From Roseivivax halotolerans (GTDB lineage Bacteria > Pseudomonadota > Alphaproteobacteria > Rhodobacterales > Rhodobacteraceae), in assembly GCF_900115815.1 (NCBI RefSeq), contig NZ_FOXV01000002.1, positions 62,001-126,000 on the forward strand: 64,000 bases of DNA. The letters run 5' to 3'. The notes beneath the pieces were generated by a model. The model did no database searches and was not told the origin of the DNA. It worked only from the letters and a program-made list of their open reading frames with translations. Numbering within the stretch: the first letter of the stretch is position 1; each line of letters begins with the position of its first letter. Below, piece after piece: positions 1 through 64,000 of the stretch. The translations under genes and the position numbers were made by a program.

Positions 1-1203
1 GCGGGCGAGATCCCGGACCATGCGCGCGCCTACCGGCTCGACACGGAGCGTTGCTCCCGGCTCGTCGGAATGGACATTCCGGCCGAGACGCAGCGCGCGA
101 CGCTGGAGGCGCTCGGCTTCGTCATGGACGGCGACATGGCGCATGTGCCGTCCTGGCGGCCCGACGTGATGGGCGAGGCGGATCTCGTGGAAGAGGTCGC
201 GCGGATCGCGTCGCTCACCAAGCTCGAGGGCAAGCCCCTGCCCCGGATGCATTCGGGCGTCCCGCGCCCGATCCTGTCGGCGCTGCAGAAGCGCGAGCAG
301 GCAGGACGGCGCACGGCCGCGAGCCTTGGCTACAATGAATGCGTCACCTACAGCTTCATCGACCGAACCGCGGCAGAGCTTTTCGGCGGTGGACAGGACG
401 CGAGCATGCTCGCCAACCCGATCTCCTCGGAGATGAGCCACATGCGCCCGGCGCTGCTGCCGGGTCTGCTGCAGGCGGCGGCGCGCAACCAGGCACGCGG
501 CATGTCCGACCTGGCATTGTTCGAGATGGGTCATGTTTTCGAAGGCGGCGAGCCAGGCGAGCAGAACCTGTGCCTCGCGGGCATTCTCGTCGGCCGCACC
601 GGGCCGAAGGATGTGCATGGCGCCTCGCGTGCGGTCGATCTTTACGATGCCAAGACCGACGCGGAGGCGCTTTTGTCCGCTATGGGCGCGCCCGCGAAGA
701 TGCAGATCCTGCGGAGCGGCGATGCATGGTGGCACCCGGGCCGCCACGGCGTGCTGTGCCTCGGGCCCAAGAAGGTGCTCGGAATCTTCGGCGAGATTCA
801 TCCGCGCATTCTGCAAGCGCTCGACGTGAAAGGCCCCGTCGTCGGCTTCACGATCTGGCCCGAGGCGATCCCGATGCCGAAAAAGGCGGTGTCGACCCGC
901 CCCGCTCTGGCGCAGAGCGACCTGCAACCCGTGGAGCGCGATTTCGCCTTCGTGGTGGACCGGGATGTCGCCGCGCTCGATCTCGTGAATGCCGCCGCAG
1001 GCGCCGATAAGGCTCTGATAGAAGAGGTGCGCGTCTTCGACGAATTCGTCGGCGGCAGCCTTGGCGAAGGCAAGAAATCCCTCGCGATCACCGTCCGAAT
1101 GCAGCCGAAAGAGGCGACGCTGAAGGAAAAGGACATCGAGGCCGTGGGCGTGAAAATCGTCGAGAAGGTCGGCAAGGCGACGGGCGGCACGCTCCGGGGC
1201 TGA
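1..1203 (+). CDS. pheT: Phenylalanyl-tRNA synthetase beta chain, 5'-truncated by window edge
   Basis: The reading frame is open from base 1, so the gene begins outside the window. About 400 C-terminal residues are present. They comprise the end of the B5 DNA-binding-like domain (VARIASLTKLEGKPLP), the catalytic-like core of the beta chain, and a C-terminal ferredoxin-fold anticodon-binding (FDX-ACB) domain starting near QPVERDFAFVVD and ending at GGTLRG. The full enzyme is a cytoplasmic alpha2beta2 tetramer that charges tRNA-Phe; the beta chain binds the tRNA and edits mischarged Tyr. No frame defects are seen. The identification is firm; only the N-terminal half is missing because of the window boundary. 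Confidence 0.96.
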   Translation, partial: AGEIPDHARAYRLDTERCSRLVGMDIPAETQRATLEALGFVMDGDMAHVPSWRPDVMGEADLVEEVARIASLTKLEGKPLPRMHSGVPRPILSALQKREQAGRRTAASLGYNECVTYSFIDRTAAELFGGGQDASMLANPISSEMSHMRPALLPGLLQAAARNQARGMSDLALFEMGHVFEGGEPGEQNLCLAGILVGRTGPKDVHGASRAVDLYDAKTDAEALLSAMGAPAKMQILRSGDAWWHPGRHGVLCLGPKKVLGIFGEIHPRILQALDVKGPVVGFTIWPEAIPMPKKAVSTRPALAQSDLQPVERDFAFVVDRDVAALDLVNAAAGADKALIEEVRVFDEFVGGSLGEGKKSLAITVRMQPKEATLKEKDIEAVGVKIVEKVGKATGGTLRG

Positions 1204-1268
1204 CCCCCTCACCTTGTCCGGCCTCTGCGGCGGGATAGCTGAAGACGGGTGCAACAAGGGAGAGCGAC

Positions 1269-1718
1269 ATGGGCCTCAACGTCTACCTCGCGGGCGAGAT
1301 TCACACCGACTGGCGCGACCAGATCATCGACGGGGCGCAAGGGCTCGACGTCACCTTCTCGGGACCCGTCACCGACCATGCGGCCTCGGACGATTGCGGC
1401 GTGGCGATCCTCGGCGCGGAAGAGAACAAGTTCTGGCATGACCGCAAAGGCGCGCTTCTGAACGGCATACGCACGCGCAAGGCGCTGGACGATGCCGACA
1501 TCGTGGTGGTGCGCTTCGGCGACAAGTACAAGCAGTGGAACGCCGCGTTCGATGCGGGCTATGCGGCCGCCCTCGGTAAGAGCCTCGTCATCCTGCAGCC
1601 CGAGGATCACGACCATGCGCTGAAGGAAGTCGACGCCGCCGCGTCCGCGGTTGCCCGTGATCCTTCCGAGGTGGTGGAGATCCTGCGCTACGTACTGACG
1701 GGCCAACTTCCCGGCTGA
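1269..1718 (+). CDS. YtoQ family protein
   Basis: A 149-aa soluble protein preceded by a clear ribosome-binding site (AAGGGAGAG, about 6 nt before ATG). The N-terminus MGLNVYLAGEIHTDWR, the later ENKFWHDRKGALLNGIRT segment, and ADIVVVRFGDKYKQWNAAFDAGYA are typical of the YtoQ family, which has a nucleoside 2-deoxyribosyltransferase-like fold. The biochemical role of YtoQ is not established, so none is assigned. It is the last host gene before the prophage: its stop codon lies 13 bp from the target duplication, so the coding region is intact. Confidence 0.88.
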   Translation: MGLNVYLAGEIHTDWRDQIIDGAQGLDVTFSGPVTDHAASDDCGVAILGAEENKFWHDRKGALLNGIRTRKALDDADIVVVRFGDKYKQWNAAFDAGYAAALGKSLVILQPEDHDHALKEVDAAASAVARDPSEVVEILRYVLTGQLPG

Positions 1719-1731
1719 CGGTTTTCGCGAA

Positions 1732-1736
1732 ACGCT
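1732..1736. repeat. Target-site duplication ACGCT, left copy
   Basis: ACGCT sits directly left of the prophage terminus TGTAG. The same five bases follow the opposite terminus CTACA at 40197-40201. A 5-bp duplication is the expected footprint of Mu-type transposition. Confidence 0.93.
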
Positions 1737-1756
1737 TGTAGATTGACACCGTAGAC

Positions 1757-1872
1757 TGCAGTGAGCCGGAAGAGCCCGGATGACATCGGAAGATGCCGGA
1801 AGCGCCATGTAAATAAGGGCTTTGCGAACGGTTGCGGCGCAGAAGTGCGATTATGTTCAATGTTTGCAGTGA
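1757..1872. repeat. Left-end transposase-binding repeats (TGCAGTGA x2)
   Basis: TGCAGTGA(GCC) occurs at 1757-1764 and again as TTTGCAGTGAGCC at 1863-1875. The first copy begins exactly 20 nt from the left terminus, the same offset as the inverted copy at the right end. By analogy with Mu attL these are probable binding sites for the N-terminal domains of the transposase. The assignment as binding sites is inference from position and symmetry. Confidence 0.75.
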
Positions 1873-2025
1873 GCCCCGAAACCGGGCTTTTCAGGGGTTT
1901 CGAAGAGGATCCTGTCCTCAGACCATGGCGCGATGCGTTACTGCCACGAAAGCCTTTTAATATTGAGTTTAAAGGCCCGTTAGAGGCAGCTGGAAGGGCT
2001 TTCAAACGTGCGCTTCGAGTGTCGT

Positions 2026-2070
2026 GAACTGGAACGGCTGCGTTCCGGTTGTCTTGCTCCGTTCCAGTTC
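2026..2070. repeat. 12-bp perfect inverted repeat
   Basis: GAACTGGAACGG (2026-2037) and CCGTTCCAGTTC (2059-2070) form a perfect stem with a 21-nt loop, just downstream of the leftward repressor/2141 gene unit. There is no T-tract on either side, so it is not a canonical intrinsic terminator. It may fold in the leftward transcript 3' end or serve as a protein-binding dyad. Confidence 0.5.
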
Positions 2071-2140
2071 GATAAAATCGATACGAAAACAAACACTTAT
2101 GTCGGCACCGCGGCTGGTCCGTTGCGGACGAAGTGGAACG

Positions 2141-2503
2141 CTATTTCTCCTCCAAGAGGCATTCCGCAGCTGCTCTGTCCCGTATGTTCTTAGCGGCTCT
2201 GACGTTCTCGGCCTCGTCGGTCGCGATCCCAACCTGGAAAACGCTGATCGCTATCGCGGACAACTCTTCCTTGGTCAGCGTCGTCTCTTCGCGAATCCGT
2301 TCAGCAGGAGCCGCGTCGATGTTTTCGAGGACATCAAAGATATTGAGGTCACCCCTGAAGCGATCAGTGAAAAGTTGGAAAGTCCAATTTGACACCTCTT
2401 CACAGTGGTCCATTTCCACCGCACTGACTGCTTGCGCCGCAAAAGGCTGAATAAGCAAGACAGGCAGCAGAAATCTCTCAAGAGCAACACGAAGCAAATA
2501 CAT
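2141..2503 (-). CDS. Hypothetical exported protein, prophage cargo next to repressor
   Basis: 120 aa. The N-terminus MYLLRVALERFLLPVLLIQPFAAQA looks like a signal peptide with an AQA-type cleavage site near residue 25. The mature part is acidic and mostly helical, with no family recognised. It starts 25 bp after the repressor stop on the same strand behind GGGTGGA, so it is probably co-transcribed with the repressor and expressed in the lysogen. That position is typical of lysogenic-conversion or superinfection-exclusion genes, but no function can be read from the sequence. Base composition is visibly less GC-rich than in the late genes. Confidence 0.6.
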   Translation of the reverse strand: MYLLRVALERFLLPVLLIQPFAAQAVSAVEMDHCEEVSNWTFQLFTDRFRGDLNIFDVLENIDAAPAERIREETTLTKEELSAIAISVFQVGIATDEAENVRAAKNIRDRAAAECLLEEK

Positions 2504-2528
2504 GATCCACCCATCTAAAGACTAACGA

Positions 2529-3233
2529 TCAGGTTTCGGCAGTGTGACCCCACCAAACGACTTTACCCAAGATCTCTAGCTCACCAAAACTCTCAGATGA
2601 TAGCAGCTCAACCGAAATATTTGGGTTATCGGAGACCAGAGCGATAATGCCTTCATCCACCTTGGACACCCGTTTCACACGGGCTCCCATCTCTGTTCGG
2701 ATAGCGTAGATTGGTGGCTTAAACTTATTGGAAGCCGTCCTGATAGGTATGGTTACACGCGATGTGTCTATGAGAACCATATCGCCGGGTTGAATTGTGG
2801 GCGACATACTCTCGCCTGCTTCGCCCAGTTCTATTCTTGCGAGAACAGCATCCTTTGGCGCGACACCAATACGTCGCAGCCAAGTTCGTTTGAACGCGAG
2901 ATAATCAGTTATTTCGTCAGAGTTAAGCCTTCCAACACCCGCAGCTAACGTAGCGGCGTGGACTGGGATATGTGCGAATTCTTCATCGGGGAAGGAAGTG
3001 TTGTGGTTGGAATTACTAAAGTCTCGCGCTTCGCCAACGTATAGTTCGAGACGTAAAGCTTCGCAAAGGGCTCGAACTTTATCCCATGAAGGTGACGAAC
3101 CTCGCCTAATGCCTTGAAGTGCGGAGTTGTCCTCTTTTCCGAACGCCCTCCTCCCGACCTCAGCCTGGCTAAGGCCTAGCTCCTTTCTACGCGCTTCGAA
3201 GAGCTCAAAGAGTTGGATTCGATCCGGTATCAT
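2529..3233 (-). CDS. LexA-like (S24) phage repressor with XRE helix-turn-helix
   Basis: 234 aa. Residues 5-65 form an XRE-type helix-turn-helix (LGLSQAEVGRRAFG). The C-terminal half is an S24 peptidase fold: probable autocleavage Ala98-Gly99 (TLAAGVG), catalytic Ser142 in GESMSPTIQPGD, and catalytic Lys187 in ARVKRV. Such repressors hold the prophage silent and self-cleave when RecA is activated, so induction by DNA damage is likely. The ATG at 3233 was chosen because the helix-turn-helix begins there and any longer form would overlap the rightward early gene. No Shine-Dalgarno is visible; instead a perfect palindrome lies 3 bp upstream, suggesting autoregulation. Confidence 0.9.
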   Translation of the reverse strand: MIPDRIQLFELFEARRKELGLSQAEVGRRAFGKEDNSALQGIRRGSSPSWDKVRALCEALRLELYVGEARDFSNSNHNTSFPDEEFAHIPVHAATLAAGVGRLNSDEITDYLAFKRTWLRRIGVAPKDAVLARIELGEAGESMSPTIQPGDMVLIDTSRVTIPIRTASNKFKPPIYAIRTEMGARVKRVSKVDEGIIALVSDNPNISVELLSSESFGELEILGKVVWWGHTAET

Positions 3234-3235
3234 AA

Positions 3236-3249
3236 GTGCAAATTTGCAC
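3236..3249. promoter_or_regulatory. Probable repressor operator GTGCAAATTTGCAC
   Basis: A perfect 14-bp palindrome immediately upstream of the repressor ATG, in the intergenic region between the leftward repressor and the rightward early genes. A related site, TGCAATTTTACA (3307-3318), abuts the rightward -35, and GTGTAAAAACGCA (3330-3342) lies between the -35 and -10. Three related sites across divergent genes are the usual layout of a lysogeny switch; binding itself is inference. Confidence 0.7.
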
Positions 3250-3318
3250 CGAACTACCCTCCAGGCACAACCCATACACTCGGCACAAGACCGTTTCGAT
3301 TTTTGATGCAATTTTACA

Positions 3319-3346
3319 TTGACTGATAGGTGTAAAAACGCATAAT
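3319..3346 (+). promoter_or_regulatory. Probable early promoter Pe
   Basis: TTGACT (3319-3324) and CATAAT (3341-3346) are spaced by 16 bp, close to the sigma-70 consensus. The predicted start of transcription is near 3353, two bases before the ATG of the first early gene, so that mRNA may be leaderless. Operator-like sequences overlap the promoter. Confidence 0.6.
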
Positions 3347-3354
3347 CAGTCCCC

Positions 3355-3600
3355 ATGAACACCGACCACCTCCTTGTGCTCGCCGAACTCTACACCGCCC
3401 ACATGGGCGGTGCAGAAGCTTCCTTGGCAAAACGAGCTGGCAGCCATGCCCGCTTATTCTCACGTCTTCGCGCCGGCAGAGGATGCTCAGTAAAGACTTT
3501 TGCTTCGACGCTGTCCTGGTTCTCCGCCAACTGGCCGAGCGACCTCGAGTGGCCCGCCGATATCCCGCGGCCTGAGCCAGCCGAGGGGGTATCGAAATGA
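3355..3600 (+). CDS. Small Cro/Ner-like regulatory protein
   Basis: 81 aa. Residues 16-60 (AEASLAKRAGSHARLFSRLRAG...TFASTLSWFSANWP) have the spacing of a helix-turn-helix of the kind found in the first rightward gene of Mu-like phages. By position, opposite the repressor and first in the early operon, it would be the lytic-side regulator. The family assignment rests on position and HTH shape rather than on a specific Pfam match. The stop overlaps the next start by 4 nt (ATGA). Confidence 0.65.
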   Translation: MNTDHLLVLAELYTAHMGGAEASLAKRAGSHARLFSRLRAGRGCSVKTFASTLSWFSANWPSDLEWPADIPRPEPAEGVSK

Positions 3601-3788
3601 CAGCCACGCCCGATTTCGAGACCTCGGCTCTTCAGCTGACCGACGAGCAGAAGATCGCACTGGCGATCTCCCTGGCGAACACCGTCACCGATGCGCGTCA
3701 GGCCTCAGGCTTGATGCGCCTCGCCCGCGTCGCCGATCAAAGCGCAATGCTGATGTTGCGCGATGCCTATGAGGGAGAGAGCGCATGA
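3597..3788 (+). CDS. Small early phage protein, unknown
   Basis: 63 aa, mainly helical (TDEQKIALAISLANTVTDARQASGLMRLARVADQ), with no recognised family. It is tied into the early operon by ATGA overlaps with both neighbours, which supports it being translated. No function assigned. Confidence 0.6.
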   Translation: MTATPDFETSALQLTDEQKIALAISLANTVTDARQASGLMRLARVADQSAMLMLRDAYEGESA

Positions 3789-4309
3789 ATAAGCCTCTCA
3801 ATTTATTCATCGACATGCTGTCGGCAGACTTCTTTCGCGCAGAGCGCCCCAGCTTCGACGATTGTTATCGGCGGACATGCGTTCATGCAGTGCGAGCCGA
3901 TATCTCCAAGCCCAGCAGACACCTGGCATTGCGCCTATTGCTCAACGAAGCGCGACTGCGCCAGCTCGACTCCTCGGGGTGTGGAACTGATGAGCGAAGC
4001 TCGGCTCACAATGTCAAAGAACTCGGCCCCTCTAAGGGGTCGATAGGCTCCAGTGGGCGCTTGAACACCCATCGGTGCCGTCAGGATTGTCAGGCGAGTG
4101 ATCGTCTGTCTCCGCCGACAGCTGTCGGCGGAGAAATCTGCCGCGATCGGGCTTCACTGTCCCCCGATCGCCACCTCCCCGGTCGGTCGGGCAAAGCTTC
4201 TTCGAGGCGGGCCGGCCGGGGCTTTTTATTCCTAGGTGACCTCACCGGAGCGCTCGCGCTGTTCGCGATACTCTTCGGTCTGCTCGCTCTCGATTGGGGG
4301 TTGTCGTGA
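3785..4309 (+). CDS. Hypothetical early protein with C-terminal membrane segment
   Basis: An open frame of 174 codons starting with an ATGA overlap. The first ~70 residues look like a genuine basic helical protein. The middle (about residues 75-145) is low-complexity and covers both the 26-bp palindrome at 4109-4134 and a GC-rich hairpin with a T-run (4177-4230). The last 25 residues (LGDLTGALALFAILFGLLALDWGLS) form a convincing transmembrane helix, and the stop lies 5 bp from the end of the convergent gene. It may be one protein, or an upstream gene plus a small membrane protein with an unrecognised start. Function unknown. Confidence 0.4.
   Translation: MNKPLNLFIDMLSADFFRAERPSFDDCYRRTCVHAVRADISKPSRHLALRLLLNEARLRQLDSSGCGTDERSSAHNVKELGPSKGSIGSSGRLNTHRCRQDCQASDRLSPPTAVGGEICRDRASLSPDRHLPGRSGKASSRRAGRGFLFLGDLTGALALFAILFGLLALDWGLS
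4109..4134. repeat. 26-bp perfect palindrome, copy 1 of 3 (core CCGACAGCTGTCGG)
   Basis: The core is at 4115-4128, and perfect symmetry extends to TCTCCG...CGGAGA on both sides. The same core recurs at 13476-13489 and 21635-21648. It is not followed by a T-tract. It lies inside the open frame 3785-4309, where it encodes SPPTAVGGE. Confidence 0.85.
4177..4230 (+). terminator. Possible intrinsic terminator of the first early transcript
   Basis: CCCCGGTCGG (4177-4186) can pair with CCGGCCGGGG (4212-4221), including one wobble pair, followed by CTTTTTATT. It would stop rightward transcription before the convergent gene pair at 4315-4964. It lies inside an open frame, where the T-run encodes GFLFLG, so it could simply be coding sequence. 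Confidence 0.35.
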
Positions 4310-4314
4310 TGTGC

Positions 4315-4848
4315 TCAGCCAGCCTGCGCTTCGCTGACTTTCCGGTACGTATGACCGTCGAAACTCAAGAAGCTGCCAGCAATCCGGTGCAGGAACGGGA
4401 CGACCAGGCGCTCTCCCTGATCATACACCTCCACGGCGTCGAGCGCGTCGTTGTAAGCCTTGGCGTCGATGGCGCGAAGCGTCGGCGGTTCCTCGGCCGT
4501 GATCTCGAACATGCGGCCGCGCCAATGCGCCAGATCAGCCTCGGTCGGATCGGCAAGCTTTTCGATCTCGCTCAGCAGGACGTAGTAGTCGCGCTGGAGG
4601 ATCTGATGATCCCGGGCCTGCCGCCCGAAATCGAGGACGAGCTGAAGCGCGCCGATGAAGGCGACGGCACCGCCGATATAGAGCGCCCCCGCGCCTGCGC
4701 GGGCGGCGAGATCAGCGACCACCGCCGTGCCGAGAAGAATGACCAGGAGATTGCAGATCCGGTTGGCGCGCTCGAGCCAGCGGCGACGCGCCGTGTGGTA
4801 GAGCGCGTTTCTCAGAACGTTGAAACGGATTATCTCGCGGTCATTCAT
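4315..4848 (-). CDS. SLATT-domain-like two-helix membrane protein
   Basis: 177 aa. After FNVLRNALYHTARRRWLERANR come two hydrophobic helices (about residues 30-48 and 53-70), then ALQLVLDFGRQARDHQILQRDYYVLLSEIE and the AEEPPTLRAIDAKAYNDAL motif. This pattern fits SLATT domains, membrane modules often paired with nucleotide-based immune sensors. Here there is no neighbouring nucleotidyltransferase. The gene is transcribed against the phage early operon, with the 36-aa gene at 4854 just upstream, and has its own AAGGA site. It is probably a cargo gene expressed from the prophage, with superinfection exclusion as a possible role. The family call is from pattern recognition only. Confidence 0.65.
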   Translation of the reverse strand: MNDREIIRFNVLRNALYHTARRRWLERANRICNLLVILLGTAVVADLAARAGAGALYIGGAVAFIGALQLVLDFGRQARDHQILQRDYYVLLSEIEKLADPTEADLAHWRGRMFEITAEEPPTLRAIDAKAYNDALDAVEVYDQGERLVVPFLHRIAGSFLSFDGHTYRKVSEAQAG

Positions 4849-4853
4849 CTTGA

Positions 4854-4964
4854 TCAGTCCTTTTTGGGCGGCGGCGCCTGCTCCGGTTTGAGCTTCGAAG
4901 GTTGGCGTGGACCTGCAGATTTCTTTGTGGGGCCTTCGCCGGAAATGGGTTTCTTCTCAGACAT
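4854..4964 (-). CDS. 36-aa Pro/Lys-rich peptide
   Basis: Starts MSEKKPISGEGPTKK and ends APPPKKD; highly charged and proline-rich, probably disordered. An AGGAGA ribosome-binding site lies 8 nt before the ATG, and it ends 5 bp upstream of the SLATT-like gene, so the two form a leftward operon. Function unknown. The good ribosome-binding site and tight spacing are the only evidence that it is translated. Confidence 0.5.
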   Translation of the reverse strand: MSEKKPISGEGPTKKSAGPRQPSKLKPEQAPPPKKD

Positions 4965-5073
4965 CGTATTCGTCTCCTCTGAGCTGAGGTTGGAGGGGTC
5001 GATAGGTGCCGGCGGGCGCGGATTCGCCTGCTGGCACCGCCAACATAGCACAAAATGTGGCGATCCGTTTCAG

Positions 5074-5094
5074 AACAGAACGCTATATTCTGTT
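5074..5094. promoter_or_regulatory. Inverted repeat in divergent promoter region
   Basis: AACAGAA (5074-5080) and TTCTGTT (5088-5094) are separated by 7 bp between the leftward 4964 gene and the rightward 5120 gene. A TATATT hexamer lies inside. It is a candidate operator for divergent transcription; no regulator can be named. Confidence 0.45.
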
Positions 5095-5119
5095 TGTTGC
5101 GCCATGGGAGGTACTTGCC

Positions 5120-5356
5120 ATGCGTGATCCCCTCGCTGATTTCGACGCGCTTGTCCGCTCGCTTCGCGACGCGAGCGAGCACCGCGCCAAAGCCAAGGCG
5201 AGCGCGGGCAACGAGCCGCACAAAGCGTTCGAAGACACGCTGGCCGAGGCGTCGCTCGTCGAGGCTGTAGATGCCTTCGAGCGCCTGTCTCACGAAAGCG
5301 AAATCCTCGACGACATCCGCGCGATGCTTGTCGTCATCTACGGGGGTGACGCCTGA
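5120..5356 (+). CDS. Small helical early phage protein
   Basis: 78 aa, acidic and helical (DPLADFDALVRSLRDASEHRAKAKAS...). The ATG at 5120 is preceded by GGGAGG with 8-nt spacing. No family recognised. It begins the second rightward early operon (5120 through 13472), in which nearly all genes overlap. The stop overlaps the next ATG (TGATG). Confidence 0.65.
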   Translation: MRDPLADFDALVRSLRDASEHRAKAKASAGNEPHKAFEDTLAEASLVEAVDAFERLSHESEILDDIRAMLVVIYGGDA

Positions 5357-5586
5357 TGCATGCCGCTCCGCTCTCATCCCCCCGCCTGCAGCGACTTCTT
5401 CGCGTCCTGAAGGACGGGAAACCGCACACCACGAAGGATATCGCGCGCCGTGCGCATCTCCTGGCGATCAGCGCCGCGGTCGCCGAGCTGCGCCAGCACG
5501 GCGCGAAGATCATTTGCGAGCGCAAGAAGGTCGGCGACGACTGGCGCTTTTTCTACACGATGCTGGAGGCCCCTAAGAATGCGTGA
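5356..5586 (+). CDS. Small winged-helix-like early protein
   Basis: 76 aa. LQRLLRVLKDGKPHTTKDIARRAHLLAISAAVAELRQHGAKIICERKKVGDDWRFFYTM reads as a helix-turn-helix followed by a beta wing, as in small phage helix-turn-helix proteins that recognise DNA. The start overlaps the previous stop and its 3' end overlaps the ParB-like gene. The target is unknown. Confidence 0.65.
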   Translation: MHAAPLSSPRLQRLLRVLKDGKPHTTKDIARRAHLLAISAAVAELRQHGAKIICERKKVGDDWRFFYTMLEAPKNA

Positions 5587-6439
5587 AGCTCGTCGGATCG
5601 AAGGCGTGACCGAAGTTCCTGTCGCCGAAGTTCTCGAACGCAATCGTCTGCGTCCGGTATCTGATGCAGGCGTCGCCGCGCTGATCTCCTCGATCGAGGA
5701 TATTGGCGGGATCACCTACCCAATCCAGGTGCGCCAGGTCCGGCATCGCGAGAATGAGCTCGTGCTGATCGCGGGCGCGCATCGGCTCGAAGCTGCGCGG
5801 CGTCTGGAGTGGACGACGATCCCCGCGATTGTCTGGGACTGCGCCGACGACTGGGCTCGGCTGGTCGAGATCGATGACAATGTCGGCGGCTCGGAACTCA
5901 CGGCTTTGGACACCGCGATTTTCCTGGCCGAACGAAAGGATGTCTATGAGCGCTTGAACCCTGGCGCGAGGCACGGTGGCGACCGTCGGAGCGATCAAGT
6001 GGAACTCGGTTCCGTTTGGTCATTCGCCGCAGCGACAGCGGAGAAATATGGCATCTCGGATCGTCAGGTCCGCAAGCTCGTCTCGGCAGGCAAGGCGCTG
6101 GCCCCCGATGAGCGTACCCGGCTCAGAACAGCCCCGAAGCCAGTCTCGCTCGCAGATCTGCAAGCGATCGGAAAGATCACGAATCCGCCCGAGCGCTATC
6201 ACGTTGTCGGCGCGCTCGCGGAGGGTACCGCCAAAAGCGCCGCCGATGCACGTCGGTCTTGGAAGGCCCGGGATCTCCCCAAGACGGAGACGCCCAGTCC
6301 CGCCGAGAAGCTCCTCGACCAGCTTTGGAAACTCTGGTCGCGCGCATCCTCTGGAGTGAAGCGACGGTTCGTTGAGCGCCACCTTGACGAGATTGCCGAA
6401 CTTGTCGCCGAGATCGACGAGGGCTGGTCAGACGCATGA
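5579..6439 (+). CDS. ParB-like N-terminal domain protein
   Basis: 286 aa. Residues 8-100 match the ParB/sulfiredoxin-type N-terminal domain (VPVAEVLERNRLRPVSDAGVAALISSIEDIGG, then LIAGAHRLEAARRLEW). A central helix-turn-helix follows (YGISDRQVRKLVSAGKAL), and the C-terminus is helical. Related proteins precede the transposase in many Mu-like phages, where they may regulate or assist transposition. Plasmid-type partition is not implied because no parA is present. The start at 5579 overlaps the preceding gene by 8 nt. The GARHGGDRRSDQ motif is typical of this phage subgroup. Confidence 0.8.
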   Translation: MREARRIEGVTEVPVAEVLERNRLRPVSDAGVAALISSIEDIGGITYPIQVRQVRHRENELVLIAGAHRLEAARRLEWTTIPAIVWDCADDWARLVEIDDNVGGSELTALDTAIFLAERKDVYERLNPGARHGGDRRSDQVELGSVWSFAAATAEKYGISDRQVRKLVSAGKALAPDERTRLRTAPKPVSLADLQAIGKITNPPERYHVVGALAEGTAKSAADARRSWKARDLPKTETPSPAEKLLDQLWKLWSRASSGVKRRFVERHLDEIAELVAEIDEGWSDA

Positions 6440-8598
6440 GTGACGTCGCGCAACCCAAACAGATCTGGTGGAGCGTCTCGGAGCTTGCCGAAGCGCGTCT
6501 TCCCGGGCTGCCGGGGACGCGACAGCGGATCAATGCTTTAGCCAAACGACAGCAATGGACTTCGTACGCGGACAAGGCACGACGCAAAGTAGGCGGAGGA
6601 GGCGGCTGGGAATATCACTGGACGCTCCTGCCGCTTGAGGCGCGCGCCAGGCTCTTGAAGGATGCCAGCGCCGGTGCTGCGATCGATGCGATCGCGCAGT
6701 CATCGCTCGATCTCGCCGAGCGCCACTATGCCTTCGAACAGCTGTCCGAGCGCGCGAAGCAAACCGCACGCAAACGGTTGCGCATCCTCAACGCCGTCAT
6801 GGCCCAGGAAGCCGCTGGGCTCGGCAAGGATATCGCCGTGCGCGAAGTGGCGCGAGCCGAGGGCTGCGCGGCTCGCTCGATCTGGAACTGGTTCGACAAG
6901 GTTCTCGGCGTTGAGCGCAGCGATTGGCTGCCCTGTCTCGCGGATGGGCGCGGCCTGGTCCGGCGGGACAGCGGGCGCAAGGAGATCGATCCGGAGTTCA
7001 TGGAGGTCTTCAAGGCCGATTACCTACGCTTTGAAGGACCCGGTATCAGTTCGGCCTATCGCCGCGCTGTCCGCGTCTGCGAGGCACAAGGCATTGAGTG
7101 TCCGCCGGAAAGCCGCCTGCGCCGGCATCTCGACGCCGAGGTGCCGCGCGTGTCGCAGATCTATCAGCGCGAAGGTCTGACCGGCCTGCAGAAATGCTAT
7201 CCGCCGCAGATCCGCGACCGGACCGGCATGACGGCGATGGAGGGCGTGAACGCAGACTGCCACAAGTTCGATGTCTTCGTGCAATGGGAGGGCCGCGATA
7301 AGCCAGCCCGTGCCCAGCTCGTTGCCTTCCAGGATATCTATTCGGGCAAGATCCTCAGCTGGCGGATCGATCACACCCCGAACAAGGTCATGGTGATGGC
7401 CGCCTTCGGCGACATGATCGACAATTTCGGCATCCCGAAACACGCCCTTTTCGACAACGGCCGCGAGTTCGCGAACAAGTGGCTGACTGGCGGCGCAGAT
7501 ACGCGGTTCCGCTTCAAGATCCGCGAGGATGATCCGCTCGGCGTTCTGGCCCTCCTCGGCATCGATATCCACTGGGCGACACCCGGCCACGGCCAGGCCA
7601 AGCCGATCGAGCGTGCTTTCCGCGACCTCGCCGAGGACATCGCCAAGGATCCGCGCTTCGCCGGTGCCTATGTCGGCAACAGGCCAGATGCCAAGCCGGA
7701 GAATTACGGCTCACGCGCGATCCCGATCGACGATTTCATCGCTATCGTCGCCGAAGGCATCGATGCGCATAACGCGCGCCAGGGTCGCCTGTCGCAGACC
7801 GCCAACGGGCGCAGCTTCGACGAGACCTTCGCGGCGAGCTACGCCAATGCGCCGATCCGCAAGGCTGCGATCGAGCAGCGCCGGCTCTGGCTGATGGGTC
7901 AGGAGCCCCGGAAGCTGCATGCAAACCATGGCGAGCTGACGCTCTTCAAGAACAAGTACTGGGCCGATTGGATGGCCGAGCATGCCGGTCAGCAGATCGT
8001 CGCGCGCTTCAATCCGGCCGATCTGCATTCCGGGGCCGAAATCTACGATCTCAAGGGCCGCTACCTGGGCTTCGCCGCCTGCCGCGAGGCGGTCGGGTTC
8101 TTTGACCTCACCGAGGCGCATGACAAGGCGCGTCAGGATGGCCAGATCCGCCGCGCGCAAAAGCAGCTCGCACAGGCGATCAATCCCGGCAGCGTCAAGG
8201 ACGTGGCAACAAGGCTCGACGAGCTCGCGCCGGAGGAGCCGGCTGCAGCCGAGGCTCGTGTCGTGCGCCCGACCTTTGGCGATCCGGCGCAGACTGACGG
8301 CGCGAGTGTGCGCAAGCCGGCTCTGCCGACACCGGACACATCGCCCGAGGCCCAAAGCGAGCATTCCGCCTTCGTCCATGTCTTCTACGGCAAGCAGGGC
8401 CGCAAGAAGCCGGAGACGGTCGAGGACGAGGCACGCTCCCGGTTCCGCCGGGCGCTGGACGTCGAGGCGCGTAGCGAGGCCGGAGAGCGCATCGGAGAGG
8501 CCGAGGCGAAGTGGCTCCAATCCTACCAGGAGACGCCCGAATACCGGCAGCTCCGCAACATGTACGAGAAATTCGGGGAGCGGCTGCTTCTCGGGTGA
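6436..8598 (+). CDS. Mu-type DDE transposase (A protein)
   Basis: 720 aa. The N-terminus (WWSVSELAEARLPGLPGTRQRINALAKRQQW) is the MuA winged-helix DNA-binding domain. The catalytic core carries Asp274 (NADCHKFDVFV), Asp340 (LFDNGREFANK) and Glu392 (AKPIERAFRDL), with spacing nearly identical to MuA's DDE triad. A beta-barrel domain (IVARFNPADLHSGAEIYDL) and a C-terminal helical region expected to contact the B ATPase follow. It cuts and joins the phage ends for integration and replicative transposition, acting on the TGCAGTGA repeats at both ends. It overlaps the ParB-like gene by 4 nt (ATGA). Confidence 0.97.
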   Translation: MSDVAQPKQIWWSVSELAEARLPGLPGTRQRINALAKRQQWTSYADKARRKVGGGGGWEYHWTLLPLEARARLLKDASAGAAIDAIAQSSLDLAERHYAFEQLSERAKQTARKRLRILNAVMAQEAAGLGKDIAVREVARAEGCAARSIWNWFDKVLGVERSDWLPCLADGRGLVRRDSGRKEIDPEFMEVFKADYLRFEGPGISSAYRRAVRVCEAQGIECPPESRLRRHLDAEVPRVSQIYQREGLTGLQKCYPPQIRDRTGMTAMEGVNADCHKFDVFVQWEGRDKPARAQLVAFQDIYSGKILSWRIDHTPNKVMVMAAFGDMIDNFGIPKHALFDNGREFANKWLTGGADTRFRFKIREDDPLGVLALLGIDIHWATPGHGQAKPIERAFRDLAEDIAKDPRFAGAYVGNRPDAKPENYGSRAIPIDDFIAIVAEGIDAHNARQGRLSQTANGRSFDETFAASYANAPIRKAAIEQRRLWLMGQEPRKLHANHGELTLFKNKYWADWMAEHAGQQIVARFNPADLHSGAEIYDLKGRYLGFAACREAVGFFDLTEAHDKARQDGQIRRAQKQLAQAINPGSVKDVATRLDELAPEEPAAAEARVVRPTFGDPAQTDGASVRKPALPTPDTSPEAQSEHSAFVHVFYGKQGRKKPETVEDEARSRFRRALDVEARSEAGERIGEAEAKWLQSYQETPEYRQLRNMYEKFGERLLLG

Positions 8599-8664
8599 GA
8601 GTGCCGCCGCCCGGGACCCTCCTCCCGAGCGACGGCGTGTTGAGCAGTTACAACAGAGGTGAAA

Positions 8665-9408
8665 ATGCCAGACGACACACCACTCTACAATAGCCTCGCA
8701 CCGCTGCGGAACGTCTCCGCGCTCGCGGCGCTCGTGGACCGGCTGAAGAACCGCGCGCATGGGCTGCCGGGCATGGCGACGTTCTATGGTCCCTCGGGCT
8801 ACGGGAAGACGACGGCCGGCACCTACGTGACCAACGAATTCGACGCGGTCTGCGTCCAGGTGAAATCCACCTGGACGCAGAAGAAGCTCTGCGAGGCCAT
8901 CCTGTCCGAGATGTCGGTGCCCCCGCACCGCATGACGATCAGCGACATGGTCGACCGGATCAGTGCCACGCTCGCCGTCACGGACGCGCCGCTCCTGATC
9001 GACGAGGCAGACTTCCTGGTCAAGCGCCGCATGATCGAGATCGTGCGCGACTTCCACGAAGGCTCGGGCGCACCCGTGATCCTGATCGGTGAAGAGCTAC
9101 TGCCCCAGAAACTCAAGCAATGGGAGCGCGTTCACGGCCGGATGCTTGACTGGGTGGCCGCGCAGCCGGCGGATACGCGCGATCTTTCAGCGCTGATGCC
9201 GATCTACGCACCAGGCATCGATATCGCGAGCGAGCTGCAGGATCGGCTTATGAAGGCCGCGAACGGCTCGATCCGGCGGATCTGCGTCAATCTCGAGATG
9301 GTGCGTGAGTTCGCGCGGCTCGAGGGGCTCGACGCCGTCACGCTCGAGGACTGGGGCAAGAAGCAATTCTGGACCGGCGAAGCACCGGGACCGCGGAGGG
9401 GCGTGTGA
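8665..9408 (+). CDS. MuB-like AAA ATPase, target-DNA activator
   Basis: 247 aa from the ATG at 8665 (AGAGG just upstream; an in-frame GTG at 8659 is an alternative). The Walker A motif GPSGYGKTT is at residues 42-50, and the Walker B motif is in APLLIDEADFL. The C-terminal helical domain contains ANGSIRRICVNLEMV. MuB-type ATPases coat target DNA, stimulate the transposase and give target immunity. It is shorter than Mu B (312 aa) because it lacks the N-terminal helix-turn-helix extension, as in many alphaproteobacterial Mu-like phages. It sits 66 bp after the transposase. Confidence 0.92.
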   Translation: MPDDTPLYNSLAPLRNVSALAALVDRLKNRAHGLPGMATFYGPSGYGKTTAGTYVTNEFDAVCVQVKSTWTQKKLCEAILSEMSVPPHRMTISDMVDRISATLAVTDAPLLIDEADFLVKRRMIEIVRDFHEGSGAPVILIGEELLPQKLKQWERVHGRMLDWVAAQPADTRDLSALMPIYAPGIDIASELQDRLMKAANGSIRRICVNLEMVREFARLEGLDAVTLEDWGKKQFWTGEAPGPRRGV

Positions 9409-10205
9409 TGAGCGATCAGTCACCAACCCGTCGCCAGGCGCTCTGGGATCTCCTGCGCACTGAGGGCACACTCACCCCGGCCGCCGCAGCTGAAGCCGGC
9501 ATCCCGCTCAACACCGCCCGGATGTACTTCGCCGAATGGAAGCGCAACGGCGCGATCGTTCTCGATCACCAGGACGGCAAGACCCGCTTCTTCCGCGCGG
9601 CACAGGACACCGCAGAGGCCCCGCGCGAGATCCGCACCGAGGTCGCCGAGGATGATCCGCGCGCGCATCGCCAGATCGCCTGGGATCTCTTGTGCGAGGC
9701 GGAAACGGTCAGCGTGCCCGATCTCATTGAGATCGGCCTGCATCGGAACACGGCCGAGCTTGCGCTCAATCACTGGCTCGAGGCCGAAGCGATCCGGTTC
9801 TCGCACAGAGACGGCAAGGTCCGGTTCTACACACGCGTACTCGACACCGACACGGCCCCCGCCTTCACGCGCAGCGATCACCGTCTCGCCCCGCGCGAGC
9901 GGCGCGCCAAGAAGCTCTGGACCGCTGCGCGCATGCTCAAGACGTTCACTCCGCGCGATGTTGCGGCGCACGCGGCCACGTCAGAGACCGAGGTGTCGAT
10001 CGACGATGCCACGCGCTTCTGCCGGATGCTTCTGCGCGCGGGGTACGTGCGCGTCCTGCGCAAGGCACGTCCGAGCGACGGCGTCGAGCCGCGCTACCGC
10101 CTGACCCGCGATACCGGCCCGAAACCGCCCATCGAAAAGCGTGTCCGCGCGGTCTGGGACGAGAACGAGGGTTGCTTCACGCATCTGCCGGAGACCGCGT
10201 CATGA
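9408..10205 (+). CDS. Triple winged-helix early phage protein
   Basis: 265 aa. Two clearly related helix-turn-helix units are seen (RRQALWDLLRTEGTLTPAAAAEAGIPLNTARMYFAEW, and HRQIAWDLLCEAETVSVPDLIEIGLHRNTAELALNHW), each followed by a wing ending DGK(T/V)RF(F/Y). A third, more diverged unit (AARMLKTFTPRDVAAHAATSETEVSIDDATRFCRML) follows. It is presumably a DNA-binding regulator of early replication genes; no named family recognised. ATG 9408 overlaps the ATPase stop, and a GTG three bases earlier is an alternative start. Confidence 0.7.
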   Translation: MSDQSPTRRQALWDLLRTEGTLTPAAAAEAGIPLNTARMYFAEWKRNGAIVLDHQDGKTRFFRAAQDTAEAPREIRTEVAEDDPRAHRQIAWDLLCEAETVSVPDLIEIGLHRNTAELALNHWLEAEAIRFSHRDGKVRFYTRVLDTDTAPAFTRSDHRLAPRERRAKKLWTAARMLKTFTPRDVAAHAATSETEVSIDDATRFCRMLLRAGYVRVLRKARPSDGVEPRYRLTRDTGPKPPIEKRVRAVWDENEGCFTHLPETAS

Positions 10206-10579
10206 GCCGGGTAGAGGCAGCACGCGACGCATGGGGCAGCGCCCTGCCCGATTGGATCGAGGCGCTCGCCGCCGAATGCGACCGCACGAGCCAGAACCAG
10301 GTGGCAACGCGCCTCGGCAAGTCCGGCGCGCTCGTGAGTCAGGTCCTGCGCGCGCGGTACCCGGCCCGCCTCGATCCGATCGAGGAACTCGTCCGGGGGA
10401 TCCTGATGAAGGCGACGGTCGATTGCCCGGCGCTCGGCCGCCTGCCGCTCAACGAGTGCCAGGCATGGCGGCGCAAGGCGACGGCGTTTCAGGGCAGCAA
10501 CACGCTGCGCGTCCAGATGTACCGCGCCTGCCACCGCTGCCCGATTTTCAAGAACGGAGGCACGACGGATGCGAGCTGA
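10202..10579 (+). CDS. Small HTH phage regulator with CxxC
   Basis: 125 aa. The central segment TSQNQVATRLGKSGALVSQVLRARYPARLDPIEELVRGIL is an XRE-like helix-turn-helix. The C-terminus carries ACHRCPIF and an earlier Cys in NECQAW, possibly a metal site. It overlaps the previous gene by 4 nt and the next by 11 nt. Similar small regulators occur in this position in Mu-like phages; the target is unknown. Confidence 0.65.
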   Translation: MSRVEAARDAWGSALPDWIEALAAECDRTSQNQVATRLGKSGALVSQVLRARYPARLDPIEELVRGILMKATVDCPALGRLPLNECQAWRRKATAFQGSNTLRVQMYRACHRCPIFKNGGTTDAS

Positions 10580-10916
10580 TGTCCAAGCACGGAACGCAAA
10601 AATCGTCGAGATGGCGAAGAAGGGCTATGCCCGCCCCACGATCGCACGGGAAGTCGGCATCAACGTGCAAGCCGTCTACACCGTGATCTCGCAGGCCCGG
10701 GTCGGGGGCGCGGATATCCCCCGCGTCCACGGCTATCATCTCGGGGCGTCACGCTCGCCGAGGGTCCTCGTCGACAAGGACGTGTTCATCCGGCTCAACC
10801 CGGTCGCCGCCGAGCGGCAGATTACGACGCGGGAGCTGATCTCGCAGATCCTTCACGTCGTGGCGCGAGAAAACCTGACCGATGCCATTCTCGATGATGG
10901 TGATCGCGATGAGTGA
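10569..10916 (+). CDS. Resolvase-type HTH protein, early phage
   Basis: 115 aa. NAKIVEMAKKGYARPTIAREVGINVQAVYTVISQAR is a helix-turn-helix of the Hin/resolvase C-terminal type. The rest (VLVDKDVFIRLNPVAAERQITTRELISQILHVVARENL) looks like a ribbon-helix-helix-style segment. No catalytic Ser recombinase domain is present, so it is a regulator, not an invertase. Overlaps both neighbours. Confidence 0.6.
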   Translation: MRADVQARNAKIVEMAKKGYARPTIAREVGINVQAVYTVISQARVGGADIPRVHGYHLGASRSPRVLVDKDVFIRLNPVAAERQITTRELISQILHVVARENLTDAILDDGDRDE

Positions 10917-11301
10917 TGCACCCTTCACCCCCGCCGAGCTGATCACCCATACAGGCCACGCGATCCACAAGGTCGACACCTCCGGCCCACGCGGCGTGAG
11001 CTATGTCACCTGGGTCGAGATCGAGGCGATGTGCGTGACCCTCGCGCTTCTCGGGATCCCGAGCCTCCCGCCATCCGAGACGGTCGAGGATGGCGCGCCC
11101 GATCTCGATCCGCGCGTGCCGATCCCGGCCGACGTGCTCGCGAGGCTCGAGCGCCATGCAGATCGACACGAGATAGCCCTCGCGGCCTTCGTTCGAGAGC
11201 TTCTCGATACCCTCAGCCAGTCAGGCGACACCCGGCTGTTCGAGATCCTTCTCAATCCGGCCAACGCCAATCCACCAGCTCCAGAAGGAGAGGACACATG
11301 A
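10909..11301 (+). CDS. Early phage protein, unknown
   Basis: 130 aa; start at 10909, overlapping the previous gene by 8 nt. The N-terminal half (FTPAELITHTGHAIHKVDTSGPRGVSYVTWVEIEAM) has no known motif. The C-terminal half is helical with RHEIALAAFVRELLDTLSQSG, which could be a ribbon-helix-helix unit. Function not recognised. The AAGGAGAGG tract at its 3' end is the ribosome-binding site for the next gene. Confidence 0.55.
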   Translation: MSDAPFTPAELITHTGHAIHKVDTSGPRGVSYVTWVEIEAMCVTLALLGIPSLPPSETVEDGAPDLDPRVPIPADVLARLERHADRHEIALAAFVRELLDTLSQSGDTRLFEILLNPANANPPAPEGEDT

Positions 11302-11948
11302 GCGAGTTCACCCCCATCCCCGTTCCGAGCGGCCGCAAGGACATCGACGGCAAGATCTACGTCGTCGACGCCAAGGGCGGTCTGCAGCCGGTCGAGACCG
11401 TGAAGCCGCAGGATCTTCTCGAGGACGAGACCGTGCGCAAGATCATCGGCTACGCCTTGGCGCTTTCGGGCCAGATCGCGCGGTTCAAGGAGCACACCTT
11501 CGAGGATCTGTCGGATTTCGAAGCGCTGCTCGCCCAGGAATACGACGCCAAGAAAGGCGGCGCGAAGGGCAACAAAACCTTCATGAGCCATGACGGGCTG
11601 ATGAAGGTTCAGGTCTCGGTCGCCGACTATATCGATTTCGGGCCGCAGCTTCAGATCGCCAAGGAGCTCGTGGACGAGTGTCTGAACGAGTGGGCCGCCG
11701 ATGCCGGCCCGGAGCTCCGGTCAGTCGTTACGCGCGCCTTCAACACCGACAAGGAAGGCAAAATCAACCGCTCGGAGATCTTCATGCTCCTGCGCCTCGA
11801 TATTGGCGATCCGCGCTGGGTGAAGGCCATGTCAGCGATCCGGGACGCGATGCGCGTCGTCGGCTCAAAGACCTACGTGCGGTGCTATCACCGCGAGACC
11901 CACGATGGCCCGTGGCAGCCGATCACCATCGACCTGGCGAAGGTCTGA
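11298..11948 (+). CDS. DUF3164 family protein
   Basis: 216 aa, start at 11298 by ATGA overlap with a strong AAGGAGAGG site. The pattern KDIDGKIYVVDAKGGLQPVETVKPQDLLEDETVRKI, then MSHDGLMKVQVSVADYIDFGPQLQIAKELVDECLNEW and a C-terminal RDAMRVVGSKTYVRCYHRE, is typical of DUF3164. This family is found almost only in Mu-like phages between the transposition genes and the middle regulator. Its function is unknown. Confidence 0.8.
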   Translation: MSEFTPIPVPSGRKDIDGKIYVVDAKGGLQPVETVKPQDLLEDETVRKIIGYALALSGQIARFKEHTFEDLSDFEALLAQEYDAKKGGAKGNKTFMSHDGLMKVQVSVADYIDFGPQLQIAKELVDECLNEWAADAGPELRSVVTRAFNTDKEGKINRSEIFMLLRLDIGDPRWVKAMSAIRDAMRVVGSKTYVRCYHRETHDGPWQPITIDLAKV

Positions 11949-11952
11949 ACCG

Positions 11953-12216
11953 ATGGCCGCGTTCGAACAAAGGAAAGTGCCCGAAGCCGAGATCGAAGCG
12001 ATCCAGTCGCTTGTCGAGAGCATGAGCTCTCGTGGGATCTCGCCCGTCGATCAGATCGGACTTCTCGCGAACCTCACCGGACGTCTGAGCGTCGTCGCCG
12101 CCACGTGCGGCATCGCGCCGAAAGACATCGAGGAGCTGATGAACCGCAATTTCGAGAAAGGCGCATCCGAAGCGCACCGCCGTCTCGATGGGAATTTCAA
12201 AGGACGGATGAGCTGA
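11953..12216 (+). CDS. Small helical early phage protein
   Basis: 87 aa, soluble, alpha-helical (EIEAIQSLVESMSSRGISPVDQIGLLANLTGRLSVVAATCGIAPKDIEELMNRNFEKG). No family recognised. It starts 4 bp after the DUF3164 stop and its own stop overlaps the next ATG, so it belongs to the same transcription unit. Confidence 0.6.
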   Translation: MAAFEQRKVPEAEIEAIQSLVESMSSRGISPVDQIGLLANLTGRLSVVAATCGIAPKDIEELMNRNFEKGASEAHRRLDGNFKGRMS

Positions 12217-12434
12217 TGATTACCTTTGAGACCACAATCACCGGGAACGAGATCGGCCGAAAGCTCCGGGACGATCCGGAAGAGCTGGCCTACGCCCTCC
12301 AGGAGCTCGCCGGGAACTTCACATCCGAGGATGCAGACGAGTTGATGGCCTACCTGGACCCGGCATTGATGCTCCAGGTCGCCGAATTCGCATCAGTCCT
12401 GAACACGGCAACAGAACGCGCGGCCGGAGAATAG
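12216..12434 (+). CDS. Small acidic early phage protein
   Basis: 72 aa (MITFETTITGNEIGRKLRDD...), strongly acidic and helical. No family recognised. TGATG overlap with the upstream gene and 2-bp spacing to gemA support its expression. Confidence 0.55.
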   Translation: MITFETTITGNEIGRKLRDDPEELAYALQELAGNFTSEDADELMAYLDPALMLQVAEFASVLNTATERAAGE

Positions 12435-12436
12435 CC

Positions 12437-12874
12437 ATGACCCGCGCGCTTCAGAAAACCATCCATGTCGGCTGCCGTGAACTCGGCCTTAATGCCGAGG
12501 CGCGGCACGACCTCCAGCTCCTCGTGACCGGCAAGGCCAGCCTGCGCGACATGAATGAGACGGAGCTGAAGGCAGTTGTCTCGGCCCTCAAAGATCGAGG
12601 CTTCAAGCTCTCCGCGGGCACTGGCCGCAAGCCCCGCGCAAAGCGCGCAGACATCCGCTACATCCACGTCCTCTGGAGCCTCCTCGGCAATGCCGGCAAG
12701 CTCACCCGACCCGGCAGAGACGGTCTCAACGCTTTCCTCAGGTCGCGGTTCGAAGGCAAATGGCAGTCGGTCCCGATCGATGTCGATGCGCTCCGCGAGC
12801 CTGCCCAGATCAACGCGGTGATCCGTGCTCTGCGCGACTGGTGTCACCGTGAAGGGATCGACACCGAGCAATGA
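12437..12874 (+). CDS. GemA-like regulatory protein (Mu gp16 family)
   Basis: 145 aa. KTIHVGCRELGLNAEARHDLQLLVTGKASLRDMNETELKAVVSALKDRGFK, the RADIRYIHVLWSLLGNAGKL segment and the terminal INAVIRALRDWCHREG are the GemA (DUF1018) pattern. In Mu the protein encoded here affects host gene expression and DNA topology during early growth; the exact activity is unresolved. It lies just before the middle regulator, the same relative place as in Mu-like phages. Overlaps the next gene by 4 nt. Confidence 0.85.
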   Translation: MTRALQKTIHVGCRELGLNAEARHDLQLLVTGKASLRDMNETELKAVVSALKDRGFKLSAGTGRKPRAKRADIRYIHVLWSLLGNAGKLTRPGRDGLNAFLRSRFEGKWQSVPIDVDALREPAQINAVIRALRDWCHREGIDTEQ

Positions 12875-13110
12875 AGAAGTCGCGCGCCCACGTCACGGAC
12901 CACGCGGTCATTCGGTATCTCGAGCGCGAGCTCGACATCGATATCGAGACCGTGCGTCGCCGGATTGGGCGCGCGGTCGACGCAGCGGACGTTCCGATGG
13001 GCGCGAGCGGCGTGGCGATCGGCCGGCTGATCTACAAACTCGCACATGATGAGAGCGGCGTGACGGTGATCACCTGCATCGAACGGAGCCGCCCGGAGCG
13101 CGGCCGGTGA
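12871..13110 (+). CDS. Small early phage protein, unknown
   Basis: 79 aa: RAHVTDHAVIRYLERELDIDIETVRRRIGRAVDAAD, then a short beta-rich tail GRLIYKLAHDESGVTVITCIERS. No catalytic motif is recognised. It overlaps gemA (4 nt) and the activator gene (GTGA). Confidence 0.6.
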   Translation: MKKSRAHVTDHAVIRYLERELDIDIETVRRRIGRAVDAADVPMGASGVAIGRLIYKLAHDESGVTVITCIERSRPERGR

Positions 13111-13472
13111 GCGAGATCCACGATCAGCTCATCGCCTGTCTCGGCGAAATCGACACGCAGAAGCTTTTGCGTACTCTCGGCGGCACGCGCATTGAGGTGC
13201 CGCAGACTGCGCGCAGATCGAAACTCTCGAAGATCATCGGACCCGATGGTGTCGCCCGGCTCATCGCAACATTCGGCCCCGGCAGGCTGGTCTTGCCCAT
13301 GGGCGATGTCCGCGGCCAGGCAGGCCGCAGAGCCCATGCAAAACGGCTCTTGACCGAAGGGGCAGCGACCCGCGATGTTGCCCGCCAAGCCGATCTTCAC
13401 ACGCGCTCCGTCGAGCGCTACCGGCGGCAACTCCGCGAAGATCGACAGCTATCCCTCTTCGACGACGACTAG
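13107..13472 (+). CDS. Mor/C-like transcription activator of late genes
   Basis: 121 aa, GTG start overlapping the previous stop. The layout matches the Mor/C family: an N-terminal dimerisation helix (IDTQKLLRTLGGTRIEVP), a GPGRLVLP strand, and a C-terminal helix-turn-helix (GAATRDVARQADLHTRSVERYRRQLRED). In Mu these proteins bind a dyad upstream of late promoters and recruit RNA polymerase. It is the last early gene, directly before the lysis genes. A palindrome begins immediately after its stop codon and recurs before the protease gene, making this protein the first candidate to bind it. The family call is from pattern and position. Confidence 0.72.
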   Translation: MSEIHDQLIACLGEIDTQKLLRTLGGTRIEVPQTARRSKLSKIIGPDGVARLIATFGPGRLVLPMGDVRGQAGRRAHAKRLLTEGAATRDVARQADLHTRSVERYRRQLREDRQLSLFDDD

Positions 13473-13500
13473 CCCCCGACAGCTGTCGGCGGAGATCGCG
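13473..13500. promoter_or_regulatory. Palindromic element copy 2 of 3, upstream of lysis genes
   Basis: Core CCGACAGCTGTCGG at 13476-13489. All 28 bases are identical to 21632-21659. It lies between the activator stop (13472) and lysozyme ATG (13552), the place of Plys in Mu. There is no T-tract, so it is not a normal terminator. Candidate late-activator binding site. Confidence 0.7.
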
Positions 13501-13551
13501 CGCCCCTGACATGCGATCTCGGGACCTGTTCCTAAGGTTCCGGAGAAGATC

Positions 13552-14265
13552 ATGAGCAATCTGACCGATGTCGCCGAGATCACCGACCGTGGTCTCCTCG
13601 AAATCGCCGAGCATGAAGGCATCGTGCCTGCCCCCTACCGCGACAGCGTCGGCGTCTGGACCTGGGGGCTTGGTCATACCGCAGCGGCCGGCGGGCCGGA
13701 CCCATCCAAGATGAACCGCGCCATGCCGAACGATATCGACGCCGCGATCGAGGAGGTGCTCGACCAGTTCCGGATCGACGTCGCCCGCTATGCCCGGCGC
13801 GTCGGCGATGCCGTGAAGGTCGCCTTGAAGCCCTATGAGCGCGATGCCCTGGTGAGCTTCGATCTCAACACTGGCGGCATCTACCGCGCCAAGCTGACGG
13901 CCGCGATCAATCGCGGCGACGCGGATGCCTCGCGCCATTTCTTCGGCTGGCTGAAGCCGCCGGAGATCCGCAAGCGCCGCACGGCCGAAAAGCGGCTCTT
14001 CGAGACGGGTGACTATGATGCCAACGGCGACGAGATCGCGATCTGGCGCACCAACGGCCAAGGCAAGCTCCTGGGCGTGATGACGACGATCCGGGGCGGC
14101 GAGCTTCTGGAGCGCCTGCACGGCAAGCCGGTGCCGGACGCTGGCCTCGAGCCGCTGCCCGATCTGGAGCCGGTCGACGAGGCTCTGCGCCAGGTGGAAG
14201 CCCGCACCCTTGATCTGGCAGATTCCGTCGCCACCATGCGCCAGAAATTCGACGGGGTCGCGTGA
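13552..14265 (+). CDS. GH24 phage lysozyme (endolysin)
   Basis: 237 aa. The T4-type catalytic set is visible with canonical spacing: Glu22 (EHEGIVPAPYRD), Asp31 and Thr37 (SVGVWTWGLGHT). It cleaves peptidoglycan glycan strands at the end of the lytic cycle. No signal peptide or SAR anchor is seen, so it should depend on the holin-like membrane proteins encoded next to it. A C-terminal tail (PVDEALRQVEARTLDLADSVATMRQ) is extra and probably coiled-coil. Ribosome-binding site CGGAGAAG lies 5 nt before the ATG. First gene of the late block. Confidence 0.93.
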   Translation: MSNLTDVAEITDRGLLEIAEHEGIVPAPYRDSVGVWTWGLGHTAAAGGPDPSKMNRAMPNDIDAAIEEVLDQFRIDVARYARRVGDAVKVALKPYERDALVSFDLNTGGIYRAKLTAAINRGDADASRHFFGWLKPPEIRKRRTAEKRLFETGDYDANGDEIAIWRTNGQGKLLGVMTTIRGGELLERLHGKPVPDAGLEPLPDLEPVDEALRQVEARTLDLADSVATMRQKFDGVA

Positions 14266-14816
14266 TGCTGGGACAACAGGTTCGCGACATCATCGGCTCG
14301 GTCGCGCCGACGCTCGGCTCGGCCCTCGCCGGCCCCTTGGCAGGCGTTGCGGCCCGCGAGATCTCGACGCGCGTTCTAGGGTTAGAAGAAACCGACGCCC
14401 GGGCGATCGAGCAGCGCTTCGCCGCGCCGTCCGCCGAGGACCTCGCGACGCTTCAGGACGCAGATCGCGAGTTTCGCCAAACGATGGCCGAGCTCGACAT
14501 CCAGCTAGAGCGCATTGCCGCGAGCGATCGGGCCGATGCGCGCGAGATGAAGGCGAAGAGCGGCAGCCTGACGAACACGACATTGTCGGGCGTCATCCTC
14601 GCGGGCTTCTTCGCTCTGACCTTTGCGATCTGGTGGCGCCCGCCTGCCGAGGGCTCGGGCGAGATCGTATACATGATGCTCGGCGTCGTCGGCACCATGG
14701 CCATGGCGGTCGTGACGTTCCACTTCGGCAGCTCGTCCGGATCGAAGGACAAGACGGCGCTTCTGGGTGAATTGAAGAAGTCCACGCCTCTTATCGGAGG
14801 CGGGGGAGCGCGCTGA
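14265..14816 (+). CDS. Holin-like membrane protein (two TM helices)
   Basis: 183 aa (a GTG at 14262 is an alternative). The N-terminus is helical and amphipathic (RDIIGSVAPTLGSALAGPLAGVAAREI). The C-terminal third has two hydrophobic helices (LSGVILAGFFALTFAIWW and IVYMMLGVVGTMAMAVVTFHFG). This layout is that of the holin family found beside endolysins in alphaproteobacterial phages. It starts at the lysozyme stop. Role in membrane permeabilisation is inferred from context. Confidence 0.75.
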   Translation: MLGQQVRDIIGSVAPTLGSALAGPLAGVAAREISTRVLGLEETDARAIEQRFAAPSAEDLATLQDADREFRQTMAELDIQLERIAASDRADAREMKAKSGSLTNTTLSGVILAGFFALTFAIWWRPPAEGSGEIVYMMLGVVGTMAMAVVTFHFGSSSGSKDKTALLGELKKSTPLIGGGGAR

Positions 14817-15214
14817 TGGATTTGGCCTGGTCTGCCGTCACGATGTCCGCGCATCTCGCGATCATCCTGTCGATCCTGATTGCGCTCGGGAACGCCGTCT
14901 ATCTCAGCGCGCGCGAGCATACGATCCGCGTGACGCCGCTCTTGCGCTTCGCGCTGACGGGTGTCGCCTCCGCCCTCGTGGTCGAGCGCTGCTACTACGT
15001 CATTGCGCGGCTTCTCGTGAACTCGCCGGTTGATCTCTGGTCGATGCATCCCGCCCCGGAGATCCTGTCGGGGATGGTCGCCTCTGCTTGTCTCTTCTGT
15101 GCCACAGCGATCCTTTCGACGGGCCGTGATGCGGAACACCGCCGGCTGATCGCCGCGATAGAGATCGTCTTCGTCATCCTCTGCGGTGTCAGTCTGGCAT
15201 GGCTCGCATGGTAG
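14816..15214 (+). CDS. Polytopic membrane protein in lysis cassette
   Basis: 132 aa with about four hydrophobic segments (AHLAIILSILIALGNAVYL; LLRFALTGVASALVV; ILSGMVASACLFCATAIL; IAAIEIVFVILCGVSLAWLAW). Position after the lysozyme and holin-like genes suggests an antiholin or second holin, but no family is recognised. Starts by TGATG overlap and overlaps the next gene by 16 nt. Confidence 0.6.
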   Translation: MDLAWSAVTMSAHLAIILSILIALGNAVYLSAREHTIRVTPLLRFALTGVASALVVERCYYVIARLLVNSPVDLWSMHPAPEILSGMVASACLFCATAILSTGRDAEHRRLIAAIEIVFVILCGVSLAWLAW

Positions 15215-15576
15215 ATCTCGAAATCCTCAAATCGGTTGAGGTGGTCATCGGCTTGATCGTCCTGTTCTTCGGTGCATTCGCCGCTCTCGTGCGCTGGGTC
15301 TGGGGCAAGGTATCGATCAAGGTCGCCTCGAGCGTCGACCCGCTCGCGGTCAGCAGCCGGAACGTTGTCAAGCGGCTCGAGGACGTCGAAGGCGATGTCC
15401 GCGCGCTCAAGCAGCAACTCGCGGCGGTCGAGAAGAGCTTGGGCGGAATGGCTCGGCACGAAGACCAGCAGAAGCTCGCGATCACCCTGGCGCGTGTCGA
15501 GGAGAGATCTCTAGCGAGCGACCAGAAGCTCGACACGCTCTACCGGGCGATCATGGACCGGGCGCCCAGAGGATGA
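15199..15576 (+). CDS. DUF2730 family membrane-anchored coiled-coil protein
   Basis: 125 aa: one N-terminal transmembrane helix (VEVVIGLIVLFFGAFAALVRWVWG), followed by a coiled coil (VVKRLEDVEGDVRALKQQLAAVEKSLGG...). This is the DUF2730 pattern, present in the same place in Mu-like phages. A spanin-like or lysis-accessory role has been suggested from topology only. An internal ATG at 15208 is an alternative start. Confidence 0.7.
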   Translation: MARMVDLEILKSVEVVIGLIVLFFGAFAALVRWVWGKVSIKVASSVDPLAVSSRNVVKRLEDVEGDVRALKQQLAAVEKSLGGMARHEDQQKLAITLARVEERSLASDQKLDTLYRAIMDRAPRG

Positions 15577-15890
15577 CGGACTTCCTGGCAGAATGGGCGG
15601 CGAGCGCCACCCGGATCGAGACGCAGAAGCGCCGCCTGGAAGCGCTGCGCTTCCTTGCGAAGATCCCGGGATACCGCGCCTCGGCCAGCCTCATCCGCCA
15701 CGAATGTCATCGCCTCGGCGTGCCCACGACTAGTGACCAGATGATCGGCGCTCTGACATGGCTCGACGAGAATGACCTCGTCGCCCTCGAAGGTGTCGAG
15801 GACGCGATCGTCGCCCGGCTGACGCCACTGGGCCGTGACGTCGCATCGGGCCAGAAACTCTATCCCGGGGTCCTGCGCCCCGACCCTTGA
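15573..15890 (+). CDS. Winged-helix phage protein, Mu gp26-like, copy 1
   Basis: 105 aa. RRLEALRFLAKIPGYRASASLIRHECHRLGVPTTSDQMIGALTWLDENDLVALE has a winged-helix shape, and the C-terminus ends LYPGVLRPDP. The downstream neighbour is clearly homologous (ending LHPGVKRPSP), so this is a tandem duplication. Small winged-helix proteins precede the small terminase in Mu-like phages; a DNA-binding role in packaging or late regulation is possible. Confidence 0.65.
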   Translation: MTDFLAEWAASATRIETQKRRLEALRFLAKIPGYRASASLIRHECHRLGVPTTSDQMIGALTWLDENDLVALEGVEDAIVARLTPLGRDVASGQKLYPGVLRPDP

Positions 15891-15902
15891 AGGAGACCTT
15901 GA

Positions 15903-16193
15903 ATGGACAACGAAACCACCCTTCACCGCCGCCTGGCGATCCTGCGCCATCTCGAGAAGGCGGCGGATTACACGGCGAACTCCTCGATCCTCCTCGACGT
16001 CGTGCGCGGCGTCGGTGTCAGCTCGACCGAGGATCAGCTCCGGAGCGCGCTTGCCTGGCTCGACGAGCAGGAGCTGATCACGCTCACCGATCTCGAGACG
16101 GTGTCGGTTGCGACCGCCACGACGCGCGGGGTCGATGTGGCGCTCGGCCGGGCGCTGCATCCGGGCGTCAAGCGGCCGAGCCCGAGGGGCTAA
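15903..16193 (+). CDS. Winged-helix phage protein, Mu gp26-like, copy 2
   Basis: 96 aa, paralogue of the gene just upstream: LHRRLAILRHLEKAADYTANSSILLDVVRGVGVSSTEDQLRSALAWLDEQELITL aligns throughout without gaps, and the PGVxRPxP ending is shared. An AAGGAGA ribosome-binding site precedes the ATG. It lies 3 bp before the small terminase gene. Confidence 0.65.
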   Translation: MDNETTLHRRLAILRHLEKAADYTANSSILLDVVRGVGVSSTEDQLRSALAWLDEQELITLTDLETVSVATATTRGVDVALGRALHPGVKRPSPRG

Positions 16194-16196
16194 GCG

Positions 16197-16736
16197 ATGC
16201 CGCCGCCCCGCAAGGTCGATCTTCTTCCCTCCGAGATCCGCGACTGGCTCCAGGAGGAGCTGAAGCTGCGCGGCTTCGGCGGCTACGAGGAGCTGGCCGA
16301 GGCGCTGAACTGGCGTCTCGAGGAGGCCGGGCTCGAGCTCCGGATCGGCAAGTCGGCGCTCCACGCCTACGGCTCGGAGTTTCGCGAATACGCCCAGCTC
16401 CAGGAGCAGGCCCAGGACGAGATCCGCGCCTTCCTGGCGGATGCCTCGCTCGGGCAAGAGATCGACGTCACCAAGGCGCTCTTCCAGCAGCTGACCACAA
16501 TCGCATTTCGCGTGCAGATGGCCATGGCGACGGCGAACGAGCTGCCGGATCCGCGCGGGATGAAGGATCTGACCACGGCGCTCAACAATCTGATCCGCTC
16601 GACCGAGCTCCGCGACAAGATCGCGGCCGAGGAGCGCCAGGCGATGAGCGAGAAGCTCGCGGCCGCGGAGGCCTCGGGCGATGCAGCAGACCAGGCGGCA
16701 CTTGCGCGCGCCCGGGAAATCATGGGGTTCGACTGA
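16197..16736 (+). CDS. DUF3486 family protein, Mu gp27-like small terminase
   Basis: 179 aa. PPRKVDLLPSEIRDWLQEELKLRGFGGYEELAEALNWRLEEAGLELRIGKSALHAYG is the diagnostic DUF3486 N-terminus, a helix-turn-helix that recognises phage DNA. A long helical region for oligomerisation follows, ending AREIMGFD. It is thought to select phage DNA for headful packaging and hand it to the large subunit at 17261. Unusually, two small genes separate the two terminase subunits here. Confidence 0.85.
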   Translation: MPPPRKVDLLPSEIRDWLQEELKLRGFGGYEELAEALNWRLEEAGLELRIGKSALHAYGSEFREYAQLQEQAQDEIRAFLADASLGQEIDVTKALFQQLTTIAFRVQMAMATANELPDPRGMKDLTTALNNLIRSTELRDKIAAEERQAMSEKLAAAEASGDAADQAALARAREIMGFD

Positions 16737-17017
16737 TGACGACGATGACGATCATATCGCTGATCGCGCTGGCACTGGCGCAGCTGGCCGATGTCTGGAC
16801 AACGATCCGCGGCCTCGAGGCCGGCTACACCGAGACCAATCCGATCATCCGCTGGGCCATGGAGCGGCTCGGCCGGCATGGGTGGATCGCCTTCAAGCTC
16901 GGCGTGGCAGGCGGCCTCGCCTGGCTCGCGCTCTCGCTCAGCATGCCGGTCATTCTGTGGATCGGCGCGGCGCTGACCGGGCTCGTGGCGGTGCGGAATT
17001 ACCGGCTGGTGAGCTGA
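16736..17017 (+). CDS. DUF5658-like small membrane protein
   Basis: 93 aa, three hydrophobic helices. LADVWTTIRGLEAGYTETNPIIRWAMERLGRHGWIAFKLG fits the DUF5658-type pattern (D-x-x-TT, GxxE-NP). It starts by TGATG overlap with the small terminase gene. A membrane protein between terminase subunits is unusual and suggests inserted cargo; function unknown. Confidence 0.6.
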   Translation: MTTMTIISLIALALAQLADVWTTIRGLEAGYTETNPIIRWAMERLGRHGWIAFKLGVAGGLAWLALSLSMPVILWIGAALTGLVAVRNYRLVS

Positions 17018-17018
17018 G

Positions 17019-17264
17019 ATGGGCCTGACCATCGAGCAGATCCGGCAAGCTCGTGGGGCTTATGCCGCAATTCGGCCCGATGGTCGTCGTTTGAGAACGC
17101 GGCGAATGCTGAAAACAGCGCTCTTGGACATGGTCCACGACCACAAAAAGGAGGAGTGGCACCAAGACGGTGTCAGGCTCCGGGTCGATTTCGATATCGC
17201 CATGCAATTCATGCCAGAAGCATTCGATGCGGGATACCGGATCGAGGGGTACAAATTGACATGA
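17019..17264 (+). CDS. Hypothetical protein between terminase genes
   Basis: 81 aa, soluble, basic N-terminal half (IEQIRQARGAYAAIRPDGRRLRTRRMLK), then HDHKKEEWHQDGVRLRVDFDIAMQFMPEAFDAGYRIEGY. No family recognised. Codon use is slightly more AT-rich than the flanking late genes. Its stop overlaps the terminase ATG (ATGA). Confidence 0.55.
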   Translation: MGLTIEQIRQARGAYAAIRPDGRRLRTRRMLKTALLDMVHDHKKEEWHQDGVRLRVDFDIAMQFMPEAFDAGYRIEGYKLT

Positions 17265-18649
17265 GCAAGACACCATCCGTCATCGACTGGCTGCCCTATC
17301 AGCGCGCATGGATCGAGGACCGGGCGCGCTTCAAGATCGGGATGTTCACTCGGCGCGGCGGCAAGACCTTCGGCTCTTCGGGCGAGATCGTCGACGAGTG
17401 CATCCGCGCCGAGATGGAGCGACGGCGCGTGCGTTGGACGATCCTCTCGCGCTCGGACAACACGGCGAAAGAGGCACTCGAGGACGCGCTGAAACCGATC
17501 ACGCGCGCCTTCTGGGCGGTCTACAACGAGGTCTCCAAGCTTGGCGGTGAGCCCGAGTTCGGCGAGGACACGTTCTATAGCCGCGAGCTCGATGCGACCT
17601 ACAAGACCCACGAGGTGCGCTTCCCGGGCGGCAGCCGCGTCGTCGCGATCTCCGCGAGCCCCGACGCGGCGCGCGGTTTCGGCGGCAATCTTCTCCTCGA
17701 CGAGTTCGCCTTCCACCAGGACAGCCGGCGCATCTGGGCCTCCGCCTTCCCGGTTGCGGCGCGCGGCGGTCACAAGATCCGCGTGATCTCGACCCCGAAC
17801 GGCAAGGGCAACAAGTTCTACGAACTGATGACCACCGAGGATAATGGCTGGTCGAAGCATCACGTCGATATCTACGAGGCGGTGCGCCAGGGCCTTGATG
17901 TCGATATCGAACAGCTGCGCGCCGGCATGGCCGACGAGGATGCCTGGGCGCAGGAATTCGAGCTCAAATGGCTCGACGAGGCCTCGTCCTGGCTGAGCTA
18001 CGATCTGATAGGCGAATGTGAGCGCGAAGGCCTTGGCGCGCCGCGCCGATACCTGGGCGGGCCGTGCTTCGTCGGTATCGACATCGCCGCCCGTAACGAC
18101 CTCTTCGTGATCTGGGTTCTCGAGAAGGTCGGCACGAAGCTCCTGACCCGCGAGGTGATCGCCAAGCGCCGGATCACCTTCGCCGAGCAGGACATGCTCC
18201 TCGACGATGTCATGCGCCGCTATCACGTGGTCCGCGTCCGGATGGACCAGACCGGCATGGGCGAGAAACCCGTCGAGGACGCCAAGCGACGGCACGGCCA
18301 GGAGCGCGTCGAAGGCATCCTCTTCACCGCCACGGCCAAGCTCGACATGGCGACGGGCATGAAAGAGCGGATGCAGGACCGCGAGCTTCTCCTGCCGCTC
18401 GGGGACCCGGAAATCCGCTCGGACCTGCATGCGGTCAAGAGCCGCGTCGGCCCGACCGGTGCGCGCCGCCTCATCGCCGATGACAGCTCGGACGGTCACG
18501 CCGACCGCTTCTGGGCGCTCGCCCTCGCCTCGAGCGCGGCCGAGCTCGACTATCAGCCCTATGCCTACCAGCCCGTGCGCATGGGCCAGGACATGGATCG
18601 CGACATCGCCGTCACCGGCGGCTTCAGAACAAGGGAGGGGGTCTGGTGA
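17261..18649 (+). CDS. Terminase large subunit (Mu gp28-like)
   Basis: 462 aa, start at 17261. N-terminal ATPase: P-loop-like TRRGGKTF (residues 30-37) and Walker B LLLDE (144-148) with the adjacent FAFHQD, then a coupling motif in VISTPNGKGN. C-terminal RNase H-like nuclease: GIDIAARNDLFV, RMDQTGMG and DGHADRFWALALA supply the acidic residues. It powers headful DNA packaging through the portal and cuts the DNA. Length matches the family. Confidence 0.93.
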   Translation: MSKTPSVIDWLPYQRAWIEDRARFKIGMFTRRGGKTFGSSGEIVDECIRAEMERRRVRWTILSRSDNTAKEALEDALKPITRAFWAVYNEVSKLGGEPEFGEDTFYSRELDATYKTHEVRFPGGSRVVAISASPDAARGFGGNLLLDEFAFHQDSRRIWASAFPVAARGGHKIRVISTPNGKGNKFYELMTTEDNGWSKHHVDIYEAVRQGLDVDIEQLRAGMADEDAWAQEFELKWLDEASSWLSYDLIGECEREGLGAPRRYLGGPCFVGIDIAARNDLFVIWVLEKVGTKLLTREVIAKRRITFAEQDMLLDDVMRRYHVVRVRMDQTGMGEKPVEDAKRRHGQERVEGILFTATAKLDMATGMKERMQDRELLLPLGDPEIRSDLHAVKSRVGPTGARRLIADDSSDGHADRFWALALASSAAELDYQPYAYQPVRMGQDMDRDIAVTGGFRTREGVW

Positions 18650-20181
18650 GCCAGCTTCTCGATCAGAACGGCCAGCCCGTGCGCCGAAAGGAACTTCTCG
18701 AGATGCAGTCCGAACCGCGTCTTGCGGGGATCCGGAATGCCTTCGCCGAGACCGTCGCCGCCGGGCTCACGCCGCAGAAGCTCGCCAATATCCTGCGCGC
18801 CTGCGACCAGGGCGAGATCACCGAGTTCGTGACGCTCGCCGAAGAGATCGAGGAGCGCGACCCGCATTACTTCTCGGTCCTCGGTACGCGCAAGCGGGCG
18901 GTCTCGGGCGTGGCGCCCCGCGTCGAGCCCGCTGGCGAAGACGCCGCCTCGCGGCGGATCGCCGAGGCAGTGAACGAGCGGATCGCAGAGCATGAGGAGT
19001 TTCCCGATCTCGTCGAAGATCTGCTCGACGCGCTCGGCAAGGGCTTCTCCCTCGTCGAGATCGACTGGCACCGATCGGGGCGCGAGTGGTGGCCTGGCAG
19101 CTTCCGGCATGTCGATCCGCGCTTCGTGATCTTCGATCGAGAGACGGGGCGCGAGATGCGTCTCATCGACGATGAGGACCCGGCCAACGGCATTCCGCTC
19201 ACGCCTCTCGGCTTCATTCAACACCGCGCCAAGCTCAAATCCGGCCTGACCTTCCGGGGCGGCATGGCGCGCGTCGCGGCCTTCAGCTGGATGTGCAAGG
19301 CCTACACGCTCAAGGACTGGACGGCCTTCGTCGAAACCTACGGTCTGCCGCTGCGCCTCGGCCGCTACGATGCCGGGGCGACGAAGAAAGACCAGGAGAT
19401 GCTCCTCCGTGCCGTCGCCAATATCGGCACGGATGCCGCGGCGATCCTGCCGAAGTCGATGGAGATCGACTTCACCGAGACCAAGGCCACGGGCGGCGAC
19501 AAGGTCTTCGAGAACCTTGCGCGCTATGTCGACGAGCAGATCTCGAAAGCCGTGCTCGGTCAGACCATGACCAGCGACAACGGCTCCAGCCAGGCGCAGG
19601 CCAAGGTCCACAACGAAGTGCGCCACGATATCGCGCAGGCCGATGCGCGCGGGGTCACCGGCTCCATCAATCGAGATCTCGTCCGTCCCTTCGTCGATCT
19701 CAATTTCGGTCGGCCGGCGGACGGACAATACCCGCGCCTCGTCATTCAGATCGAGGAGGCCGAGGACACCGACAAGGTCATGCAGAACGTCCACCGGATG
19801 GCGCGGCTTGGCACGCGCTTTTCTCAGGCGGATGTGCGCAGCCGGCTCGGTTTTGCAGAGCCCGACCCCAAAGAAGAGATCATCGGCGGTCCGCGCAAAT
19901 CAGCCCGATCGCAGCCCACGGAAGAGATCGCCCGGAACGCGGCCGAGACGCCGTTCGACGATCTCGACCTTCTCGAGCGCGAGATGTCCGAGGATTGGGA
20001 GCCGGTAATCCGCCCGATGGCAGATCCGATCGACGCCGCGATCGAGACCGCCGAGAGCTTTGAGGACGCGCTTGCAAAACTCGAGGCCTTGCGCCCCGAG
20101 ATGTCCTCGGCCGAGCTGATCGATCGCCTGGTAAAAGGCATGGTGAAAGCGCGCGGCCTCGGGGACGCGCGGGATGACTGA
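18646..20181 (+). CDS. DUF935 portal protein (Mu gp29-like)
   Basis: 511 aa, GTG start overlapping the terminase stop (GTGA). The pattern REEL...SEPRLAGIRNAFAETVAAGLTPQKLANILRACDQGEITEFVTLAEEIEERDPHYFSVLGTRKRAV, and later YVDEQISKAVLGQTMTSDNGSSQAQAKVHNEVR, is that of DUF935. Twelve copies form the ring at the capsid vertex through which DNA passes. Followed by the gp30-like minor head gene with an 8-nt overlap. Confidence 0.92.
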   Translation: MSQLLDQNGQPVRRKELLEMQSEPRLAGIRNAFAETVAAGLTPQKLANILRACDQGEITEFVTLAEEIEERDPHYFSVLGTRKRAVSGVAPRVEPAGEDAASRRIAEAVNERIAEHEEFPDLVEDLLDALGKGFSLVEIDWHRSGREWWPGSFRHVDPRFVIFDRETGREMRLIDDEDPANGIPLTPLGFIQHRAKLKSGLTFRGGMARVAAFSWMCKAYTLKDWTAFVETYGLPLRLGRYDAGATKKDQEMLLRAVANIGTDAAAILPKSMEIDFTETKATGGDKVFENLARYVDEQISKAVLGQTMTSDNGSSQAQAKVHNEVRHDIAQADARGVTGSINRDLVRPFVDLNFGRPADGQYPRLVIQIEEAEDTDKVMQNVHRMARLGTRFSQADVRSRLGFAEPDPKEEIIGGPRKSARSQPTEEIARNAAETPFDDLDLLEREMSEDWEPVIRPMADPIDAAIETAESFEDALAKLEALRPEMSSAELIDRLVKGMVKARGLGDARDD

Positions 20182-21385
20182 GTTTCCCGATCGCCCGGGC
20201 TACAGCTTCGATCCCGGCCCGCCACCTGAGGTCGCGCGGTTCTTCGCGAACAAGGGCATCGCGCCGTCGTTTTCCTTCCAAGACGTCGAGCCGGCAGAGC
20301 ACGCCGTCTCCTTCGTCGTCGCGAAGATGGCGCAGGAGGACATGCTCTCGGCCGCGAAGGGCGAAGTGCAACGCGCCATCGACGAGGGGATGACCTTCGA
20401 GGCTTTCAAGAAGAGCTGGCGCGGCAATGCAGCACTCAAAGAATGGTGGGGCCGCGAGGTCCAGACCGATCCGGTGACGGGCCAGGAGCGCATCGTCCAG
20501 CTCGGCTCGCCGCGCCGCCTGCGCACGATCTACCGCGCCAATCTGCGCGCCGCCCGTGCCGCCGGGCAATGGGAGCGGATCGAGCGGACGAAACGCGCGA
20601 TGCCCTATCTCGAGTATCGCCTCGGCCCCTCCGAGCGGCACCGCCCGCACCATGTCGCCAAGGAAGGGCTCGTGCTGCCGGTGGACGATCCTTTCTGGGA
20701 TGATTGGATGCCGCCCAATGGCTGGGGCTGTAAATGCTGGGTGCGCCAGATCACCCGCCGCGCAGCCGAGGAAAAGGGCATCTCGCGATCGCCAGGCAGG
20801 GAGACCCGCGAGTTCATCAATCCGCGCACCGGCGAGGTGAAGGACGTGCCCGTCGGGCTCGATCCAAGCTGGGACCGCAATCCCGGCAAGCTGCGCCGCC
20901 AGCACATGGAACAGCTCCTCGAAGGCAAGCTCTCGGCCGCAAGCGAGCCCGAGGCGCGCGCCGCACTTCGCGACATGGCCTCGAGCTGGGCCGTGCAGCG
21001 CGTCCTCCAGGGCCGCTCGGATGCGGCCGTGCCAGTGGCGCTGATGCCGCCCGAGATCGGCGCGGCGCTCGGCAACCAGGCGCGCTTTGTCCGGATCACC
21101 GATCGGACCGGACAGACAATCGGCGCGCAATCCGGCGCAGCCGTGACCCCGGAGGTGATGGCGCGCGTCTCCGATGCCCTGGTCGAGGGGCCGCTGGCCG
21201 AAGAGACCGACGCGGAGGGTCGCAGGAGCCTCGCGATCCTCGTCGACGGGCCGGACGCATGGGAAGCGATCGTCACATCGCTCCCCGAGACCGACGAGCT
21301 CTGGATCAGCGCCGTGCGCCAGACGAGCCGCGCCGAATGGCGCGAGCGGCTGGCGCGCGAAACCCGCACGCTTTTGAGGGAATAA
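20174..21385 (+). CDS. Phage head morphogenesis protein (Mu gp30/F-like)
   Basis: 403 aa. The central SPP1 gp7-type minor head domain is seen from about residue 90 to 200, with LRTIYRANLRAARAAGQWERIERTK, PHHVAKEGLVLPVDDPFWDDWMPPNGWGCKCWV and a CxC within it. The C-terminal ~150 aa contain a further domain (VRITDRTGQTIGAQSGAAVTPEVMARVSDALV) of unknown function. Minor head proteins act in prohead assembly and DNA injection. Confidence 0.88.
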   Translation: MTEFPDRPGYSFDPGPPPEVARFFANKGIAPSFSFQDVEPAEHAVSFVVAKMAQEDMLSAAKGEVQRAIDEGMTFEAFKKSWRGNAALKEWWGREVQTDPVTGQERIVQLGSPRRLRTIYRANLRAARAAGQWERIERTKRAMPYLEYRLGPSERHRPHHVAKEGLVLPVDDPFWDDWMPPNGWGCKCWVRQITRRAAEEKGISRSPGRETREFINPRTGEVKDVPVGLDPSWDRNPGKLRRQHMEQLLEGKLSAASEPEARAALRDMASSWAVQRVLQGRSDAAVPVALMPPEIGAALGNQARFVRITDRTGQTIGAQSGAAVTPEVMARVSDALVEGPLAEETDAEGRRSLAILVDGPDAWEAIVTSLPETDELWISAVRQTSRAEWRERLARETRTLLRE

Positions 21386-21686
21386 CCGGGGCAAAACGCC
21401 CAAATTCGCCGCCGAGCCGCAATCTGCATCGAGCGCAACGTCTCAGGACGTCCGTTAAATACCCATTAAAGGGGTCTGTGTGCGCAGGAGCCGATTTTCC
21501 GACCGGGAGGGCGGTTCGGGCATTAAGGGCGCTCCTGAGGCCGCTCAGCGCTTCATCTCTTGGCAGCCGGACGCTCGGTCGCTAGCGTGAAGCTTGGGCG
21601 GGGGTCTCGCAAGATTAGCTTCGAAGCGAATCCCCCGACAGCTGTCGGCGGAGATCGCGAGACTCCCGCCGTCTAGAACGGACCTC
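21386..21686. other. 301-bp non-coding gap before the protease gene
   Basis: No gene is supported here; in a late block where most genes overlap or nearly touch, this is one of two large gaps. It holds an AT-richer patch (TTAAATACCCATTAAAG, 21454-21470), the third palindrome copy, and a long imperfect stem around it. By synteny with Mu it corresponds to the PI late-promoter region. Confidence 0.65.
21597..21670. promoter_or_regulatory. Palindromic element copy 3 of 3 inside a long inverted repeat
   Basis: Core CCGACAGCTGTCGG at 21635-21648 (28-nt shared block 21632-21659). It is flanked by GGCGGGGGTCTCGC (21597-21610) and GCGAGACTCCCGCC (21657-21670), which pair with one mismatch. It lies 17-90 bp upstream of the protease ATG, the position of Mu PI. 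Candidate binding site of the Mor/C-like activator. Confidence 0.7.
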
Positions 21687-22655
21687 ATGAACGAGGTCGT
21701 GCCATCCCATCTCATTGCTCTGAATTTCGCCGAGGGCGAGGTGCCGGACTGGATCAATGTGATCCCGGCCGAGACCGGCCTGACGGGCATCGACGGCCGG
21801 CAATGGACGATGACTGACGCCAACGCGGTGATCGAAACCTTCCGCCGTCGCGGCAACCGTCTGCCGGTTGATATCGAGCATGCAACCCAGATCAAGGGCG
21901 CGCGCGGCGAAGCGGCCCCGGCCGTGGGCTTCATCACCGACATGGAAGGCCGCGATACCGGTCTCTGGGCGCGCGTTGAATGGAACCAGGCCGGTGAGGA
22001 CATCCTCAAGGCCCGCTCCTACGCGCATTGCTCGCCGGTCTTCGTCTACGACCAGGCGCGAAATATCAGCCGCCTCGTCTCGGTCGGCCTCACAAACAAT
22101 CCGAACCTCGACCTGGTGGCACTCAACCAGGCACTCACCCCAACGCAGGAGACACGCGCCATGGACAAGGCGGTCCTCGAGGCCCTTGGCCTCAATACCG
22201 ATGCGAGCGCGGCCGATGCCGTGGTCGCCATCAACAAACTGAAAGAGCGCGAGCAGACCGCGCTCAATCGCGCCGAAACACCCGACCCCGAAAAGTTCGT
22301 GCCGAAGGCGGACCACGAGATCGCGCTCAACAAGGTGCGCGAATTCGAGACCGCCGAGGAAGAGCGCGCGCAATCCGAGATCGAGACGGCCGTCGATGCC
22401 GCGATCGAGGCCGGCAAGGTCGCACCCGCCAGCCGCGATTTCCACATCGCCGCCTGCCAGGCAAACGGCCTCGAGAAGTTCACCGCGATGGTCGGCGAGA
22501 TGCCCGAGATCGTCGGTGCGGCCAAGCCTCGCAAGAAAGATCCCGCGGGCGGCACCGCGCTCAACGCCGATGAGACCGCGATCGCCGCGGCCTTCGGATG
22601 GGATGACGAGACCGCGCGGAGTGCCTTCTCCGACGCGAAAGACAAGAAGGACTGA
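21687..22655 (+). CDS. Capsid maturation protease with scaffold domain (Mu gp32/I-Z-like)
   Basis: 322 aa; start at 21687 chosen because the conserved N-terminus begins there. The protease half contains LPVDIEHATQIKG, GFITDMEGRDTGLWARVEWNQAGEDILKARSYAHCSPVFVY and SVGLTNNPNLDLVALNQ, typical of Mu protease I. The C-terminal half from about 155 is highly charged and helical (scaffold Z), ending in a DETARSAFSDAKDKKD tail. It processes the prohead and is itself removed on maturation. Confidence 0.9.
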   Translation: MNEVVPSHLIALNFAEGEVPDWINVIPAETGLTGIDGRQWTMTDANAVIETFRRRGNRLPVDIEHATQIKGARGEAAPAVGFITDMEGRDTGLWARVEWNQAGEDILKARSYAHCSPVFVYDQARNISRLVSVGLTNNPNLDLVALNQALTPTQETRAMDKAVLEALGLNTDASAADAVVAINKLKEREQTALNRAETPDPEKFVPKADHEIALNKVREFETAEEERAQSEIETAVDAAIEAGKVAPASRDFHIAACQANGLEKFTAMVGEMPEIVGAAKPRKKDPAGGTALNADETAIAAAFGWDDETARSAFSDAKDKKD

Positions 22656-22660
22656 GCCCG

Positions 22661-23584
22661 ATGGCCGTTATCACCCCCGCATTCCTCTCGACCCTGAACC
22701 GCGGCTACCGCCGGGAGTTTCAGACGACGTACCAGGCGACCGTCGAGGAGAGCTTCTTCCGCGATGTCGCGACAGTCGTGCCCTCCATGACCGCCTCGAA
22801 TACCTATGGCTGGCTCGGCGATGCGCCGCAGCTGCGCGAATGGATCGGTAACCGCGTCGTCAAGGACATGAAGTCCTCGGGCTACGAGCTGCAGAACAAG
22901 CTCTACGAGAGCACCGTCGGCGTGCCGCGCACCTCGATCGAGGATGACACGTTCGGCCAGTTCGGCCCGCTCATGGCGATGATGGGCATGGAAGCCGCGA
23001 ACCATCCCGACCGCCTGATCTCCACGCTGATCGAGAACGCGGTCGCGGGCGTCTGTTATGACGGGCAGAACTTCCTCGACACCGATCACCCGATCGCGGC
23101 GAACCATGACGGGACTGGCGCGGTCACGACCGTGTCGAACTATGACGACGATGCTGGCTCGGGCGATCCGCTCTGGCTTCTCCTCGACACGCGCAAGCCG
23201 CTCAAGCCCTTCATCTTCCAGGAGCGCACGCGCCCCGAATTCGAGGCCAAGACAAACGCCGCGACCTCGGACGATGTCTTCATGGCCGATGAGTACAAGT
23301 GGGGCACGCGCTATCGCTGCAACGCTGGCTACGGCTTCTGGCAAATGGCCTACGGCTCGCGGAACGATCTGACGCCCGCGAACTTCGAGGCCTACCGCAC
23401 GGCGATGCGCAAGATCACCGCCGATGGCGGTCGCCCGCTCGGTATCCGCCCGAATGTCTGCCTCGTCTCGCCCGACAACGAGAGCGCAGCCAACCGCCTC
23501 TTCAAGACGATGGTGGATGCCAACGGCGCATCCAACCCGCACTACAACGCGTGCGAGGTCATCGTCTCGTCCTGGCTCCAGTAA
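22661..23584 (+). CDS. Major capsid protein (Mu gpT-like)
   Basis: 307 aa. AVITPAFLSTLNRGYRREFQTTYQATVEESFFRDVATVVPSMTASNTYGWLGDAPQLREWIG is the conserved gpT N-terminus; LIENAVAGVCYDGQNFLDTDHP and LGIRPNVCLVSP follow. It forms the icosahedral shell. No N-terminal propeptide is visible, as in Mu. Lies 5 bp after the protease-scaffold gene. Confidence 0.93.
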   Translation: MAVITPAFLSTLNRGYRREFQTTYQATVEESFFRDVATVVPSMTASNTYGWLGDAPQLREWIGNRVVKDMKSSGYELQNKLYESTVGVPRTSIEDDTFGQFGPLMAMMGMEAANHPDRLISTLIENAVAGVCYDGQNFLDTDHPIAANHDGTGAVTTVSNYDDDAGSGDPLWLLLDTRKPLKPFIFQERTRPEFEAKTNAATSDDVFMADEYKWGTRYRCNAGYGFWQMAYGSRNDLTPANFEAYRTAMRKITADGGRPLGIRPNVCLVSPDNESAANRLFKTMVDANGASNPHYNACEVIVSSWLQ

Positions 23585-23596
23585 GGAGGCTGATAG

Positions 23597-24016
23597 ATGC
23601 AGCATTTCGTAATCACCGCCGTCGCACGGATGCCCGAGCAGACCACGCTTTGCCGCTGCGGCCGGGTCTTCTCGACCTCCGGCACCGTCGTCGCTCTGGG
23701 CGAGTTCGAGAACGACGAATGGAAACGCCTCGAAGCGGACAAGTATCTGCATATCCGCGAGGCGCGCGACGATGAGGTCGCGGCCCAGGCGGTCACAGCC
23801 GAGCCGCTCGACGCCGAAGCCGCCGCCGAGCTCGCCGAACGCCTCGACGAGGTCATCCGTGCGCTCGAGCCGGGGGATTTCGGCCAGGACGGCAAGCCGA
23901 AGATCACTGCCATCCGCAAATGGCTGCCAGAGGAGAAAGATCGGATCGACGCCACGCTGCGCGATGCGGTCTGGAAGTTGATGACCGAGGGCGGCTTCGA
24001 GGCCCCGAAGGCCTGA
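23597..24016 (+). CDS. Mu gp35-like head protein
   Basis: 139 aa. The N-terminal FVITAVARMPEQTTLCRCGRVFSTSGTVVALGEFENDEWKRLEADKYLHIRE segment and a helical acidic C-terminus are found next to gpT in Mu-like phages, where gp35 lies. The exact role in head completion is not defined. Confidence 0.65.
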   Translation: MQHFVITAVARMPEQTTLCRCGRVFSTSGTVVALGEFENDEWKRLEADKYLHIREARDDEVAAQAVTAEPLDAEAAAELAERLDEVIRALEPGDFGQDGKPKITAIRKWLPEEKDRIDATLRDAVWKLMTEGGFEAPKA

Positions 24017-24262
24017 GAACATACCAGGCGAAAACCGCGCGCCGATCCGGGACAGGCAGAGAAGAGGCAGCCCGGGGAGCGCGGTGAGTAGGTCGGAGCG
24101 ACGGAGCCGACAGAGGGCCGTGACAGCCGGGAGAGACCGGCACCTGAATTCGAAACCCGGCGCGCAAGCGAGCAGGCATCCCTCAGATGACACGCGCGCC
24201 GGCCAAGGCCCGGACCGGGGAACAGGCACATCCCCGGCCGGGCACCCAGCAAGAGGACGCAC
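24017..24262. other. 246-bp purine-rich non-coding gap in the head operon
   Basis: No gene is supported. The sequence is rich in GA and CCGG blocks and contains a strong hairpin: CCCGGACCGGGGA (24209-24221) pairs with TCCCCGGCCGGG (24231-24242), with one bulged A and a 9-nt loop, shortly before the gp36-like ATG. There is no T-tract. It could set mRNA stability or translation of the downstream gene. Confidence 0.6.
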
Positions 24263-24697
24263 ATGGCCTACGCCACGCAGGACGACATAACCGATCTTTA
24301 TGGCCCGGACGCGCTCTTCGCCGCCGACCGCGATGGTGACGGCGTGGCCGACGCGGTGCCCGTGACGCGCGCGCTCGATGCCGCCTCGGCCGAGATCGAC
24401 AGCTACCTCGCCTCTCGCTACTCGCTGCCTTTCGAGACCACGCATCCCGTGCTGACCCAACTTTGCGTCGATATCGCGCTCTACCGCCTGGCAAGCGCGG
24501 CCGATGTCGCGACCGAGGAGCTGCGCCGGCGCTACGAAGACGCGGTCGGTGCGCTCAAGCGCCTTGCCAAGGGCGAGCAGAGCCTCGCGATCGCAAGCTC
24601 CGATCTCGACGAGGATGGCGAGGCGGACGGCCCGCAGCCCGTGGTGATCGACGGTCCTCCGCGTCTCTTCTCTCGCGACAAGCTGAGGGACTTCTGA
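24263..24697 (+). CDS. DUF1320 family head-tail connector (Mu gp36-like)
   Basis: 144 aa. MAYATQDDITDLYGPDALFAADRDGDG, then LDAASAEIDSYLASRYSLPF and LCVDIALYRL, is the DUF1320 pattern. These proteins sit at the head-to-tail interface. AAGAGGA ribosome-binding site; stop overlaps the next ATG. Confidence 0.85.
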   Translation: MAYATQDDITDLYGPDALFAADRDGDGVADAVPVTRALDAASAEIDSYLASRYSLPFETTHPVLTQLCVDIALYRLASAADVATEELRRRYEDAVGALKRLAKGEQSLAIASSDLDEDGEADGPQPVVIDGPPRLFSRDKLRDF

Positions 24698-25137
24698 TGT
24701 CGGGCGTCGTCTTGAGCGCGGATTTCGACTTCGGACGCGCGGCGGACGCAATCGCGCGACTTGCCGATCCTGATATCGACGAGCTGGCCTTCAATGTCGG
24801 CCAACTCCTCGAGACCCAATCGCGCACGCGGATCTCGGACGAGAAGGTCGCCCCGGGCGGCGCGCCATGGGCCGCCTGGAGCGCCGACTACGCCGCCACC
24901 CGCTCGGCGCAGCACTCGCTTCTCGTCGGTGAGAATGACCTTCTCGAGAGCGTTCAGAACTACTCGGCCGGCGCCGAAGCCAAGGTCGGCACCAACCTCG
25001 TCTATGGCGCGATCCACCAGTTCGGCGGCGAGCCTGTCGGGATGCCGATCCCTGCGCGCCCCTATCTCGGCGTCTCGGACGAGAATGCCGCGGAGATCGA
25101 GGATCTGGTCATCGACTATCTCGAGGAGCTGCTCTGA
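24697..25137 (+). CDS. Phage virion morphogenesis protein (Mu gpG / P2 gpS-like)
   Basis: 146 aa. LAFNVGQLLETQSRTRISDEKVAPGGAPWAAWSADYAATR and IHQFGG...IPARPYLGVSDENAAEIEDLVIDYL are the hallmarks of the virion morphogenesis / tail completion family. It probably terminates the tail and helps join it to the head. Confidence 0.88.
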   Translation: MSGVVLSADFDFGRAADAIARLADPDIDELAFNVGQLLETQSRTRISDEKVAPGGAPWAAWSADYAATRSAQHSLLVGENDLLESVQNYSAGAEAKVGTNLVYGAIHQFGGEPVGMPIPARPYLGVSDENAAEIEDLVIDYLEELL

Positions 25138-25688
25138 TGGCGATCGAGACACTCCTGAAAGATCTGCCGGATCGTATCGCGGCCGAGATCGGGACACTCC
25201 TGCCCGAGCTGCGCGAATGCCGCGCCGTCGCCGGCCGCTTTGATCTGCAGCGCCTGACCTCAGAGGGCATCGCCGCGCCGGCAGTTCTCGTCTCGCTCCT
25301 GCGGCTGAGCGGCAACGAAGAGTTCGCCGAGCACCATCACGGCTTCCTTCTGCACATGGCCGCCTTCGTCGTGACCAAGGACCGGATGGGCCTGCCGCGC
25401 GACGCCGCCGCCGCAACCATTGCCCAGACACTCGTCTCGCTTATCGCCGAAACGGATTGGGGGCTCGATGATTGCGGCGCTGCCAAGGATCTGCGCGCCG
25501 AGCCTCTCGTGAGCCAAGGAAGCCTTAAATCCGCCGCGTCCCTCTGGGCCGTCACCTGGCGGCAGCCATGCGTCTTCGAGGCGATCGATCCCGGCGCACC
25601 GGTCCCAATCCAGCTCTATGTCGGGCAGGCCCCGGATATCGGCCCCGGCAACGAGGACGCCTACGACGAAATCGGGAGCTTGGCATGA
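25137..25688 (+). CDS. DUF1834 family tail-terminator-like protein (Mu gp37-like)
   Basis: 183 aa. Pattern MAIETLLKDLPDRIAAEIGTLLPELRECRAVAGRFDLQRL, then AAFVVTKD and VSLIAETDWGLDDCGAAKDLRAEPLVS, matches DUF1834, found between the connector and baseplate genes. Likely a tail or connector subunit. Joined by TGATG and ATGA overlaps to its neighbours. Confidence 0.75.
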   Translation: MAIETLLKDLPDRIAAEIGTLLPELRECRAVAGRFDLQRLTSEGIAAPAVLVSLLRLSGNEEFAEHHHGFLLHMAAFVVTKDRMGLPRDAAAATIAQTLVSLIAETDWGLDDCGAAKDLRAEPLVSQGSLKSAASLWAVTWRQPCVFEAIDPGAPVPIQLYVGQAPDIGPGNEDAYDEIGSLA

Positions 25689-26134
25689 GCAGCTTCCAGG
25701 CAGCCGAGGCGGATCGCCGTATCAGCCAGATGGTCCAGGTCGGCGTCGTCACCGAAGTCTCGGGCGACAAGGCGCGGGTTCGGATCGGCGATATCATCAC
25801 GCCGCTCATTCCGGTCGGACAGACCGCAATGGGCAATCTGCGCATCAAGTCGATGCCGTCGGTCGGCGAGCAGCGCATGGTATTCGCCCCGGGCGGCGAC
25901 ATGGCCCGCGCGATGCTGGGTCTCGCCGTCTCGGCCTCGAACACGCCCGGCGATCCCAACGAGCACATGATCATCGATCTCGGCGGCGCGGAGCTCCGCA
26001 TCACCGGCGACATCGTCCTGACCGGCAAGCTGATCGCGAGCGAGGACGTCATCGCCCAGGGCGTGAGCCTCGTCGAGCACGTCCATGACGGGGTCACTCC
26101 CGGCAATGCTGAAACCAAGGAGCCTGTTAAATGA
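25685..26134 (+). CDS. Baseplate spike protein (P2 gpV-like)
   Basis: 149 aa. The N-terminal OB-fold (VQVGVVTEVSGDKARVRIGDIITPLIPV) and the C-terminal HVHDGVTPGNAET are typical of gpV-type spikes, which pierce the outer membrane. Shorter than P2 gpV (211 aa); the beta-helical part is compact (DIVLTGKLIASEDVIAQGVSL). First gene of the P2-type tail series. Confidence 0.88.
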   Translation: MSSFQAAEADRRISQMVQVGVVTEVSGDKARVRIGDIITPLIPVGQTAMGNLRIKSMPSVGEQRMVFAPGGDMARAMLGLAVSASNTPGDPNEHMIIDLGGAELRITGDIVLTGKLIASEDVIAQGVSLVEHVHDGVTPGNAETKEPVK

Positions 26135-26337
26135 GCCGTAAAACCCCTCAGTCACCCGACCTTAAAACCTATGTCGTGACCGCCGATGGCCGCGTTGCCG
26201 GCAAGCGCCGGAAACAGGGCGACGAGCTGCAGATGACCGAGAGTGCGGCGCGCTACGAGCCGCGCCTCGCGCTCAAGTCCGAGCCCAAGCCCGCGAAGGC
26301 GTCCAAGCCCGCAACCGAGAGCGCTGCCAAGGCATGA
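26131..26337 (+). CDS. Small basic protein between gpV and gpW genes
   Basis: 68 aa: TYVVTADGRVAGKRRKQGDELQMTESAARYEPRLAL, then a Lys/Ala/Pro-rich tail. No named family; similar small proteins occur in this place in related tails. Overlaps both neighbours by 4 nt. Confidence 0.6.
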   Translation: MSRKTPQSPDLKTYVVTADGRVAGKRRKQGDELQMTESAARYEPRLALKSEPKPAKASKPATESAAKA

Positions 26338-26714
26338 TCGGGCTCGATCGCCATACTGCCCGGCCGATTGGCCAGGACGCGCATCTCGCGCAATCGGTGC
26401 ATGATATCCTCATGACGCCGAAAGGCTCGCTCGTGACCGAGCGGCGGTATGGCTCCGATCTGCCAGATCTTCTCGACAACCCGATCAACGGCGAAACTAA
26501 GATCGATCTCTACCAGGCGACGGCAGAGGCGCTGGATCGCTGGGAGCCAAGGATCCGCCTCGAGCGCGTGTCGATGGTCTCGAGCGCCGCCGGCCGTGTT
26601 GAACTGCAGATCTCTGCACGAGGCCGGGACGGCCAGCCCATTGTCCTCGATCTTACGCTCGGGCTCTCGCCTGAGAGACAAGCGCAGGCTCTTGTGGCGG
26701 GAGGTGCGGCATGA
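26334..26714 (+). CDS. Baseplate wedge protein W (gp25/lysozyme-like fold)
   Basis: 126 aa. HLAQSVHDILMTPKGSLVTERRYGSDLPDLLDNPIN is the signature of P2 gpW / T4 gp25, a conserved contractile-tail wedge component. No lysozyme activity is implied. Overlaps the gpJ gene by 4 nt. Confidence 0.9.
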   Translation: MIGLDRHTARPIGQDAHLAQSVHDILMTPKGSLVTERRYGSDLPDLLDNPINGETKIDLYQATAEALDRWEPRIRLERVSMVSSAAGRVELQISARGRDGQPIVLDLTLGLSPERQAQALVAGGAA

Positions 26715-27616
26715 GTGCTTACACCGCCGTTCCCCTCGATCGCCTGCCGCCGCCGGAGATCGTTCAGGTTCCCGAGTTCCAGGCACTCTTCGACGAGATG
26801 CGCGCCGCCGCGATCGCGGCCGAGCCCGACCTCGCCGAGGCACTGATGCTCGAAAGCGAGCCGGCGACGAAGGTCCTGCGCGTCTGCGCCTATTACCGCA
26901 TGCTCGATCATGCCGAATTCAATGACCGGGCGCGCGGCAATATGCTGGCCTTCGCCACCGGCGCGGATCTCGAGCATCTCGGCGCGCCCTGGGGCGTTGC
27001 GCGCCTCGTGGTCGATCCCGGGGATCCAGATGCGATCCCACCCATCGAGCCAACGTATGAGGATGATACGAGCCTGCGCCGGCGGATCCAGCTCGCGCCC
27101 GAAGGCTTCACCACGGCCGGCTCGGAAGCGAGCTACCTCTTTCACGCGCTCTCCGCCTCGGGCGAGGTGCGCGACGCGGCCGTCGAAAGCCCGGCGCCGG
27201 GCGATGTCGTTGTCACGGTGCTGTCTCAGAACGGGGATGGCACGCCCGACCAGGCGCTCCTCGATGCCGTTGAGGCTGCCATCTCGGCGGACGATGTGCG
27301 CCCGCTTACCGATCTCGTCTCCGTCCAGGCACCGAACGTGATCGGGTTCGAGATCGAGGCGGAGTTGATTTTGCGCCCCGGGCCGGACGGGGCGGTTGTC
27401 GAAGCAGCCGCCCGAGCGGCGCTTGAGGCGATGATCGCCGAGACCCGCCGGCTGGGCGTCGATATCCGCAGCTCGGCGATCTTCGCCGCCCTGCATCAGG
27501 ACGGTGTCGCCTATGTCGAGCTCACCAAGCCCGCCGCCGACATCGTGGTGAGCCCGAGCGAGGTCGCGCATCTCACCTCGGAACCGATCCTGACGATCGG
27601 AGGTCGGGATGTCTGA
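26711..27616 (+). CDS. Baseplate J-like protein
   Basis: 301 aa. LDRLPPPEIVQVPEFQALFDEMRAAAIAAEPD, FATGADLEHLGAPWGVAR, LRRRIQLAPEGFTTAGSEASYLFHALSASGEVRDAAVESPAPGDVVVTVLSQNGDGTPD are typical of the J family (P2 gpJ, Mu gp47). It forms the wedge backbone of the baseplate. Overlaps the gpI gene by 8 nt. Confidence 0.93.
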   Translation: MSAYTAVPLDRLPPPEIVQVPEFQALFDEMRAAAIAAEPDLAEALMLESEPATKVLRVCAYYRMLDHAEFNDRARGNMLAFATGADLEHLGAPWGVARLVVDPGDPDAIPPIEPTYEDDTSLRRRIQLAPEGFTTAGSEASYLFHALSASGEVRDAAVESPAPGDVVVTVLSQNGDGTPDQALLDAVEAAISADDVRPLTDLVSVQAPNVIGFEIEAELILRPGPDGAVVEAAARAALEAMIAETRRLGVDIRSSAIFAALHQDGVAYVELTKPAADIVVSPSEVAHLTSEPILTIGGRDV

Positions 27617-28262
27617 TCCGGTGTCGATCCTTCCGCCGAACGCCAGTGATGCAGAACGCGCCCTCGAGACTGCCATTCGATCGGGACGTCCGGATCTCTC
27701 CATCGTCTCGAGCCTCCTCGATGCGCAGGAGGTCGCGGCCCCTCTTCTCGGCTGGCTCGCCTGGGCGCTCTCTGTCGACGAGTGGGACGCCGACTGGCCC
27801 GAGGCCGTGAAGCGAGCCGTCGTCGCCTCGTCCATCGAGGTGCATCGCCGCAAAGGCACGAAGGCCGCAGTCCTCGACGCGCTGGCGTCACTCGGCATGG
27901 AGGGACGCCTGTCCGAGTGGTTCGAGTATAGCGGTGAGCCGCATACCTTTCGGATCGATGTTCTCATCGAGGAGGTGTTCGAGGCCGGCTTCCGGGTCAA
28001 TCCCGCGCTCGTCGAGACCGTCGACACCATCCTTGGCAACGTCAAACCGGTGCGCGCGCATTTCGATCTTCGGCTTGGCGAGCGCTTCCGCTCAGAGGTC
28101 TTCGGTCGCACCGGTCACCGCGAGATCGCTCGGGACAAAGAGCCCCGCGCCGTAACCCCGCCGACCTTTCGTATCGTCGCGTCCGCACTGCCCGCGGCGG
28201 GCCTGCGGCAACGCGCTTACGACCGCGCAAGCTTCACACCAATCGACAGGAGTGCCGCCTGA
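27609..28262 (+). CDS. Phage tail protein I
   Basis: 217 aa. SILPPNASDAERALETAIRS, then VAAPLLGWLAWALSVDEWDADWPEAVKRAVVASSIEVHRRKGTKAAVLDALASLG, is diagnostic for P2 gpI. It connects the baseplate wedge to the tail fibres. The C-terminal 40 residues are low-complexity. Confidence 0.92.
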   Translation: MSDPVSILPPNASDAERALETAIRSGRPDLSIVSSLLDAQEVAAPLLGWLAWALSVDEWDADWPEAVKRAVVASSIEVHRRKGTKAAVLDALASLGMEGRLSEWFEYSGEPHTFRIDVLIEEVFEAGFRVNPALVETVDTILGNVKPVRAHFDLRLGERFRSEVFGRTGHREIARDKEPRAVTPPTFRIVASALPAAGLRQRAYDRASFTPIDRSAA

Positions 28263-28783
28263 TGCCTGACACCGCTCTCATCACGGATATCGGCCTCAAT
28301 AAGATCGCCGCCGCCGCTGGCAACGCATTCGCCGTCGAGATCACCCATGTCGCTCTCGGGAATGGCGGCGGCGCGGCGTATGAGCCTGATTTCGAGCAGA
28401 CTGCCCTGCAGAACGAGGTCATCCGCCGCGCCATCGACCAGCGCGTCCGTATCGAGGCGCGTACCTGGCTCGTCCGGGCGAGTTTCGCGGCCGACATCGT
28501 TCCGGTCATGCAGGTGCGCGAGATTGGCTTCTTCGACGGAGATGGCGATCTCATCGTGATCGTTGCCGGTGCCGGCTTCCAGCCACGCTCGCTGGGCGGC
28601 TTCGACTACATCCTCGAGCAGCCGCTCACCTTCGACCGCGCCGCTGAGGGCGTCGTGGTCATAAACGCCCCCGATTGGGAGCTGTTCGATCACGCCGTCC
28701 TTAACCTCGAAACGCACGCGATCGTTGCCGCAGAGCAATGGGATCAGCGGATCATGATCCGCGATCTGCAATCCGCCATCTAA
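28262..28783 (+). CDS. Tail fibre N-terminal protein (P2 gpH-like)
   Basis: 173 aa. ALITDIGLNKIAAAAGNAFAVEITHVALGNGGGAAYEPD and ALQNEVIRRAIDQRVRIE are the conserved baseplate-attachment domain of tail fibres. P2 gpH is 669 aa; here only the attachment domain remains, so the distal fibre must be supplied by separate proteins (probably the gene at 28797). Confidence 0.85.
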   Translation: MPDTALITDIGLNKIAAAAGNAFAVEITHVALGNGGGAAYEPDFEQTALQNEVIRRAIDQRVRIEARTWLVRASFAADIVPVMQVREIGFFDGDGDLIVIVAGAGFQPRSLGGFDYILEQPLTFDRAAEGVVVINAPDWELFDHAVLNLETHAIVAAEQWDQRIMIRDLQSAI

Positions 28784-28796
28784 GGAGATCAGCCTT

Positions 28797-29594
28797 ATGG
28801 GCATGTCAGACATCAACAATGCCGCCGCCGCTCAGAATGCTCTCACGGCGCGGATGAACGCTTTCCTCGATGACATCGACGCCGACATTGCCACCCGTCA
28901 AGCGGCCTATGATGCTCTGGCGGCAGATCTGCGCTCGGTCGTGACCGAGGTCATGGATCAGGTGATCGCCTGGCGTCCCTCGGGTGGCCTCGACAACCGC
29001 GTCGACGGCGGTGAGGTCTCGACCTTCTCGCAGTTGAATGCCTTCCTCAGTCTCGTTCCAACCGGCGCGCGAGTAACGGTCAACGTCTTTCCCGGCGAGA
29101 CCTACCTCATCCCTCAGACCATTCTCTCAACCGAGGCGGCCGAACTGCGCTTTCAAGGACCGGATGGTCTGAGCGCGGGAAGCCGGCCAGTCCTGATGGC
29201 GGGGCTCTATGAAAATAGCGGCAGCAACGCGGTCGATTTCCTGAGGATCAGTGGATTTGTCGAACGCCTGTTCTTCAGAGACGTCGATTTCGACCTTGGA
29301 GACGCGACCCAGGCCGGAGGCACCGGGTTCAATGCCCAGCACCATCCATTCCGCTTTGAAGGGATCCGCGATCTTCAGTTCTGGAACTGTCACATCGATG
29401 GCGACGCGCCGTATTTATGCAAATCGAATGCCCCGTCTATTTTCTCGCTCACCCTCAATGGCGTCGAAATCGACAAGGCAACCCTTCTCGACATCTCGGG
29501 CGTGCTTCTGGTGTCGAAGAACAACGTCACGCTGACGAGCGGCGGCGGCATTCACAACGGTCGCACACTCGGCACCAACCTCCTGGAGGCATAA
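28797..29594 (+). CDS. Probable distal tail fibre protein, beta-helix-like
   Basis: 265 aa. The N-terminal 60 residues form a coiled coil (AAAAQNALTARMNAFLDDIDADIATRQAAYDALAADLRS). The rest is rich in beta strands with an NVFPGETYLIPQTIL and NCHIDGDAPYLCKSNAPS pattern like a short parallel beta-helix. By position it is the receptor-binding fibre. No close family recognised, as expected for a fast-evolving adhesin. Confidence 0.6.
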   Translation: MGMSDINNAAAAQNALTARMNAFLDDIDADIATRQAAYDALAADLRSVVTEVMDQVIAWRPSGGLDNRVDGGEVSTFSQLNAFLSLVPTGARVTVNVFPGETYLIPQTILSTEAAELRFQGPDGLSAGSRPVLMAGLYENSGSNAVDFLRISGFVERLFFRDVDFDLGDATQAGGTGFNAQHHPFRFEGIRDLQFWNCHIDGDAPYLCKSNAPSIFSLTLNGVEIDKATLLDISGVLLVSKNNVTLTSGGGIHNGRTLGTNLLEA

Positions 29595-29599
29595 GCAGT

Positions 29600-30112
29600 A
29601 TGGCATTTCAACTGACGCTCACGGTCAACGACCGACAATTCCTCGAAGCATCTCCGGAGTTCCTCGCCGACAAGGGCGTGCCCGCTGTCGTGATTGGCGC
29701 GGCGATCAAAGCTGCAGCCGCCAGAACAGTGGCTTCTTATGCCGAAACTTACCGAGCACGGCTCGCAAGCACCTCGGCAGGCAAGCTTCAGGCATACCGC
29801 GTCAAAGAAGAGATCGCCCGCGAACCCGACACCGCCGATGCCGCTGAGCTTGCCCTTATCGATCGCGAGGCGATTGCGCGAAGTATCACACGCGACGAGC
29901 TGATCGGACGTATCACGGCCCAGGCGACCGCCTACCGCCAGATCGCTCTCCTGATCGAGGCGATTGAGGCGGAGACGAACGCGGCCGTCTCCGAAATCCC
30001 CGACGACGCCTCTGATATCGAGGCCCAGATAGCATCCGTTCTGAGCGCGGCAAAAGCCTCAGCCGATGCGGCGTTCGAAGAAGCGAAGGCCGATATCGAG
30101 GCGGCGCGTTGA
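29600..30112 (+). CDS. Helical protein in fibre region, possible fibre chaperone
   Basis: 170 aa. A short N-terminal beta segment (FQLTLTVNDRQFL), then long helices (AAELALIDREAIARSITRDELIGRITAQATAYRQIALLIEAIEAETNAAVSEI). No family recognised. Its place immediately after the fibre gene is where fibre-assembly proteins are usually encoded. Confidence 0.55.
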   Translation: MAFQLTLTVNDRQFLEASPEFLADKGVPAVVIGAAIKAAAARTVASYAETYRARLASTSAGKLQAYRVKEEIAREPDTADAAELALIDREAIARSITRDELIGRITAQATAYRQIALLIEAIEAETNAAVSEIPDDASDIEAQIASVLSAAKASADAAFEEAKADIEAAR

Positions 30113-30459
30113 GCGTCTACACCGATATCGGCACCTGGTGCGAGCACGTGAGCGGGATCGAATACCGCACCACGGCTCCGCTCACCTTCGAGATCGGCCG
30201 GAAATGGTCCGGGCTCGAGATCGAGGTGCGGCGAGGTACATATTTCGACTGCTCGATCCCGCGCGGCCTTCGCTGGGCCTTCGACCCGCACGATCCGCGC
30301 TTCCTGAAAGCCTCGGCGATCCACGACCATCTCCTCGGCATGCGATGGGACCGCGTGACCGCCGGGGCGATCTTCCACGACGCGCTCAAGGCCGATGGCG
30401 TGGGCCGCGCCCGCCGCCTCGCCATGTGGCTCGCCGTCAGCCTCAAGGGCTGGCGCTAG
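30109..30459 (+). CDS. DUF1353 family protein
   Basis: 116 aa, TTG start overlapping the previous stop. KWSGLEIEVRRGTYFDCSIPRGLRWAFDPHDPRFLKASAIHDHLL is the DUF1353 signature; the paired His-Asp in AIHDHL suggests a metal site. The family occurs in many tail regions, with unknown function. A GCCGGC-CTC-GCCGGC hairpin follows the stop (30470-30484). Confidence 0.75.
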   Translation: MSVYTDIGTWCEHVSGIEYRTTAPLTFEIGRKWSGLEIEVRRGTYFDCSIPRGLRWAFDPHDPRFLKASAIHDHLLGMRWDRVTAGAIFHDALKADGVGRARRLAMWLAVSLKGWR

Positions 30460-30538
30460 ACGACGAAGAGCCGGCCTCGCCGGCAGACCATCCGCGCGCC
30501 AAACGGCACGCCCGCAACGGCACGAAAGGAGCATCACG

Positions 30539-31720
30539 ATGCCGGAACAGTTCCTCCATGGGGTCGAGGTCGTCCAGGTTGACGACGGCATCCGGCCCAT
30601 CGCTACCGCCAACGCCTCGATCATCGGGCTTGTCGGCACCGCGCCCGACGCGCCCGCCTCTACTCCGATCAACGAGCCGTTTCTCGTCGCCGGACCGCGC
30701 GCAGCTGCAGAGCTTCTCGGTACCACTGGCACGCTGCGCGATGCCTACGAGGCCGTCCTGCAGCAAGGCGCGAAGACCGCCGTCATGGTGCGCATCGAAG
30801 AAGGTGCCGATGCCGAGGCGACGAAAGCGGCCGTTGTCGGAGATCCCGTCACGCAGACCGGTGTCTTCGCGCTCGAGCAATCCGAGAGCCTGCTCGGCCT
30901 CACGCCGCGCATCCTAGCCGCGCCCGGTTTCACGACCGGCGACATCGATGCGGTGAACCCAGTCGTGTCCTCGCTCCTGAGCGTGGCCGACAAGGTCCGC
31001 GCCGTCGTCATCATGGACGGGCCGAACACCGATGAGACCGACGCCGTGGCCGACAAGGTCAATTACGGCTCTGACCGCCTCTACATCGTCGATCCCGGCG
31101 TCCTGGTCTTCGACACAGAAACCGCGCAGGATGTCACCCGCCCCGCCTCGGGCTTTGTCGCCGGGCTCATCGCCAAGCGCGATCTCGAGCGCGGCTTCTG
31201 GTGGTCGCCCTCGAACCAGATCATCCGTGGGATCACCGGCACCGCCCGGCCCATCACCTTCCACCTCTCGCAGCCCGACACGGAATCGAACCGACTCAAC
31301 GAGGCGGGTATCGCGACCATCATCCGTCGCTCTGGCTTCCGCCTCTGGGGCAACCGCGGTGCGGGCGAGGATGCGCTCTGGGCCTTCCTCGCGGTGCGGC
31401 GTACGGCCGACGTGCTCTACCAGTCGATCGAGGCCGCGCATCTCTGGGCGATGGACCGGCCCTTCTCGGCGCAGCTCATCGAGGACATCCGCGACAGCGT
31501 CCAGGCTTTCGGCCAGAGCCTCGTGAACCAGGGCGCGCTTCTCGGCTTCAATTGCTGGCTCGATCCCGAGCTGAACACCGAGGCGAACCTCAAAGCGGGC
31601 AAGCTCTACATGAACTTCGACTTCGAGCCGCCCGCGCCGCTCGAACACCTCATCTTCCGCGCATACCGGAACGGCGACTACTACGAGGACCTCGTAGCCG
31701 ACGTTCAGTCCGCGGCCTGA
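30539..31720 (+). CDS. Contractile tail sheath protein (P2 FI-like)
   Basis: 393 aa, AAAGGAG ribosome-binding site. FLHGVEVVQVDDGIRPIATANASIIGLVGTAPDA is the P2 FI N-terminus; PASGFVAGLIAKRDLERGFWWSPSNQ and GIATIIRRSGFRLWGNR follow, with the conserved C-terminal LEHLIFRAYRNGDYYEDL. It polymerises around the tube and contracts on infection. Confidence 0.95.
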   Translation: MPEQFLHGVEVVQVDDGIRPIATANASIIGLVGTAPDAPASTPINEPFLVAGPRAAAELLGTTGTLRDAYEAVLQQGAKTAVMVRIEEGADAEATKAAVVGDPVTQTGVFALEQSESLLGLTPRILAAPGFTTGDIDAVNPVVSSLLSVADKVRAVVIMDGPNTDETDAVADKVNYGSDRLYIVDPGVLVFDTETAQDVTRPASGFVAGLIAKRDLERGFWWSPSNQIIRGITGTARPITFHLSQPDTESNRLNEAGIATIIRRSGFRLWGNRGAGEDALWAFLAVRRTADVLYQSIEAAHLWAMDRPFSAQLIEDIRDSVQAFGQSLVNQGALLGFNCWLDPELNTEANLKAGKLYMNFDFEPPAPLEHLIFRAYRNGDYYEDLVADVQSAA

Positions 31721-31738
31721 TCCGGAAAGGACCGAGAC

Positions 31739-32248
31739 ATGATCCGCTACCCCCGCAAGATCCGCAACTTCAACGCTTTCATCGACGGGGTCGGCTATGC
31801 CGGCCTCGCCACCGCCGCCGCGCTGCCGAACCTCATGCTGCAGGTCGATCGCCACCGCGGCGCCGGCATGGATGGCGGCACACCGATCGACATGGGCCAG
31901 GAGGACATGCAGGCGAGCGTGACGCTCGCGCAGTGGATGCCCGAGCTCGTGAAGATGCTCGGACGGCCCGACACCACGATGACGCTGCGCCCGACCGAGC
32001 GCTCGAATGCCGGCGATTTCGAAGCCGCCGCTTTCGTATGCACGATCGGCGGGCTCTGGTCGGGCCTCGAGTTCGCCAATCTCGAGCCGGGCGGGACGAG
32101 CCAGACCATCACGCTCAATCTCGCCGCCGACTACTACCGCATGGTCTACCAGGGCGACGAGCTCTGCGAGATCGACTTCAAGGCGGGCAAGCGGGTGATC
32201 GGCGGCACCGATCAGCTCGCCGCGCTCCGCCGTGAAATGGGCGTTTAA
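31739..32248 (+). CDS. Tail tube protein (P2 FII-like)
   Basis: 169 aa. IRYPRKIRNFNAFIDGVGYAGLATAAALPNLMLQVDRHRGAGMDGGTPIDMGQEDMQAS matches P2 FII. It builds the inner tube. Located 18 bp after the sheath gene as in P2-type tails. Confidence 0.93.
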   Translation: MIRYPRKIRNFNAFIDGVGYAGLATAAALPNLMLQVDRHRGAGMDGGTPIDMGQEDMQASVTLAQWMPELVKMLGRPDTTMTLRPTERSNAGDFEAAAFVCTIGGLWSGLEFANLEPGGTSQTITLNLAADYYRMVYQGDELCEIDFKAGKRVIGGTDQLAALRREMGV

Positions 32249-32259
32249 GGGGGTCTCAC

Positions 32260-32580
32260 ATGAGCGTTGAAAAGCTGAACAGCTCGAAGCTGCAATTCCC
32301 GATCAAGACCGCCGAAGGCACGGTCGATACCGTCGAGCTGCGCAAGCCCGGCACCGGCGAGCTCCGCGGCGTGAAGCTGACCGATCTTCTGCAGATGGAC
32401 GTGAACGCGATGTTCACAGTCATCCCGCGGATCTCTCAGCCCGCGCTGACGGCAGACGATCTCGCCAAGCTCGATCCGGCCGACTTCACCGATCTCGCGG
32501 TGCGCGTGACGGCTTTTTTCGTGAAGCGCCACCAGCTCGAGGGCCGGGCGCTGACGATCGAGGACGCGGAGACGAGCTGA
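32260..32580 (+). CDS. Tail assembly chaperone E (gp41/gpE-like)
   Basis: 106 aa. SSKLQFPIKTAEGTVDTVELRKPGTGELRGVKLTDLLQMDVNAMFTVIPRISQPALT is the phage tail assembly protein E family. It contains T TTT TTC at 32514-32520 and an open -1 frame, so part of it is probably extended into the E' frame to give a longer fusion, as in P2. These proteins act on the tape-measure protein during tail assembly. Confidence 0.9.
   Translation: MSVEKLNSSKLQFPIKTAEGTVDTVELRKPGTGELRGVKLTDLLQMDVNAMFTVIPRISQPALTADDLAKLDPADFTDLAVRVTAFFVKRHQLEGRALTIEDAETS
32514..32520 (+). promoter_or_regulatory. -1 ribosomal frameshift slippery site T TTT TTC
   Basis: In the E frame the codons read GCT TTT TTC; slipping one base back gives TTT TTT CGT. 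The -1 frame is then open without a stop from 32514 through the E' reading frame to the TGA at 32730-32732. P2 uses a near-identical T TTT TTG at the same place. Frameshifting itself is inferred. Confidence 0.8.
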
Positions 32581-32606
32581 CCCTGCCCGACGATGTCGAG
32601 GAGGTC

Positions 32607-32732
32607 ATGGCCGATCTCGCCGTCGTCTTCGGATGGGCTCCGCGGGACATGGACCCGATGAGCCTCGAGGAGCTGATGCGCTGGCACGGCCATGCCGGCC
32701 GGCGCACCCCGAAGCAGAAAAAGGACACCTGA
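32607..32732 (+). CDS. GpE' (GpE family) tail protein, frameshift extension
   Basis: 41 aa if read from the ATG at 32607 (MADLAVVFGWAPRDMDPMSLEELMRWHGHAGRR...). The match to the P2 E' C-terminus (MADIAVIFxWPPxxMDxMSLxELM pattern) is clear. It is most likely made as the C-terminal part of an E-E' fusion by -1 frameshifting from the upstream gene. Ends 6 bp before the tape-measure ATG. Confidence 0.85.
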   Translation: MADLAVVFGWAPRDMDPMSLEELMRWHGHAGRRTPKQKKDT

Positions 32733-32738
32733 GCCCCC

Positions 32739-35700
32739 ATGTCGGATCTGAACGTCGCGCTGATCATGCGGCTCGTCGATCGGGTGACGGGACCGCTCAA
32801 GGATATCCAGGGCGAGCTCGGCCAGGTGGAGCGGCGCACCAACCGCTTCGCCAAAGCCGGCGTCTTTGCCGGCAAGGCGATGCTCGGCATCGGCGCGGCG
32901 GCTGCCACCGGTACCGCCGCTGCCATCGGCCAGGCTGCCTCGATGGAGGATGCCTGGTCGGAGGCGAACAAGACGCTCGAGATGACGCCCGATCAGCTCG
33001 AAGCGCTCAAGAACGGTGTCGCGGGCCTTGCGACCGAGATCCCGATCGCGACGCGCGGGCTTGTCGAGATCACAGGGGTTGCGGGACAGCTCGGCCTACG
33101 CGGGCGCCAGGACGTGCTGGCCTTCACCGAAGACGCTGCCAAGATGGCCGCGACCTTCGATGTCACCGCCGGGCAATCGGCGCAGATGATGGGCTCCTGG
33201 CGCGAGCAGATGGGCTACACGCAGGACGAGGTGCGCCGGCTCGCCGACCAGATCAACTATCTCGGCAACACAACCGCGGCCGACAGCGCCGGCATCGCCT
33301 CATACACGACCGCCGTCGTCGGCATCGCCAAGGAAGCCGGCATGGCCGAGGAAACCGTGCTGGCGCTGGGCGCATCGATGATCGCCTCGGGCCGCGCGCC
33401 CGAAGTCGCGGCGACGGGTCTGCGCGCATTCATGCGCACCATGACCGAGACGGCCGATGGGATGTCGAGCGCCGAGGCGGATATCGTCAAGAAGATCGGC
33501 CTCGCCGATGAATGGTCGAGCATCCAGACGCAGTTCTATACCGATGCCGAGGGCGCGATCCGGCGCGTCGTCACGGCCATCGAGACCCTGCCCGAGGCAG
33601 ACCAGAACAACGCGATCTCGAAGCTATTCGGAGAGGAGGCCGGGCGCGCGCTCGGCCCGCTTCTCGGCAATGTCGAGAACCTCGAGAAGGCGCTCGGCCG
33701 GATCCCGCAGATCAAGCTCGCCGATGGCTCGATGCAGGCCGAGTTCGAGGCGCTCTCGGACGATGTGGTCGACAATTGGCGCAAGGTCCGCAACGCGCTT
33801 GGCGAAGGCGTCGTGGGTTACGGCGATACCTTTCTCGATCCGATCAACGATGCGCTGCGATCCACGCTCGACTTCCTCACGACGCTCGACGAGCGCGTGA
33901 CCGTCTTCGACCGGCTGGGCACGAGCTGGGACGGGTTCATGGCCGGGATCGGCGGTGGTCAGGGCGCGGCGCTTCTTGAGCGGCTCGCCGAGATCCGCGC
34001 GGCGATCGGCGCGTTCGTCTTCGGGACAACGGATGGCGATGCCGGCGAGGAACTGGCGGGGATTTTCCAGAAAGCGGAAGCCGCCGGCGTGCGGGTCTCG
34101 GAGGTGATCGGGGATATCTCGGAGTTCAGCTCCGCGATCGCCGAGGGGGATTGGCGGTCCGCGCTGGGCGATGTCCGCGCCTTCTTCGCTTGGTTGGGCG
34201 AACTGGTCCTGCCGAGCTTTCTTCTCGATCCGTCTGTGCCGGAAGGGCTGCAGACCTTCGTTGACGGCTTTACCGAGCCCTTCGAGCGGGCGAAGGCGCG
34301 GCTCGGCGATGCCTGGGATCAGCTCGGGCCGGTTCTCGAGAACTACCGGCGCATCTTCTCCTCGATCTGGGAGCTGATGAGCGGGCTTGGCAGCTCCGGT
34401 GAGCTCGATGCCTCGATGGCGGGGCTCGATACGATCAACCGGATCCTCGGCACGCTGCTTGGGTTTGCGGTCGAGGGCGCTGCGCGCGGGATCGAGGCGA
34501 TCGCGCGCGGGCTCGAAACGATCACCGGCACTGTCGCTGCGCTTCTTGAGGGCGACTGGGCGGGCGCGGGCCGCGAGATGCGCGAATGGTTCGAATTCCT
34601 GGACGATCTCATCATCCCCGATCTGCCGGATCTCGGCGCGGTGCTCGACGATGCGCTCGATTTTGCCTGGGCCGATGTGCTGCCCGACTGGGACTGGGGC
34701 AAGATCATCCCGGAAATGCCGAGCCTTGCGGATCTTCGAGGCATGTTCTCCTTCGGCGGCGAAGAGGTCGATGCCGCGAAGGCCGAGATGCAGGCGGCGC
34801 TTGATGAGGCGCGCAAAGCGGCCAATGGCGACTTCATTCCCTTCGGCCGTGAAGACTTCACCCTCGGCCAGGACCTGGTCGCGGAGATCGAGGCGGGCTC
34901 GCTCGAGGTCGAGGCGGCCGTCTCGCGCCTGAGAGACGCGCGCGCGACGCTCTCTGAGGATGACCGGGACCGCGCCGAGGAGATGATCGCGATCCTGGAC
35001 GGCATCGAGGCGCGCCGCGCCACGCTCGACGTGCCGATCGAACTGCCGCCGCCGACCCAGATGCCGACCATCGCCGATGTCGCGGCCGATGCCGAAGACG
35101 TGGCCGACCTCGAGCGCAAGATCGCCGCCGTCACCGAAGCGGCCGAGGCGCTGCCGCCGGAGATCCGGGCGATGGTAACGGATGTCGAGGGGATCCTGTC
35201 GGGGCTGGATTTCACGGGGCACGGCCAGCGCATGATGAACACCCTCGCCGAAGGGATCCGCGCCGGCACGGCCGAGGTCATAGCCGCAACGCAGGCGATG
35301 GCAGCGCAAGTCAGCGCCGCGCTGCCGACAAGCCCCGCCGTGACGCTCGCGGCCGAGACCGCCTCGGTGCCCGTTCAGGCGCGCGCCGCAGGCGGCGACT
35401 TCGGCCCCGGCTGGCTTCTGACCGGCGAAGAAGGCCCCGAGCTCGAATACCGCAGCCGGGGCGGGTTCATCGCCCATCACGGCCAGCTGCAAGAGATGGT
35501 CGCGATGTCGCGCGAGGTTGTGCAAGGCATGACCTCGATGCCTGCTATTGCCTCCGCAAAGCCCCTCCTCTCGTCCCGCGCCGGCGGCGCCGCCCGCGAG
35601 ACCCGCGTAAGCGTTGGCGACATCCATATCCACGCCGCGCCGGGCATGGATGAGCGCCGCCTGGCGCGCGAAGCAGTCGCCGAGCTCCATCGCCGCGCTC

Positions 35701-35750
35701 GCGACGACGATGACGACGCGCTTCACGACGGAGGGCTCTTCGATGCTTGA
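32739..35750 (+). CDS. Tail tape-measure protein
   Basis: 1003 aa. The N-terminus LNVALIMRLVDRVTGPLKDIQGELGQVERRTNRFAKAGVFAGKAMLGIG is typical of TP901-type tape measures. A coiled-coil and helical body contains hydrophobic segments (LGTLLGFAVEGAARGIEAIARGLE). A glycine-rich C-terminus (GEEGPELEYRSRGGFIAHHGQL) is common to tape-measure tails. Its length sets tail length; at about 1.5 angstrom per residue this implies a tail near 150 nm. Confidence 0.93.
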   Translation: MSDLNVALIMRLVDRVTGPLKDIQGELGQVERRTNRFAKAGVFAGKAMLGIGAAAATGTAAAIGQAASMEDAWSEANKTLEMTPDQLEALKNGVAGLATEIPIATRGLVEITGVAGQLGLRGRQDVLAFTEDAAKMAATFDVTAGQSAQMMGSWREQMGYTQDEVRRLADQINYLGNTTAADSAGIASYTTAVVGIAKEAGMAEETVLALGASMIASGRAPEVAATGLRAFMRTMTETADGMSSAEADIVKKIGLADEWSSIQTQFYTDAEGAIRRVVTAIETLPEADQNNAISKLFGEEAGRALGPLLGNVENLEKALGRIPQIKLADGSMQAEFEALSDDVVDNWRKVRNALGEGVVGYGDTFLDPINDALRSTLDFLTTLDERVTVFDRLGTSWDGFMAGIGGGQGAALLERLAEIRAAIGAFVFGTTDGDAGEELAGIFQKAEAAGVRVSEVIGDISEFSSAIAEGDWRSALGDVRAFFAWLGELVLPSFLLDPSVPEGLQTFVDGFTEPFERAKARLGDAWDQLGPVLENYRRIFSSIWELMSGLGSSGELDASMAGLDTINRILGTLLGFAVEGAARGIEAIARGLETITGTVAALLEGDWAGAGREMREWFEFLDDLIIPDLPDLGAVLDDALDFAWADVLPDWDWGKIIPEMPSLADLRGMFSFGGEEVDAAKAEMQAALDEARKAANGDFIPFGREDFTLGQDLVAEIEAGSLEVEAAVSRLRDARATLSEDDRDRAEEMIAILDGIEARRATLDVPIELPPPTQMPTIADVAADAEDVADLERKIAAVTEAAEALPPEIRAMVTDVEGILSGLDFTGHGQRMMNTLAEGIRAGTAEVIAATQAMAAQVSAALPTSPAVTLAAETASVPVQARAAGGDFGPGWLLTGEEGPELEYRSRGGFIAHHGQLQEMVAMSREVVQGMTSMPAIASAKPLLSSRAGGAARETRVSVGDIHIHAAPGMDERRLAREAVAELHRRARDDDDDALHDGGLFDA

Positions 35751-36141
35751 TCTCGTGATGATGGCGCTCGGCAGCTTTCGCTTCGGTCTGACCTCGGGCG
35801 ACTACCAGACCTTCCGCCGCGCCGCGTCCTACCGCTGGGAGAAAGTTGATCGCATCGGCCGTGCGCCCGCGCTCCAGTTCGCCGGCCCCGACACCGAGAC
35901 GATCTCGCTCTCTGGCGTGATCTATCCCAGCTTCGCCGGCAGTTTCCGCCAGGTCGAGCAGATGCGCCTTCAGGCCGGGCTCGGCCTGCCCTTCATGCTC
36001 ACCGACGGGATGGGCTTCATCTGGCAGCGTTGGTGTATCGCCTCGGCCGAGGAGACCCGCACCGTCCTTTTCGCCGACGGCGCCCCGCGCAAGCTCGAAT
36101 TCTCCGTCGAACTCATGGCCTACGGAGACGATTTCCTATGA
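35743..36141 (+). CDS. Tail protein U (P2 gpU-like)
   Basis: 132 aa. MMALGSFRFGLTSGDYQTFRRAASYRWEKVDRIGRAPALQFAGPDTETISLSGVIYP is diagnostic for P2 gpU, a tail-tip component. Overlaps the tape-measure gene by 8 nt and gpX by 4 nt. Confidence 0.92.
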   Translation: MLDLVMMALGSFRFGLTSGDYQTFRRAASYRWEKVDRIGRAPALQFAGPDTETISLSGVIYPSFAGSFRQVEQMRLQAGLGLPFMLTDGMGFIWQRWCIASAEETRTVLFADGAPRKLEFSVELMAYGDDFL

Positions 36142-36350
36142 CCGAGTATCGCACGATCGACGGCGACATGATCGATGAGATCGCCTTCCGCCACTACGGT
36201 CGCCAGGACATGGTCGAGCGGGTTTATGACGCCAATCCTGGGCTCGCCACGCGCGGTCCGGTCCTGCCTTCGGGCGTGATCGTCTTCCTACCCGAGGCGG
36301 ATCCGCGAACGGTGAACGTGCCGATCCGGCTCTGGGGGCGCAGCGCGTGA
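36138..36350 (+). CDS. Tail protein X (P2 gpX-like, LysM-type)
   Basis: 70 aa. GDMIDEIAFRHYGRQDMVERVYDANPGLATRGPVLPSGVIVFLPE is the small LysM-like fold of gpX. In P2 this gene lies near the lysis genes, but here it sits between U and D, as in many other P2-type tails. Confidence 0.9.
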   Translation: MTEYRTIDGDMIDEIAFRHYGRQDMVERVYDANPGLATRGPVLPSGVIVFLPEADPRTVNVPIRLWGRSA

Positions 36351-37324
36351 CACCCGATTTCGAGCTCCGCGCCGATGGCGACGACGTCACGGCGATGATC
36401 CGCGATCGGCTGATCTCGCTCACCGTCACCGACGAAGAAGGCCTGAAGGCCGACAAGCTGAGCTTCGAGCTCGACGATCGGGGCAACCTCCTCGCCGTGC
36501 CGCCGGCCGAGGCGCAGCTCGAGCTCTCGCTGGGGTTTCGTGAGACTGGCCTCACCCGCATCGGCACCTTCGTCGTCGAGCGCCGCTCCGGCCGGGGCAT
36601 GCCCGATACGATGTCGATCGACGCCAAGGCGGCCGACATGTCGAGCCAGATCCGCGCCCCGAAAACCCGCGCCTGGGAGAATGTCACGCTGGGCGAGATG
36701 GTAGAGACGATCGCCGGTGAGGCGAACCTCACACCGACAGTAGGCGAGGACATCGCGCCGACCTTCTATACTTACGTCGCGCAGACAGCCGAGAGCGACT
36801 TGCACCTCCTCACGCGCCTTGCAGCCGTCCTCGACGCCACCGCGAAACCCGCCGACGGCCGACTTGTCGTTGTTCGTCGCGGCACCGGTACCGCGGCCGA
36901 CGGCACGGCCCTGCCAGTGATCGCGCTCCTGAAGCGGGAGTTTCGCAGCTACGACTGGGCGCTCGGCGAGCGCGGCAAATACAAGAGCGTCACGGCCGAG
37001 TGGAGCGAGACCGGAACTGCGACGCTCCACAAGGTGACCGTCGGCAGCGGCAAACCGGAACGCCGCCTCCGCCATCCCTTCGGGAGCCAGGACGAGGCGC
37101 AGCGCGCCGCCCAGGCCGCCCTCGATCGCGCGGAGCGCGGCAATACCAGCGTCTCCGGAGAGCTCGGGGGCTTCTGGCCAGGGCTCTTCGCGGGCGGGCT
37201 CGTCGAATTCCCGGATCTGCGCGCAGAGCTCGGCGGGCGGTTTCACCTGAGGAGCGTGACGCACGTTTTAATGCGGACTTTAACGACCCGTTTCGAGGCG
37301 GAGATCGCAGGCCCAAAAGAGTGA
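36347..37324 (+). CDS. Tail hub protein D (P2 gpD / Mu gp44-like late control)
   Basis: 325 aa, GTG start overlapping the gpX stop. DDVTAMIRDRLISLTVTDEEGLKADKLSFELDDRGNLLAVPPAEAQLELSLGFRETGL is the gpD pattern; AKTRAWENVTLGEMVETIAGEANLTP follows. It forms the hub under the spike. Last of the structural genes. Confidence 0.92.
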   Translation: MTPDFELRADGDDVTAMIRDRLISLTVTDEEGLKADKLSFELDDRGNLLAVPPAEAQLELSLGFRETGLTRIGTFVVERRSGRGMPDTMSIDAKAADMSSQIRAPKTRAWENVTLGEMVETIAGEANLTPTVGEDIAPTFYTYVAQTAESDLHLLTRLAAVLDATAKPADGRLVVVRRGTGTAADGTALPVIALLKREFRSYDWALGERGKYKSVTAEWSETGTATLHKVTVGSGKPERRLRHPFGSQDEAQRAAQAALDRAERGNTSVSGELGGFWPGLFAGGLVEFPDLRAELGGRFHLRSVTHVLMRTLTTRFEAEIAGPKE

Positions 37325-37386
37325 AACCGCGATTTGCCATCCGCGTCTATGCCAGCTAGCGTCTTTTGATCGAGTCGGTGTGATGT

Positions 37387-38346
37387 ATGAGCAGCTATCT
37401 TGAACTTGCAGAGACTGTGCTTCGGCTCGAGCGTCGGCCTCTCAGTGCCCGTGCCCTTCTGAGAAGGGCGTACGAGCATGATCTGGTACCAACTCACCTG
37501 TATGGACAAACCCAAGAGAAGACACTGCAAGCGCGCCTAAGCGAAGACATCCTGCATCAGCGGGAGCGAAGCCGTTTCTTTCGTAATTCTCCCGGACGGT
37601 TTTTCTTGCGCGAGTTCCTCTCCGATTCCTCAGTTCCACCGGAGTATCGACGTGAGATGCGCGCAAGACGCCGCACACGAGATCTTCTGCGCAACTCAGC
37701 TCTCGGAGTGTCCAAAGAATGCGTCGAGAGCTTGACTGACGGATCGCAGATGGACCCCGGGGCGACGTTGGAGAAACTCCAAGATGAGCATTGTTACAGG
37801 TACCTGAACCCTCGCGAGATCGATGAGGAATGGGCTTTGGTTTGGTCGATCGCCGTCGTACGCCGCCGATCGAAGATACTTACTTATCGTACAGGCAGGT
37901 ATAGAGACGATCGCGATAGTTTCGCGCACAAGCGTTCAATCTGTTTCGCGGGCTTAGTCGCAGAGGACGACAGAACACTCTTTGATTGGATTGGTCTCGG
38001 GATCGTTGAGTGCGCCCTGACTGCTGCCTCCACAGACCTGAACGTCCCGATTGACCAACAGAACGACCCCGACAATTTGGGCTCGATGTTTCTTCATGAG
38101 TTTAAGAGCTTGTTCAAGACGTACCGCAAAGGTCGCGTAGAGCTGCTTGCCCTCGTTGAAATCATAGCGCCCGACTGGTTCGAACCCGCGGGCCCAAGAT
38201 TGTCTATCAACGATCTTGGCTGGATGGACCCTTGCGCTTTAAACAACATCTCCGATTTCGACCCTTGGTCGCAAGTTCTTCTAGAAAACGTTTTTGGATC
38301 TAAAAATGCCGCCAACCGCAGGCAAAGGCTTCATTCAGGAACTTGA
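37387..38346 (+). CDS. HARE-HTH domain protein, right-end cargo gene 1
   Basis: 319 aa. Residues 3-75 (SYLELAETVLRLERRPLSARALLRRAYEHDLVP..., ending GRFFLREFL) match the HARE-HTH winged helix found in restriction-type and chromatin proteins. The C-terminal ~200 residues have a beta-rich segment (WALVWSIAVVRRRSKILTYRTG, then HKRSICFAGLVAEDD) reminiscent of NUDIX-like folds, without a clear NUDIX box. It lies after the last tail gene, in AT-richer DNA, and overlaps the next gene by 41 nt, implying coupled expression. A defence role is inference from location and domain type. No strong ribosome-binding site is visible. Confidence 0.65.
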   Translation: MSSYLELAETVLRLERRPLSARALLRRAYEHDLVPTHLYGQTQEKTLQARLSEDILHQRERSRFFRNSPGRFFLREFLSDSSVPPEYRREMRARRRTRDLLRNSALGVSKECVESLTDGSQMDPGATLEKLQDEHCYRYLNPREIDEEWALVWSIAVVRRRSKILTYRTGRYRDDRDSFAHKRSICFAGLVAEDDRTLFDWIGLGIVECALTAASTDLNVPIDQQNDPDNLGSMFLHEFKSLFKTYRKGRVELLALVEIIAPDWFEPAGPRLSINDLGWMDPCALNNISDFDPWSQVLLENVFGSKNAANRRQRLHSGT

Positions 38347-39790
38347 GGCTGAATTACTTAAAGTATCAATAGAGTCGGGTGACAATCCTCGTGTAAAGCG
38401 CGCACTTCAGACACTGTGCAAGCTCTATTGGGATGGTTCTCGGCTCATGCCACAAGGCCGGCAGAGTCTCGAGCCAACCATCCTCGGCGCACTGGTAAGA
38501 AGCGACTCCGACGAAAAAGTTCGCCGTTGGTCATTGAGTGCCCTAGCGCAGCTGGGTCGTCCTGAGGTCAGTTGGTCGCCGGTTCTACAAGCAATCATCC
38601 AACATGAACATGAACCGCAGGTCGTATCCGCGGGCATTGCCGCGGCATTTAAACTAGATGGAAAAGCAGCATTTCGAGAGCTCCAGGCAAAAGATATTGT
38701 TTCGCCTGAGTTTCTTGCAATTTCTGCGATGCAAACGGCACCGCACTCACTTTTTGAGGATAACCCTCCAAGCTTAAACGTTGAGGAAGCAAGTGTAACA
38801 ACGCTTAAACTCTCTCTCATACTGGTTGGGTTGGAACGTGCGCCCGAGAACCTATTTCATCCCAAATATCAAAATAACGAACTCATCCGAAGCCTGAGCA
38901 CTCATCACGATCCGCTTGTTTCCCAATACTCAATTTGGGCCGCATCTGAAAATTCTAGTCTGGGTGTCTTGGATGTTTCTGTCGATGTCAAAGACATTGA
39001 GCAAATGCCTCCAAATATACGCTCATACATCTACCGTCTCTACGCATCAAACAAAGAGCCTATACCTCTGCAGAACGACGTTATTGAGGCGGCATCTACC
39101 GATAAGGATATTGAGGCGCGACTTGGAGCGGCAATAGGCTTACGAGACAATGCTTACGATGGAATTGGTCCAATCGTGCTAGACTGGTTCTACGATGAGG
39201 AAGACACGGAGGTGCAGAAATATCTACTTGACCATATATCACGCCAAGCAGAACGCATCAGCGACTACCATGCACATGTACCCAGCCTGTTTTCTAGCTT
39301 TGAGAACGACCAAACTATGCGACAAGTCATGCTCAGCGCTACACAGGGCACCGATCTTTACAAGACGCTCAGACAGATGGAGTACAGAGAGAATGACCTT
39401 TTCTCAGGAGGAAACACAGTGACGAACAATATCAACATCAACAACTCTGGAAATATGTCTGGCACGTCACTCTCTGGACAGGGTGACATCGATGCTTCCA
39501 GAGCTTCCAACGTTGCAAATTCTGGCACTATGAATTGGGAACAGGGCTTGTCTGCAATTTCTGACGCCCGAGAAATCATCAAGGACGCACCACTTCCTCC
39601 AGACATGCTTGAAGCAACACAAAGCGCTCTAGATGAAGCTGAAAAAGCGCCCTCGGAAGTTACATTCAAATCTGCAGCGGATTCACTTGAAACATGCGAA
39701 AAGGCGTTGGGAAGCATCAACGGAATGGCGGAGAAAGCGACAAGTCTCGCAGGAAAGATCGCATTGATTTTGAAAGTGATAGGCCTTTAG
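38306..39790 (+). CDS. HEAT-repeat-like protein with Asn/Gly linker, right-end cargo gene 2
   Basis: 494 aa from the ATG at 38306 (TTG 38294 possible). Residues 20-360 are alpha-helical pairs like HEAT repeats (EKVRRWSLSALAQLGRP; EPQVVSAGIAAAFKLDGKAAFREL; EARLGAAIGLRDNAYDGIGPIVLDWF). Residues 370-410 are an Asn/Gly/Ser-rich repeat (NTVTNNININNSGNMSG...), followed by a helical domain and a short hydrophobic end (SLAGKIALILKVIGL) that could insert in a membrane. The repeats-linker-effector layout resembles sensor/effector immune proteins. Composition is markedly less GC-rich than the tail genes, indicating separate origin. No known family can be named. Confidence 0.6.
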   Translation: MPPTAGKGFIQELEAELLKVSIESGDNPRVKRALQTLCKLYWDGSRLMPQGRQSLEPTILGALVRSDSDEKVRRWSLSALAQLGRPEVSWSPVLQAIIQHEHEPQVVSAGIAAAFKLDGKAAFRELQAKDIVSPEFLAISAMQTAPHSLFEDNPPSLNVEEASVTTLKLSLILVGLERAPENLFHPKYQNNELIRSLSTHHDPLVSQYSIWAASENSSLGVLDVSVDVKDIEQMPPNIRSYIYRLYASNKEPIPLQNDVIEAASTDKDIEARLGAAIGLRDNAYDGIGPIVLDWFYDEEDTEVQKYLLDHISRQAERISDYHAHVPSLFSSFENDQTMRQVMLSATQGTDLYKTLRQMEYRENDLFSGGNTVTNNININNSGNMSGTSLSGQGDIDASRASNVANSGTMNWEQGLSAISDAREIIKDAPLPPDMLEATQSALDEAEKAPSEVTFKSAADSLETCEKALGSINGMAEKATSLAGKIALILKVIGL

Positions 39791-40011
39791 CGCGCCGGAG
39801 GATGGGTGAACACCATATCGACGAGTGCAAAATCGCGGATCTCATTTTTCTCGAGGTCTAGAGCCTGCATGAACCATTGGGGACCCGAATGCCACTCGCT
39901 CTCGCCGAACCAGATCCTTTTCGGAAGCACGCGCCTAGTACTCTCAGTCCCGCGCCAGTTCCGGTAATTGAATACCAACTCTTGAGATTGGTGAACTTCT
40001 GCCATCGACAT
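39787..40011 (-). CDS. Stand-alone WYL-like small protein
   Basis: 74 aa from the ATG at 40011 (AGGA 5 nt upstream; a longer form from 40062 lacks a ribosome-binding site). ELVFNYRNWRGTESTRRVLPKRIWFGESEWHSGPQWFMQALDLEKNEIRDFALVDM fits the Sm-like WYL fold, a ligand- or nucleic-acid-sensing module often seen in phage and defence regulators. No DNA-binding domain is fused. Its stop overlaps the stop of the convergent HEAT-like gene by 3 bases. A regulatory role over the neighbouring pair is possible but unproven. Confidence 0.6.
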   Translation of the reverse strand: MSMAEVHQSQELVFNYRNWRGTESTRRVLPKRIWFGESEWHSGPQWFMQALDLEKNEIRDFALVDMVFTHPPAR

Positions 40012-40146
40012 GGTGTCCTGTGCCCTGCCTGAGATCGTTTTGATGTTCTTTTTGCATCGCACGAGGTGGCTGAAGCCGCAAGTTCTGCTTGCTCACGTTC
40101 AGTCATCTTGGCGTACTTCAGCCAAGGCTGGCGAGTTTGATGACAC

Positions 40147-40176
40147 TTGCTGCAAACTTCGATGCAAATCACTGCA
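40147..40176. repeat. Right-end transposase-binding repeats
   Basis: Read inward from the right terminus the boxes are TTTGCAGTGA (complement of 40169-40178), TTTGCATCGA (40159-40168) and TTTGCAGCAA (40147-40156). The first starts 20 nt from the end, exactly mirroring the left end. Three closely spaced boxes parallel the R1-R3 sites of Mu. Confidence 0.75.
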
Positions 40177-40196
40177 AACTAGCGCGCGAAGCTACA

Positions 40197-40201
40197 ACGC
40201 T
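40197..40201. repeat. Target-site duplication ACGCT, right copy
   Basis: Directly follows the right terminus CTACA and matches 1732-1736. The interrupted host sequence lies between the ytoQ and mscL genes, 90 bp upstream of the mscL start. Confidence 0.93.
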
Positions 40202-40290
40202 CCACGAATTTACATCTCGCGCGACATATTGCTTCGGGGTAATCCTGTGCGCGGTCACGAAAAGGGCCGCAGCTACTGGGAGCGTGGGAC

Positions 40291-40713
40291 ATGATTAACG
40301 AATTCAAGGATTTTATCGCCAAGGGCAATGTCATGGACATGGCCGTCGGCATCATCATCGGCGCGGCCTTCACCGCGATCGTCACCTCGCTTGTCGGCGA
40401 TCTGATCAACCCGATCATCGCGCTCTTTACCGGCGGGATCGATTTCTCCGGGTGGTTCTACACGCTCGACGGCTCGGACCAGAGCTCGCTCGACGCCGCG
40501 CGCGAAGCCGGAGTGCCGGTCTTCGCCATCGGCTCCTTCCTGATGGCCGTCATCAACTTCCTCATCATTGCCTTCGTCGTCTTCATGCTGGTCAAGATGG
40601 TGAACCGCGTGAAAGCCGCGGCGGAAAGACCCGACGAGGTCGTCCCGGAAGTGAAGAGCGGCCCGTCCGAGCTCGATATCCTGATCGAGATCCGCGACGC
40701 TCTGAAGCGCTGA
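40291..40713 (+). CDS. mscL: Large-conductance mechanosensitive channel
   Basis: 140 aa. [51 protein letters not shown] is the conserved N-terminal helix and TM1; TM2 ([21 protein letters not shown]) and a charged C-terminal bundle follow. It opens under membrane tension to release solutes in osmotic downshock. A GGGAG site precedes the ATG. The prophage is inserted 90 bp upstream and may have replaced part of the native promoter. Confidence 0.97.
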
Positions 40714-40734
40714 TCACAAGACGCACCTCTCGAG

Positions 40735-40763
40735 CGGCCCGCCCCGCTGGCGGGCCGTTTTTT
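40735..40763 (+). terminator. Intrinsic terminator after mscL
   Basis: GGCCCGCC (40736-40743) and GGCGGGCC (40749-40756) form a perfect 8-bp stem with a 5-nt loop, followed by G and six Ts. It lies 23 bp after the mscL stop. Confidence 0.9.
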
Positions 40764-40833
40764 ATGCGTGGGGCGTTGTGCGCGCGGCATGGCTTGCGTA
40801 TCAGCCTCGCAGGACATGCCGCAGGAGGCCGCC

Positions 40834-41721
40834 ATGACCGAGACGACACGGATCGCCGCCTTCTCCGTCCTCGTGGGCATCGCCGTGCTCGCGATGAAAA
40901 CGCTGGCCTGGTGGGTCACCGGATCGGTCGCGCTTCTCTCCGACGCACTTGAAAGCATCGTGAACGTCGCCACTGCGCTTGCGGCGCTCCTGGCGGTCCG
41001 CATCGCCGAGCGCCCCGCCGATGACGGTCATCCTTACGGCCACCACAAGGCGGAGCTGTTTTCCGCGACGCTCGAAGGCGTCCTCATTATCCTCGCCGCG
41101 CTGTTCATTTTGCGCGAAGCCTGGGCCGCTTGGGCGGAGCCGCGTGCCATCGCCGCACCGGCTCTCGGAATTGCGATCACTGGTATTGCCAGCGTCGTCA
41201 ACGGCCTTTGGGCGGCGTATCTCGTGAGCGCCGGGCGGCGGCTCTCCTCCCCGGCGCTCGGGGCGGATGGGCGGCATCTCTGGACCGATGTGATCTCGTC
41301 GGCGGGCGTGATCCTCGGGATAGGCCTTGCGCTTGCCACTGGCTGGCTCTGGCTCGATCCGCTCCTGGCGGCGCTTGTGGCGGTCAATATCCTCTGGTCC
41401 GGCGCGAAGGTGATCCGCGGCTCGGCGGACGAGCTCATGGACGCCGCGGTGCCCGCGGCCGACCTTGCACGGTTGCGAGAGATCATCCACGAGAACGCGG
41501 ACGGCGCGCTCGAGGCGCATGACCTGCGGACCCGCAATGCCGGGCGCGCGACCTTCGTCGAATTTCACCTGATCGTCCCCGGAGAGATGAGCGTCCTCGA
41601 CGCCCACGCGATCTGCGACCGGATCGAAGCCGCGCTCAAGGCCGAGATCAGCGAATGCACCGTGACCATCCATGTCGAGCCCGAGCACAAGGCGAAGGCG
41701 AGCGGGATCGTGATGACCTGA
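40834..41721 (+). CDS. Cation diffusion facilitator family transporter
   Basis: 295 aa, start at 40834 behind GCAGGAGG. Six membrane helices are visible: ALLSDALESIVNVA in TM2 and HLWTDVISSAGVILG in TM5 carry the metal-site residues, with HPYGHHKAELFSA in the TM2-TM3 loop. The C-terminal cytoplasmic ferredoxin-like domain runs from about 210 (AHDLRTRNAGRATFVEFHLIVPGEMSVLDAHAICDRIE). It exports divalent metals (Zn, Fe or Mn) in exchange for protons; the substrate cannot be read with certainty. Confidence 0.92.
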   Translation: MTETTRIAAFSVLVGIAVLAMKTLAWWVTGSVALLSDALESIVNVATALAALLAVRIAERPADDGHPYGHHKAELFSATLEGVLIILAALFILREAWAAWAEPRAIAAPALGIAITGIASVVNGLWAAYLVSAGRRLSSPALGADGRHLWTDVISSAGVILGIGLALATGWLWLDPLLAALVAVNILWSGAKVIRGSADELMDAAVPAADLARLREIIHENADGALEAHDLRTRNAGRATFVEFHLIVPGEMSVLDAHAICDRIEAALKAEISECTVTIHVEPEHKAKASGIVMT

Positions 41722-41723
41722 TC

Positions 41724-42445
41724 TCAGCGGGCGGGCAGAGCGTCGCAGCTTTCGGGCAGCGCCGCGTTCGGACCTTGAAACGCACCGATGCGGCGTGTCG
41801 AGAGCGCGTTACCGTCAAAGCTCACCGCCAGCACATCGCGCCAATTCGCATCCGAAAGGACCAGCGCCGGGCGTCCCTCGCAGAGCGCCGCACCACCGAA
41901 GATCGTGTCCCATCCGATCCGGTGATTGCTGACACCCGAGAGCGCCGCGACTTCGCGGAGGCCGCCACTTTCGAGGCGCAGGAGGCGCAAGACGCGCGCA
42001 AGGTGCGGTCGGTCCACGTAAGCGATCTCGATCCGCCCGTCACCGTCAAGATCGGCCACACCGGCAGGTGCAAGCCAGCGGTTCGTCTGTCCGATGAAAG
42101 GCGTGCGCGCGAGTGGCGAAAGACGTCCCTCTGAGACCTGCCAGATGGCAAGCCGCGCTCCGCGCTCTGCATGGGTCTCGACCGTGATGATCTCCGGCGT
42201 GCCGTCGCCGGTCACGTCGGCGAGCCGGGGCGCGGTATCCTCGAAGACCATCGGCGCATCCCAATGCACGCGAAGAGACGTGCCGCCGGACAGCGTGACG
42301 ACCAGATCTTCGTATTCCACCGCGTCGCCCAGAACACCATGCGCGTAGCGCGTCGTCGGGCTGTCGTAGCGCGCTGAAACGATTGTCTCCGCGGCAGCCG
42401 GACCCGCGAGCGTCGCAAGAACCAGGGCCGCCGCGAGAGGCCGCA

Positions 42446-42446
<1 letters not shown>
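41724..42446 (-). CDS. Secreted FG-GAP/VCBS repeat protein
   Basis: 240 aa with a signal peptide (RPLAAALVLATLAGPAAAE). Calcium-type repeats are seen in RLADVTGDGTPEIITVE and GVADLDGDGRIEIAYVD, typical of FG-GAP/VCBS beta-propeller blades. Probably periplasmic; substrate unknown. It overlaps the ferredoxin gene by 1 nt (TGATG-type junction) and is likely co-transcribed with it. Confidence 0.8.
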
Positions 42447-42781
<335 letters not shown>

Positions 42782-42864
42782 TCAAAATTCATCCGGTCTT
42801 TCCTAGCAAGACTGCGCGCGGGATAAAGACCTTATCGTGCGCGGGATTGCGTCCGCCGATATTT

Positions 42865-42879
42865 GTTCTATATTTGTTC
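42865..42879 (+). promoter_or_regulatory. LexA (SOS) box GTTC-N7-GTTC
   Basis: GTTC TATATTT GTTC is a perfect match to the direct-repeat LexA operator of alphaproteobacteria. It ends 2 bp before the ATG of the DnaE2-like small gene, so any SOS-induced transcript would be leaderless or start very close to the codon. Confidence 0.85.
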
Positions 42880-42881
42880 CC

Positions 42882-43271
42882 ATGCAGATCGTCGCGCCCC
42901 GCACCGAGGCCGGATGGCCCCGCCCGCCCTCCTGCCTTGTCGCCAGCCGCCTCGAGGAGCCGCCCCAGGGTGCGCGTATCGCCGTGGCGGGGCTCGTGAT
43001 CCTGCGGCAGCGTCCGGGAACGGCGAAAGGCGTGATTTTCCTTACGCTGGAGGACGAAACCGGCGTCGTGAACGTCATCGTCTGGCGCGCGATGTACGAG
43101 AAGTTTCGCCGCGCGGTGATCTCGGGACGGATGCTGCGGGTCACCGGCCGGCTTCAGCGGGAATCGAGTGTGACGCATGTCATCGCCGAGGAGATCGAGG
43201 ATATCTCGTCCCTGCTCGACCGCCTGCTCGATCCGCCCGAGGCGCTTTCACGGAGCGGCGAAACCGGGTAG
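42882..43271 (+). pseudogene. SOS-linked remnant: C-terminal OB-fold of error-prone polymerase DnaE2
   Basis: 129 aa. GWPRPPSCLVASRLEEPPQGARIAVAGLVILRQRPGTAKGVIFLTLEDETGVVNVIVW and the following RMLRVTGRLQRESSVTHVIAEEIEDISSLLDRL match the C-terminal OB-fold of DnaE2 (full length about 1,100 aa). The PHP, polymerase and fingers domains are absent, and the divergent ferredoxin gene leaves no room for them upstream. A perfect LexA box sits at the 5' end. The simplest reading is an internal deletion of an imuA-imuB-dnaE2 operon that kept its promoter; a functional small OB-fold protein is the alternative, since the frame is intact. Confidence 0.7.
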
Positions 43272-43310
43272 GCTTGCGCGCAAGCGACAATCCGAGGCCC
43301 GAGCAGCCCG

Positions 43311-43856
43311 ATGACACCGATCCTTCTGCGGACATTCTGTCTTGCCGCCGCCCTTGCGGCGGCCGGGTGCACTCCGCTCGATACGGGCGAGGACGAACAG
43401 CGCCCGGATTTCAACACGATGGGCCTTGGCGACGACGATTCCCGGCCCGCCCCGGGCGGCGGCTGCGTTGCGACCGAACGCACCGATCCCACCTACAAGG
43501 AGGTGCCGCGCCAGGTCGAGGTGATCCCGGCCGAATACGGAGCGGACGGCGTCCTGGTGAACCCGCCGGTCTATCGCAATACGAGCGTGCGCCAGATCGA
43601 CCAGGAGGGAACGGTCCTCCGCTTTCCGGCCCCCTGCCCGCCGGTCTACACCCCCGAATTCATCGCCTCGGTGCAGCGGGCGCTCGCCGCGCGCGGGCTC
43701 TATTCAGGGGCGATCACCAGTCAGCTCGACCAGGGAACCCGCGCCGCGATACGCACATATCAAAGCGCGCGCGGGCTCGACAGCGACAAGCTCGCGCTGG
43801 AGACGGCGAGAGACCTCGGGCTTGTCGCGGTCGAGCTTGAGGACGCAGGCACCTGA
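43311..43856 (+). CDS. Peptidoglycan-binding-domain lipoprotein
   Basis: 181 aa. Signal with lipobox LAAAGC (Cys near residue 20), a Pro/Gly-rich linker, then a C-terminal peptidoglycan-binding domain (TPEFIASVQRALAARGLYSGAITSQLDQGTRAAIRTYQSARGLDSDKLALETARDLGL). It should anchor in the outer membrane and contact the cell wall. Specific role unknown. A GCTTGCGCGCAAGC palindrome (43272-43285) separates it from the upstream gene. Confidence 0.82.
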   Translation: MTPILLRTFCLAAALAAAGCTPLDTGEDEQRPDFNTMGLGDDDSRPAPGGGCVATERTDPTYKEVPRQVEVIPAEYGADGVLVNPPVYRNTSVRQIDQEGTVLRFPAPCPPVYTPEFIASVQRALAARGLYSGAITSQLDQGTRAAIRTYQSARGLDSDKLALETARDLGLVAVELEDAGT

Positions 43857-43867
43857 AACGAAAGAGA

Positions 43868-43886
43868 GCGGCGCAGATCGCGCCGC
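43868..43886. terminator. Hairpin between convergent genes
   Basis: GCGGCGC (43868-43874) and GCGCCGC (43880-43886) pair around AGATC. On the minus strand it is followed by TCTCTTTCGTTT, so it may terminate the degP transcript. Confidence 0.5.
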
Positions 43887-43916
43887 CCTCCTCTGGCAGA
43901 CATATATTGCCTGCGA

Positions 43917-45407
43917 TCAGTCCTCTTCGTCGATGCTGAGCGCAACGAAGCGTGGATCGCCCGAGCGGCGCACCAGCAGAAGGAGTGACGTGCGTCCCGC
44001 ATCGCGCGCCTCGTCGATCCGGTCCTCGAGATCGGCGATCTCCGCCACCCGCGACTGACCCGCCTCGGTGATGACATCGCCTTCGCGAAGTCCCTTTTCC
44101 CAGGCTTCCGACGTATCGTCGACGCCCGTCACCACCAGCCCCTCGGTGCCTTCGTCGAAGCTGTATTCCTCAGCCAGATCCGGCGAGGTCGGCGTTAGCG
44201 TCAGGCCGAGTACATCGGCAGAGGAGGGCTCTTCGGGCTCGGCCTCGGGCGCGCTCTCGGTTTCTGCGCTTTCAGCTTCCTCGCGGCGGCCAAGCGTAAC
44301 CATCAACGTCTCGGTGGCGCCTTCGCGGTTGACGACCACACGCACGGTCTTGCCAACCGCGGTGTTGCCGACCTGACGCACGAGGCTGCGCGTGTCTTCG
44401 ACATCCGTTCCGTCGAACCGCACGATCACATCGCCCGAGAGCATCCCGGCTTCCATCGCCGGTCCTTCGGGAACGTCCGTCACCAGCGCGCCGGCGGTGC
44501 TGTCGAGGTCCATTGCCTCTGCCACGTCTTCGGTCACGTCCTGAATACGCACGCCGAGCCAGCCGCGGCGCGTCTCACCGAACTCCCGGAGCTGGTCGAC
44601 GACCCGTGTGACCACGTTTGAGGCCATCGAAAAGCCGATGCCGATGGAGCCGCCGGTAGGCGACAGGATCGCCGTGTTCACCCCGATCACGTCGCCCGAA
44701 AGATTGAAGAGCGGGCCGCCGGAATTGCCGCGGTTGATGGCGGCGTCCGTCTGGATGTAATCGTCATAGGTGCCTGACAGCGCCCGGTTGCGCGCGGAAA
44801 CAATGCCCGCCGAGACCGAGAAGCCCTGCCCGAGCGGGTTGCCCATCGCGACGACCCAGTCGCCAACGCGGGCCGCATCGCTGTCGCCGAACGTCACGAA
44901 CGGCAGCGGCGCATCGGCCTCGACCTTCAGCAGCGCGATATCGGTGTTCGGGTCGGTGCCCACGACCTCGGCGGCCAGCTCCTCGCCGGAGAAGAACTCG
45001 ACGAGGATCTCGTCGGCGCCCTCGATGACGTGGTTGTTCGTCACCACATAGCCGTCTTCAGAGATCACGAAGCCGGAGCCCAGAGCAGAGGACCGGCGCG
45101 GCCGGTCGCCCGGACCGTTGCGGTCCTGGAACTCGCGGAAAAAGTCCTCGAACGGGGAGCCCTCGGGCACGATGCCTTCCGGCACGGTGCGCCCTTCGAC
45201 CATCGTTTCGGTGGTGATGTTCACCACGGCCGGGCTCACCCGGTCGGCAAGGTCGGCGAAGCTGCGCGGCGCGTTGCCTTGCGCGGCGGCGAAAACCGAC
45301 TGCGCGAGGATAAGCACCATCGACAGGCTTGCGAGCCAGAAATAGCGCAGCGCGGGCTGGGACCGCGCGTCTTCCCTACGGGCGATGGCATGGGCGTGAG
45401 AGGTCAA
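43917..45407 (-). CDS. degP: Do family periplasmic serine endoprotease (DegP/DegQ)
   Basis: 496 aa using TTG at 45407, which has AAGGGAG 7 nt upstream; the longer frame to 45467 has no such site. Signal anchor (YFWLASLSMVLILAQSVFAAAQG). Catalytic triad: His in VVTNNHVIEG, Asp in DPNTDIALLK, Ser in GNSGGPLF. Two PDZ domains follow (RRGWLGVRIQDV; SADVLGLTLTPTS), with an acidic Glu/Ala linker between. It degrades or refolds misfolded envelope proteins. Downstream of hflK-hflC-DUF2065, the usual alphaproteobacterial order. Confidence 0.93.
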   Translation of the reverse strand: MTSHAHAIARREDARSQPALRYFWLASLSMVLILAQSVFAAAQGNAPRSFADLADRVSPAVVNITTETMVEGRTVPEGIVPEGSPFEDFFREFQDRNGPGDRPRRSSALGSGFVISEDGYVVTNNHVIEGADEILVEFFSGEELAAEVVGTDPNTDIALLKVEADAPLPFVTFGDSDAARVGDWVVAMGNPLGQGFSVSAGIVSARNRALSGTYDDYIQTDAAINRGNSGGPLFNLSGDVIGVNTAILSPTGGSIGIGFSMASNVVTRVVDQLREFGETRRGWLGVRIQDVTEDVAEAMDLDSTAGALVTDVPEGPAMEAGMLSGDVIVRFDGTDVEDTRSLVRQVGNTAVGKTVRVVVNREGATETLMVTLGRREEAESAETESAPEAEPEEPSSADVLGLTLTPTSPDLAEEYSFDEGTEGLVVTGVDDTSEAWEKGLREGDVITEAGQSRVAEIADLEDRIDEARDAGRTSLLLLVRRSGDPRFVALSIDEED

Positions 45408-45544
45408 GGCAGTCTCCCTTTTGTGATCCGGTCCGAGGGCGGCCTCTGCCGGGCAGCGCGCCTCCATTGTCGCAAAGATAGGCCCTTTCGCGGCGGGCTC
45501 AAAGGCCCATCCGCAGGGTCAAGAGGTTGTGAGGGACACGCCCG

Positions 45545-45733
45545 CTAGAACGCGGCCCAGAGAATGACGATTCCCGTCGCTGCGGTCACGAGACCGAGCG
45601 TTCGCCGGGTCTCGATCGGCATGGCGGCCAGTGCTTCGAGCAGGCGCTCCACAAGCGAAGGGGCCAGCGCATAGGCCAGCCCCTCCACGATCAGTGCGCC
45701 TGCGAGCATCACCAGGATGATGTTCGCGTCCAT
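45545..45733 (-). CDS. DUF2065 family small membrane protein
   Basis: 62 aa with two hydrophobic helices (IILVMLAGALIVEGLAYALAP and LGLVTAATGIVILWAAF). The LVxEGLxYAxxP pattern is that of DUF2065. It commonly follows hflC; function unknown. Start 10 bp after the hflC stop. Confidence 0.85.
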   Translation of the reverse strand: MDANIILVMLAGALIVEGLAYALAPSLVERLLEALAAMPIETRRTLGLVTAATGIVILWAAF

Positions 45734-45743
45734 ACTCGCCGGC

Positions 45744-46889
45744 TCAGTTTGTCGGCTGCGGATCGCTTTCCTGCGTATCCGTCGCTTCCGGTGTCGCCTC
45801 GCCATCGTCCGGCTCGGCACCGAGCGGCACGTCGGTCGTCTCGTCCATGGGCTCCTCAAGCGAGCCGTCGTCCCGAACCGGGCCCTGACCGTCCCCGTCG
45901 GGGTCGATCTGGTCGCGGGCGCTGTCCGGCAGATCCGGCGAGATCTCGGTTTCGGGGGCCAGCTCGCGCAGGCGCTCGATATCGGTATCCGAGATTTCCA
46001 CCGCCGAAAGACCATCGGCGCGGATCGCATCGAAGAGCGGACCGACGAAGGCGCTGTCGGGCGAGATCACCAACGTCGAGTTGTCCCGCTGAAGCGAGCG
46101 CTCAAGCGCCGAGAGAGAGCGATAGAAGGAGAAGAACTCGGGGTTGTCGCCGAAGGCCTCGGCATAGACCCGGTTTCTCTCCGCATCAGCTTCACCGCGG
46201 ACGATCTCCGCTTCCCGGCTCGCGTTCGACGTGGTTTCGACCACGGTCCGGTCGGCTGCTGCTCGAACGCGCTGCGCCGCCTCGTTACCACGTGCGATCT
46301 CGTCCGCCGCCTCACGTTCACGCTCTGCCCGCATCCGCGAGAAGGTCGCATCGAGGTTCTGCTGCGGCAGGTTCGTCTGCTTGAGCCGGACGTCGACGAT
46401 CTGCAGACCAAGACTATTGGCCTCGTTGCGAGCCTGCTCGCGAATGCGGAGGGCAAGGCTCCGGCGCTCTTCGGAGAGGATCGTGTCGGAGGTCACCTGG
46501 TCTGCACCCAGAACCTCGCGGATCTGCGCGTTCAGGATCGAGGACAGACGGTCCTCGGCGGCACGGATACCGCCGACGCCCGTCGCCTGACGGAAGCGCA
46601 CGACATCCGCGATGCGGTAGCGCGCGAAGGCGTCGACGACGAGACGGCGGTCATCGGACGGCGTCACCTCGATCGTGTCCGTGTCGAGCGACAGGATTCG
46701 GTCATCGTATTTCACGACTTCCTGGATGAACGGCACCTTGAAGCCGATCCCCGGCTCTTCGCGAACCTGCTTGATTTGACCGAACTGCAGGACCAGAGCC
46801 TTCTCGCGCTCGTCGACAATGAAGATCGCAGACAGGATGCCGACAAGCGCCAGAATGACGACACCGATGAAAAGATTGAGTTTCGTCAT
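45744..46889 (-). CDS. hflC: HflC, SPFH-domain modulator of FtsH protease
   Basis: 381 aa. N-terminal membrane anchor (LNLFIGVVILALVGILSAIFIV), SPFH core (DEREKALVLQFGQIKQVREEPGIGFKVPFIQEVVKYDDRIL), a long coiled coil and the C-terminal FFSFYRSLSALERSLQRDNSTLVISPDSAFV. After residue ~300 there is an extra acidic, disordered tail of about 75 aa absent from E. coli HflC (334 aa). HflKC form a large cage around FtsH in the inner membrane. Start overlaps the hflK stop. Confidence 0.95.
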   Translation of the reverse strand: MTKLNLFIGVVILALVGILSAIFIVDEREKALVLQFGQIKQVREEPGIGFKVPFIQEVVKYDDRILSLDTDTIEVTPSDDRRLVVDAFARYRIADVVRFRQATGVGGIRAAEDRLSSILNAQIREVLGADQVTSDTILSEERRSLALRIREQARNEANSLGLQIVDVRLKQTNLPQQNLDATFSRMRAEREREAADEIARGNEAAQRVRAAADRTVVETTSNASREAEIVRGEADAERNRVYAEAFGDNPEFFSFYRSLSALERSLQRDNSTLVISPDSAFVGPLFDAIRADGLSAVEISDTDIERLRELAPETEISPDLPDSARDQIDPDGDGQGPVRDDGSLEEPMDETTDVPLGAEPDDGEATPEATDTQESDPQPTN

Positions 46890-48052
46890 CAGTTCGACCC
46901 TCCACCGCTTTGGGTCTGCGTACCTCGGTTGCGCGACAATTCATTCAGCGGCAGGTAGGGAAGCACGCCCTGGCCGTTGCCACCGTTCTCCTGGTCGAGC
47001 ACGATCTTGTCGATGCTGCCGAGCGTCCGTTCGATCGTTTCGAGATAGAGGCGGCGCTGCGTGACTTCGGGTGCCTGATTGAATTCCTGCGCCACAGAGA
47101 TGAAGCGCGACGCTTCACCGATCGCTTCGTTCACGACCTGCGCGCGGTAGCCTTCCGCCTGCTCGAGCGTCTGGGCGGCCTGACCGCGAGCTTCTGCGAG
47201 AACGCGGTTGGCATAGGCGTCGGCCTGACGCTGGAGCCGGTCGCGTTCCTGTTCGGCCGCCTGGACTTCGCGGAAGGCGTCGATCACCTCGGCGGGCGGG
47301 TCCGCCTGGTCGAGGTTCACACGAACGACATTGATGCCGGATTCGTATTCGTCGAGCGTCTCCTGAATATTCTGAAGCGCCGTATCGGCGATCAGACCCC
47401 GGTCCCGGTTGAGGATCGGCGCAAGGTTCGACGCGGCGATGATCTCGCGCATGACCGACTCGGAGACCGCCTCGACGGTCAGCTGCGGATCGCGGATGTT
47501 GAACAGCAGCATCGCCGGATCCTTGATGTTCCAGACGACCTGGAACTCGATATCCACGATGTTGGCGTCTGTCGTCAACATCAGCCCGTCATCGTTCACT
47601 CCTTGGCGCTCACCGATATTCTCGGTCCGCTCGGAGGTGACATTGATCACCTCGTAGGTGACGAGCGGCCACGGCGCGAAGTTCAGACCCGGATTGCCTG
47701 TCGACGAATACTCGCCGAGGAACAGCTCGACCGACTGTTCTTCGGGCCGGACGGTATAGAAACTCGAGAAGAGCCAGACCCCCAGCACGATGGCGCCGCC
47801 GATCATCAGCGTGCTGCGGCTGAAGCCGCCGCCACCGCCGCCGGAGCCGCCACCGTTGTCGGAGCCGCCTTTGCCGCCCATCAGCACGCGAAGGCGCTCC
47901 TGACCCTTGCGGACCAGTTCATCGATCTCGGGCATCTGGTTATTGTCCGGGCGACGTCCGCCGCCGCCACCGCCTTGAGGGCGCTCGGGGCCGTTATTGC
48001 CGCCTCCCGAGCTGCCGCCGCCGCCCCATGGGCCGCCGCTATTCCCTGCCAT
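46889..48052 (-). CDS. hflK: HflK, SPFH-domain modulator of FtsH protease
   Basis: 387 aa. Gly/Asn-rich N-terminus, MPEIDELVRKGQERLRVLMGG, one membrane helix (LMIGGAIVLGVWLFSSFY), then the SPFH domain (VRPEEQSVELFLGEYSSTGNPGLNFAPWPLVTYEVINVTSE) and the conserved NVVRVNLDQADPPAEVIDAFREVQAAEQERDRLQ coiled coil. Partner of HflC in the same operon. Confidence 0.96.
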   Translation of the reverse strand: MAGNSGGPWGGGGSSGGGNNGPERPQGGGGGGRRPDNNQMPEIDELVRKGQERLRVLMGGKGGSDNGGGSGGGGGGFSRSTLMIGGAIVLGVWLFSSFYTVRPEEQSVELFLGEYSSTGNPGLNFAPWPLVTYEVINVTSERTENIGERQGVNDDGLMLTTDANIVDIEFQVVWNIKDPAMLLFNIRDPQLTVEAVSESVMREIIAASNLAPILNRDRGLIADTALQNIQETLDEYESGINVVRVNLDQADPPAEVIDAFREVQAAEQERDRLQRQADAYANRVLAEARGQAAQTLEQAEGYRAQVVNEAIGEASRFISVAQEFNQAPEVTQRRLYLETIERTLGSIDKIVLDQENGGNGQGVLPYLPLNELSRNRGTQTQSGGGSN

Positions 48053-48115
48053 CTGCTTCCTTCCCTTTGGACACAGTATTTCTCTTCACTCTAACTGTGC
48101 AGCTTGAGCCATATT

Positions 48116-49597
48116 TCAAGCTGTTCTGACCGGTTGGCGCATCGTCACCATCTCTTCGGCCATCGTCGGATGCACCGCGCATGTGCGGTCGAAATCCTCT
48201 TTGGTCGCGCCCATCTTCACCGCGATGCCGGCGAGCTGGATCATCTCGCCCGCATGCGGTGCGACGATGTGACAGCCCAGAACGCGCCGCGTCTCCTTGG
48301 AGACGATGAGCTTCATGAGCACCCGGTCGGGCTTTCCGGCGAAGGCCGAATGCATCGGGCGGAAGGAGGTGCAATAGACTTCGATCTCCTCCTGCTCGGC
48401 CGCCTGCGCCTCAGTCATCCCGACCGAGCCGTATTCAGGCTGCGTGAAGACCGCCGAGGGGATCAGGGCATGATCGACCGGCGTCTTGTTGCCTTTGAAC
48501 ACGGTCTCGACGAACGCCATCCCCTCGCGGATCGCGACGGGCGTGAGGTTCACCCGGTCTGTCACGTCGCCGATGGCGTAGATCGAGGGCACCGAGGTCT
48601 GGCTGTATTCGTCAACCTCGACCTTGCCACCGCGACCCAGTTTCACGCCAACCTCCTCGAGGCCCATGCCATCCGTATTGGGCTTGCGCCCCGTTGCGAA
48701 CAGCACCGCATCGAAGATTTTTTCGCGGCCATTGGTGGACTTGACCCAGATCGGGCCTTTCTTCGAGGTCTCCGAAGGCTTGCCGGTCGACCGCATGCCG
48801 CTGTCGCCCACCAGCGCGCCCGCGTCCTCGACCGGAGCGCCCATATGCGCTTCATCGGCGTCGGTGTAATCGGCATCCTCGGCGCAGCGCATCTCGACGA
48901 TGTTGGTGCCGGTATGAATGTCGATCCCGCGCGTTTCCATCGCATCCGCGATCAGCCCGCGCGCCTCGTCGTCGAAGCCGTTCAGGATCTGCGCGCCGCG
49001 AATGTATTGCGAGACCTCGACGCCGAGCCCGTGCAGGATACAGGCCATCTCGCAGGCGATATAACCACCGCCGATGATGAGGATGGATTTCGGCAGGTTC
49101 TCGAGGAGGAAGATATCGTCCGAGACCATGCCAAGATCGGAATTCACCATGTCAGGCCGCACGGGGTGGCCGCCATTGGCGAGCAGGATGTGCTTGGCGG
49201 TCTTGGTGGTGCCGTCCGCCAGCTCGACCGTGTGAGCGTCGCGCAGCTTGGCACGCATGTCGAACCGCTCCACGTTGGAGCCATCGAGAAGCTTCTTGTA
49301 GACGCCTTCAAGGCGGTCCAGCTCCTCGCGCAACTGTGACGAGAACTGTTGCCAGGAGAAGGTCCCCTCCTGCATCGACCAACCATATCCCTGCGCCTCT
49401 TCGGCAATCCCGTGGAATTCGGAAGCGAAGACCATGAGCTTCTTGGGCACGCAGCCCCGGATCACGCAGGTGCCGCCGTAGCGGCTCTCTTCGGCCAGCG
49501 CCACGCGGGCCCCGGCTTCACCGGCCGCCACGCGCGCCGCGCGCACACCGCCCGATCCGCCGCCGATCACGAAGAGGTCGTAGTCGAATTCGCTCAT
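48116..49597 (-). CDS. gor: Glutathione-disulfide reductase
   Basis: 493 aa. FAD-binding YDLFVIGGGSGGVRAARVAA, redox disulfide GGTCVIRGCVPKKL, NADP-binding GGGYIACEMACILHGLGVEVS, and the C-terminal active site HPTMAEEM with the conserved His. It regenerates GSH. About 35-40 residues longer than usual: an extra stretch (YTDADEAHMGAPVEDAGALVGDSGMRSTGKPS) is inserted in the NADPH domain before ATGRKPN. Confidence 0.93.
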   Translation of the reverse strand: MSEFDYDLFVIGGGSGGVRAARVAAGEAGARVALAEESRYGGTCVIRGCVPKKLMVFASEFHGIAEEAQGYGWSMQEGTFSWQQFSSQLREELDRLEGVYKKLLDGSNVERFDMRAKLRDAHTVELADGTTKTAKHILLANGGHPVRPDMVNSDLGMVSDDIFLLENLPKSILIIGGGYIACEMACILHGLGVEVSQYIRGAQILNGFDDEARGLIADAMETRGIDIHTGTNIVEMRCAEDADYTDADEAHMGAPVEDAGALVGDSGMRSTGKPSETSKKGPIWVKSTNGREKIFDAVLFATGRKPNTDGMGLEEVGVKLGRGGKVEVDEYSQTSVPSIYAIGDVTDRVNLTPVAIREGMAFVETVFKGNKTPVDHALIPSAVFTQPEYGSVGMTEAQAAEQEEIEVYCTSFRPMHSAFAGKPDRVLMKLIVSKETRRVLGCHIVAPHAGEMIQLAGIAVKMGATKEDFDRTCAVHPTMAEEMVTMRQPVRTA

Positions 49598-49790
49598 GCA
49601 TCACCCCTATTGCCGTCGCGCCCGAGGGTAGATCACAGGCCGACCGGGAAGGCCAGACGCAAGGGGTGCGGCGCGGGGTCCGGGCCGCGGTGTCGGATGA
49701 CCTACCGCTGGAGCGTGCGGGACGACCTGCGCGGCGCGCAAATCACGGCGCGATCCTCGGTGACGCGGGCGGGTTGTCCGCCCGATGCCC

Positions 49791-50579
49791 TCAATCGCCG
49801 AGGTCGCTGAAGAGGTTGTCGTCCTCGACGAAATCGAGCCGGTCCGTCTCGACCGTACCTTCATTGATGTCACGCGTCTCAACGCGGCCATCGCCGTAGC
49901 CGATGATGACCTTGTCGCAGATGTCGATGAAGAGCCCGTTCTCCACCACGCCCGGCATCTGGTTCAGCACCAGCGCCATCTGGCGGGGATTGCCGATCCG
50001 CCCGAGATACAGGTCGATTATGTAATTGCCCTCGTCGGTGATGAAGGGGCGCTGTCCGCTCATGCGGAGCGAGCTTTGCCGGCCCATCACATCCATCGAG
50101 ATCAGCGTCTCTTCCAGAAGCGCCTGGGTTGTCTGCCAGCCGAAGGGCACGACCTCGACGGGCAGCGGGAAGTGTCCCAGCGACGAGACTTCCTTGGCGG
50201 CATCGGCGATCACGACCATCTGGTCGGACGCGGTCGCGACGATCTTTTCCTGCAAAAGCGCGCCGCCGCCGCCCTTGATGAGGTTCAGCTCGGGGTCGAA
50301 CTCATCCGCGCCGTCGATGGTGAGGTCCAGCCACCGCGCCTCGTCAAGCGAGATCACTTCGATCCCGACCTCTCGAGCCAGCTCTGCGGTGCGGGTCGAT
50401 GTCGGCACGCCCCGGATCTCGAGCCCGTCCTCGCGCACCATCTCTCCGAGGCAGCGGACAAGCCAGGCGGCGGTGGAGCCGGTTCCGAGGCCGACGCGCA
50501 TTCCGTCCTCGACCAGGTCGGCGGCGGTCTTGGCGGCCACGTACTTGGCCTTGTCGATGGGGGAGAGCTCTCCGGTCAT
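49791..50579 (-). CDS. rpiA: Ribose-5-phosphate isomerase A
   Basis: 262 aa, start at 50579 (AAGGAAC 6 nt upstream). Signature motifs VGLGTGSTAAWLVRCLGE, DGADEFDPELNLIKGGGGALLQEKIVA (catalytic Asp, Lys and Glu) and the C-terminal LGRIGNPRQMALVLNQMPGVVENGLF. Interconverts ribose-5-P and ribulose-5-P in the pentose phosphate pathway. A 193-bp gap without gene separates it from gor downstream. Confidence 0.96.
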   Translation of the reverse strand: MTGELSPIDKAKYVAAKTAADLVEDGMRVGLGTGSTAAWLVRCLGEMVREDGLEIRGVPTSTRTAELAREVGIEVISLDEARWLDLTIDGADEFDPELNLIKGGGGALLQEKIVATASDQMVVIADAAKEVSSLGHFPLPVEVVPFGWQTTQALLEETLISMDVMGRQSSLRMSGQRPFITDEGNYIIDLYLGRIGNPRQMALVLNQMPGVVENGLFIDICDKVIIGYGDGRVETRDINEGTVETDRLDFVEDDNLFSDLGD

Positions 50580-50762
50580 GGGGCGTTCCTTCATAGCAGC
50601 GTCGCCCTTATAGGCCGCGGGCGCGCATGGTGCGAGAGGCAATCACCCATTGCGCCCGCATGTTTCAAATCATCGACAATGTGCCGCTTTTCGTCAGGCC
50701 CCCTTGCACCTGTCCGGCTATCCGTGCCGGGATGTACTTTCACGAGGCAGGAGCCGACGTCG

Positions 50763-52136
50763 ATGTTTCTATCCGTCTTCGAGATGTTCAAGGTCGGGAT
50801 CGGTCCGTCCTCGTCCCACACGATGGGTCCGATGGTGGCGGCAGCGCGGTTTCTGGACGCCATGCGGGCCTCCGAATACCGTTTCGCCGGGGTCCGCGCC
50901 TCCTTGCACGGCTCCCTCGCCTTCACCGGCGTCGGTCATGCCACCGATCGCGCCGTCATCCTGGGTCTCGCCGGCTTTGCGCCCGACACCTATGATGCGG
51001 GTGAGGCCGAGGCGGCGCTGGCCCGGATCGCCGAGGAAAAGACCGTCACGCCCGAGGGTCTGCCGACACTCGCCTTCGACCCCAAATCGGATCTCGTCTT
51101 CGACTACGACGAGGCCCTGCCCGGCCACGCCAACGGGATGCGGATCGCGGCGACCGACGCGCAGGGCGATACGCTCCTGCAGGAAACCTACTACTCGGTA
51201 GGCGGCGGTTTCGTTCTGACCGAGGCGGAGCTTGCCGCCGGGAAGGATACCGATGACGGCCCGGCCGTTCCCTATCCATTCAAATCCGCCGCCGAGATGC
51301 TGGACATGGCGCGCGCCTCGGGCCTCTCCGTGGCGCAGATGAAACGCGCCAACGAGCTGTCGCGCCGTCCGCAGGCGGCGCTCGATACCGGCGTGGCCCG
51401 CATCTGGGAAGTCATGGAAGGCTGCATCGACCGCGGGCTCGAAGGCACCGGCCATTTGCCGGGCGGTCTCAACGTGCGCCGCCGCGCGGGCGCGATCCGC
51501 GAGGCCCTCGAGGCCGAACGCGGGCTGAACCTCACCGCGCCGCACACGATCAACGACTGGATTTCGACCTACGCGATGGCGGTCAACGAGGAAAACGCCG
51601 CGGGCGGACAAGTCGTGACCGCGCCGACCAATGGCGCCGCGGGCGTGGTGCCCGCGACCATCCGCTACTGGCTCGATTTCGTGCCGGGTGCGAGCCGCGA
51701 GAAGCTGCCGGACTTCCTTCTGACCGCGGCCGCGATCGGCGGGCTTGTCAAATACAACGCCTCCATCTCGGGCGCGGAAGCGGGTTGCCAGGCCGAGGTC
51801 GGATCGGCCTCGGCGATGGCTGCGGCCGGGCTCTGCGCCGTGATGGGCGGCACGCCCGAGCAGGTGGAGAACGCGGCCGAGATCGCGCTCGAGCATCATC
51901 TCGGCATGACCTGCGATCCGGTGAAGGGCCTTGTCCAGGTGCCCTGCATCGAGCGCAACGGGCTCGGCGCGATCAAGGCGGTCTCTGCGGCCTCGCTGGC
52001 GCTGCGCGGGGACGGGCAGCATTTCGTGCCGCTCGACGCCTGCATCGAAACGATGCGACAGGTCGGCGCGGACATGTCCGAGAAATACAAGGAGACCGCG
52101 CTCGGCGGGCTCGCGGTGAACGTGCCCAATTGCTGA
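50763..52136 (+). CDS. sdaA: L-serine ammonia-lyase (Fe-S type)
   Basis: 457 aa; ATG at 50763 with AGGAG upstream. [29 protein letters not shown] is the beta-domain hallmark; the alpha domain has [27 protein letters not shown] and [30 protein letters not shown], containing the cluster cysteines. A single chain carries both domains. Converts L-serine to pyruvate and ammonia. Divergent from rpiA. Confidence 0.96.
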
Positions 52137-52196
52137 TTGCCCCCGTATCGCCGCGCTCGTAACCTCGGCTTGGTTCAGTGAGGCGAAAGGCGACGC

Positions 52197-53153
52197 ATGA
52201 CCTCCGAGACGGATGTGTCCGGCTACCGGCAGATGCTGATGATCCGCCGCTTCGAGGAGAAGGCGGGCCAGCTCTTTGGCATGGGCCTGATCGAGGGGTA
52301 TTGCCATCTCTGCATCGGTCAGGAAGCCGTGGTTGCCGGGCTCGAGGCGGCGCTCCGCAAGGGTGATCGCCGCACCGCCTCCTATCGCAGTCACGGCCAT
52401 ATGCTGGCCTCCGGCATGGACCCGGCCCGGATCATGGCCGAGCTACTGGGACGGACGGACGGATATTCGCGTGGCCGCGGCGGCTCGATGCACATGTTCA
52501 GCCCCGACGACGGCTTTTTCGGCGGCCACGGCATGCTGGGCGCACAGGTGCCTGTGGGTGCGGGACTGGCCTTCGCCGATCGTTACCGCAAGACCAACGC
52601 GATCACCGTCGTCAGCTATGGCGATGTCGCCGCCGATCTGGGGCACGTGGCCGAAACCTACCGCCTTGCCGCGATGTGGTCGTTGCCGCTGCTCTTCGTG
52701 ATCGAGAACAATGCCGAGGCGAGCGCGCCCAAGGGCATGTGTCTTTCGGACCGGGCGGCAGCTTACCGCATCCCGATCTCGCGGGTGGACGGCATGGATC
52801 TGCGCGCGGTGCGAGAGGTCGCGCTCGATGCGGCCTTGCATGTGCGCGCCGGCAAGGGGCCGTGGCTGATCGAGGCCGCGACCTTCCGCTACCGGGGGCA
52901 CTCGATGGCCGATCCCGCGAAATACCGCACCCTCGACGAGATGCAGCGCGTGCGCGCCGAGCGCGACCCCATCGCCCGCGAACGCGAGAAACTTCTCGAA
53001 GAGGGCGCCACGGAGGCCGAGCTGCGCGAGATCGACGCCGAGGTGAAGGCGCTGGTGAACGAGGCCGCAGACCGCGCCCGTGCGAGCGACAGCCCCACGC
53101 TTGGCGACCTTGCCCCACACATCGCTGCGGAGGTCCGGCACGATGGCGCATGA
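52197..53153 (+). CDS. Pyruvate/2-oxo-acid dehydrogenase E1 alpha-like subunit, variant TPP motif
   Basis: 318 aa. YRQMLMIRRFEEKAGQLFGMGLIEGYCHLCIGQEAVVAGLEAAL and YRSHGHMLASGMDPARIMAELLGRTDGYSRGRGGSMHMF are E1-alpha signatures. The thiamine motif normally GDGxxNQG...NN reads GDVAADLG (142-149) with NN at 171-172: spacing is kept, but the third Gly and the Mg-ligand Asn are changed to Val and Asp. Activity may therefore be altered. The gene overlaps the E1-beta gene by 11 nt. Confidence 0.88.
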   Translation: MTSETDVSGYRQMLMIRRFEEKAGQLFGMGLIEGYCHLCIGQEAVVAGLEAALRKGDRRTASYRSHGHMLASGMDPARIMAELLGRTDGYSRGRGGSMHMFSPDDGFFGGHGMLGAQVPVGAGLAFADRYRKTNAITVVSYGDVAADLGHVAETYRLAAMWSLPLLFVIENNAEASAPKGMCLSDRAAAYRIPISRVDGMDLRAVREVALDAALHVRAGKGPWLIEAATFRYRGHSMADPAKYRTLDEMQRVRAERDPIAREREKLLEEGATEAELREIDAEVKALVNEAADRARASDSPTLGDLAPHIAAEVRHDGA

Positions 53154-54435
53154 GATCCGCATGCCGGCGATCTCGCCAACGATGGAGGAAGGCCGGCTCG
53201 CCCGCTGGCTGATCTCCGAGGGCGACCACGTGGAGGAGGGCGACGTCATCGCCGAGATCGAGACCGACAAAGCGGTGATGGAGTTCGAAGCGCCGCAAAG
53301 CGGCGTGATCGAGCGGTTTCTCGTGGCAGAAGGCGGCGCGCCGGTGGCCGTCGAAACTCCGATCGCCGTTCTGGCAGAGAATGCAGACGCCGCGGCGGAG
53401 CCCGTGCCGGATGCGCCCGCTCCCCGGTCTCAGCGCAAGACGCCGCGCAGCGGGGCGCCGCGCCAGACTGTGCGGGAAGCACTGCGCCGGGCGCTCGCGG
53501 AAGAGATGGAGCGGGATGCCGACGTTTTCCTCATCGGCGAGGAAGTCGGCGCGGCGCAGGGAGCCTACAAGGTCAGCCAAGGCCTCATCGAGCGCTTCGG
53601 CGCGGCGCGCGTCGTCGATGCGCCGCCGACCCATTCCGCGCTGATGGGGCTCGCGGCGGGCGCGGCATTCGCCGGGCTGAGGCCAGTGGTGGAAGTGCTG
53701 AACGTCTCCTACGCGCTGCAGGCGCTCGACCAGATCGTCAACACCGCCGCGATGAGCGAGGCGATGTCGGGCGGGGCGGTGACCTGCCCGCTCGTTCTGC
53801 GCGGACCGCAGGGCGGCGGCGAGCGCATGGGCGCGCAGCATTCGCATGACCTTGCCGCATGGCTGGCGCATGTGCCGGGCCTCAAGGTCGTCGTGCCTTA
53901 TGCCGCCGAGGACGCCCATGCCCTTCTTGTCGCAGCGATCCGCGATCCGGGCCCGGTCGTTCTTCTGGAAAGCGAGCGGCTCTATGGTCAAAACTTTCCG
54001 CTGCCCGATGACGAAGCGGAGCCCGCGCGGCTCGGTGCAGCCCGGATCTGGCGCGAGGGCAAGGATGTCACGCTGATCTCCTGGGGCGTCGCAATGGCCG
54101 CGACGTTGAAGGCGGCGGACACGCTTGCTGGCGAAGGTGTCGAGGCCGAGGTGATCGACCTGCGCTCCCTGCGTCCGTGGGACCGCGAGACCGTGCTGGC
54201 AAGTGTTCGCAACACGAACCGCGCGGTGATCGTGGAGGAAGGCTGGCCGGTCGCCTCCTTCAGCAAGGAGATCGCGACGACGATCATGCAGGAGGCGTTC
54301 GACGATCTCGACGCGCCCGTTGCAACCGTCGCGGCAGCCGACACGCCCCTGCCCTATGCCGGTGCGCTCGAGGACGCGGCGCTGCCCGGGGCCGAGGCGG
54401 TGCTGCAAGCCGCACGCGCGGTGCTCTACACATGA
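53143..54435 (+). CDS. 2-oxo-acid dehydrogenase E1 beta subunit with N-terminal lipoyl domain
   Basis: 430 aa, start at 53143. Residues 1-80 are a lipoyl domain (PAISPTMEEGRLARWLISEGD, lipoyl-lysine Lys43 in ETDKAVMEFEA), then an Ala/Pro linker and the E1-beta transketolase fold (VREALRRALAEEMERDADVFLIGEEVG; GLRPVVEVLNVSYALQALDQIVNTAA; LRSLRPWDRETVLASV). Fusion of lipoyl domain to E1-beta is known in alphaproteobacterial PDH. Coupled by overlaps to both neighbours. Confidence 0.92.
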   Translation: MAHEIRMPAISPTMEEGRLARWLISEGDHVEEGDVIAEIETDKAVMEFEAPQSGVIERFLVAEGGAPVAVETPIAVLAENADAAAEPVPDAPAPRSQRKTPRSGAPRQTVREALRRALAEEMERDADVFLIGEEVGAAQGAYKVSQGLIERFGAARVVDAPPTHSALMGLAAGAAFAGLRPVVEVLNVSYALQALDQIVNTAAMSEAMSGGAVTCPLVLRGPQGGGERMGAQHSHDLAAWLAHVPGLKVVVPYAAEDAHALLVAAIRDPGPVVLLESERLYGQNFPLPDDEAEPARLGAARIWREGKDVTLISWGVAMAATLKAADTLAGEGVEAEVIDLRSLRPWDRETVLASVRNTNRAVIVEEGWPVASFSKEIATTIMQEAFDDLDAPVATVAAADTPLPYAGALEDAALPGAEAVLQAARAVLYT

Positions 54436-54686
54436 GCGTCGTGGAGGTCCTGGGCCGCGATGCGGGGGCCGAGGCCTATCGCGTGCGCGCCGAGGGCTGC
54501 GTTGCGCTTGTCCCCGAATTCCTGATGGAGAGCCTGCGTCCTGGCGCGCGGCCAAGCCACCAGGACGCCTATGAATGGATCGCAGCGCATCGCAGGGCGA
54601 TTGCACGCGCCGTGGCCGAGCTGTCGCGCGGGGAGACACCGAATGCACCGTTCGACGTCGTGACCTTGACCGAGGGAGGGTCGTGA
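54432..54686 (+). CDS. Small protein within PDH-like operon, possibly DUF1488-like
   Basis: 84 aa, ATGA overlap upstream. [19 protein letters not shown] and [22 protein letters not shown] resemble the layout of DUF1488 proteins, but the match is weak. Function unknown. Its stop overlaps the GTG of the next gene, so it is surely in the same operon. Confidence 0.55.
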
Positions 54687-55177
54687 CGGTGCGTGTTGCC
54701 GCCTCTCCCCTCGCGCGGCGGCTTGCGAGCGAGCGCGGTCTCGATCTCGCCGAAATGAAAGGCAGCGGGCCGGGTGGCAGGGTCGTCGCGGCGGACCTCG
54801 AAAGGCGGGTCGCTGCGACCGAGACGGGGCCCTTCGGCACCGCTCACGCCATCATCCTGCGCGTCACCGTCCCGGCCGATGCGGTCGCGGCGCACGAGGT
54901 CGCGCGGGATGTCTCGCGCCGGGACCTGCTGGAGGCCCTCATCCAAGACGCGGCCCCGCCAATGCGACGCTCTGTCCAGGTGATCGACTTGAGCTCCTAC
55001 GGGATCGAAAGCCTTGATCCGCCGGTGCCTGCCGGACATGACGCCGCGCTTGGCGTCGGAGAGAGCCACGATGCGCGCGTCACGCTGACCCTGTCGGTCG
55101 CGCCCGGCGCGATAGGAACCGAGGATGCGGCGGCCTTTCTCGGCCGGATCGCAGGCCTTCTTGGCGATCCGGCCTGA
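54683..55177 (+). CDS. Truncated E2-like protein with E3-binding domain
   Basis: 164 aa, GTG start overlapping the previous stop. Residues 5-40 ([38 protein letters not shown]) are a peripheral-subunit-binding (E3-binding) domain. The remaining ~115 residues vaguely recall the E2 acyltransferase but lack the HxxxDG catalytic motif, and no lipoyl domain is present. It may be a scaffold that recruits E3 to the lipoyl-E1-beta, or a decayed E2. Confidence 0.75.
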
Positions 55178-55246
55178 GAGTGGCCGGGCCTTGCCGACCC
55201 GGCACGATCAAGCCCCGGAGCGCGACGCGCCCCGAGGCTACGAGGA

Positions 55247-56425
55247 TCAGAAGTTGATCTGGAACGAGGTCTGGATGCGGTCGGTGTCGTAGGTGTCGCC
55301 GCCGAATTCCTCGCGCTCCCCGTTGAAGTACTCGACGCCCAGCGTCGCGTTCTCGAGAAGCTGGTACTCAGCATTGAGGTGAACCGAGCGCAGGCGTTCG
55401 GTATCACCCACCGCGCCGCTCTTGTTCTCACGCACGCCGTAGATGCCGCGGAAGGTCCACTTCTCGCCGACTTCCTGAGTGAGGCCCGCATAGGCGGATT
55501 CCACTTCGATCAGATCGCCGTTGGCGTCCACGTCGTCACCGAGGAACACCAGATAGGACGCAATGCCTTCGCCATAGGTATAGGCCGCATCGAAGGTCGC
55601 GCCCTGCCAGAGCTGCGCCGAGGTCGAGACGTTGACGCCGTAGAAGTTCTCGTCATCGCCCGTCTCGTCGTCGATAGAGCCGGTGATGCCCGAGAGGCGC
55701 AGCAGCAGGGGGTCGGTGTCGTAGGCCATCGCGGCCACGAAGACCGGATCTTCGCTGCCGGTGTTGTGATCCTCGATCGCGACCTCGCCCACGAAGCCGT
55801 TGCCGAACTCGTGAGTATAGCGCAGCTGTTCCTGCCGGGCGAAGGGGATGCCGACGACGCCCTGGAAATCGAGCGTGGACGGGTAGGACGAGAGCGGCAT
55901 GAAGGTCGTCCAGTACTTGCCGACCCGGAAGCCGCCGAGTGTCGCGGTCGCGTGGCGCAGGCGCGGCTCGGCCTCGCCATCGGAGAACGCGCCATCCGCG
56001 CCGTAGAAGTCGAGTTCAACTTGTGTGCCGAGTTCGCCCAGCGCGGTCTGCGTCGTGGTGCGGAAACCGAGGCGCGTCTGGTTCACGGTGCCGGTGAAGC
56101 CACCGTCTCTAGATACAATGCGTTCATCGTCGTCATTCAGAACACCTAAACTAACGAGCCCGAAAGTCGTGTTCCCGAGATTGTAGTCGAAATCGTAGAT
56201 GAAATCGGTCTTGAAGTAGCCGTAGAATTCGAGCGTCGTGTTCGGCCCGAGACCGAAAGACAAAGGCTCGTTCCCGCTTTCTTCGAGGGCCGCAACGCGG
56301 GCTTCAAGCTCGGCGATCCGCTGGGCGTCGGTGGTTTGCGCGAAGGCCGGCGCGCCGAGGCCGGCAGTCAGGGCGATAACCGCACTCGCGGCCGGGAAGG
56401 TCTTGCGGGAATTGGAATATGTCAC
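55247..56425 (-). CDS. DcaP-like outer-membrane porin
   Basis: 392 aa; GTG start at 56425 with GGAG 7 nt upstream. Signal peptide ending APAFAQ, then a periplasmic coiled coil (DAQRIAELEARVAALEES) and a beta-barrel beginning TTLEFYGYFKTDFIYDFDYNLGN, closing with DTDRIQTSFQINF (terminal Phe). The coiled coil plus barrel is the DcaP trimer layout; DcaP porins take up dicarboxylates and similar small anions. Substrate here unknown. Confidence 0.82.
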   Translation of the reverse strand: MTYSNSRKTFPAASAVIALTAGLGAPAFAQTTDAQRIAELEARVAALEESGNEPLSFGLGPNTTLEFYGYFKTDFIYDFDYNLGNTTFGLVSLGVLNDDDERIVSRDGGFTGTVNQTRLGFRTTTQTALGELGTQVELDFYGADGAFSDGEAEPRLRHATATLGGFRVGKYWTTFMPLSSYPSTLDFQGVVGIPFARQEQLRYTHEFGNGFVGEVAIEDHNTGSEDPVFVAAMAYDTDPLLLRLSGITGSIDDETGDDENFYGVNVSTSAQLWQGATFDAAYTYGEGIASYLVFLGDDVDANGDLIEVESAYAGLTQEVGEKWTFRGIYGVRENKSGAVGDTERLRSVHLNAEYQLLENATLGVEYFNGEREEFGGDTYDTDRIQTSFQINF

Positions 56426-56526
56426 GTCGTCTCCACTGTCATTTCGTTTCGGACAGCGGGTGACGTGGCGCGGCTCACGGCCGCGCACAGACCTTTCAAG
56501 AAAACGTGACTATTGGTGGCGTATTT

Positions 56527-57345
56527 TTATGGATCCGACGCTGTTCCGCCGAACAGATGATCCATGCTCACCGACGGCTGGTCGCACCCGGCCTCACCGA
56601 CGATGCGCGCGGGCACGCCCGCGACGGTCTTGCAGGGCGGCACCTCGTCGAGCACCACGGAGCCGGCCGCGATCCGCGAGCAGGAGCCCACTCGGATATT
56701 GCCGAGCACCTTCGCCCCAGCACCGATCAGGACGCCGTCGCCAATCTTGGGGTGGCGGTCTTCTTCCTCCTTGCCGGTCCCACCCAGCGTGACGGAATGC
56801 AGCATGGAGACGTTGTTGCCGACGCGCGCGGTCTCGCCGATGACGATGGAGTGGGCGTGGTCGATCATGATGCCCCGCCCGATATGCGCCGCAGGATGGA
56901 TGTCGACGCCGAACACCTCAGAGCAGCGCATCTGGAACAGGAACGCCAGATCGCGCCGACCTTGCCGGAAGAGCCAGTTCGCCACCCGGTAGGATTGCAG
57001 CGCCTGGAAGCCCTTGAAGAATAAAAGCGGCTGCAGGAAACGATGGCAGGCCGGATCGCGCTCATAGACGGCGACGATATCGGCCCGCGCAGCCAGTGCC
57101 AGCTCGGGATCGGACGCATAGGCCTCATCACAAATCTCGCGCAGGATCTGCTCCGAGATCTCGCCCGACGTCAGCTTCACGGCGATCCGGTAACTCAGAG
57201 CGCGCTCAATTGTCGGGTGATGCAGGACCGAATAATGGACCATGCCGCCCAGCAGCGGCTCCTCCTGCACGGCATCCTCGGCCTCGTCCATGATCCGGCT
57301 CCAGACCGGATCGAATTCGCTGAGGTTGGTCTTGGTCTCGGCCAT
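56527..57345 (-). CDS. cysE: Serine O-acetyltransferase
   Basis: 272 aa, AAGGAG before ATG 57345. N-terminal helical domain (WSRIMDEAEDAVQEEPLLGGMVHYSVLHHPTIERALSYRIAVKL) and C-terminal left-handed beta-helix (FGVDIHPAAHIGRGIMIDHAHSIVIGETARVGNNVSMLHSVTLGGTGK). First step of cysteine synthesis from serine. Confidence 0.96.
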   Translation of the reverse strand: MAETKTNLSEFDPVWSRIMDEAEDAVQEEPLLGGMVHYSVLHHPTIERALSYRIAVKLTSGEISEQILREICDEAYASDPELALAARADIVAVYERDPACHRFLQPLLFFKGFQALQSYRVANWLFRQGRRDLAFLFQMRCSEVFGVDIHPAAHIGRGIMIDHAHSIVIGETARVGNNVSMLHSVTLGGTGKEEEDRHPKIGDGVLIGAGAKVLGNIRVGSCSRIAAGSVVLDEVPPCKTVAGVPARIVGEAGCDQPSVSMDHLFGGTASDP

Positions 57346-57426
57346 CGCGGTCTCCTTTGCGGGCACGAGAATAGCAGATAGTCTCGACAAGGAGAAACGC
57401 CAAGCGCTTCGAGGAGGAACATCGCC

Positions 57427-57762
57427 GTGACCGAAGCTGATCCCGAACGGTTCCGCGCGTTGATCAAGACGCGCCTTGCGGCTCTCGACGAGGAGGACCG
57501 GCTCGGCCGCGACGGGCAGAAGGCGGTCGAGCTCGACCAGCAGGCGGTCGGTCGGCTCAGCAGGCAGGATGCGTTGCAATCGCAGGCGATGGCAAAGGCG
57601 ACGCAGGCCCGGCGCGATATCGCCAAGCGCGGCCTCAAGGATGCGCTTGCCCGGATCGACGAAGGCGAGTTCGGGTATTGCGAGGAGTGCGGCGAAGCGA
57701 TTGCAGTCAAGCGGCTCGAGCTCGACCCGACCGCGCGGCGTTGCATCTCCTGCGCGCGCTAG
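57427..57762 (+). CDS. DksA/TraR family C4 zinc-finger protein
   Basis: 111 aa, GTG start with GAGGAGGAA upstream. Helical N-terminal part, RARIDEGEFGYCEECGEAIAVKRLELDPTARRCISCAR with a C-x2-C...C-x2-C zinc finger. Members bind the RNA polymerase secondary channel or act as simple zinc proteins; this short form resembles the latter. Convergent with the GTA cluster: the two stop codons share CTAG at 57759-57762. Confidence 0.85.
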   Translation: MTEADPERFRALIKTRLAALDEEDRLGRDGQKAVELDQQAVGRLSRQDALQSQAMAKATQARRDIAKRGLKDALARIDEGEFGYCEECGEAIAVKRLELDPTARRCISCAR

Positions 57763-60700
57763 CCGGCGATCTCGATCCGAGCCGCGGGCCCCGGCCCGAA
57801 GCGCGCCGAAAGCTGCGCGACCGAAAGGATCACCGGCCCGCCTGCGAGATCGGCAGCGCGTGCGGCGGCATCATAAGCCCAGCGCGGCGTCGCGGTCTCG
57901 GCCTCCCGGAGGATTTGCTGTCCGCGCGTGACCGTGACGCGGTAGGCCTCTCGCTCCTCACCGAGAGGCACTTCGGGCACCGACCAGTCGTCACCGTCGA
58001 TGCGCGTGCGCCGGATCCAGCTGAGAGTGATCGCGTCACCGGTCTCTTCCGCGCGAAGATGCACCGGCGCGTAAGGGCGCAGACCGATCCCCTCGAACGC
58101 ATGAACGACGTAAGTATAGGTTGGATCGTCGACGGGACGGGAGGCCGGGCCGACCCGCAAATGCATCTCCTGACGCCGCTGCGCCGACGTCATCGCGATC
58201 TGCTCGGGCGCGGAATCGAGCCGCACGATGTAGGAGCCTTCCGGCCAGAGATCCGGCATCACGCCGTCGCTGCCCGCCTGCCCGCGAAGCCGCGCGGAGA
58301 GAAGCCAGCGACCTGCGGACACCATCTGAACGTCGCGCGCCTGGAAAACTTCCCAGTTTCCCGGTGATCCGTCACCGATGGCAAAGGCGTTCGCGCCGGC
58401 GAAGAGCGCGGTATCCGAGACCGATTGCAAGGCTCCGGACCAGAGCCGTACCTGCAATGCGGGGCCGTGATCGAACCGACCCACGGGCGCGCGAAGTAGC
58501 GGGCTTTCGGTCATGCCCATGATCGCGCGGCGCGGGAAGACGCCGTTCACCCGGTAATCGGCATCGCTTGGGGCCGCGTAGATCGCGACGGGGCCCGGCC
58601 AGGGCGCGGCGTGCGCGGCGAAGTGCGGCGCGTGGGGCACCTCGTCGCCGGTCAGCAGGGGCAGGTCCATGAAGAGCGACGTCACAGGCGTCGCGGCCAC
58701 GTAAGGGGACAGGGACGCAGGGCTATCCTCCATAGCGGGTGCGGCATAGATGTCGTTCTCGATCCGCACCGCTTCGACAAGCTGGCGATCAGTAATCTCC
58801 ACCCGGTCGATGCGCGCGCGCACCGCGCCACCCGCGCCCGGTAGCGTCACCACGTCGCCTGCCCTCACCGAAAGCGCAGATGGCGGCAGCGCGAAGCTTA
58901 ACGTGTCGCGGGCAAGCCGCGCCTCGGCGAGCCAACGCTCGACGATCTGCCGCCCTTCGGCGCGGGTGAGGCTCAGCGCGACCTCGCTCGCCGCGACAGC
59001 ATGGGTGCGGTCATCCGGCAGAACCGCCTCTTCGGCAACGGTGTCGTGATCCCCCTCGGCTTCATGGAAGGAAAGACGCACGCGCCCCGACATCGCCGCC
59101 TCAGACGCGCGGGTTCGAGAGAGCTTGCCCTCGATCTCGTCGTGTTCAGCCAGCGCTTCGGGGTCGAGCGGCACCGCCCGGCGCCCCTCGCGCATGAGGA
59201 AGACGAGCGTGCCCTCGCGCTCGACCGCATCGAACCCGTAGGTCAGCATCAGAGGCTGGAGCGCTTGCCGCGCATCGCCCACATCGGGAATGACATAGCC
59301 CCGCACCATGCCGACGAGGTCGCTCACGTCGAATGCCGTCACGCCTGAGCGCGTGCAAATATCGGCCACGACGCATCCGAGCCGCTGCGAGGAAAGCCGC
59401 CCTGTGATCCAGTGTCCGCGCCGGTAGTTCGGCCCGTCCGACCAGACTTCGGAGAGCGAAGGGAACCACGGGAAGGGCCGAGCGTCCCAGGCCCAGACGA
59501 AGGCGTGATCCATATCGACCATCGGCCCCTCGTAGATGGCCGAGACAGGGTTGTGTCTTGGATCCGTCCAATGAAGGTGCATCGCGCGCAGATATTGCCG
59601 CTGGATATCCTCGTCGGGCGCACCGGACGATGCCCGCGGCAAGGCGCTTTCGGAGGATTTCGCGTCGAGGAACACGTTCGGCTGATTGGTGCCTTTGTCG
59701 ACGGCCGGGCATCCGAGCTCAGTGAACCAGATCGGCTTCGATTGCGCGATCCATTCGGTGGGCTGGTCCTGCCGGATACCGCCGATGCGGTTGTGGTGGC
59801 TCTGGCCCCACCAATTCGCGAGATCCTTGTAGCGGAAGACCCAATCCTCGCCGTAGGCGGTGTCGCGGATCGGCGTGCGGCGCTGCGCGGCGATGGCTTC
59901 GGGACTGGAGTAATACCAGTCGAATCCTTCCCCGCCTTCGATATTGGCGTCGAGGTAGCTGAGGTGATGGACCCGGCCCGCGCCGGCATCGGCGTGCTCC
60001 ACACCGTCCCGCCAATCGGAGAGCGGCATGTAATTGTCGATCCCGACGAAGTCGATCTCGGGCGCGGCCCAAAGCGGATCGAGATGGAAGTAGTGATCGC
60101 CTGAGCCGTCGTCGGGGCGATAGCCGAAATATTCCGACCAGTCGGCGGCATAGCCAAGCTTCACCTCCGGCCCGAGGATCGTTCGCACCTCGCCCGCGAG
60201 ATCGCGCAGTGCTTCGACAAATGGAAAACCAGCGTTGTCGCGGATCTGCGTCAGCCCGCGCAGCTCCGAGCCGATACAGAAGGATTCGACCCCTCCGGCC
60301 GCTTTGCAGAGCGCGGCATAGTGCAGGATGAAGCGCGAAAAGCTCCACTCCGCTGGGCCGGAATAGCTGACGCTCTGCCCCGAGACGTGGAAATCGGCGG
60401 CGCGGGCGGTGCCAACGAACGCGGCGACCTCGGCCCGCGCGGCAAGTGTGCCGTCATGACTGCTGTCCTGACCCGGCGCGCGGTTCAAGGTGATCCGACC
60501 CCGCCACGGCAATGGCGGCTGCTCGTCGCGGCCGTAAGGATCGGCTTTGCCGTTCCCGACGAGCTGCTCCATCAGGATGAACGGGTAGAACATCACGCGC
60601 TTGCCGCTCTCGCGCATCCGCACGATCGCCTCGATCACGGAACGGTCGGCGGGCGTGCCGCCGTAGACCGGCTTTTCCTCTATGCGCGGCACCGGGACGG

Positions 60701-61664
60701 CGCTGGCGCGGTTCAGCCCCGACACGCTCCAGGCCATGCCGCCCGCGTCATGCTCTTTCTGTTCGACCTTGGGGCGCAGCTGACATTGCCCGCAGCGCAG
60801 ATCGTCCCCGAACCAGCTCACCACCAATGAGACCGCGTCGCAATTGGGGGCCTGATCCTCGAGCGCGGTCAGCGATTGGACAATATCTGCGACCTCGGAT
60901 GCCGTATTGACGTTGATCGCCGAGGATGAGCCGCCGCCCGATCCACCGTAATATTGCTTGCTCGTCGCGAGCGTGTATTCGCCCGATCCCGGCAGCAAGG
61001 CGACGCCGCGCAAAAGCTGCGGCATGTCATCGGCGGCAAGGTTCGGTTTCAGAACTTCGAACGACAATTGCGGGACACGGTTTCCGAAGTCCTCGAGCTT
61101 GAAGTCCTCGATCACGACATAGGCCGTGCCGCGATAGGCGGGCACCGCCCCAGTGCCTTCGATCGCTTCCATCTTGGGGTCGGGCATCTGATCCTGCGAG
61201 CCGGGATAGACCCGGATCTGCAGATCGTTCATCGATATCTCGACACCGTCCGCCCAGATCCGCGTGACGCCCGCGATCTCGCCTTCGCAAAGCGCCAGGG
61301 CAAGGTTCACCAAGTAGTGGTAGGTCGTGATCTCGGGCGTCGCGGGCGCACCCTTTCCCCCGTCCCCGCCCTCGGTCGTCGTGGTTTCCGTGAAATGGCT
61401 CGCCCAGATCACCTGTCCGCCGAGCCGCGCCCTGCCATAAAGCCGGGGGATCGCGCGACCCTCGCCGGAATTGGCAAGATGGAAGCGTTCGATCCGGCCG
61501 GTCTCTACGGTCTCGGCGCCCTTGCCCATCAGGCTCTGGTCGATAGCGCGCCCGAGCGCGGCGCCGGCAAACCGGCCCCATGCGACCATCGAGAGCCCGA
61601 GAAAGGATCCCCCGACGGAGCCGCCAAACGCGGCACCGGCAGCGGAGAGAAGGATCGTGGCCAT
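57759..61664 (-). CDS. GTA host-specificity/tail-tip protein (RcGTA g15-like)
   Basis: 1301 aa. After a hydrophobic N-terminus (AAGAAFGGSVGGSFLGLSMVAWGRFAGAALGRAIDQSL) come the tail-hub region, the GTA TIM-barrel-like domain (from about 430: CIGSELRGLTQIRDNAGFPFVEALRDLAGEV..., WFTELGCPAVDKGTNQPNVF) and a phage-tail module. This is the largest gene and 3'-terminal in the GTA structural cluster and contacts the recipient cell. Length is typical. Overlaps g14 by 1 nt. Confidence 0.94.
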   Translation of the reverse strand: MATILLSAAGAAFGGSVGGSFLGLSMVAWGRFAGAALGRAIDQSLMGKGAETVETGRIERFHLANSGEGRAIPRLYGRARLGGQVIWASHFTETTTTEGGDGGKGAPATPEITTYHYLVNLALALCEGEIAGVTRIWADGVEISMNDLQIRVYPGSQDQMPDPKMEAIEGTGAVPAYRGTAYVVIEDFKLEDFGNRVPQLSFEVLKPNLAADDMPQLLRGVALLPGSGEYTLATSKQYYGGSGGGSSSAINVNTASEVADIVQSLTALEDQAPNCDAVSLVVSWFGDDLRCGQCQLRPKVEQKEHDAGGMAWSVSGLNRASAVPVPRIEEKPVYGGTPADRSVIEAIVRMRESGKRVMFYPFILMEQLVGNGKADPYGRDEQPPLPWRGRITLNRAPGQDSSHDGTLAARAEVAAFVGTARAADFHVSGQSVSYSGPAEWSFSRFILHYAALCKAAGGVESFCIGSELRGLTQIRDNAGFPFVEALRDLAGEVRTILGPEVKLGYAADWSEYFGYRPDDGSGDHYFHLDPLWAAPEIDFVGIDNYMPLSDWRDGVEHADAGAGRVHHLSYLDANIEGGEGFDWYYSSPEAIAAQRRTPIRDTAYGEDWVFRYKDLANWWGQSHHNRIGGIRQDQPTEWIAQSKPIWFTELGCPAVDKGTNQPNVFLDAKSSESALPRASSGAPDEDIQRQYLRAMHLHWTDPRHNPVSAIYEGPMVDMDHAFVWAWDARPFPWFPSLSEVWSDGPNYRRGHWITGRLSSQRLGCVVADICTRSGVTAFDVSDLVGMVRGYVIPDVGDARQALQPLMLTYGFDAVEREGTLVFLMREGRRAVPLDPEALAEHDEIEGKLSRTRASEAAMSGRVRLSFHEAEGDHDTVAEEAVLPDDRTHAVAASEVALSLTRAEGRQIVERWLAEARLARDTLSFALPPSALSVRAGDVVTLPGAGGAVRARIDRVEITDRQLVEAVRIENDIYAAPAMEDSPASLSPYVAATPVTSLFMDLPLLTGDEVPHAPHFAAHAAPWPGPVAIYAAPSDADYRVNGVFPRRAIMGMTESPLLRAPVGRFDHGPALQVRLWSGALQSVSDTALFAGANAFAIGDGSPGNWEVFQARDVQMVSAGRWLLSARLRGQAGSDGVMPDLWPEGSYIVRLDSAPEQIAMTSAQRRQEMHLRVGPASRPVDDPTYTYVVHAFEGIGLRPYAPVHLRAEETGDAITLSWIRRTRIDGDDWSVPEVPLGEEREAYRVTVTRGQQILREAETATPRWAYDAAARAADLAGGPVILSVAQLSARFGPGPAARIEIAG

Positions 61665-62131
61665 CAGGAGATCTCCTCATCTGTGGTCGGGGAGGCGAAA
61701 GGAAAGACGAAGCGCGCGACGATGCGGCGCGACCACGGCCGCGTGAGCTGCGACTCGATCACGCCGTGCCCGGAATAGGCGTGGATGAAGCGTGGGGCGG
61801 AACCGGCTACGGAGAGAATGCCGAGATGCTTGGCAACCGCGCCCTCGCGCATCCGAAACAGCAGGATCTCGCCCGGCCGGAGCGCGGCATGGCCAGGGCG
61901 CGCGATCAGATGCCGCCGCGCCGCCTCCCAGAGGGCCTCCTGCCCCTGAGGTTCGGCCCAGTCGCGGCTGTAGGCCGGCGCGACTTCCGGCTCGGCTCCT
62001 GCGATCTCGCGCCAGACGCCGCGCACGAGACCGAGGCAGTCGCAGCCCGCGCCGGCCTGCGAGGCCTGGTGGCGATAGGGTGTGCCGATCCAGCCCCGCG
62101 CAGCCGCAACGATCCTGTCCGCGCCGCTCAT
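61664..62131 (-). CDS. GTA NlpC/P60 peptidase (RcGTA g14-like)
   Basis: 155 aa, start at 62131 by ATGA overlap with g13. Catalytic Cys in GAGCDCLGLVRGVW, His in GILSVAG...RFIHAYSGHGV. It cleaves cell-wall peptide crosslinks so the GTA can inject DNA. Confidence 0.93.
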   Translation of the reverse strand: MSGADRIVAAARGWIGTPYRHQASQAGAGCDCLGLVRGVWREIAGAEPEVAPAYSRDWAEPQGQEALWEAARRHLIARPGHAALRPGEILLFRMREGAVAKHLGILSVAGSAPRFIHAYSGHGVIESQLTRPWSRRIVARFVFPFASPTTDEEIS

Positions 62132-63015
62132 CTCCGGCTGCCCCCCGAGGTATCGGATGCGTTGGCCGGGTGCACGATCAGCCAATCGTCGCCGGGGATA
62201 TCCGGAAATCCCTGGTAATTTAGGAGGTTATCGAACTTGGTCTTGCAGGTCTCCATCCTCTTGTCGCACCCCGCCGTCACGCGCAGCGCGTCACCCGGCG
62301 CGATCTCGGCGCACAAAGGTTCCCAAAGCGAGATCTCACGGCCGGCCTCGGTGATCGCGTCGCGCTTGATCCAGCCGGAAAGCCCCGCGCCGCTGCCGGA
62401 AAGAACATCGAGCCGTCCGCGCGAGAACCAGCCCTCAGGCACGCCCGTTAGCTCAGGGAGCGAGAATTGCCGCGCCTCGACAACGGCCAGCGCGGTGCCA
62501 TCCCAGAACAGCCCCGGCGCAGAGAGATCCACACCGCAGGTCCGGTCGCCGAGTACCGCCGTGCAGGGCCGCTGGAAGATGCGTCCGATCGGACGGTTGA
62601 GCAGGTCCGACAGGCCGCGAAGCTCCGCGCGGAACGCGCCTTTGCCGCGCTGGATCTCACCGATATGGCCGCGGAACAGGATCTGCCGCGCGGTCACGTC
62701 CTGCCAATTGACAAGCCAGGCCACGACCTCTGCGCCGTCATAGCGTCCCGCCTCGATATCCGCGTCCGAGATGGCGGCGCTCGACAGCGCGCCCATCGCC
62801 TCGGAATTGTCGACGGCGAGCCCCGTGCCCTGTTCGAGCGCCCGCGCGGTCAGCCCGCTTTCGGCGCGGAATGTCAGCCCGTCGAAGACCAGATCGAGGT
62901 CATGGTCGGTGAAACCGAGGCGCACTCCGTCCGTGCGGATCACTTCCCAGCAGCGCACGACGCTGGTGGAACCCGTTGACAGATGAGCGTGCAGGGCCTC
63001 CGCCTCAGCGCTCAT
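62128..63015 (-). CDS. DUF2163 GTA protein (RcGTA g13-like)
   Basis: 295 aa. LHAHLSTGSTSVVRCWEVIRTDGVRLGFTDHDLDLVFDGLTFRAESGLTARALEQ is the DUF2163 start; the C-terminal CDKRMETCKTKFDNLLNYQGFPDIPGDDW has paired cysteines of the hub protein. Distal tail/hub component. ATGA overlaps with g12 and g14. Confidence 0.94.
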   Translation of the reverse strand: MSAEAEALHAHLSTGSTSVVRCWEVIRTDGVRLGFTDHDLDLVFDGLTFRAESGLTARALEQGTGLAVDNSEAMGALSSAAISDADIEAGRYDGAEVVAWLVNWQDVTARQILFRGHIGEIQRGKGAFRAELRGLSDLLNRPIGRIFQRPCTAVLGDRTCGVDLSAPGLFWDGTALAVVEARQFSLPELTGVPEGWFSRGRLDVLSGSGAGLSGWIKRDAITEAGREISLWEPLCAEIAPGDALRVTAGCDKRMETCKTKFDNLLNYQGFPDIPGDDWLIVHPANASDTSGGSRR

Positions 63016-63644
63016 ATCCGGACCTCCACCACTGGCACGTCCGGCACCTCACCTGCCTGGAAACTCGCGACGCTGGTCACGATCCGCGAGGTGGCAAAGC
63101 GCACCGGCACGTCGAACTCGAACCCCGCTGTCACGGCGATACCGTCCACGGGCGGCTCGGCGAATGTGACGCGCCCCGTCGCCAGATGGATCTCGTAATC
63201 GGTGCCCTGAACCTGCTCAGTATCGTGCAGCCCGATCCGCACGCTGCCCGCGACAGGCTTCGCGATGGGGCGATGATACTCCACCCCGCCCGAGCGATAG
63301 GTCTTCACGAGGTGAAACAGCGTCGTCTCGCCATCACCGATGCCGATCACCTGGTCCTCGAAATGCACCTCGCGGGATGGGACGCAGGATTTTAAATCCG
63401 CCCAGTCCTTCCAGCGAAATCCGAACATCTCGCCGCGCCGGGCCTCGTAGAAGGCGACGAGCTCCGCGATATCGTCGAGCGATCTGAGGCCGACGCCCGC
63501 ATCGTAGCGCCTGCGCGAATGCGCCCAGGGCGTGTTGCGCTCTTCGTGCCCGTTCGCGAGCGCGACGATCTCGGTGCGACGCTCCGGCCCGCCCATCGAG
63601 CCGAAGCTCAGCCGGGCGGGAAATCTGACATCGTGAAAATCCAT
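63012..63644 (-). CDS. DUF2460 GTA protein (RcGTA g12-like)
   Basis: 210 aa. MDFHDVRFPARLSFGSMGGPERRTEIVALANGHEERNTPWAHSRRRYDAGVGLRSLDDIAELVAFYEARRG is highly conserved in GTA g12, the distal tail protein. It lies 10 bp after g11. Confidence 0.95.
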   Translation of the reverse strand: MDFHDVRFPARLSFGSMGGPERRTEIVALANGHEERNTPWAHSRRRYDAGVGLRSLDDIAELVAFYEARRGEMFGFRWKDWADLKSCVPSREVHFEDQVIGIGDGETTLFHLVKTYRSGGVEYHRPIAKPVAGSVRIGLHDTEQVQGTDYEIHLATGRVTFAEPPVDGIAVTAGFEFDVPVRFATSRIVTSVASFQAGEVPDVPVVEVRI

Positions 63645-63654
63645 GCCTGTCTCC

Positions 63655-64000
63655 TCAGCGGTTGCGGCCGCCCTGCCCGATCATCCGCGCCATGCGCGCG
63701 GCGATCTGGCTCTGGCTGCGTTCGAAGCCCTGCACATCGGGCGTCGTGATGTTCATGGTGATGTTGATGGCTTGCCCACCGCCGCCCGCCCTCACCCCGA
63801 GTTTGCCGTCGGGTCCGCGAGCGAGTGGCATGATCGCTTCTGGCCCGGCCTCACCCATGAGCCCGGTGCCGCCCCGCATCGGAAAGGTCGTGGGCCCGGT
63901 GACGATGCCGCCCGTGGCGAAAGGCATCACCCGGCCCTGCGCGAAGCCAGCGCCCTTTTCGAACGGGGAGTATTGACCGAAGACGGAATTCACGCCGGCA
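63655..64000 (-). CDS. GTA tape-measure protein (RcGTA g11-like), 5'-truncated by window edge
   Basis: The frame is open through base 64000, so the gene starts outside the window. The visible ~115 C-terminal residues (FATGGIVTGPTTFPMRGGTGLMGEAGPEAIMPLARGPDGKLGV, then INITMNITTPDVQGFERSQSQIAARMARMI) are typical of the small GTA tape-measure. The upstream GTA genes (terminase through g10) should lie beyond the right edge. Confidence 0.92.
   Translation of the reverse strand, partial: AGVNSVFGQYSPFEKGAGFAQGRVMPFATGGIVTGPTTFPMRGGTGLMGEAGPEAIMPLARGPDGKLGVRAGGGGQAINITMNITTPDVQGFERSQSQIAARMARMIGQGGRNR

Follow-up and report, generated by a model that had tools for sequence, protein, structure and literature searches.

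Two palindromes in a Mu-like prophage of Roseivivax halotolerans are very probably the operators of late promoters that would be switched on by a Mor/C-type protein encoded at 13107-13472 of the window, by which we mean the whole stretch of 64,000 nucleotides that was analysed. In the proposed mechanism, this protein, expressed from the last part of the early gene cluster, would bind the palindromes at 13473-13500 and 21632-21659, presumably as a dimer, in place of a -35 element. It would activate RNA polymerase at -10-like elements located 32-37 bp downstream of each axis, thereby turning on one predicted operon that begins with lysozyme and another that begins with the head protease. A single activator would stand in for the Mor-then-C relay of Mu, each phage lineage would possess its own operator sequence, and the protease mRNA would begin at or beside its ATG. 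Judged from sequence comparison, this switch as a whole, from the binding of Mor at both late palindromes to the activation of the two operons and a leaderless protease mRNA, appears highly probable.

The Mor/C-type protein

The mor gene overlaps the end of the early gene cluster and is the only Mor-like ORF of at least 60 aa on the + strand within positions 1-40000 of the window, a search in which a very divergent second one could be missed. Its product can be assigned by sequence homology to the Mor/C family of phage transcription activators. All 60 aligned family members match phrog_836, and the Pfam Mor model PF08765 matches 36 of these 60 and does not match the window protein alone at a threshold of 0.001. 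The Mor structure has a C-terminal helix-turn-helix behind a dimerisation part. The structure model of the window protein, which is of modest confidence (pLDDT 72, pTM 0.45), places a helix-turn-helix at residues 88-117 (helices 88-94 and 99-117), with S101-V102-E103-R104 as the residues of the recognition helix. A Foldseek search with this model returned Mu C (9l0x_I) in the top row, at E=0.33 only; the same chain aligned to the model with Z 5.1 over 53 residues, tied with many unrelated HTH proteins, and the family profile reached only E=0.67 against 1rr7. A search for close relatives with the whole Mor protein found no phage record and, in viral contigs, solely the same phage.

The palindrome copies

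The exact 14-mer core, CCGACAGCTGTCGG, was recovered by exact search at the three places given in the earlier note, 4115-4128, 13476-13489 and 21635-21648. These are the only copies in the complete genome of 3,771,129 bases, for which about 0.05 would be expected from base composition, and all of them lie inside the prophage. The looser CCGACANNTGTCGG has four genome matches, three of which are the prophage copies. Allowing up to three mismatches, the core matches the whole window five times against 6.4 expected, so that the two extra weak 3-mismatch matches are at chance level. The stretch of 28 identical bases common to copies 2 and 3 and the perfect 26-bp palindrome of copy 1 were also confirmed, copy 1 being the longest perfect palindrome of the window (the next longest has 16 bp). 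The 28-mer is found in one viral contig, which is 100% identical to the window over 3597-24571; it represents the same phage and is therefore not independent evidence.

The ORF coordinates and profile matches bear out the placement of copy 2 between the Mor/C-like gene and lysozyme and of copy 3 ahead of the protease-scaffold gene (Table 1). Copy 2 lies directly 3' of the mor stop (13472) and ahead of the start of the lysozyme ORF (13552), and the end of the copy 3 core is separated by 38 bp from the ATG (21687) of the Mu-I-type protease. Activators of the Mor/C family bind DNA as dimers and act on sigma-70 RNA polymerase, and the palindromic form of the sites is consistent with dimer binding by Mor.

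Table 1. Features of the prophage discussed in the text (positions in the window)
Feature	Positions	Strand	Details
Predicted operator copy 1	4109..4134	.	perfect 26-bp palindrome, early region
Terminator-like hairpin and T-run downstream of copy 1	4209..4230	+	weak: 3 found in 3300-5600 vs 1.8 expected
ParB-like protein, rival binder outside the proposed switch	5579..6439	+	ORF 5450-6439: phrog_3264 E=1.6e-70
Mor/C-type activator gene, 121 aa	13107..13472	+	phrog_836 'late transcriptional activator' E=1.6e-20
Predicted operator copy 2	13473..13500	+	28 bp; core 13476-13489, axis 13482.5; exact match
Predicted -10 element of lys promoter	13515..13520	+	GATCTC; 32-37 bp from axis, TGC ahead of it
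Phage lysozyme, first gene after copy 2	13552..14265	+	PF00959 E=1.5e-16; phrog_7 endolysin E=1e-23
Predicted operator copy 3	21632..21659	+	28 bp; core 21635-21648, axis 21641.5; exact match
Predicted -10 element of protease promoter	21674..21679	+	TAGAAC; spacing from axis as in 58 aligned protease promoters, own one included
Mu-I-type head maturation protease/scaffold gene	21687..22655	+	ORF 21594-22655: PF10123 E=3.3e-49, phrog_328 E=5.5e-76

Predicted late promoters and the protease message

Sites are present ahead of the lys and I positions both in the window and in relatives, where they mark candidate late promoters. When scored with a -10 model derived from 116 promoters of relatives, the lys hexamer is at the 98.9th percentile of the window and the protease hexamer only at the 93.7th; the protease promoter of this phage is 1 bp longer than the norm, with a weak -10. 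In the predicted layout, the axis lies 44.5 bp ahead of the predicted (unmapped) transcription start, the activator site takes the place of the -35 element, and a -10-like hexamer is present.

The predicted transcription start falls on the protease ATG or 1 bp away from it. A Shine-Dalgarno word precedes the protease in just 1 of 74 loci, the phage studied here being among the 73 that lack it, and precedes the next gene in 36 of 38. Given this overlap of the two starts and the missing Shine-Dalgarno word, the protease mRNA of this phage is probably leaderless.

Conservation among relatives

Because the Mor profile has no stretch conserved enough for contig scans, relatives were anchored on TerL and GemA instead. 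This gave 125 protease loci among the matches listed. A recount removed one of them for lack of a usable start, 29 as duplicates and 22 that did not pass the palindrome criterion. With free choice of the start, 73 of the 95 distinct protease upstreams pass this criterion and 22 fail it; eight control offsets give 9-22 of 94-95, so that about 9-22 of these passes may be due to chance. With one start chosen per locus, 22 of 76 distinct upstream regions have their palindrome axis exactly 44.5 bp ahead of the protease ATG, and other axis offsets in the same regions have a median of 0 and a maximum of 4.

An earlier count with slightly different rules yielded 74 operators, 49 of which have a Mor ORF upstream in the piece of sequence covered. 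L281 was excluded because it is the window's own phage; near-identical phages remain among the 49 loci, and collapsing Mor proteins of at least 90% identity leaves 46. In 44 of the 49 loci the best second operator match, with 15-20 of 20 letters, lies no more than 120 bp beyond mor, compared with a mean of 0.3 and a maximum of 2 loci in 20 rounds with shuffled operators, and two operator sites are present in 43 of the 49 pieces. The best second match is elsewhere in five loci (G099, G201, G358, L084, and L293), in G099 about 88 bp ahead of the lysozyme match; in G164 the two sites match each other, yet it is missing from the operator set. Both promoter sets of the relatives share the -10-like hexamer at 32-37 bp from the axis, and an A is found at 33 in 53 of 58 protease promoters and in 27 of 32 promoters of the other set.

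The earlier note proposed searching relatives for the same core before the lys and protease genes and named a lack of conservation among them as a refutation. Conservation does hold, for the place rather than for the letters, which differ between phages. Besides the phage's own genome, the core, sought with up to two mismatches in 21 bases, was found only in G165 among 394 family genomes, which indicates that it is the position that is conserved, not the letters.

Operator letters and the recognition helix

The operator letters change with two Mor amino acids, suggesting that protein and DNA recognise each other by a simple code. At the protease site of the 49 loci, position 3 of the left half-site is C in 19 of 20 loci with Arg at residue 104 and A in all 29 with another residue; after collapsing near-identical Mor proteins, the counts are 17 of 18 and 28 of 28. 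The site after mor, read likewise, gives 18 of 18 and 25 of 26, and the fit is weaker in the right half-site (15 of 20 and 26 of 29). The single exception at the protease site, L105, obeys the rule in the left half of its lys site. At residue 103, Glu occurs with C at base 6 in 13 of 13 cases and Arg with G in 12 of 16. The top-ranking Mor column is R104 for position 3 (z 11.6, next 7.9) and E103 for position 6 (z 9.0, next 8.1); for position 5 the strongest columns are outside the recognition helix. It could be deduced from these pairings that R104 would recognise the C:G pair at half-site position 3, and E103 the C at position 6.

In 100,000 simulations (five rates, best Mor tree built without the helix), the observed 48 of 49 agreeing loci were never attained, the maximum being 42. 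Supported tree branches provide only four independent pairs for R104, of which three agree and one shows no change (p 0.25), and the pairs for E103 and R103 are fewer or less clear. In a smaller set, the best Mor column for position 3 within clade 1 scored 0.78, compared with 0.58 and 0.54 for the TerL and protease columns, and at several other positions these control columns were as high as those of Mor or higher. In addition, G165 carries a nearly identical operator ahead of its own Mor-like gene, whose helix is RTVTRYRA, again showing Arg with C. Parsimony on the best tree gives about 10 specificity changes.

Alternative explanations

The ParB-like protein had been put forward as an alternative binder, for which the palindromes would be parS-like sites serving segregation or regulation. 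ParB is encoded in all 20 loci showing at least 1.5 kb ahead of the transposase ORF, it has weak similarity to phrog_836 in its HTH region (E=1.2e-5), and palindromic sites suit this reading. However, it fits worse than Mor: for C at position 3, the best single-residue ParB rule holds in 21 of 26 phages and Arg104 of Mor in 25 of 26, the two rules being equal at position 6 (22 of 26 each), and the sites keep a fixed promoter spacing to the -10-like elements of two late operons, which partition sites would not need. We consider this reading very unlikely, and binding by the phage repressor (2529-3362) or by a host factor, which would silence the late promoters in the lysogen, is improbable to the same degree. 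The palindromic operators usual for such repressors and the position of copy 1 in the early region, close to the repressor gene, would agree with the latter idea, but a promoter-like site beside that gene (3319-3346) is without the core, and operators that are specific to each phage and follow Mor would not be accounted for by a host factor.

Hardly credible, and less so than either of these, is the interpretation of the repeats as RNA-level elements (terminator hairpins, stability or processing stems) or as general mobile repeats. Perfect palindromes can form hairpins and copy 2 is right behind a stop codon, but neither copy 2 nor copy 3 is followed by a T-run, Rfam at gathering thresholds has no match in the window, and the element precedes the predicted start in protease promoters. 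The core is also lacking in the remainder of the genome. Moreover, the two copies within a phage match each other, whereas between phages the letters differ and track a protein residue.

Copy 1 in the early region

Because its core is identical to that of the other copies, copy 1 would be expected to be a Mor site as well. Only two of the 49 loci, this phage being one, have a third site, most pieces ending before the early region. Relatives searched in their early region or across the whole genome showed no counterpart of copy 1. Six genomes or records that share the core type gave no third copy identified at the early position; in two of the genomes third matches exist, but at a distance from the phage pair or on a different contig. 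The DNA at 3640-4315 has only short weak matches, in five other genomes. The -10 score around copy 1 favours neither direction of transcription. A short RNA running from copy 1 to the hairpin at 4209-4230 was considered and rejected, its fold being not unusual (z -1.09).

Comparison with known systems

The Mu annotation (AF083977) shows C, a late promoter and lys in one place and G, a gyrase cut site, a late promoter and I in another, which are the same gene positions as those of the two predicted promoters. PMC4461284 describes Mu C-dependent late promoters as activator-dependent, with a site upstream of non-consensus -10 elements, as is proposed for this phage. The proposal of a new activator-operator pair for a late regulon is upheld insofar as position, -10 spacing, site pairing and helix covariation argue for such a pair where Mu has Plys and PI. 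Its newness is limited, because the regulatory logic is already known from the Mu C-dependent late promoters; the novelty is the phage-specific, exchangeable operator, which is strongly palindromic, unlike those promoters. Mu uses Mor and then C, whereas this phage has one Mor-like gene and no pair of activators for middle (Mor) and late (C) genes was found in it; six loci (five phages) have at least two Mor-like genes. The core search in the window revealed no exact copy for equivalents of Mu PP or Pmom, though divergent sites could escape it. Mu I has an annotated RBS, with its ATG 13 bp past the annotated promoter end (AF083977), and is thus not annotated as leaderless.

At Mu Pm, according to PMC4390567, a Mor dimer site with inverted repeats replaces the -35 element and is centred at -43.5, compared with the axis 44.5 bp ahead of the predicted start here. 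The Pm site consists of two 5-bp repeats with a 6-bp spacer, whereas the arms here are longer and phage-specific, and the sequence similarity of the window protein to Mu Mor is remote.

The nearest terminases among phage records are those of Rhodovulum phage vB_RhkS_P1 (KX077179) and the Pelagibaca/Thiobacimonas phages KT381865/KT381864, at 64-73% identity. Read by eye, the sequence of vB_RhkS_P1 contains one common element downstream of the Mor-like gene and again ahead of the protease, with different operator letters, CCCCGAAAC.CCATCCCC, and the helix VHKLR (translated by eye). For KT381865/KT381864, a word search of PMC5488378 found 'promoter' 0 times. Among the titles and abstract beginnings listed from the open-licence literature (for some searches the best N only, such as 10 of 78 and 15 of 107), which excludes most older Mu papers, neither covariation of Mor/C operators nor a leaderless protease message was described.

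Implications

For Mu-like phages at large, the balance tilts slightly toward a large set of orthogonal activator-operator pairs built on one promoter frame, in which residues 103 and 104 would set two bases per half-site, repeated switching would insulate co-resident prophages, and the leaderless protease would extend across the group. Part of a late operator would be predictable from the Mor helix of the phage and vice versa, which makes the regulatory code testable and could explain how related Mu-like phages combine one promoter layout with private control. The data also suggest that a head protein is made from a leaderless mRNA that is conserved, and may offer many possibly orthogonal activator-promoter pairs with fixed geometry.

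Putative operator copies and their surroundings in the prophage

The core CCGACAGCTGTCGG was found at only three places in an exact search of the whole 3.77-Mb genome, and copies 2 and 3 have 28 bases in common, which bears out the earlier note on both points. Family searches place the copies among genes of a Mu-like prophage encoding an S24-type repressor, a ParB-like protein, MuA, MuB, DUF3164, GemA, a Mor/C-type protein, lysozyme, terminase, and a Mu-I-type protease. The claim that copies 2 and 3 lie at the Mu Plys and PI positions also held, as the Mu annotation has late promoters of these names at the two equivalent places. The IMG/VR contig with the identical 28-mer is the window's own phage and provides no independent evidence.

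Features of the prophage related to the three operator copies
Feature	Position	Strand	Remark
Repressor gene	2529-3362
ORF 3785-4309	3785-4309
Copy 1	4109-4134		core at 4115; perfect palindrome, 26 bp
Terminator-like hairpin	4209-4230		rightward of copy 1
Membrane-type protein gene	4315-4848	-	between repressor and parB
ParB-like protein gene	5579-6439	+
Mor gene	13107-13472	+
Copy 2	13473-13500		core at 13476; between Mor gene and lysozyme
Lysozyme gene (lys)	13552-14265	+
Element GTTAAATACCNNTTTAAA	21454-21471		upstream of protease
Copy 3	21632-21659		core at 21635; immediately upstream of protease
Protease gene	21687-22655	+

Conserved position and pairing of the putative operators

Relatives were gathered via terminase (at least 80 genome contigs and at least 80 viral contigs) and via GemA (at least 80 viral contigs, several already in the terminase set). 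At the equivalent spots in the window phage and seven others, differing palindromes, perfect or partial, were read by eye in most cases. In the first, terminase-based set, a single start codon per protease was picked by profile match. A palindrome scoring at least 6 then has its axis at precisely -44.5 from the protease ATG in 22 of 76 distinct upstream regions, compared to a median of 0 and a maximum of 4 at the other scanned offsets. When the start codon was left free, 73/95 distinct regions passed at -44.5 (±1), whereas eight control offsets gave 9-22 passes among 94-95. It is the position of the operator, not its letters, that is conserved across the relatives. The conservation on which the earlier note had staked its proposal is thus seen in the place and not in the core, a close match to which occurs among 394 family genomes, the own genome aside, only in genome G165.

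The sites are also paired within most phages. A pre-protease operator and a Mor gene are both present in 49 loci. When the whole piece (often ~21 kb) was searched for the next-best 20-mer match, this fell no more than 120 bp 3′ of the mor stop in 44 of them; for shuffled operators the mean was 0.3 and the maximum 2. In one of the remaining five, the site is ~88 bp upstream of a lysozyme match, and there it therefore goes with lys rather than mor. At a threshold of 16 matching letters in 20, 43 of the 49 pieces have two sites, four have one, and the window phage and one other locus (L301) have three.

The conserved element GTTAAATACCNNTTTAAA was also observed upstream of the protease. At least 12 of the 16 letters of its pattern, which was derived from the window phage, Mu, and a few relatives, recur in 65 of 115 distinct 450-bp regions, where random stretches would give 4.4; in only 39/100 is this the top match of the entire piece. 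Mu has all 16 letters, inverted, at 17915-17932, ~35 bp from the annotated gyrase cut site, and the element may belong to the central strong gyrase site.

Covariation of the Mor recognition helix and the operator

Mor residue 104 (numbered as in the window protein) is Arg in 20 of the 49 loci, 19 of which have C at position 3 of the left half-site, and all 29 loci with another residue have A. The rule persists when near-identical Mor proteins are collapsed (17/18 and 28/28) and at the site after mor (18/18 and 25/26), and is weaker (15/20 and 26/29) when the protease operator is read at its right half-site. Glu at residue 103 goes with C at position 6 in 13/13 loci, and Arg at this residue with G in 12/16. 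Of all Mor columns tested, the one most strongly associated with position 3 is R104, at z 11.6 against 7.9 for the runner-up, and with position 6 it is E103, at z 9.0 against 8.1. The leading columns for position 5 are not part of the recognition helix, which looks like a between-clade difference. In a structure model, both residues are near the beginning of the predicted recognition helix (99-117), and the pairing of Arg with G (opposite C), like that of Glu with C, is familiar from chemistry. In G165, found through the operator alone, a Mor-like gene directly 3′ of the site has the helix RTVTRYRA, again Arg with C.

On a Mor tree built without the recognition helix, parsimony gives 10 changes of the Arg state and 9 of the C state, and none of 100,000 simulations on the best tree, in which the two evolved independently at five rates, arrived at the agreement of 48/49 (maximum 42). 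Well-supported branches yield only four independent pairs, three agreeing and one without change, too few for significance. Searches of the open-access (PMC) literature listed no account of such covariation.

The ParB-like protein, already named in the earlier note, is a less likely candidate than Mor for binding the palindromes. It is encoded in 20/20 loci of the set with 1.5 kb or more of sequence ahead of the transposase ORF, so absence cannot serve to exclude it, and across 26 phages it equals Mor at position 6 (22/26 each). At position 3, however, the best single-residue ParB rule reaches 21/26, whereas Arg at Mor 104 reaches 25/26 in the same phages.

Predicted promoter layout and the protease message

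When 58 protease and 32 lys promoters were aligned on the palindrome axis, positions 32-37 held a hexamer in both sets, one A of which is near-invariant (53/58 and 27/32) and the last letter of which is frequently T (42/58 and 23/32); G is found ahead of it at position 30 (51/58 and 21/32). This layout is that of a sigma-70 -10 element with the activator taking the place of the -35; the centre of the Mu Mor site is at -43.5, replacing the -35 (PMC4390567). The protease ATG is at position 44 from the axis (45 in the window phage), where the predicted transcription start should coincide with it. A Shine-Dalgarno-like word precedes this ATG in 1/74 loci (L158), compared to 36/38 for the gene after the protease and 27/44 for the first gene after the lys site. 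Because of this rarity and the ATG at the predicted start, we read the protease message as leaderless.

Copy 1 and the early region

Copy 1 is the most symmetric copy because it has the operator right arm CGGCGGAGA on both sides. No third copy was found in seven relatives when the early region was compared with their own late sites, and a genome-wide search of relatives of the same core type gave two sites per phage wherever the phage was traceable; most other pieces end short of the early region. Scores for -10-like words favour neither direction. A rightward transcript would be short owing to the hairpin, and a leftward one would head towards an early promoter-like site and also, in the sense orientation, towards the repressor gene. 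Our low-confidence guess is that copy 1 serves either for titration or as a late antagonist of early transcription.

The start of ORF 3785-4309 has a match marginally short of the cut-off (E=6.5e-4) to PF09039, the MuA I-gamma DNA-binding domain, and the ORF may be a transposase remnant. The membrane-type protein has no match in Pfam, and a 61% identical homologue adjoins parB in the related locus G358; it may come from a SLATT-like defence or immunity gene.

A probably shortened activator cascade

In Mu, Mor serves the middle promoters and C the late promoters. The window has a single Mor-like ORF (+ strand, at least 60 aa, positions 1-40000), which overlaps the end of the early gene cluster, and unlike in Mu, one protein seems to take both steps directly. 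Six loci with at least two Mor-like ORFs (G145, G038, G097, L151, L275, and L276, of which L151 and L276 are pieces of a single contig) are closer to the Mu plan. In G145, G038, and G097, the genes are in tandem, ~0.4-0.5 kb apart, and may correspond to the Mor and C pair of Mu. In G165, three contigs (L030, L032, and L034) each have the operator CCCCCGACACCTGTCGGCGGAGA directly upstream of a Mor-like ORF, with a major-capsid match coming next and the L032 copy sitting at a contig end; this arrangement suggests apparent autoactivation.

The structure entry 9l0x, listed as Mu C within a transcription initiation complex, would permit modelling of the Mor-DNA contacts. By homology, the system belongs to the Mor/C kind and would work likewise, and its differences would be a shortened cascade and operators private to each phage.
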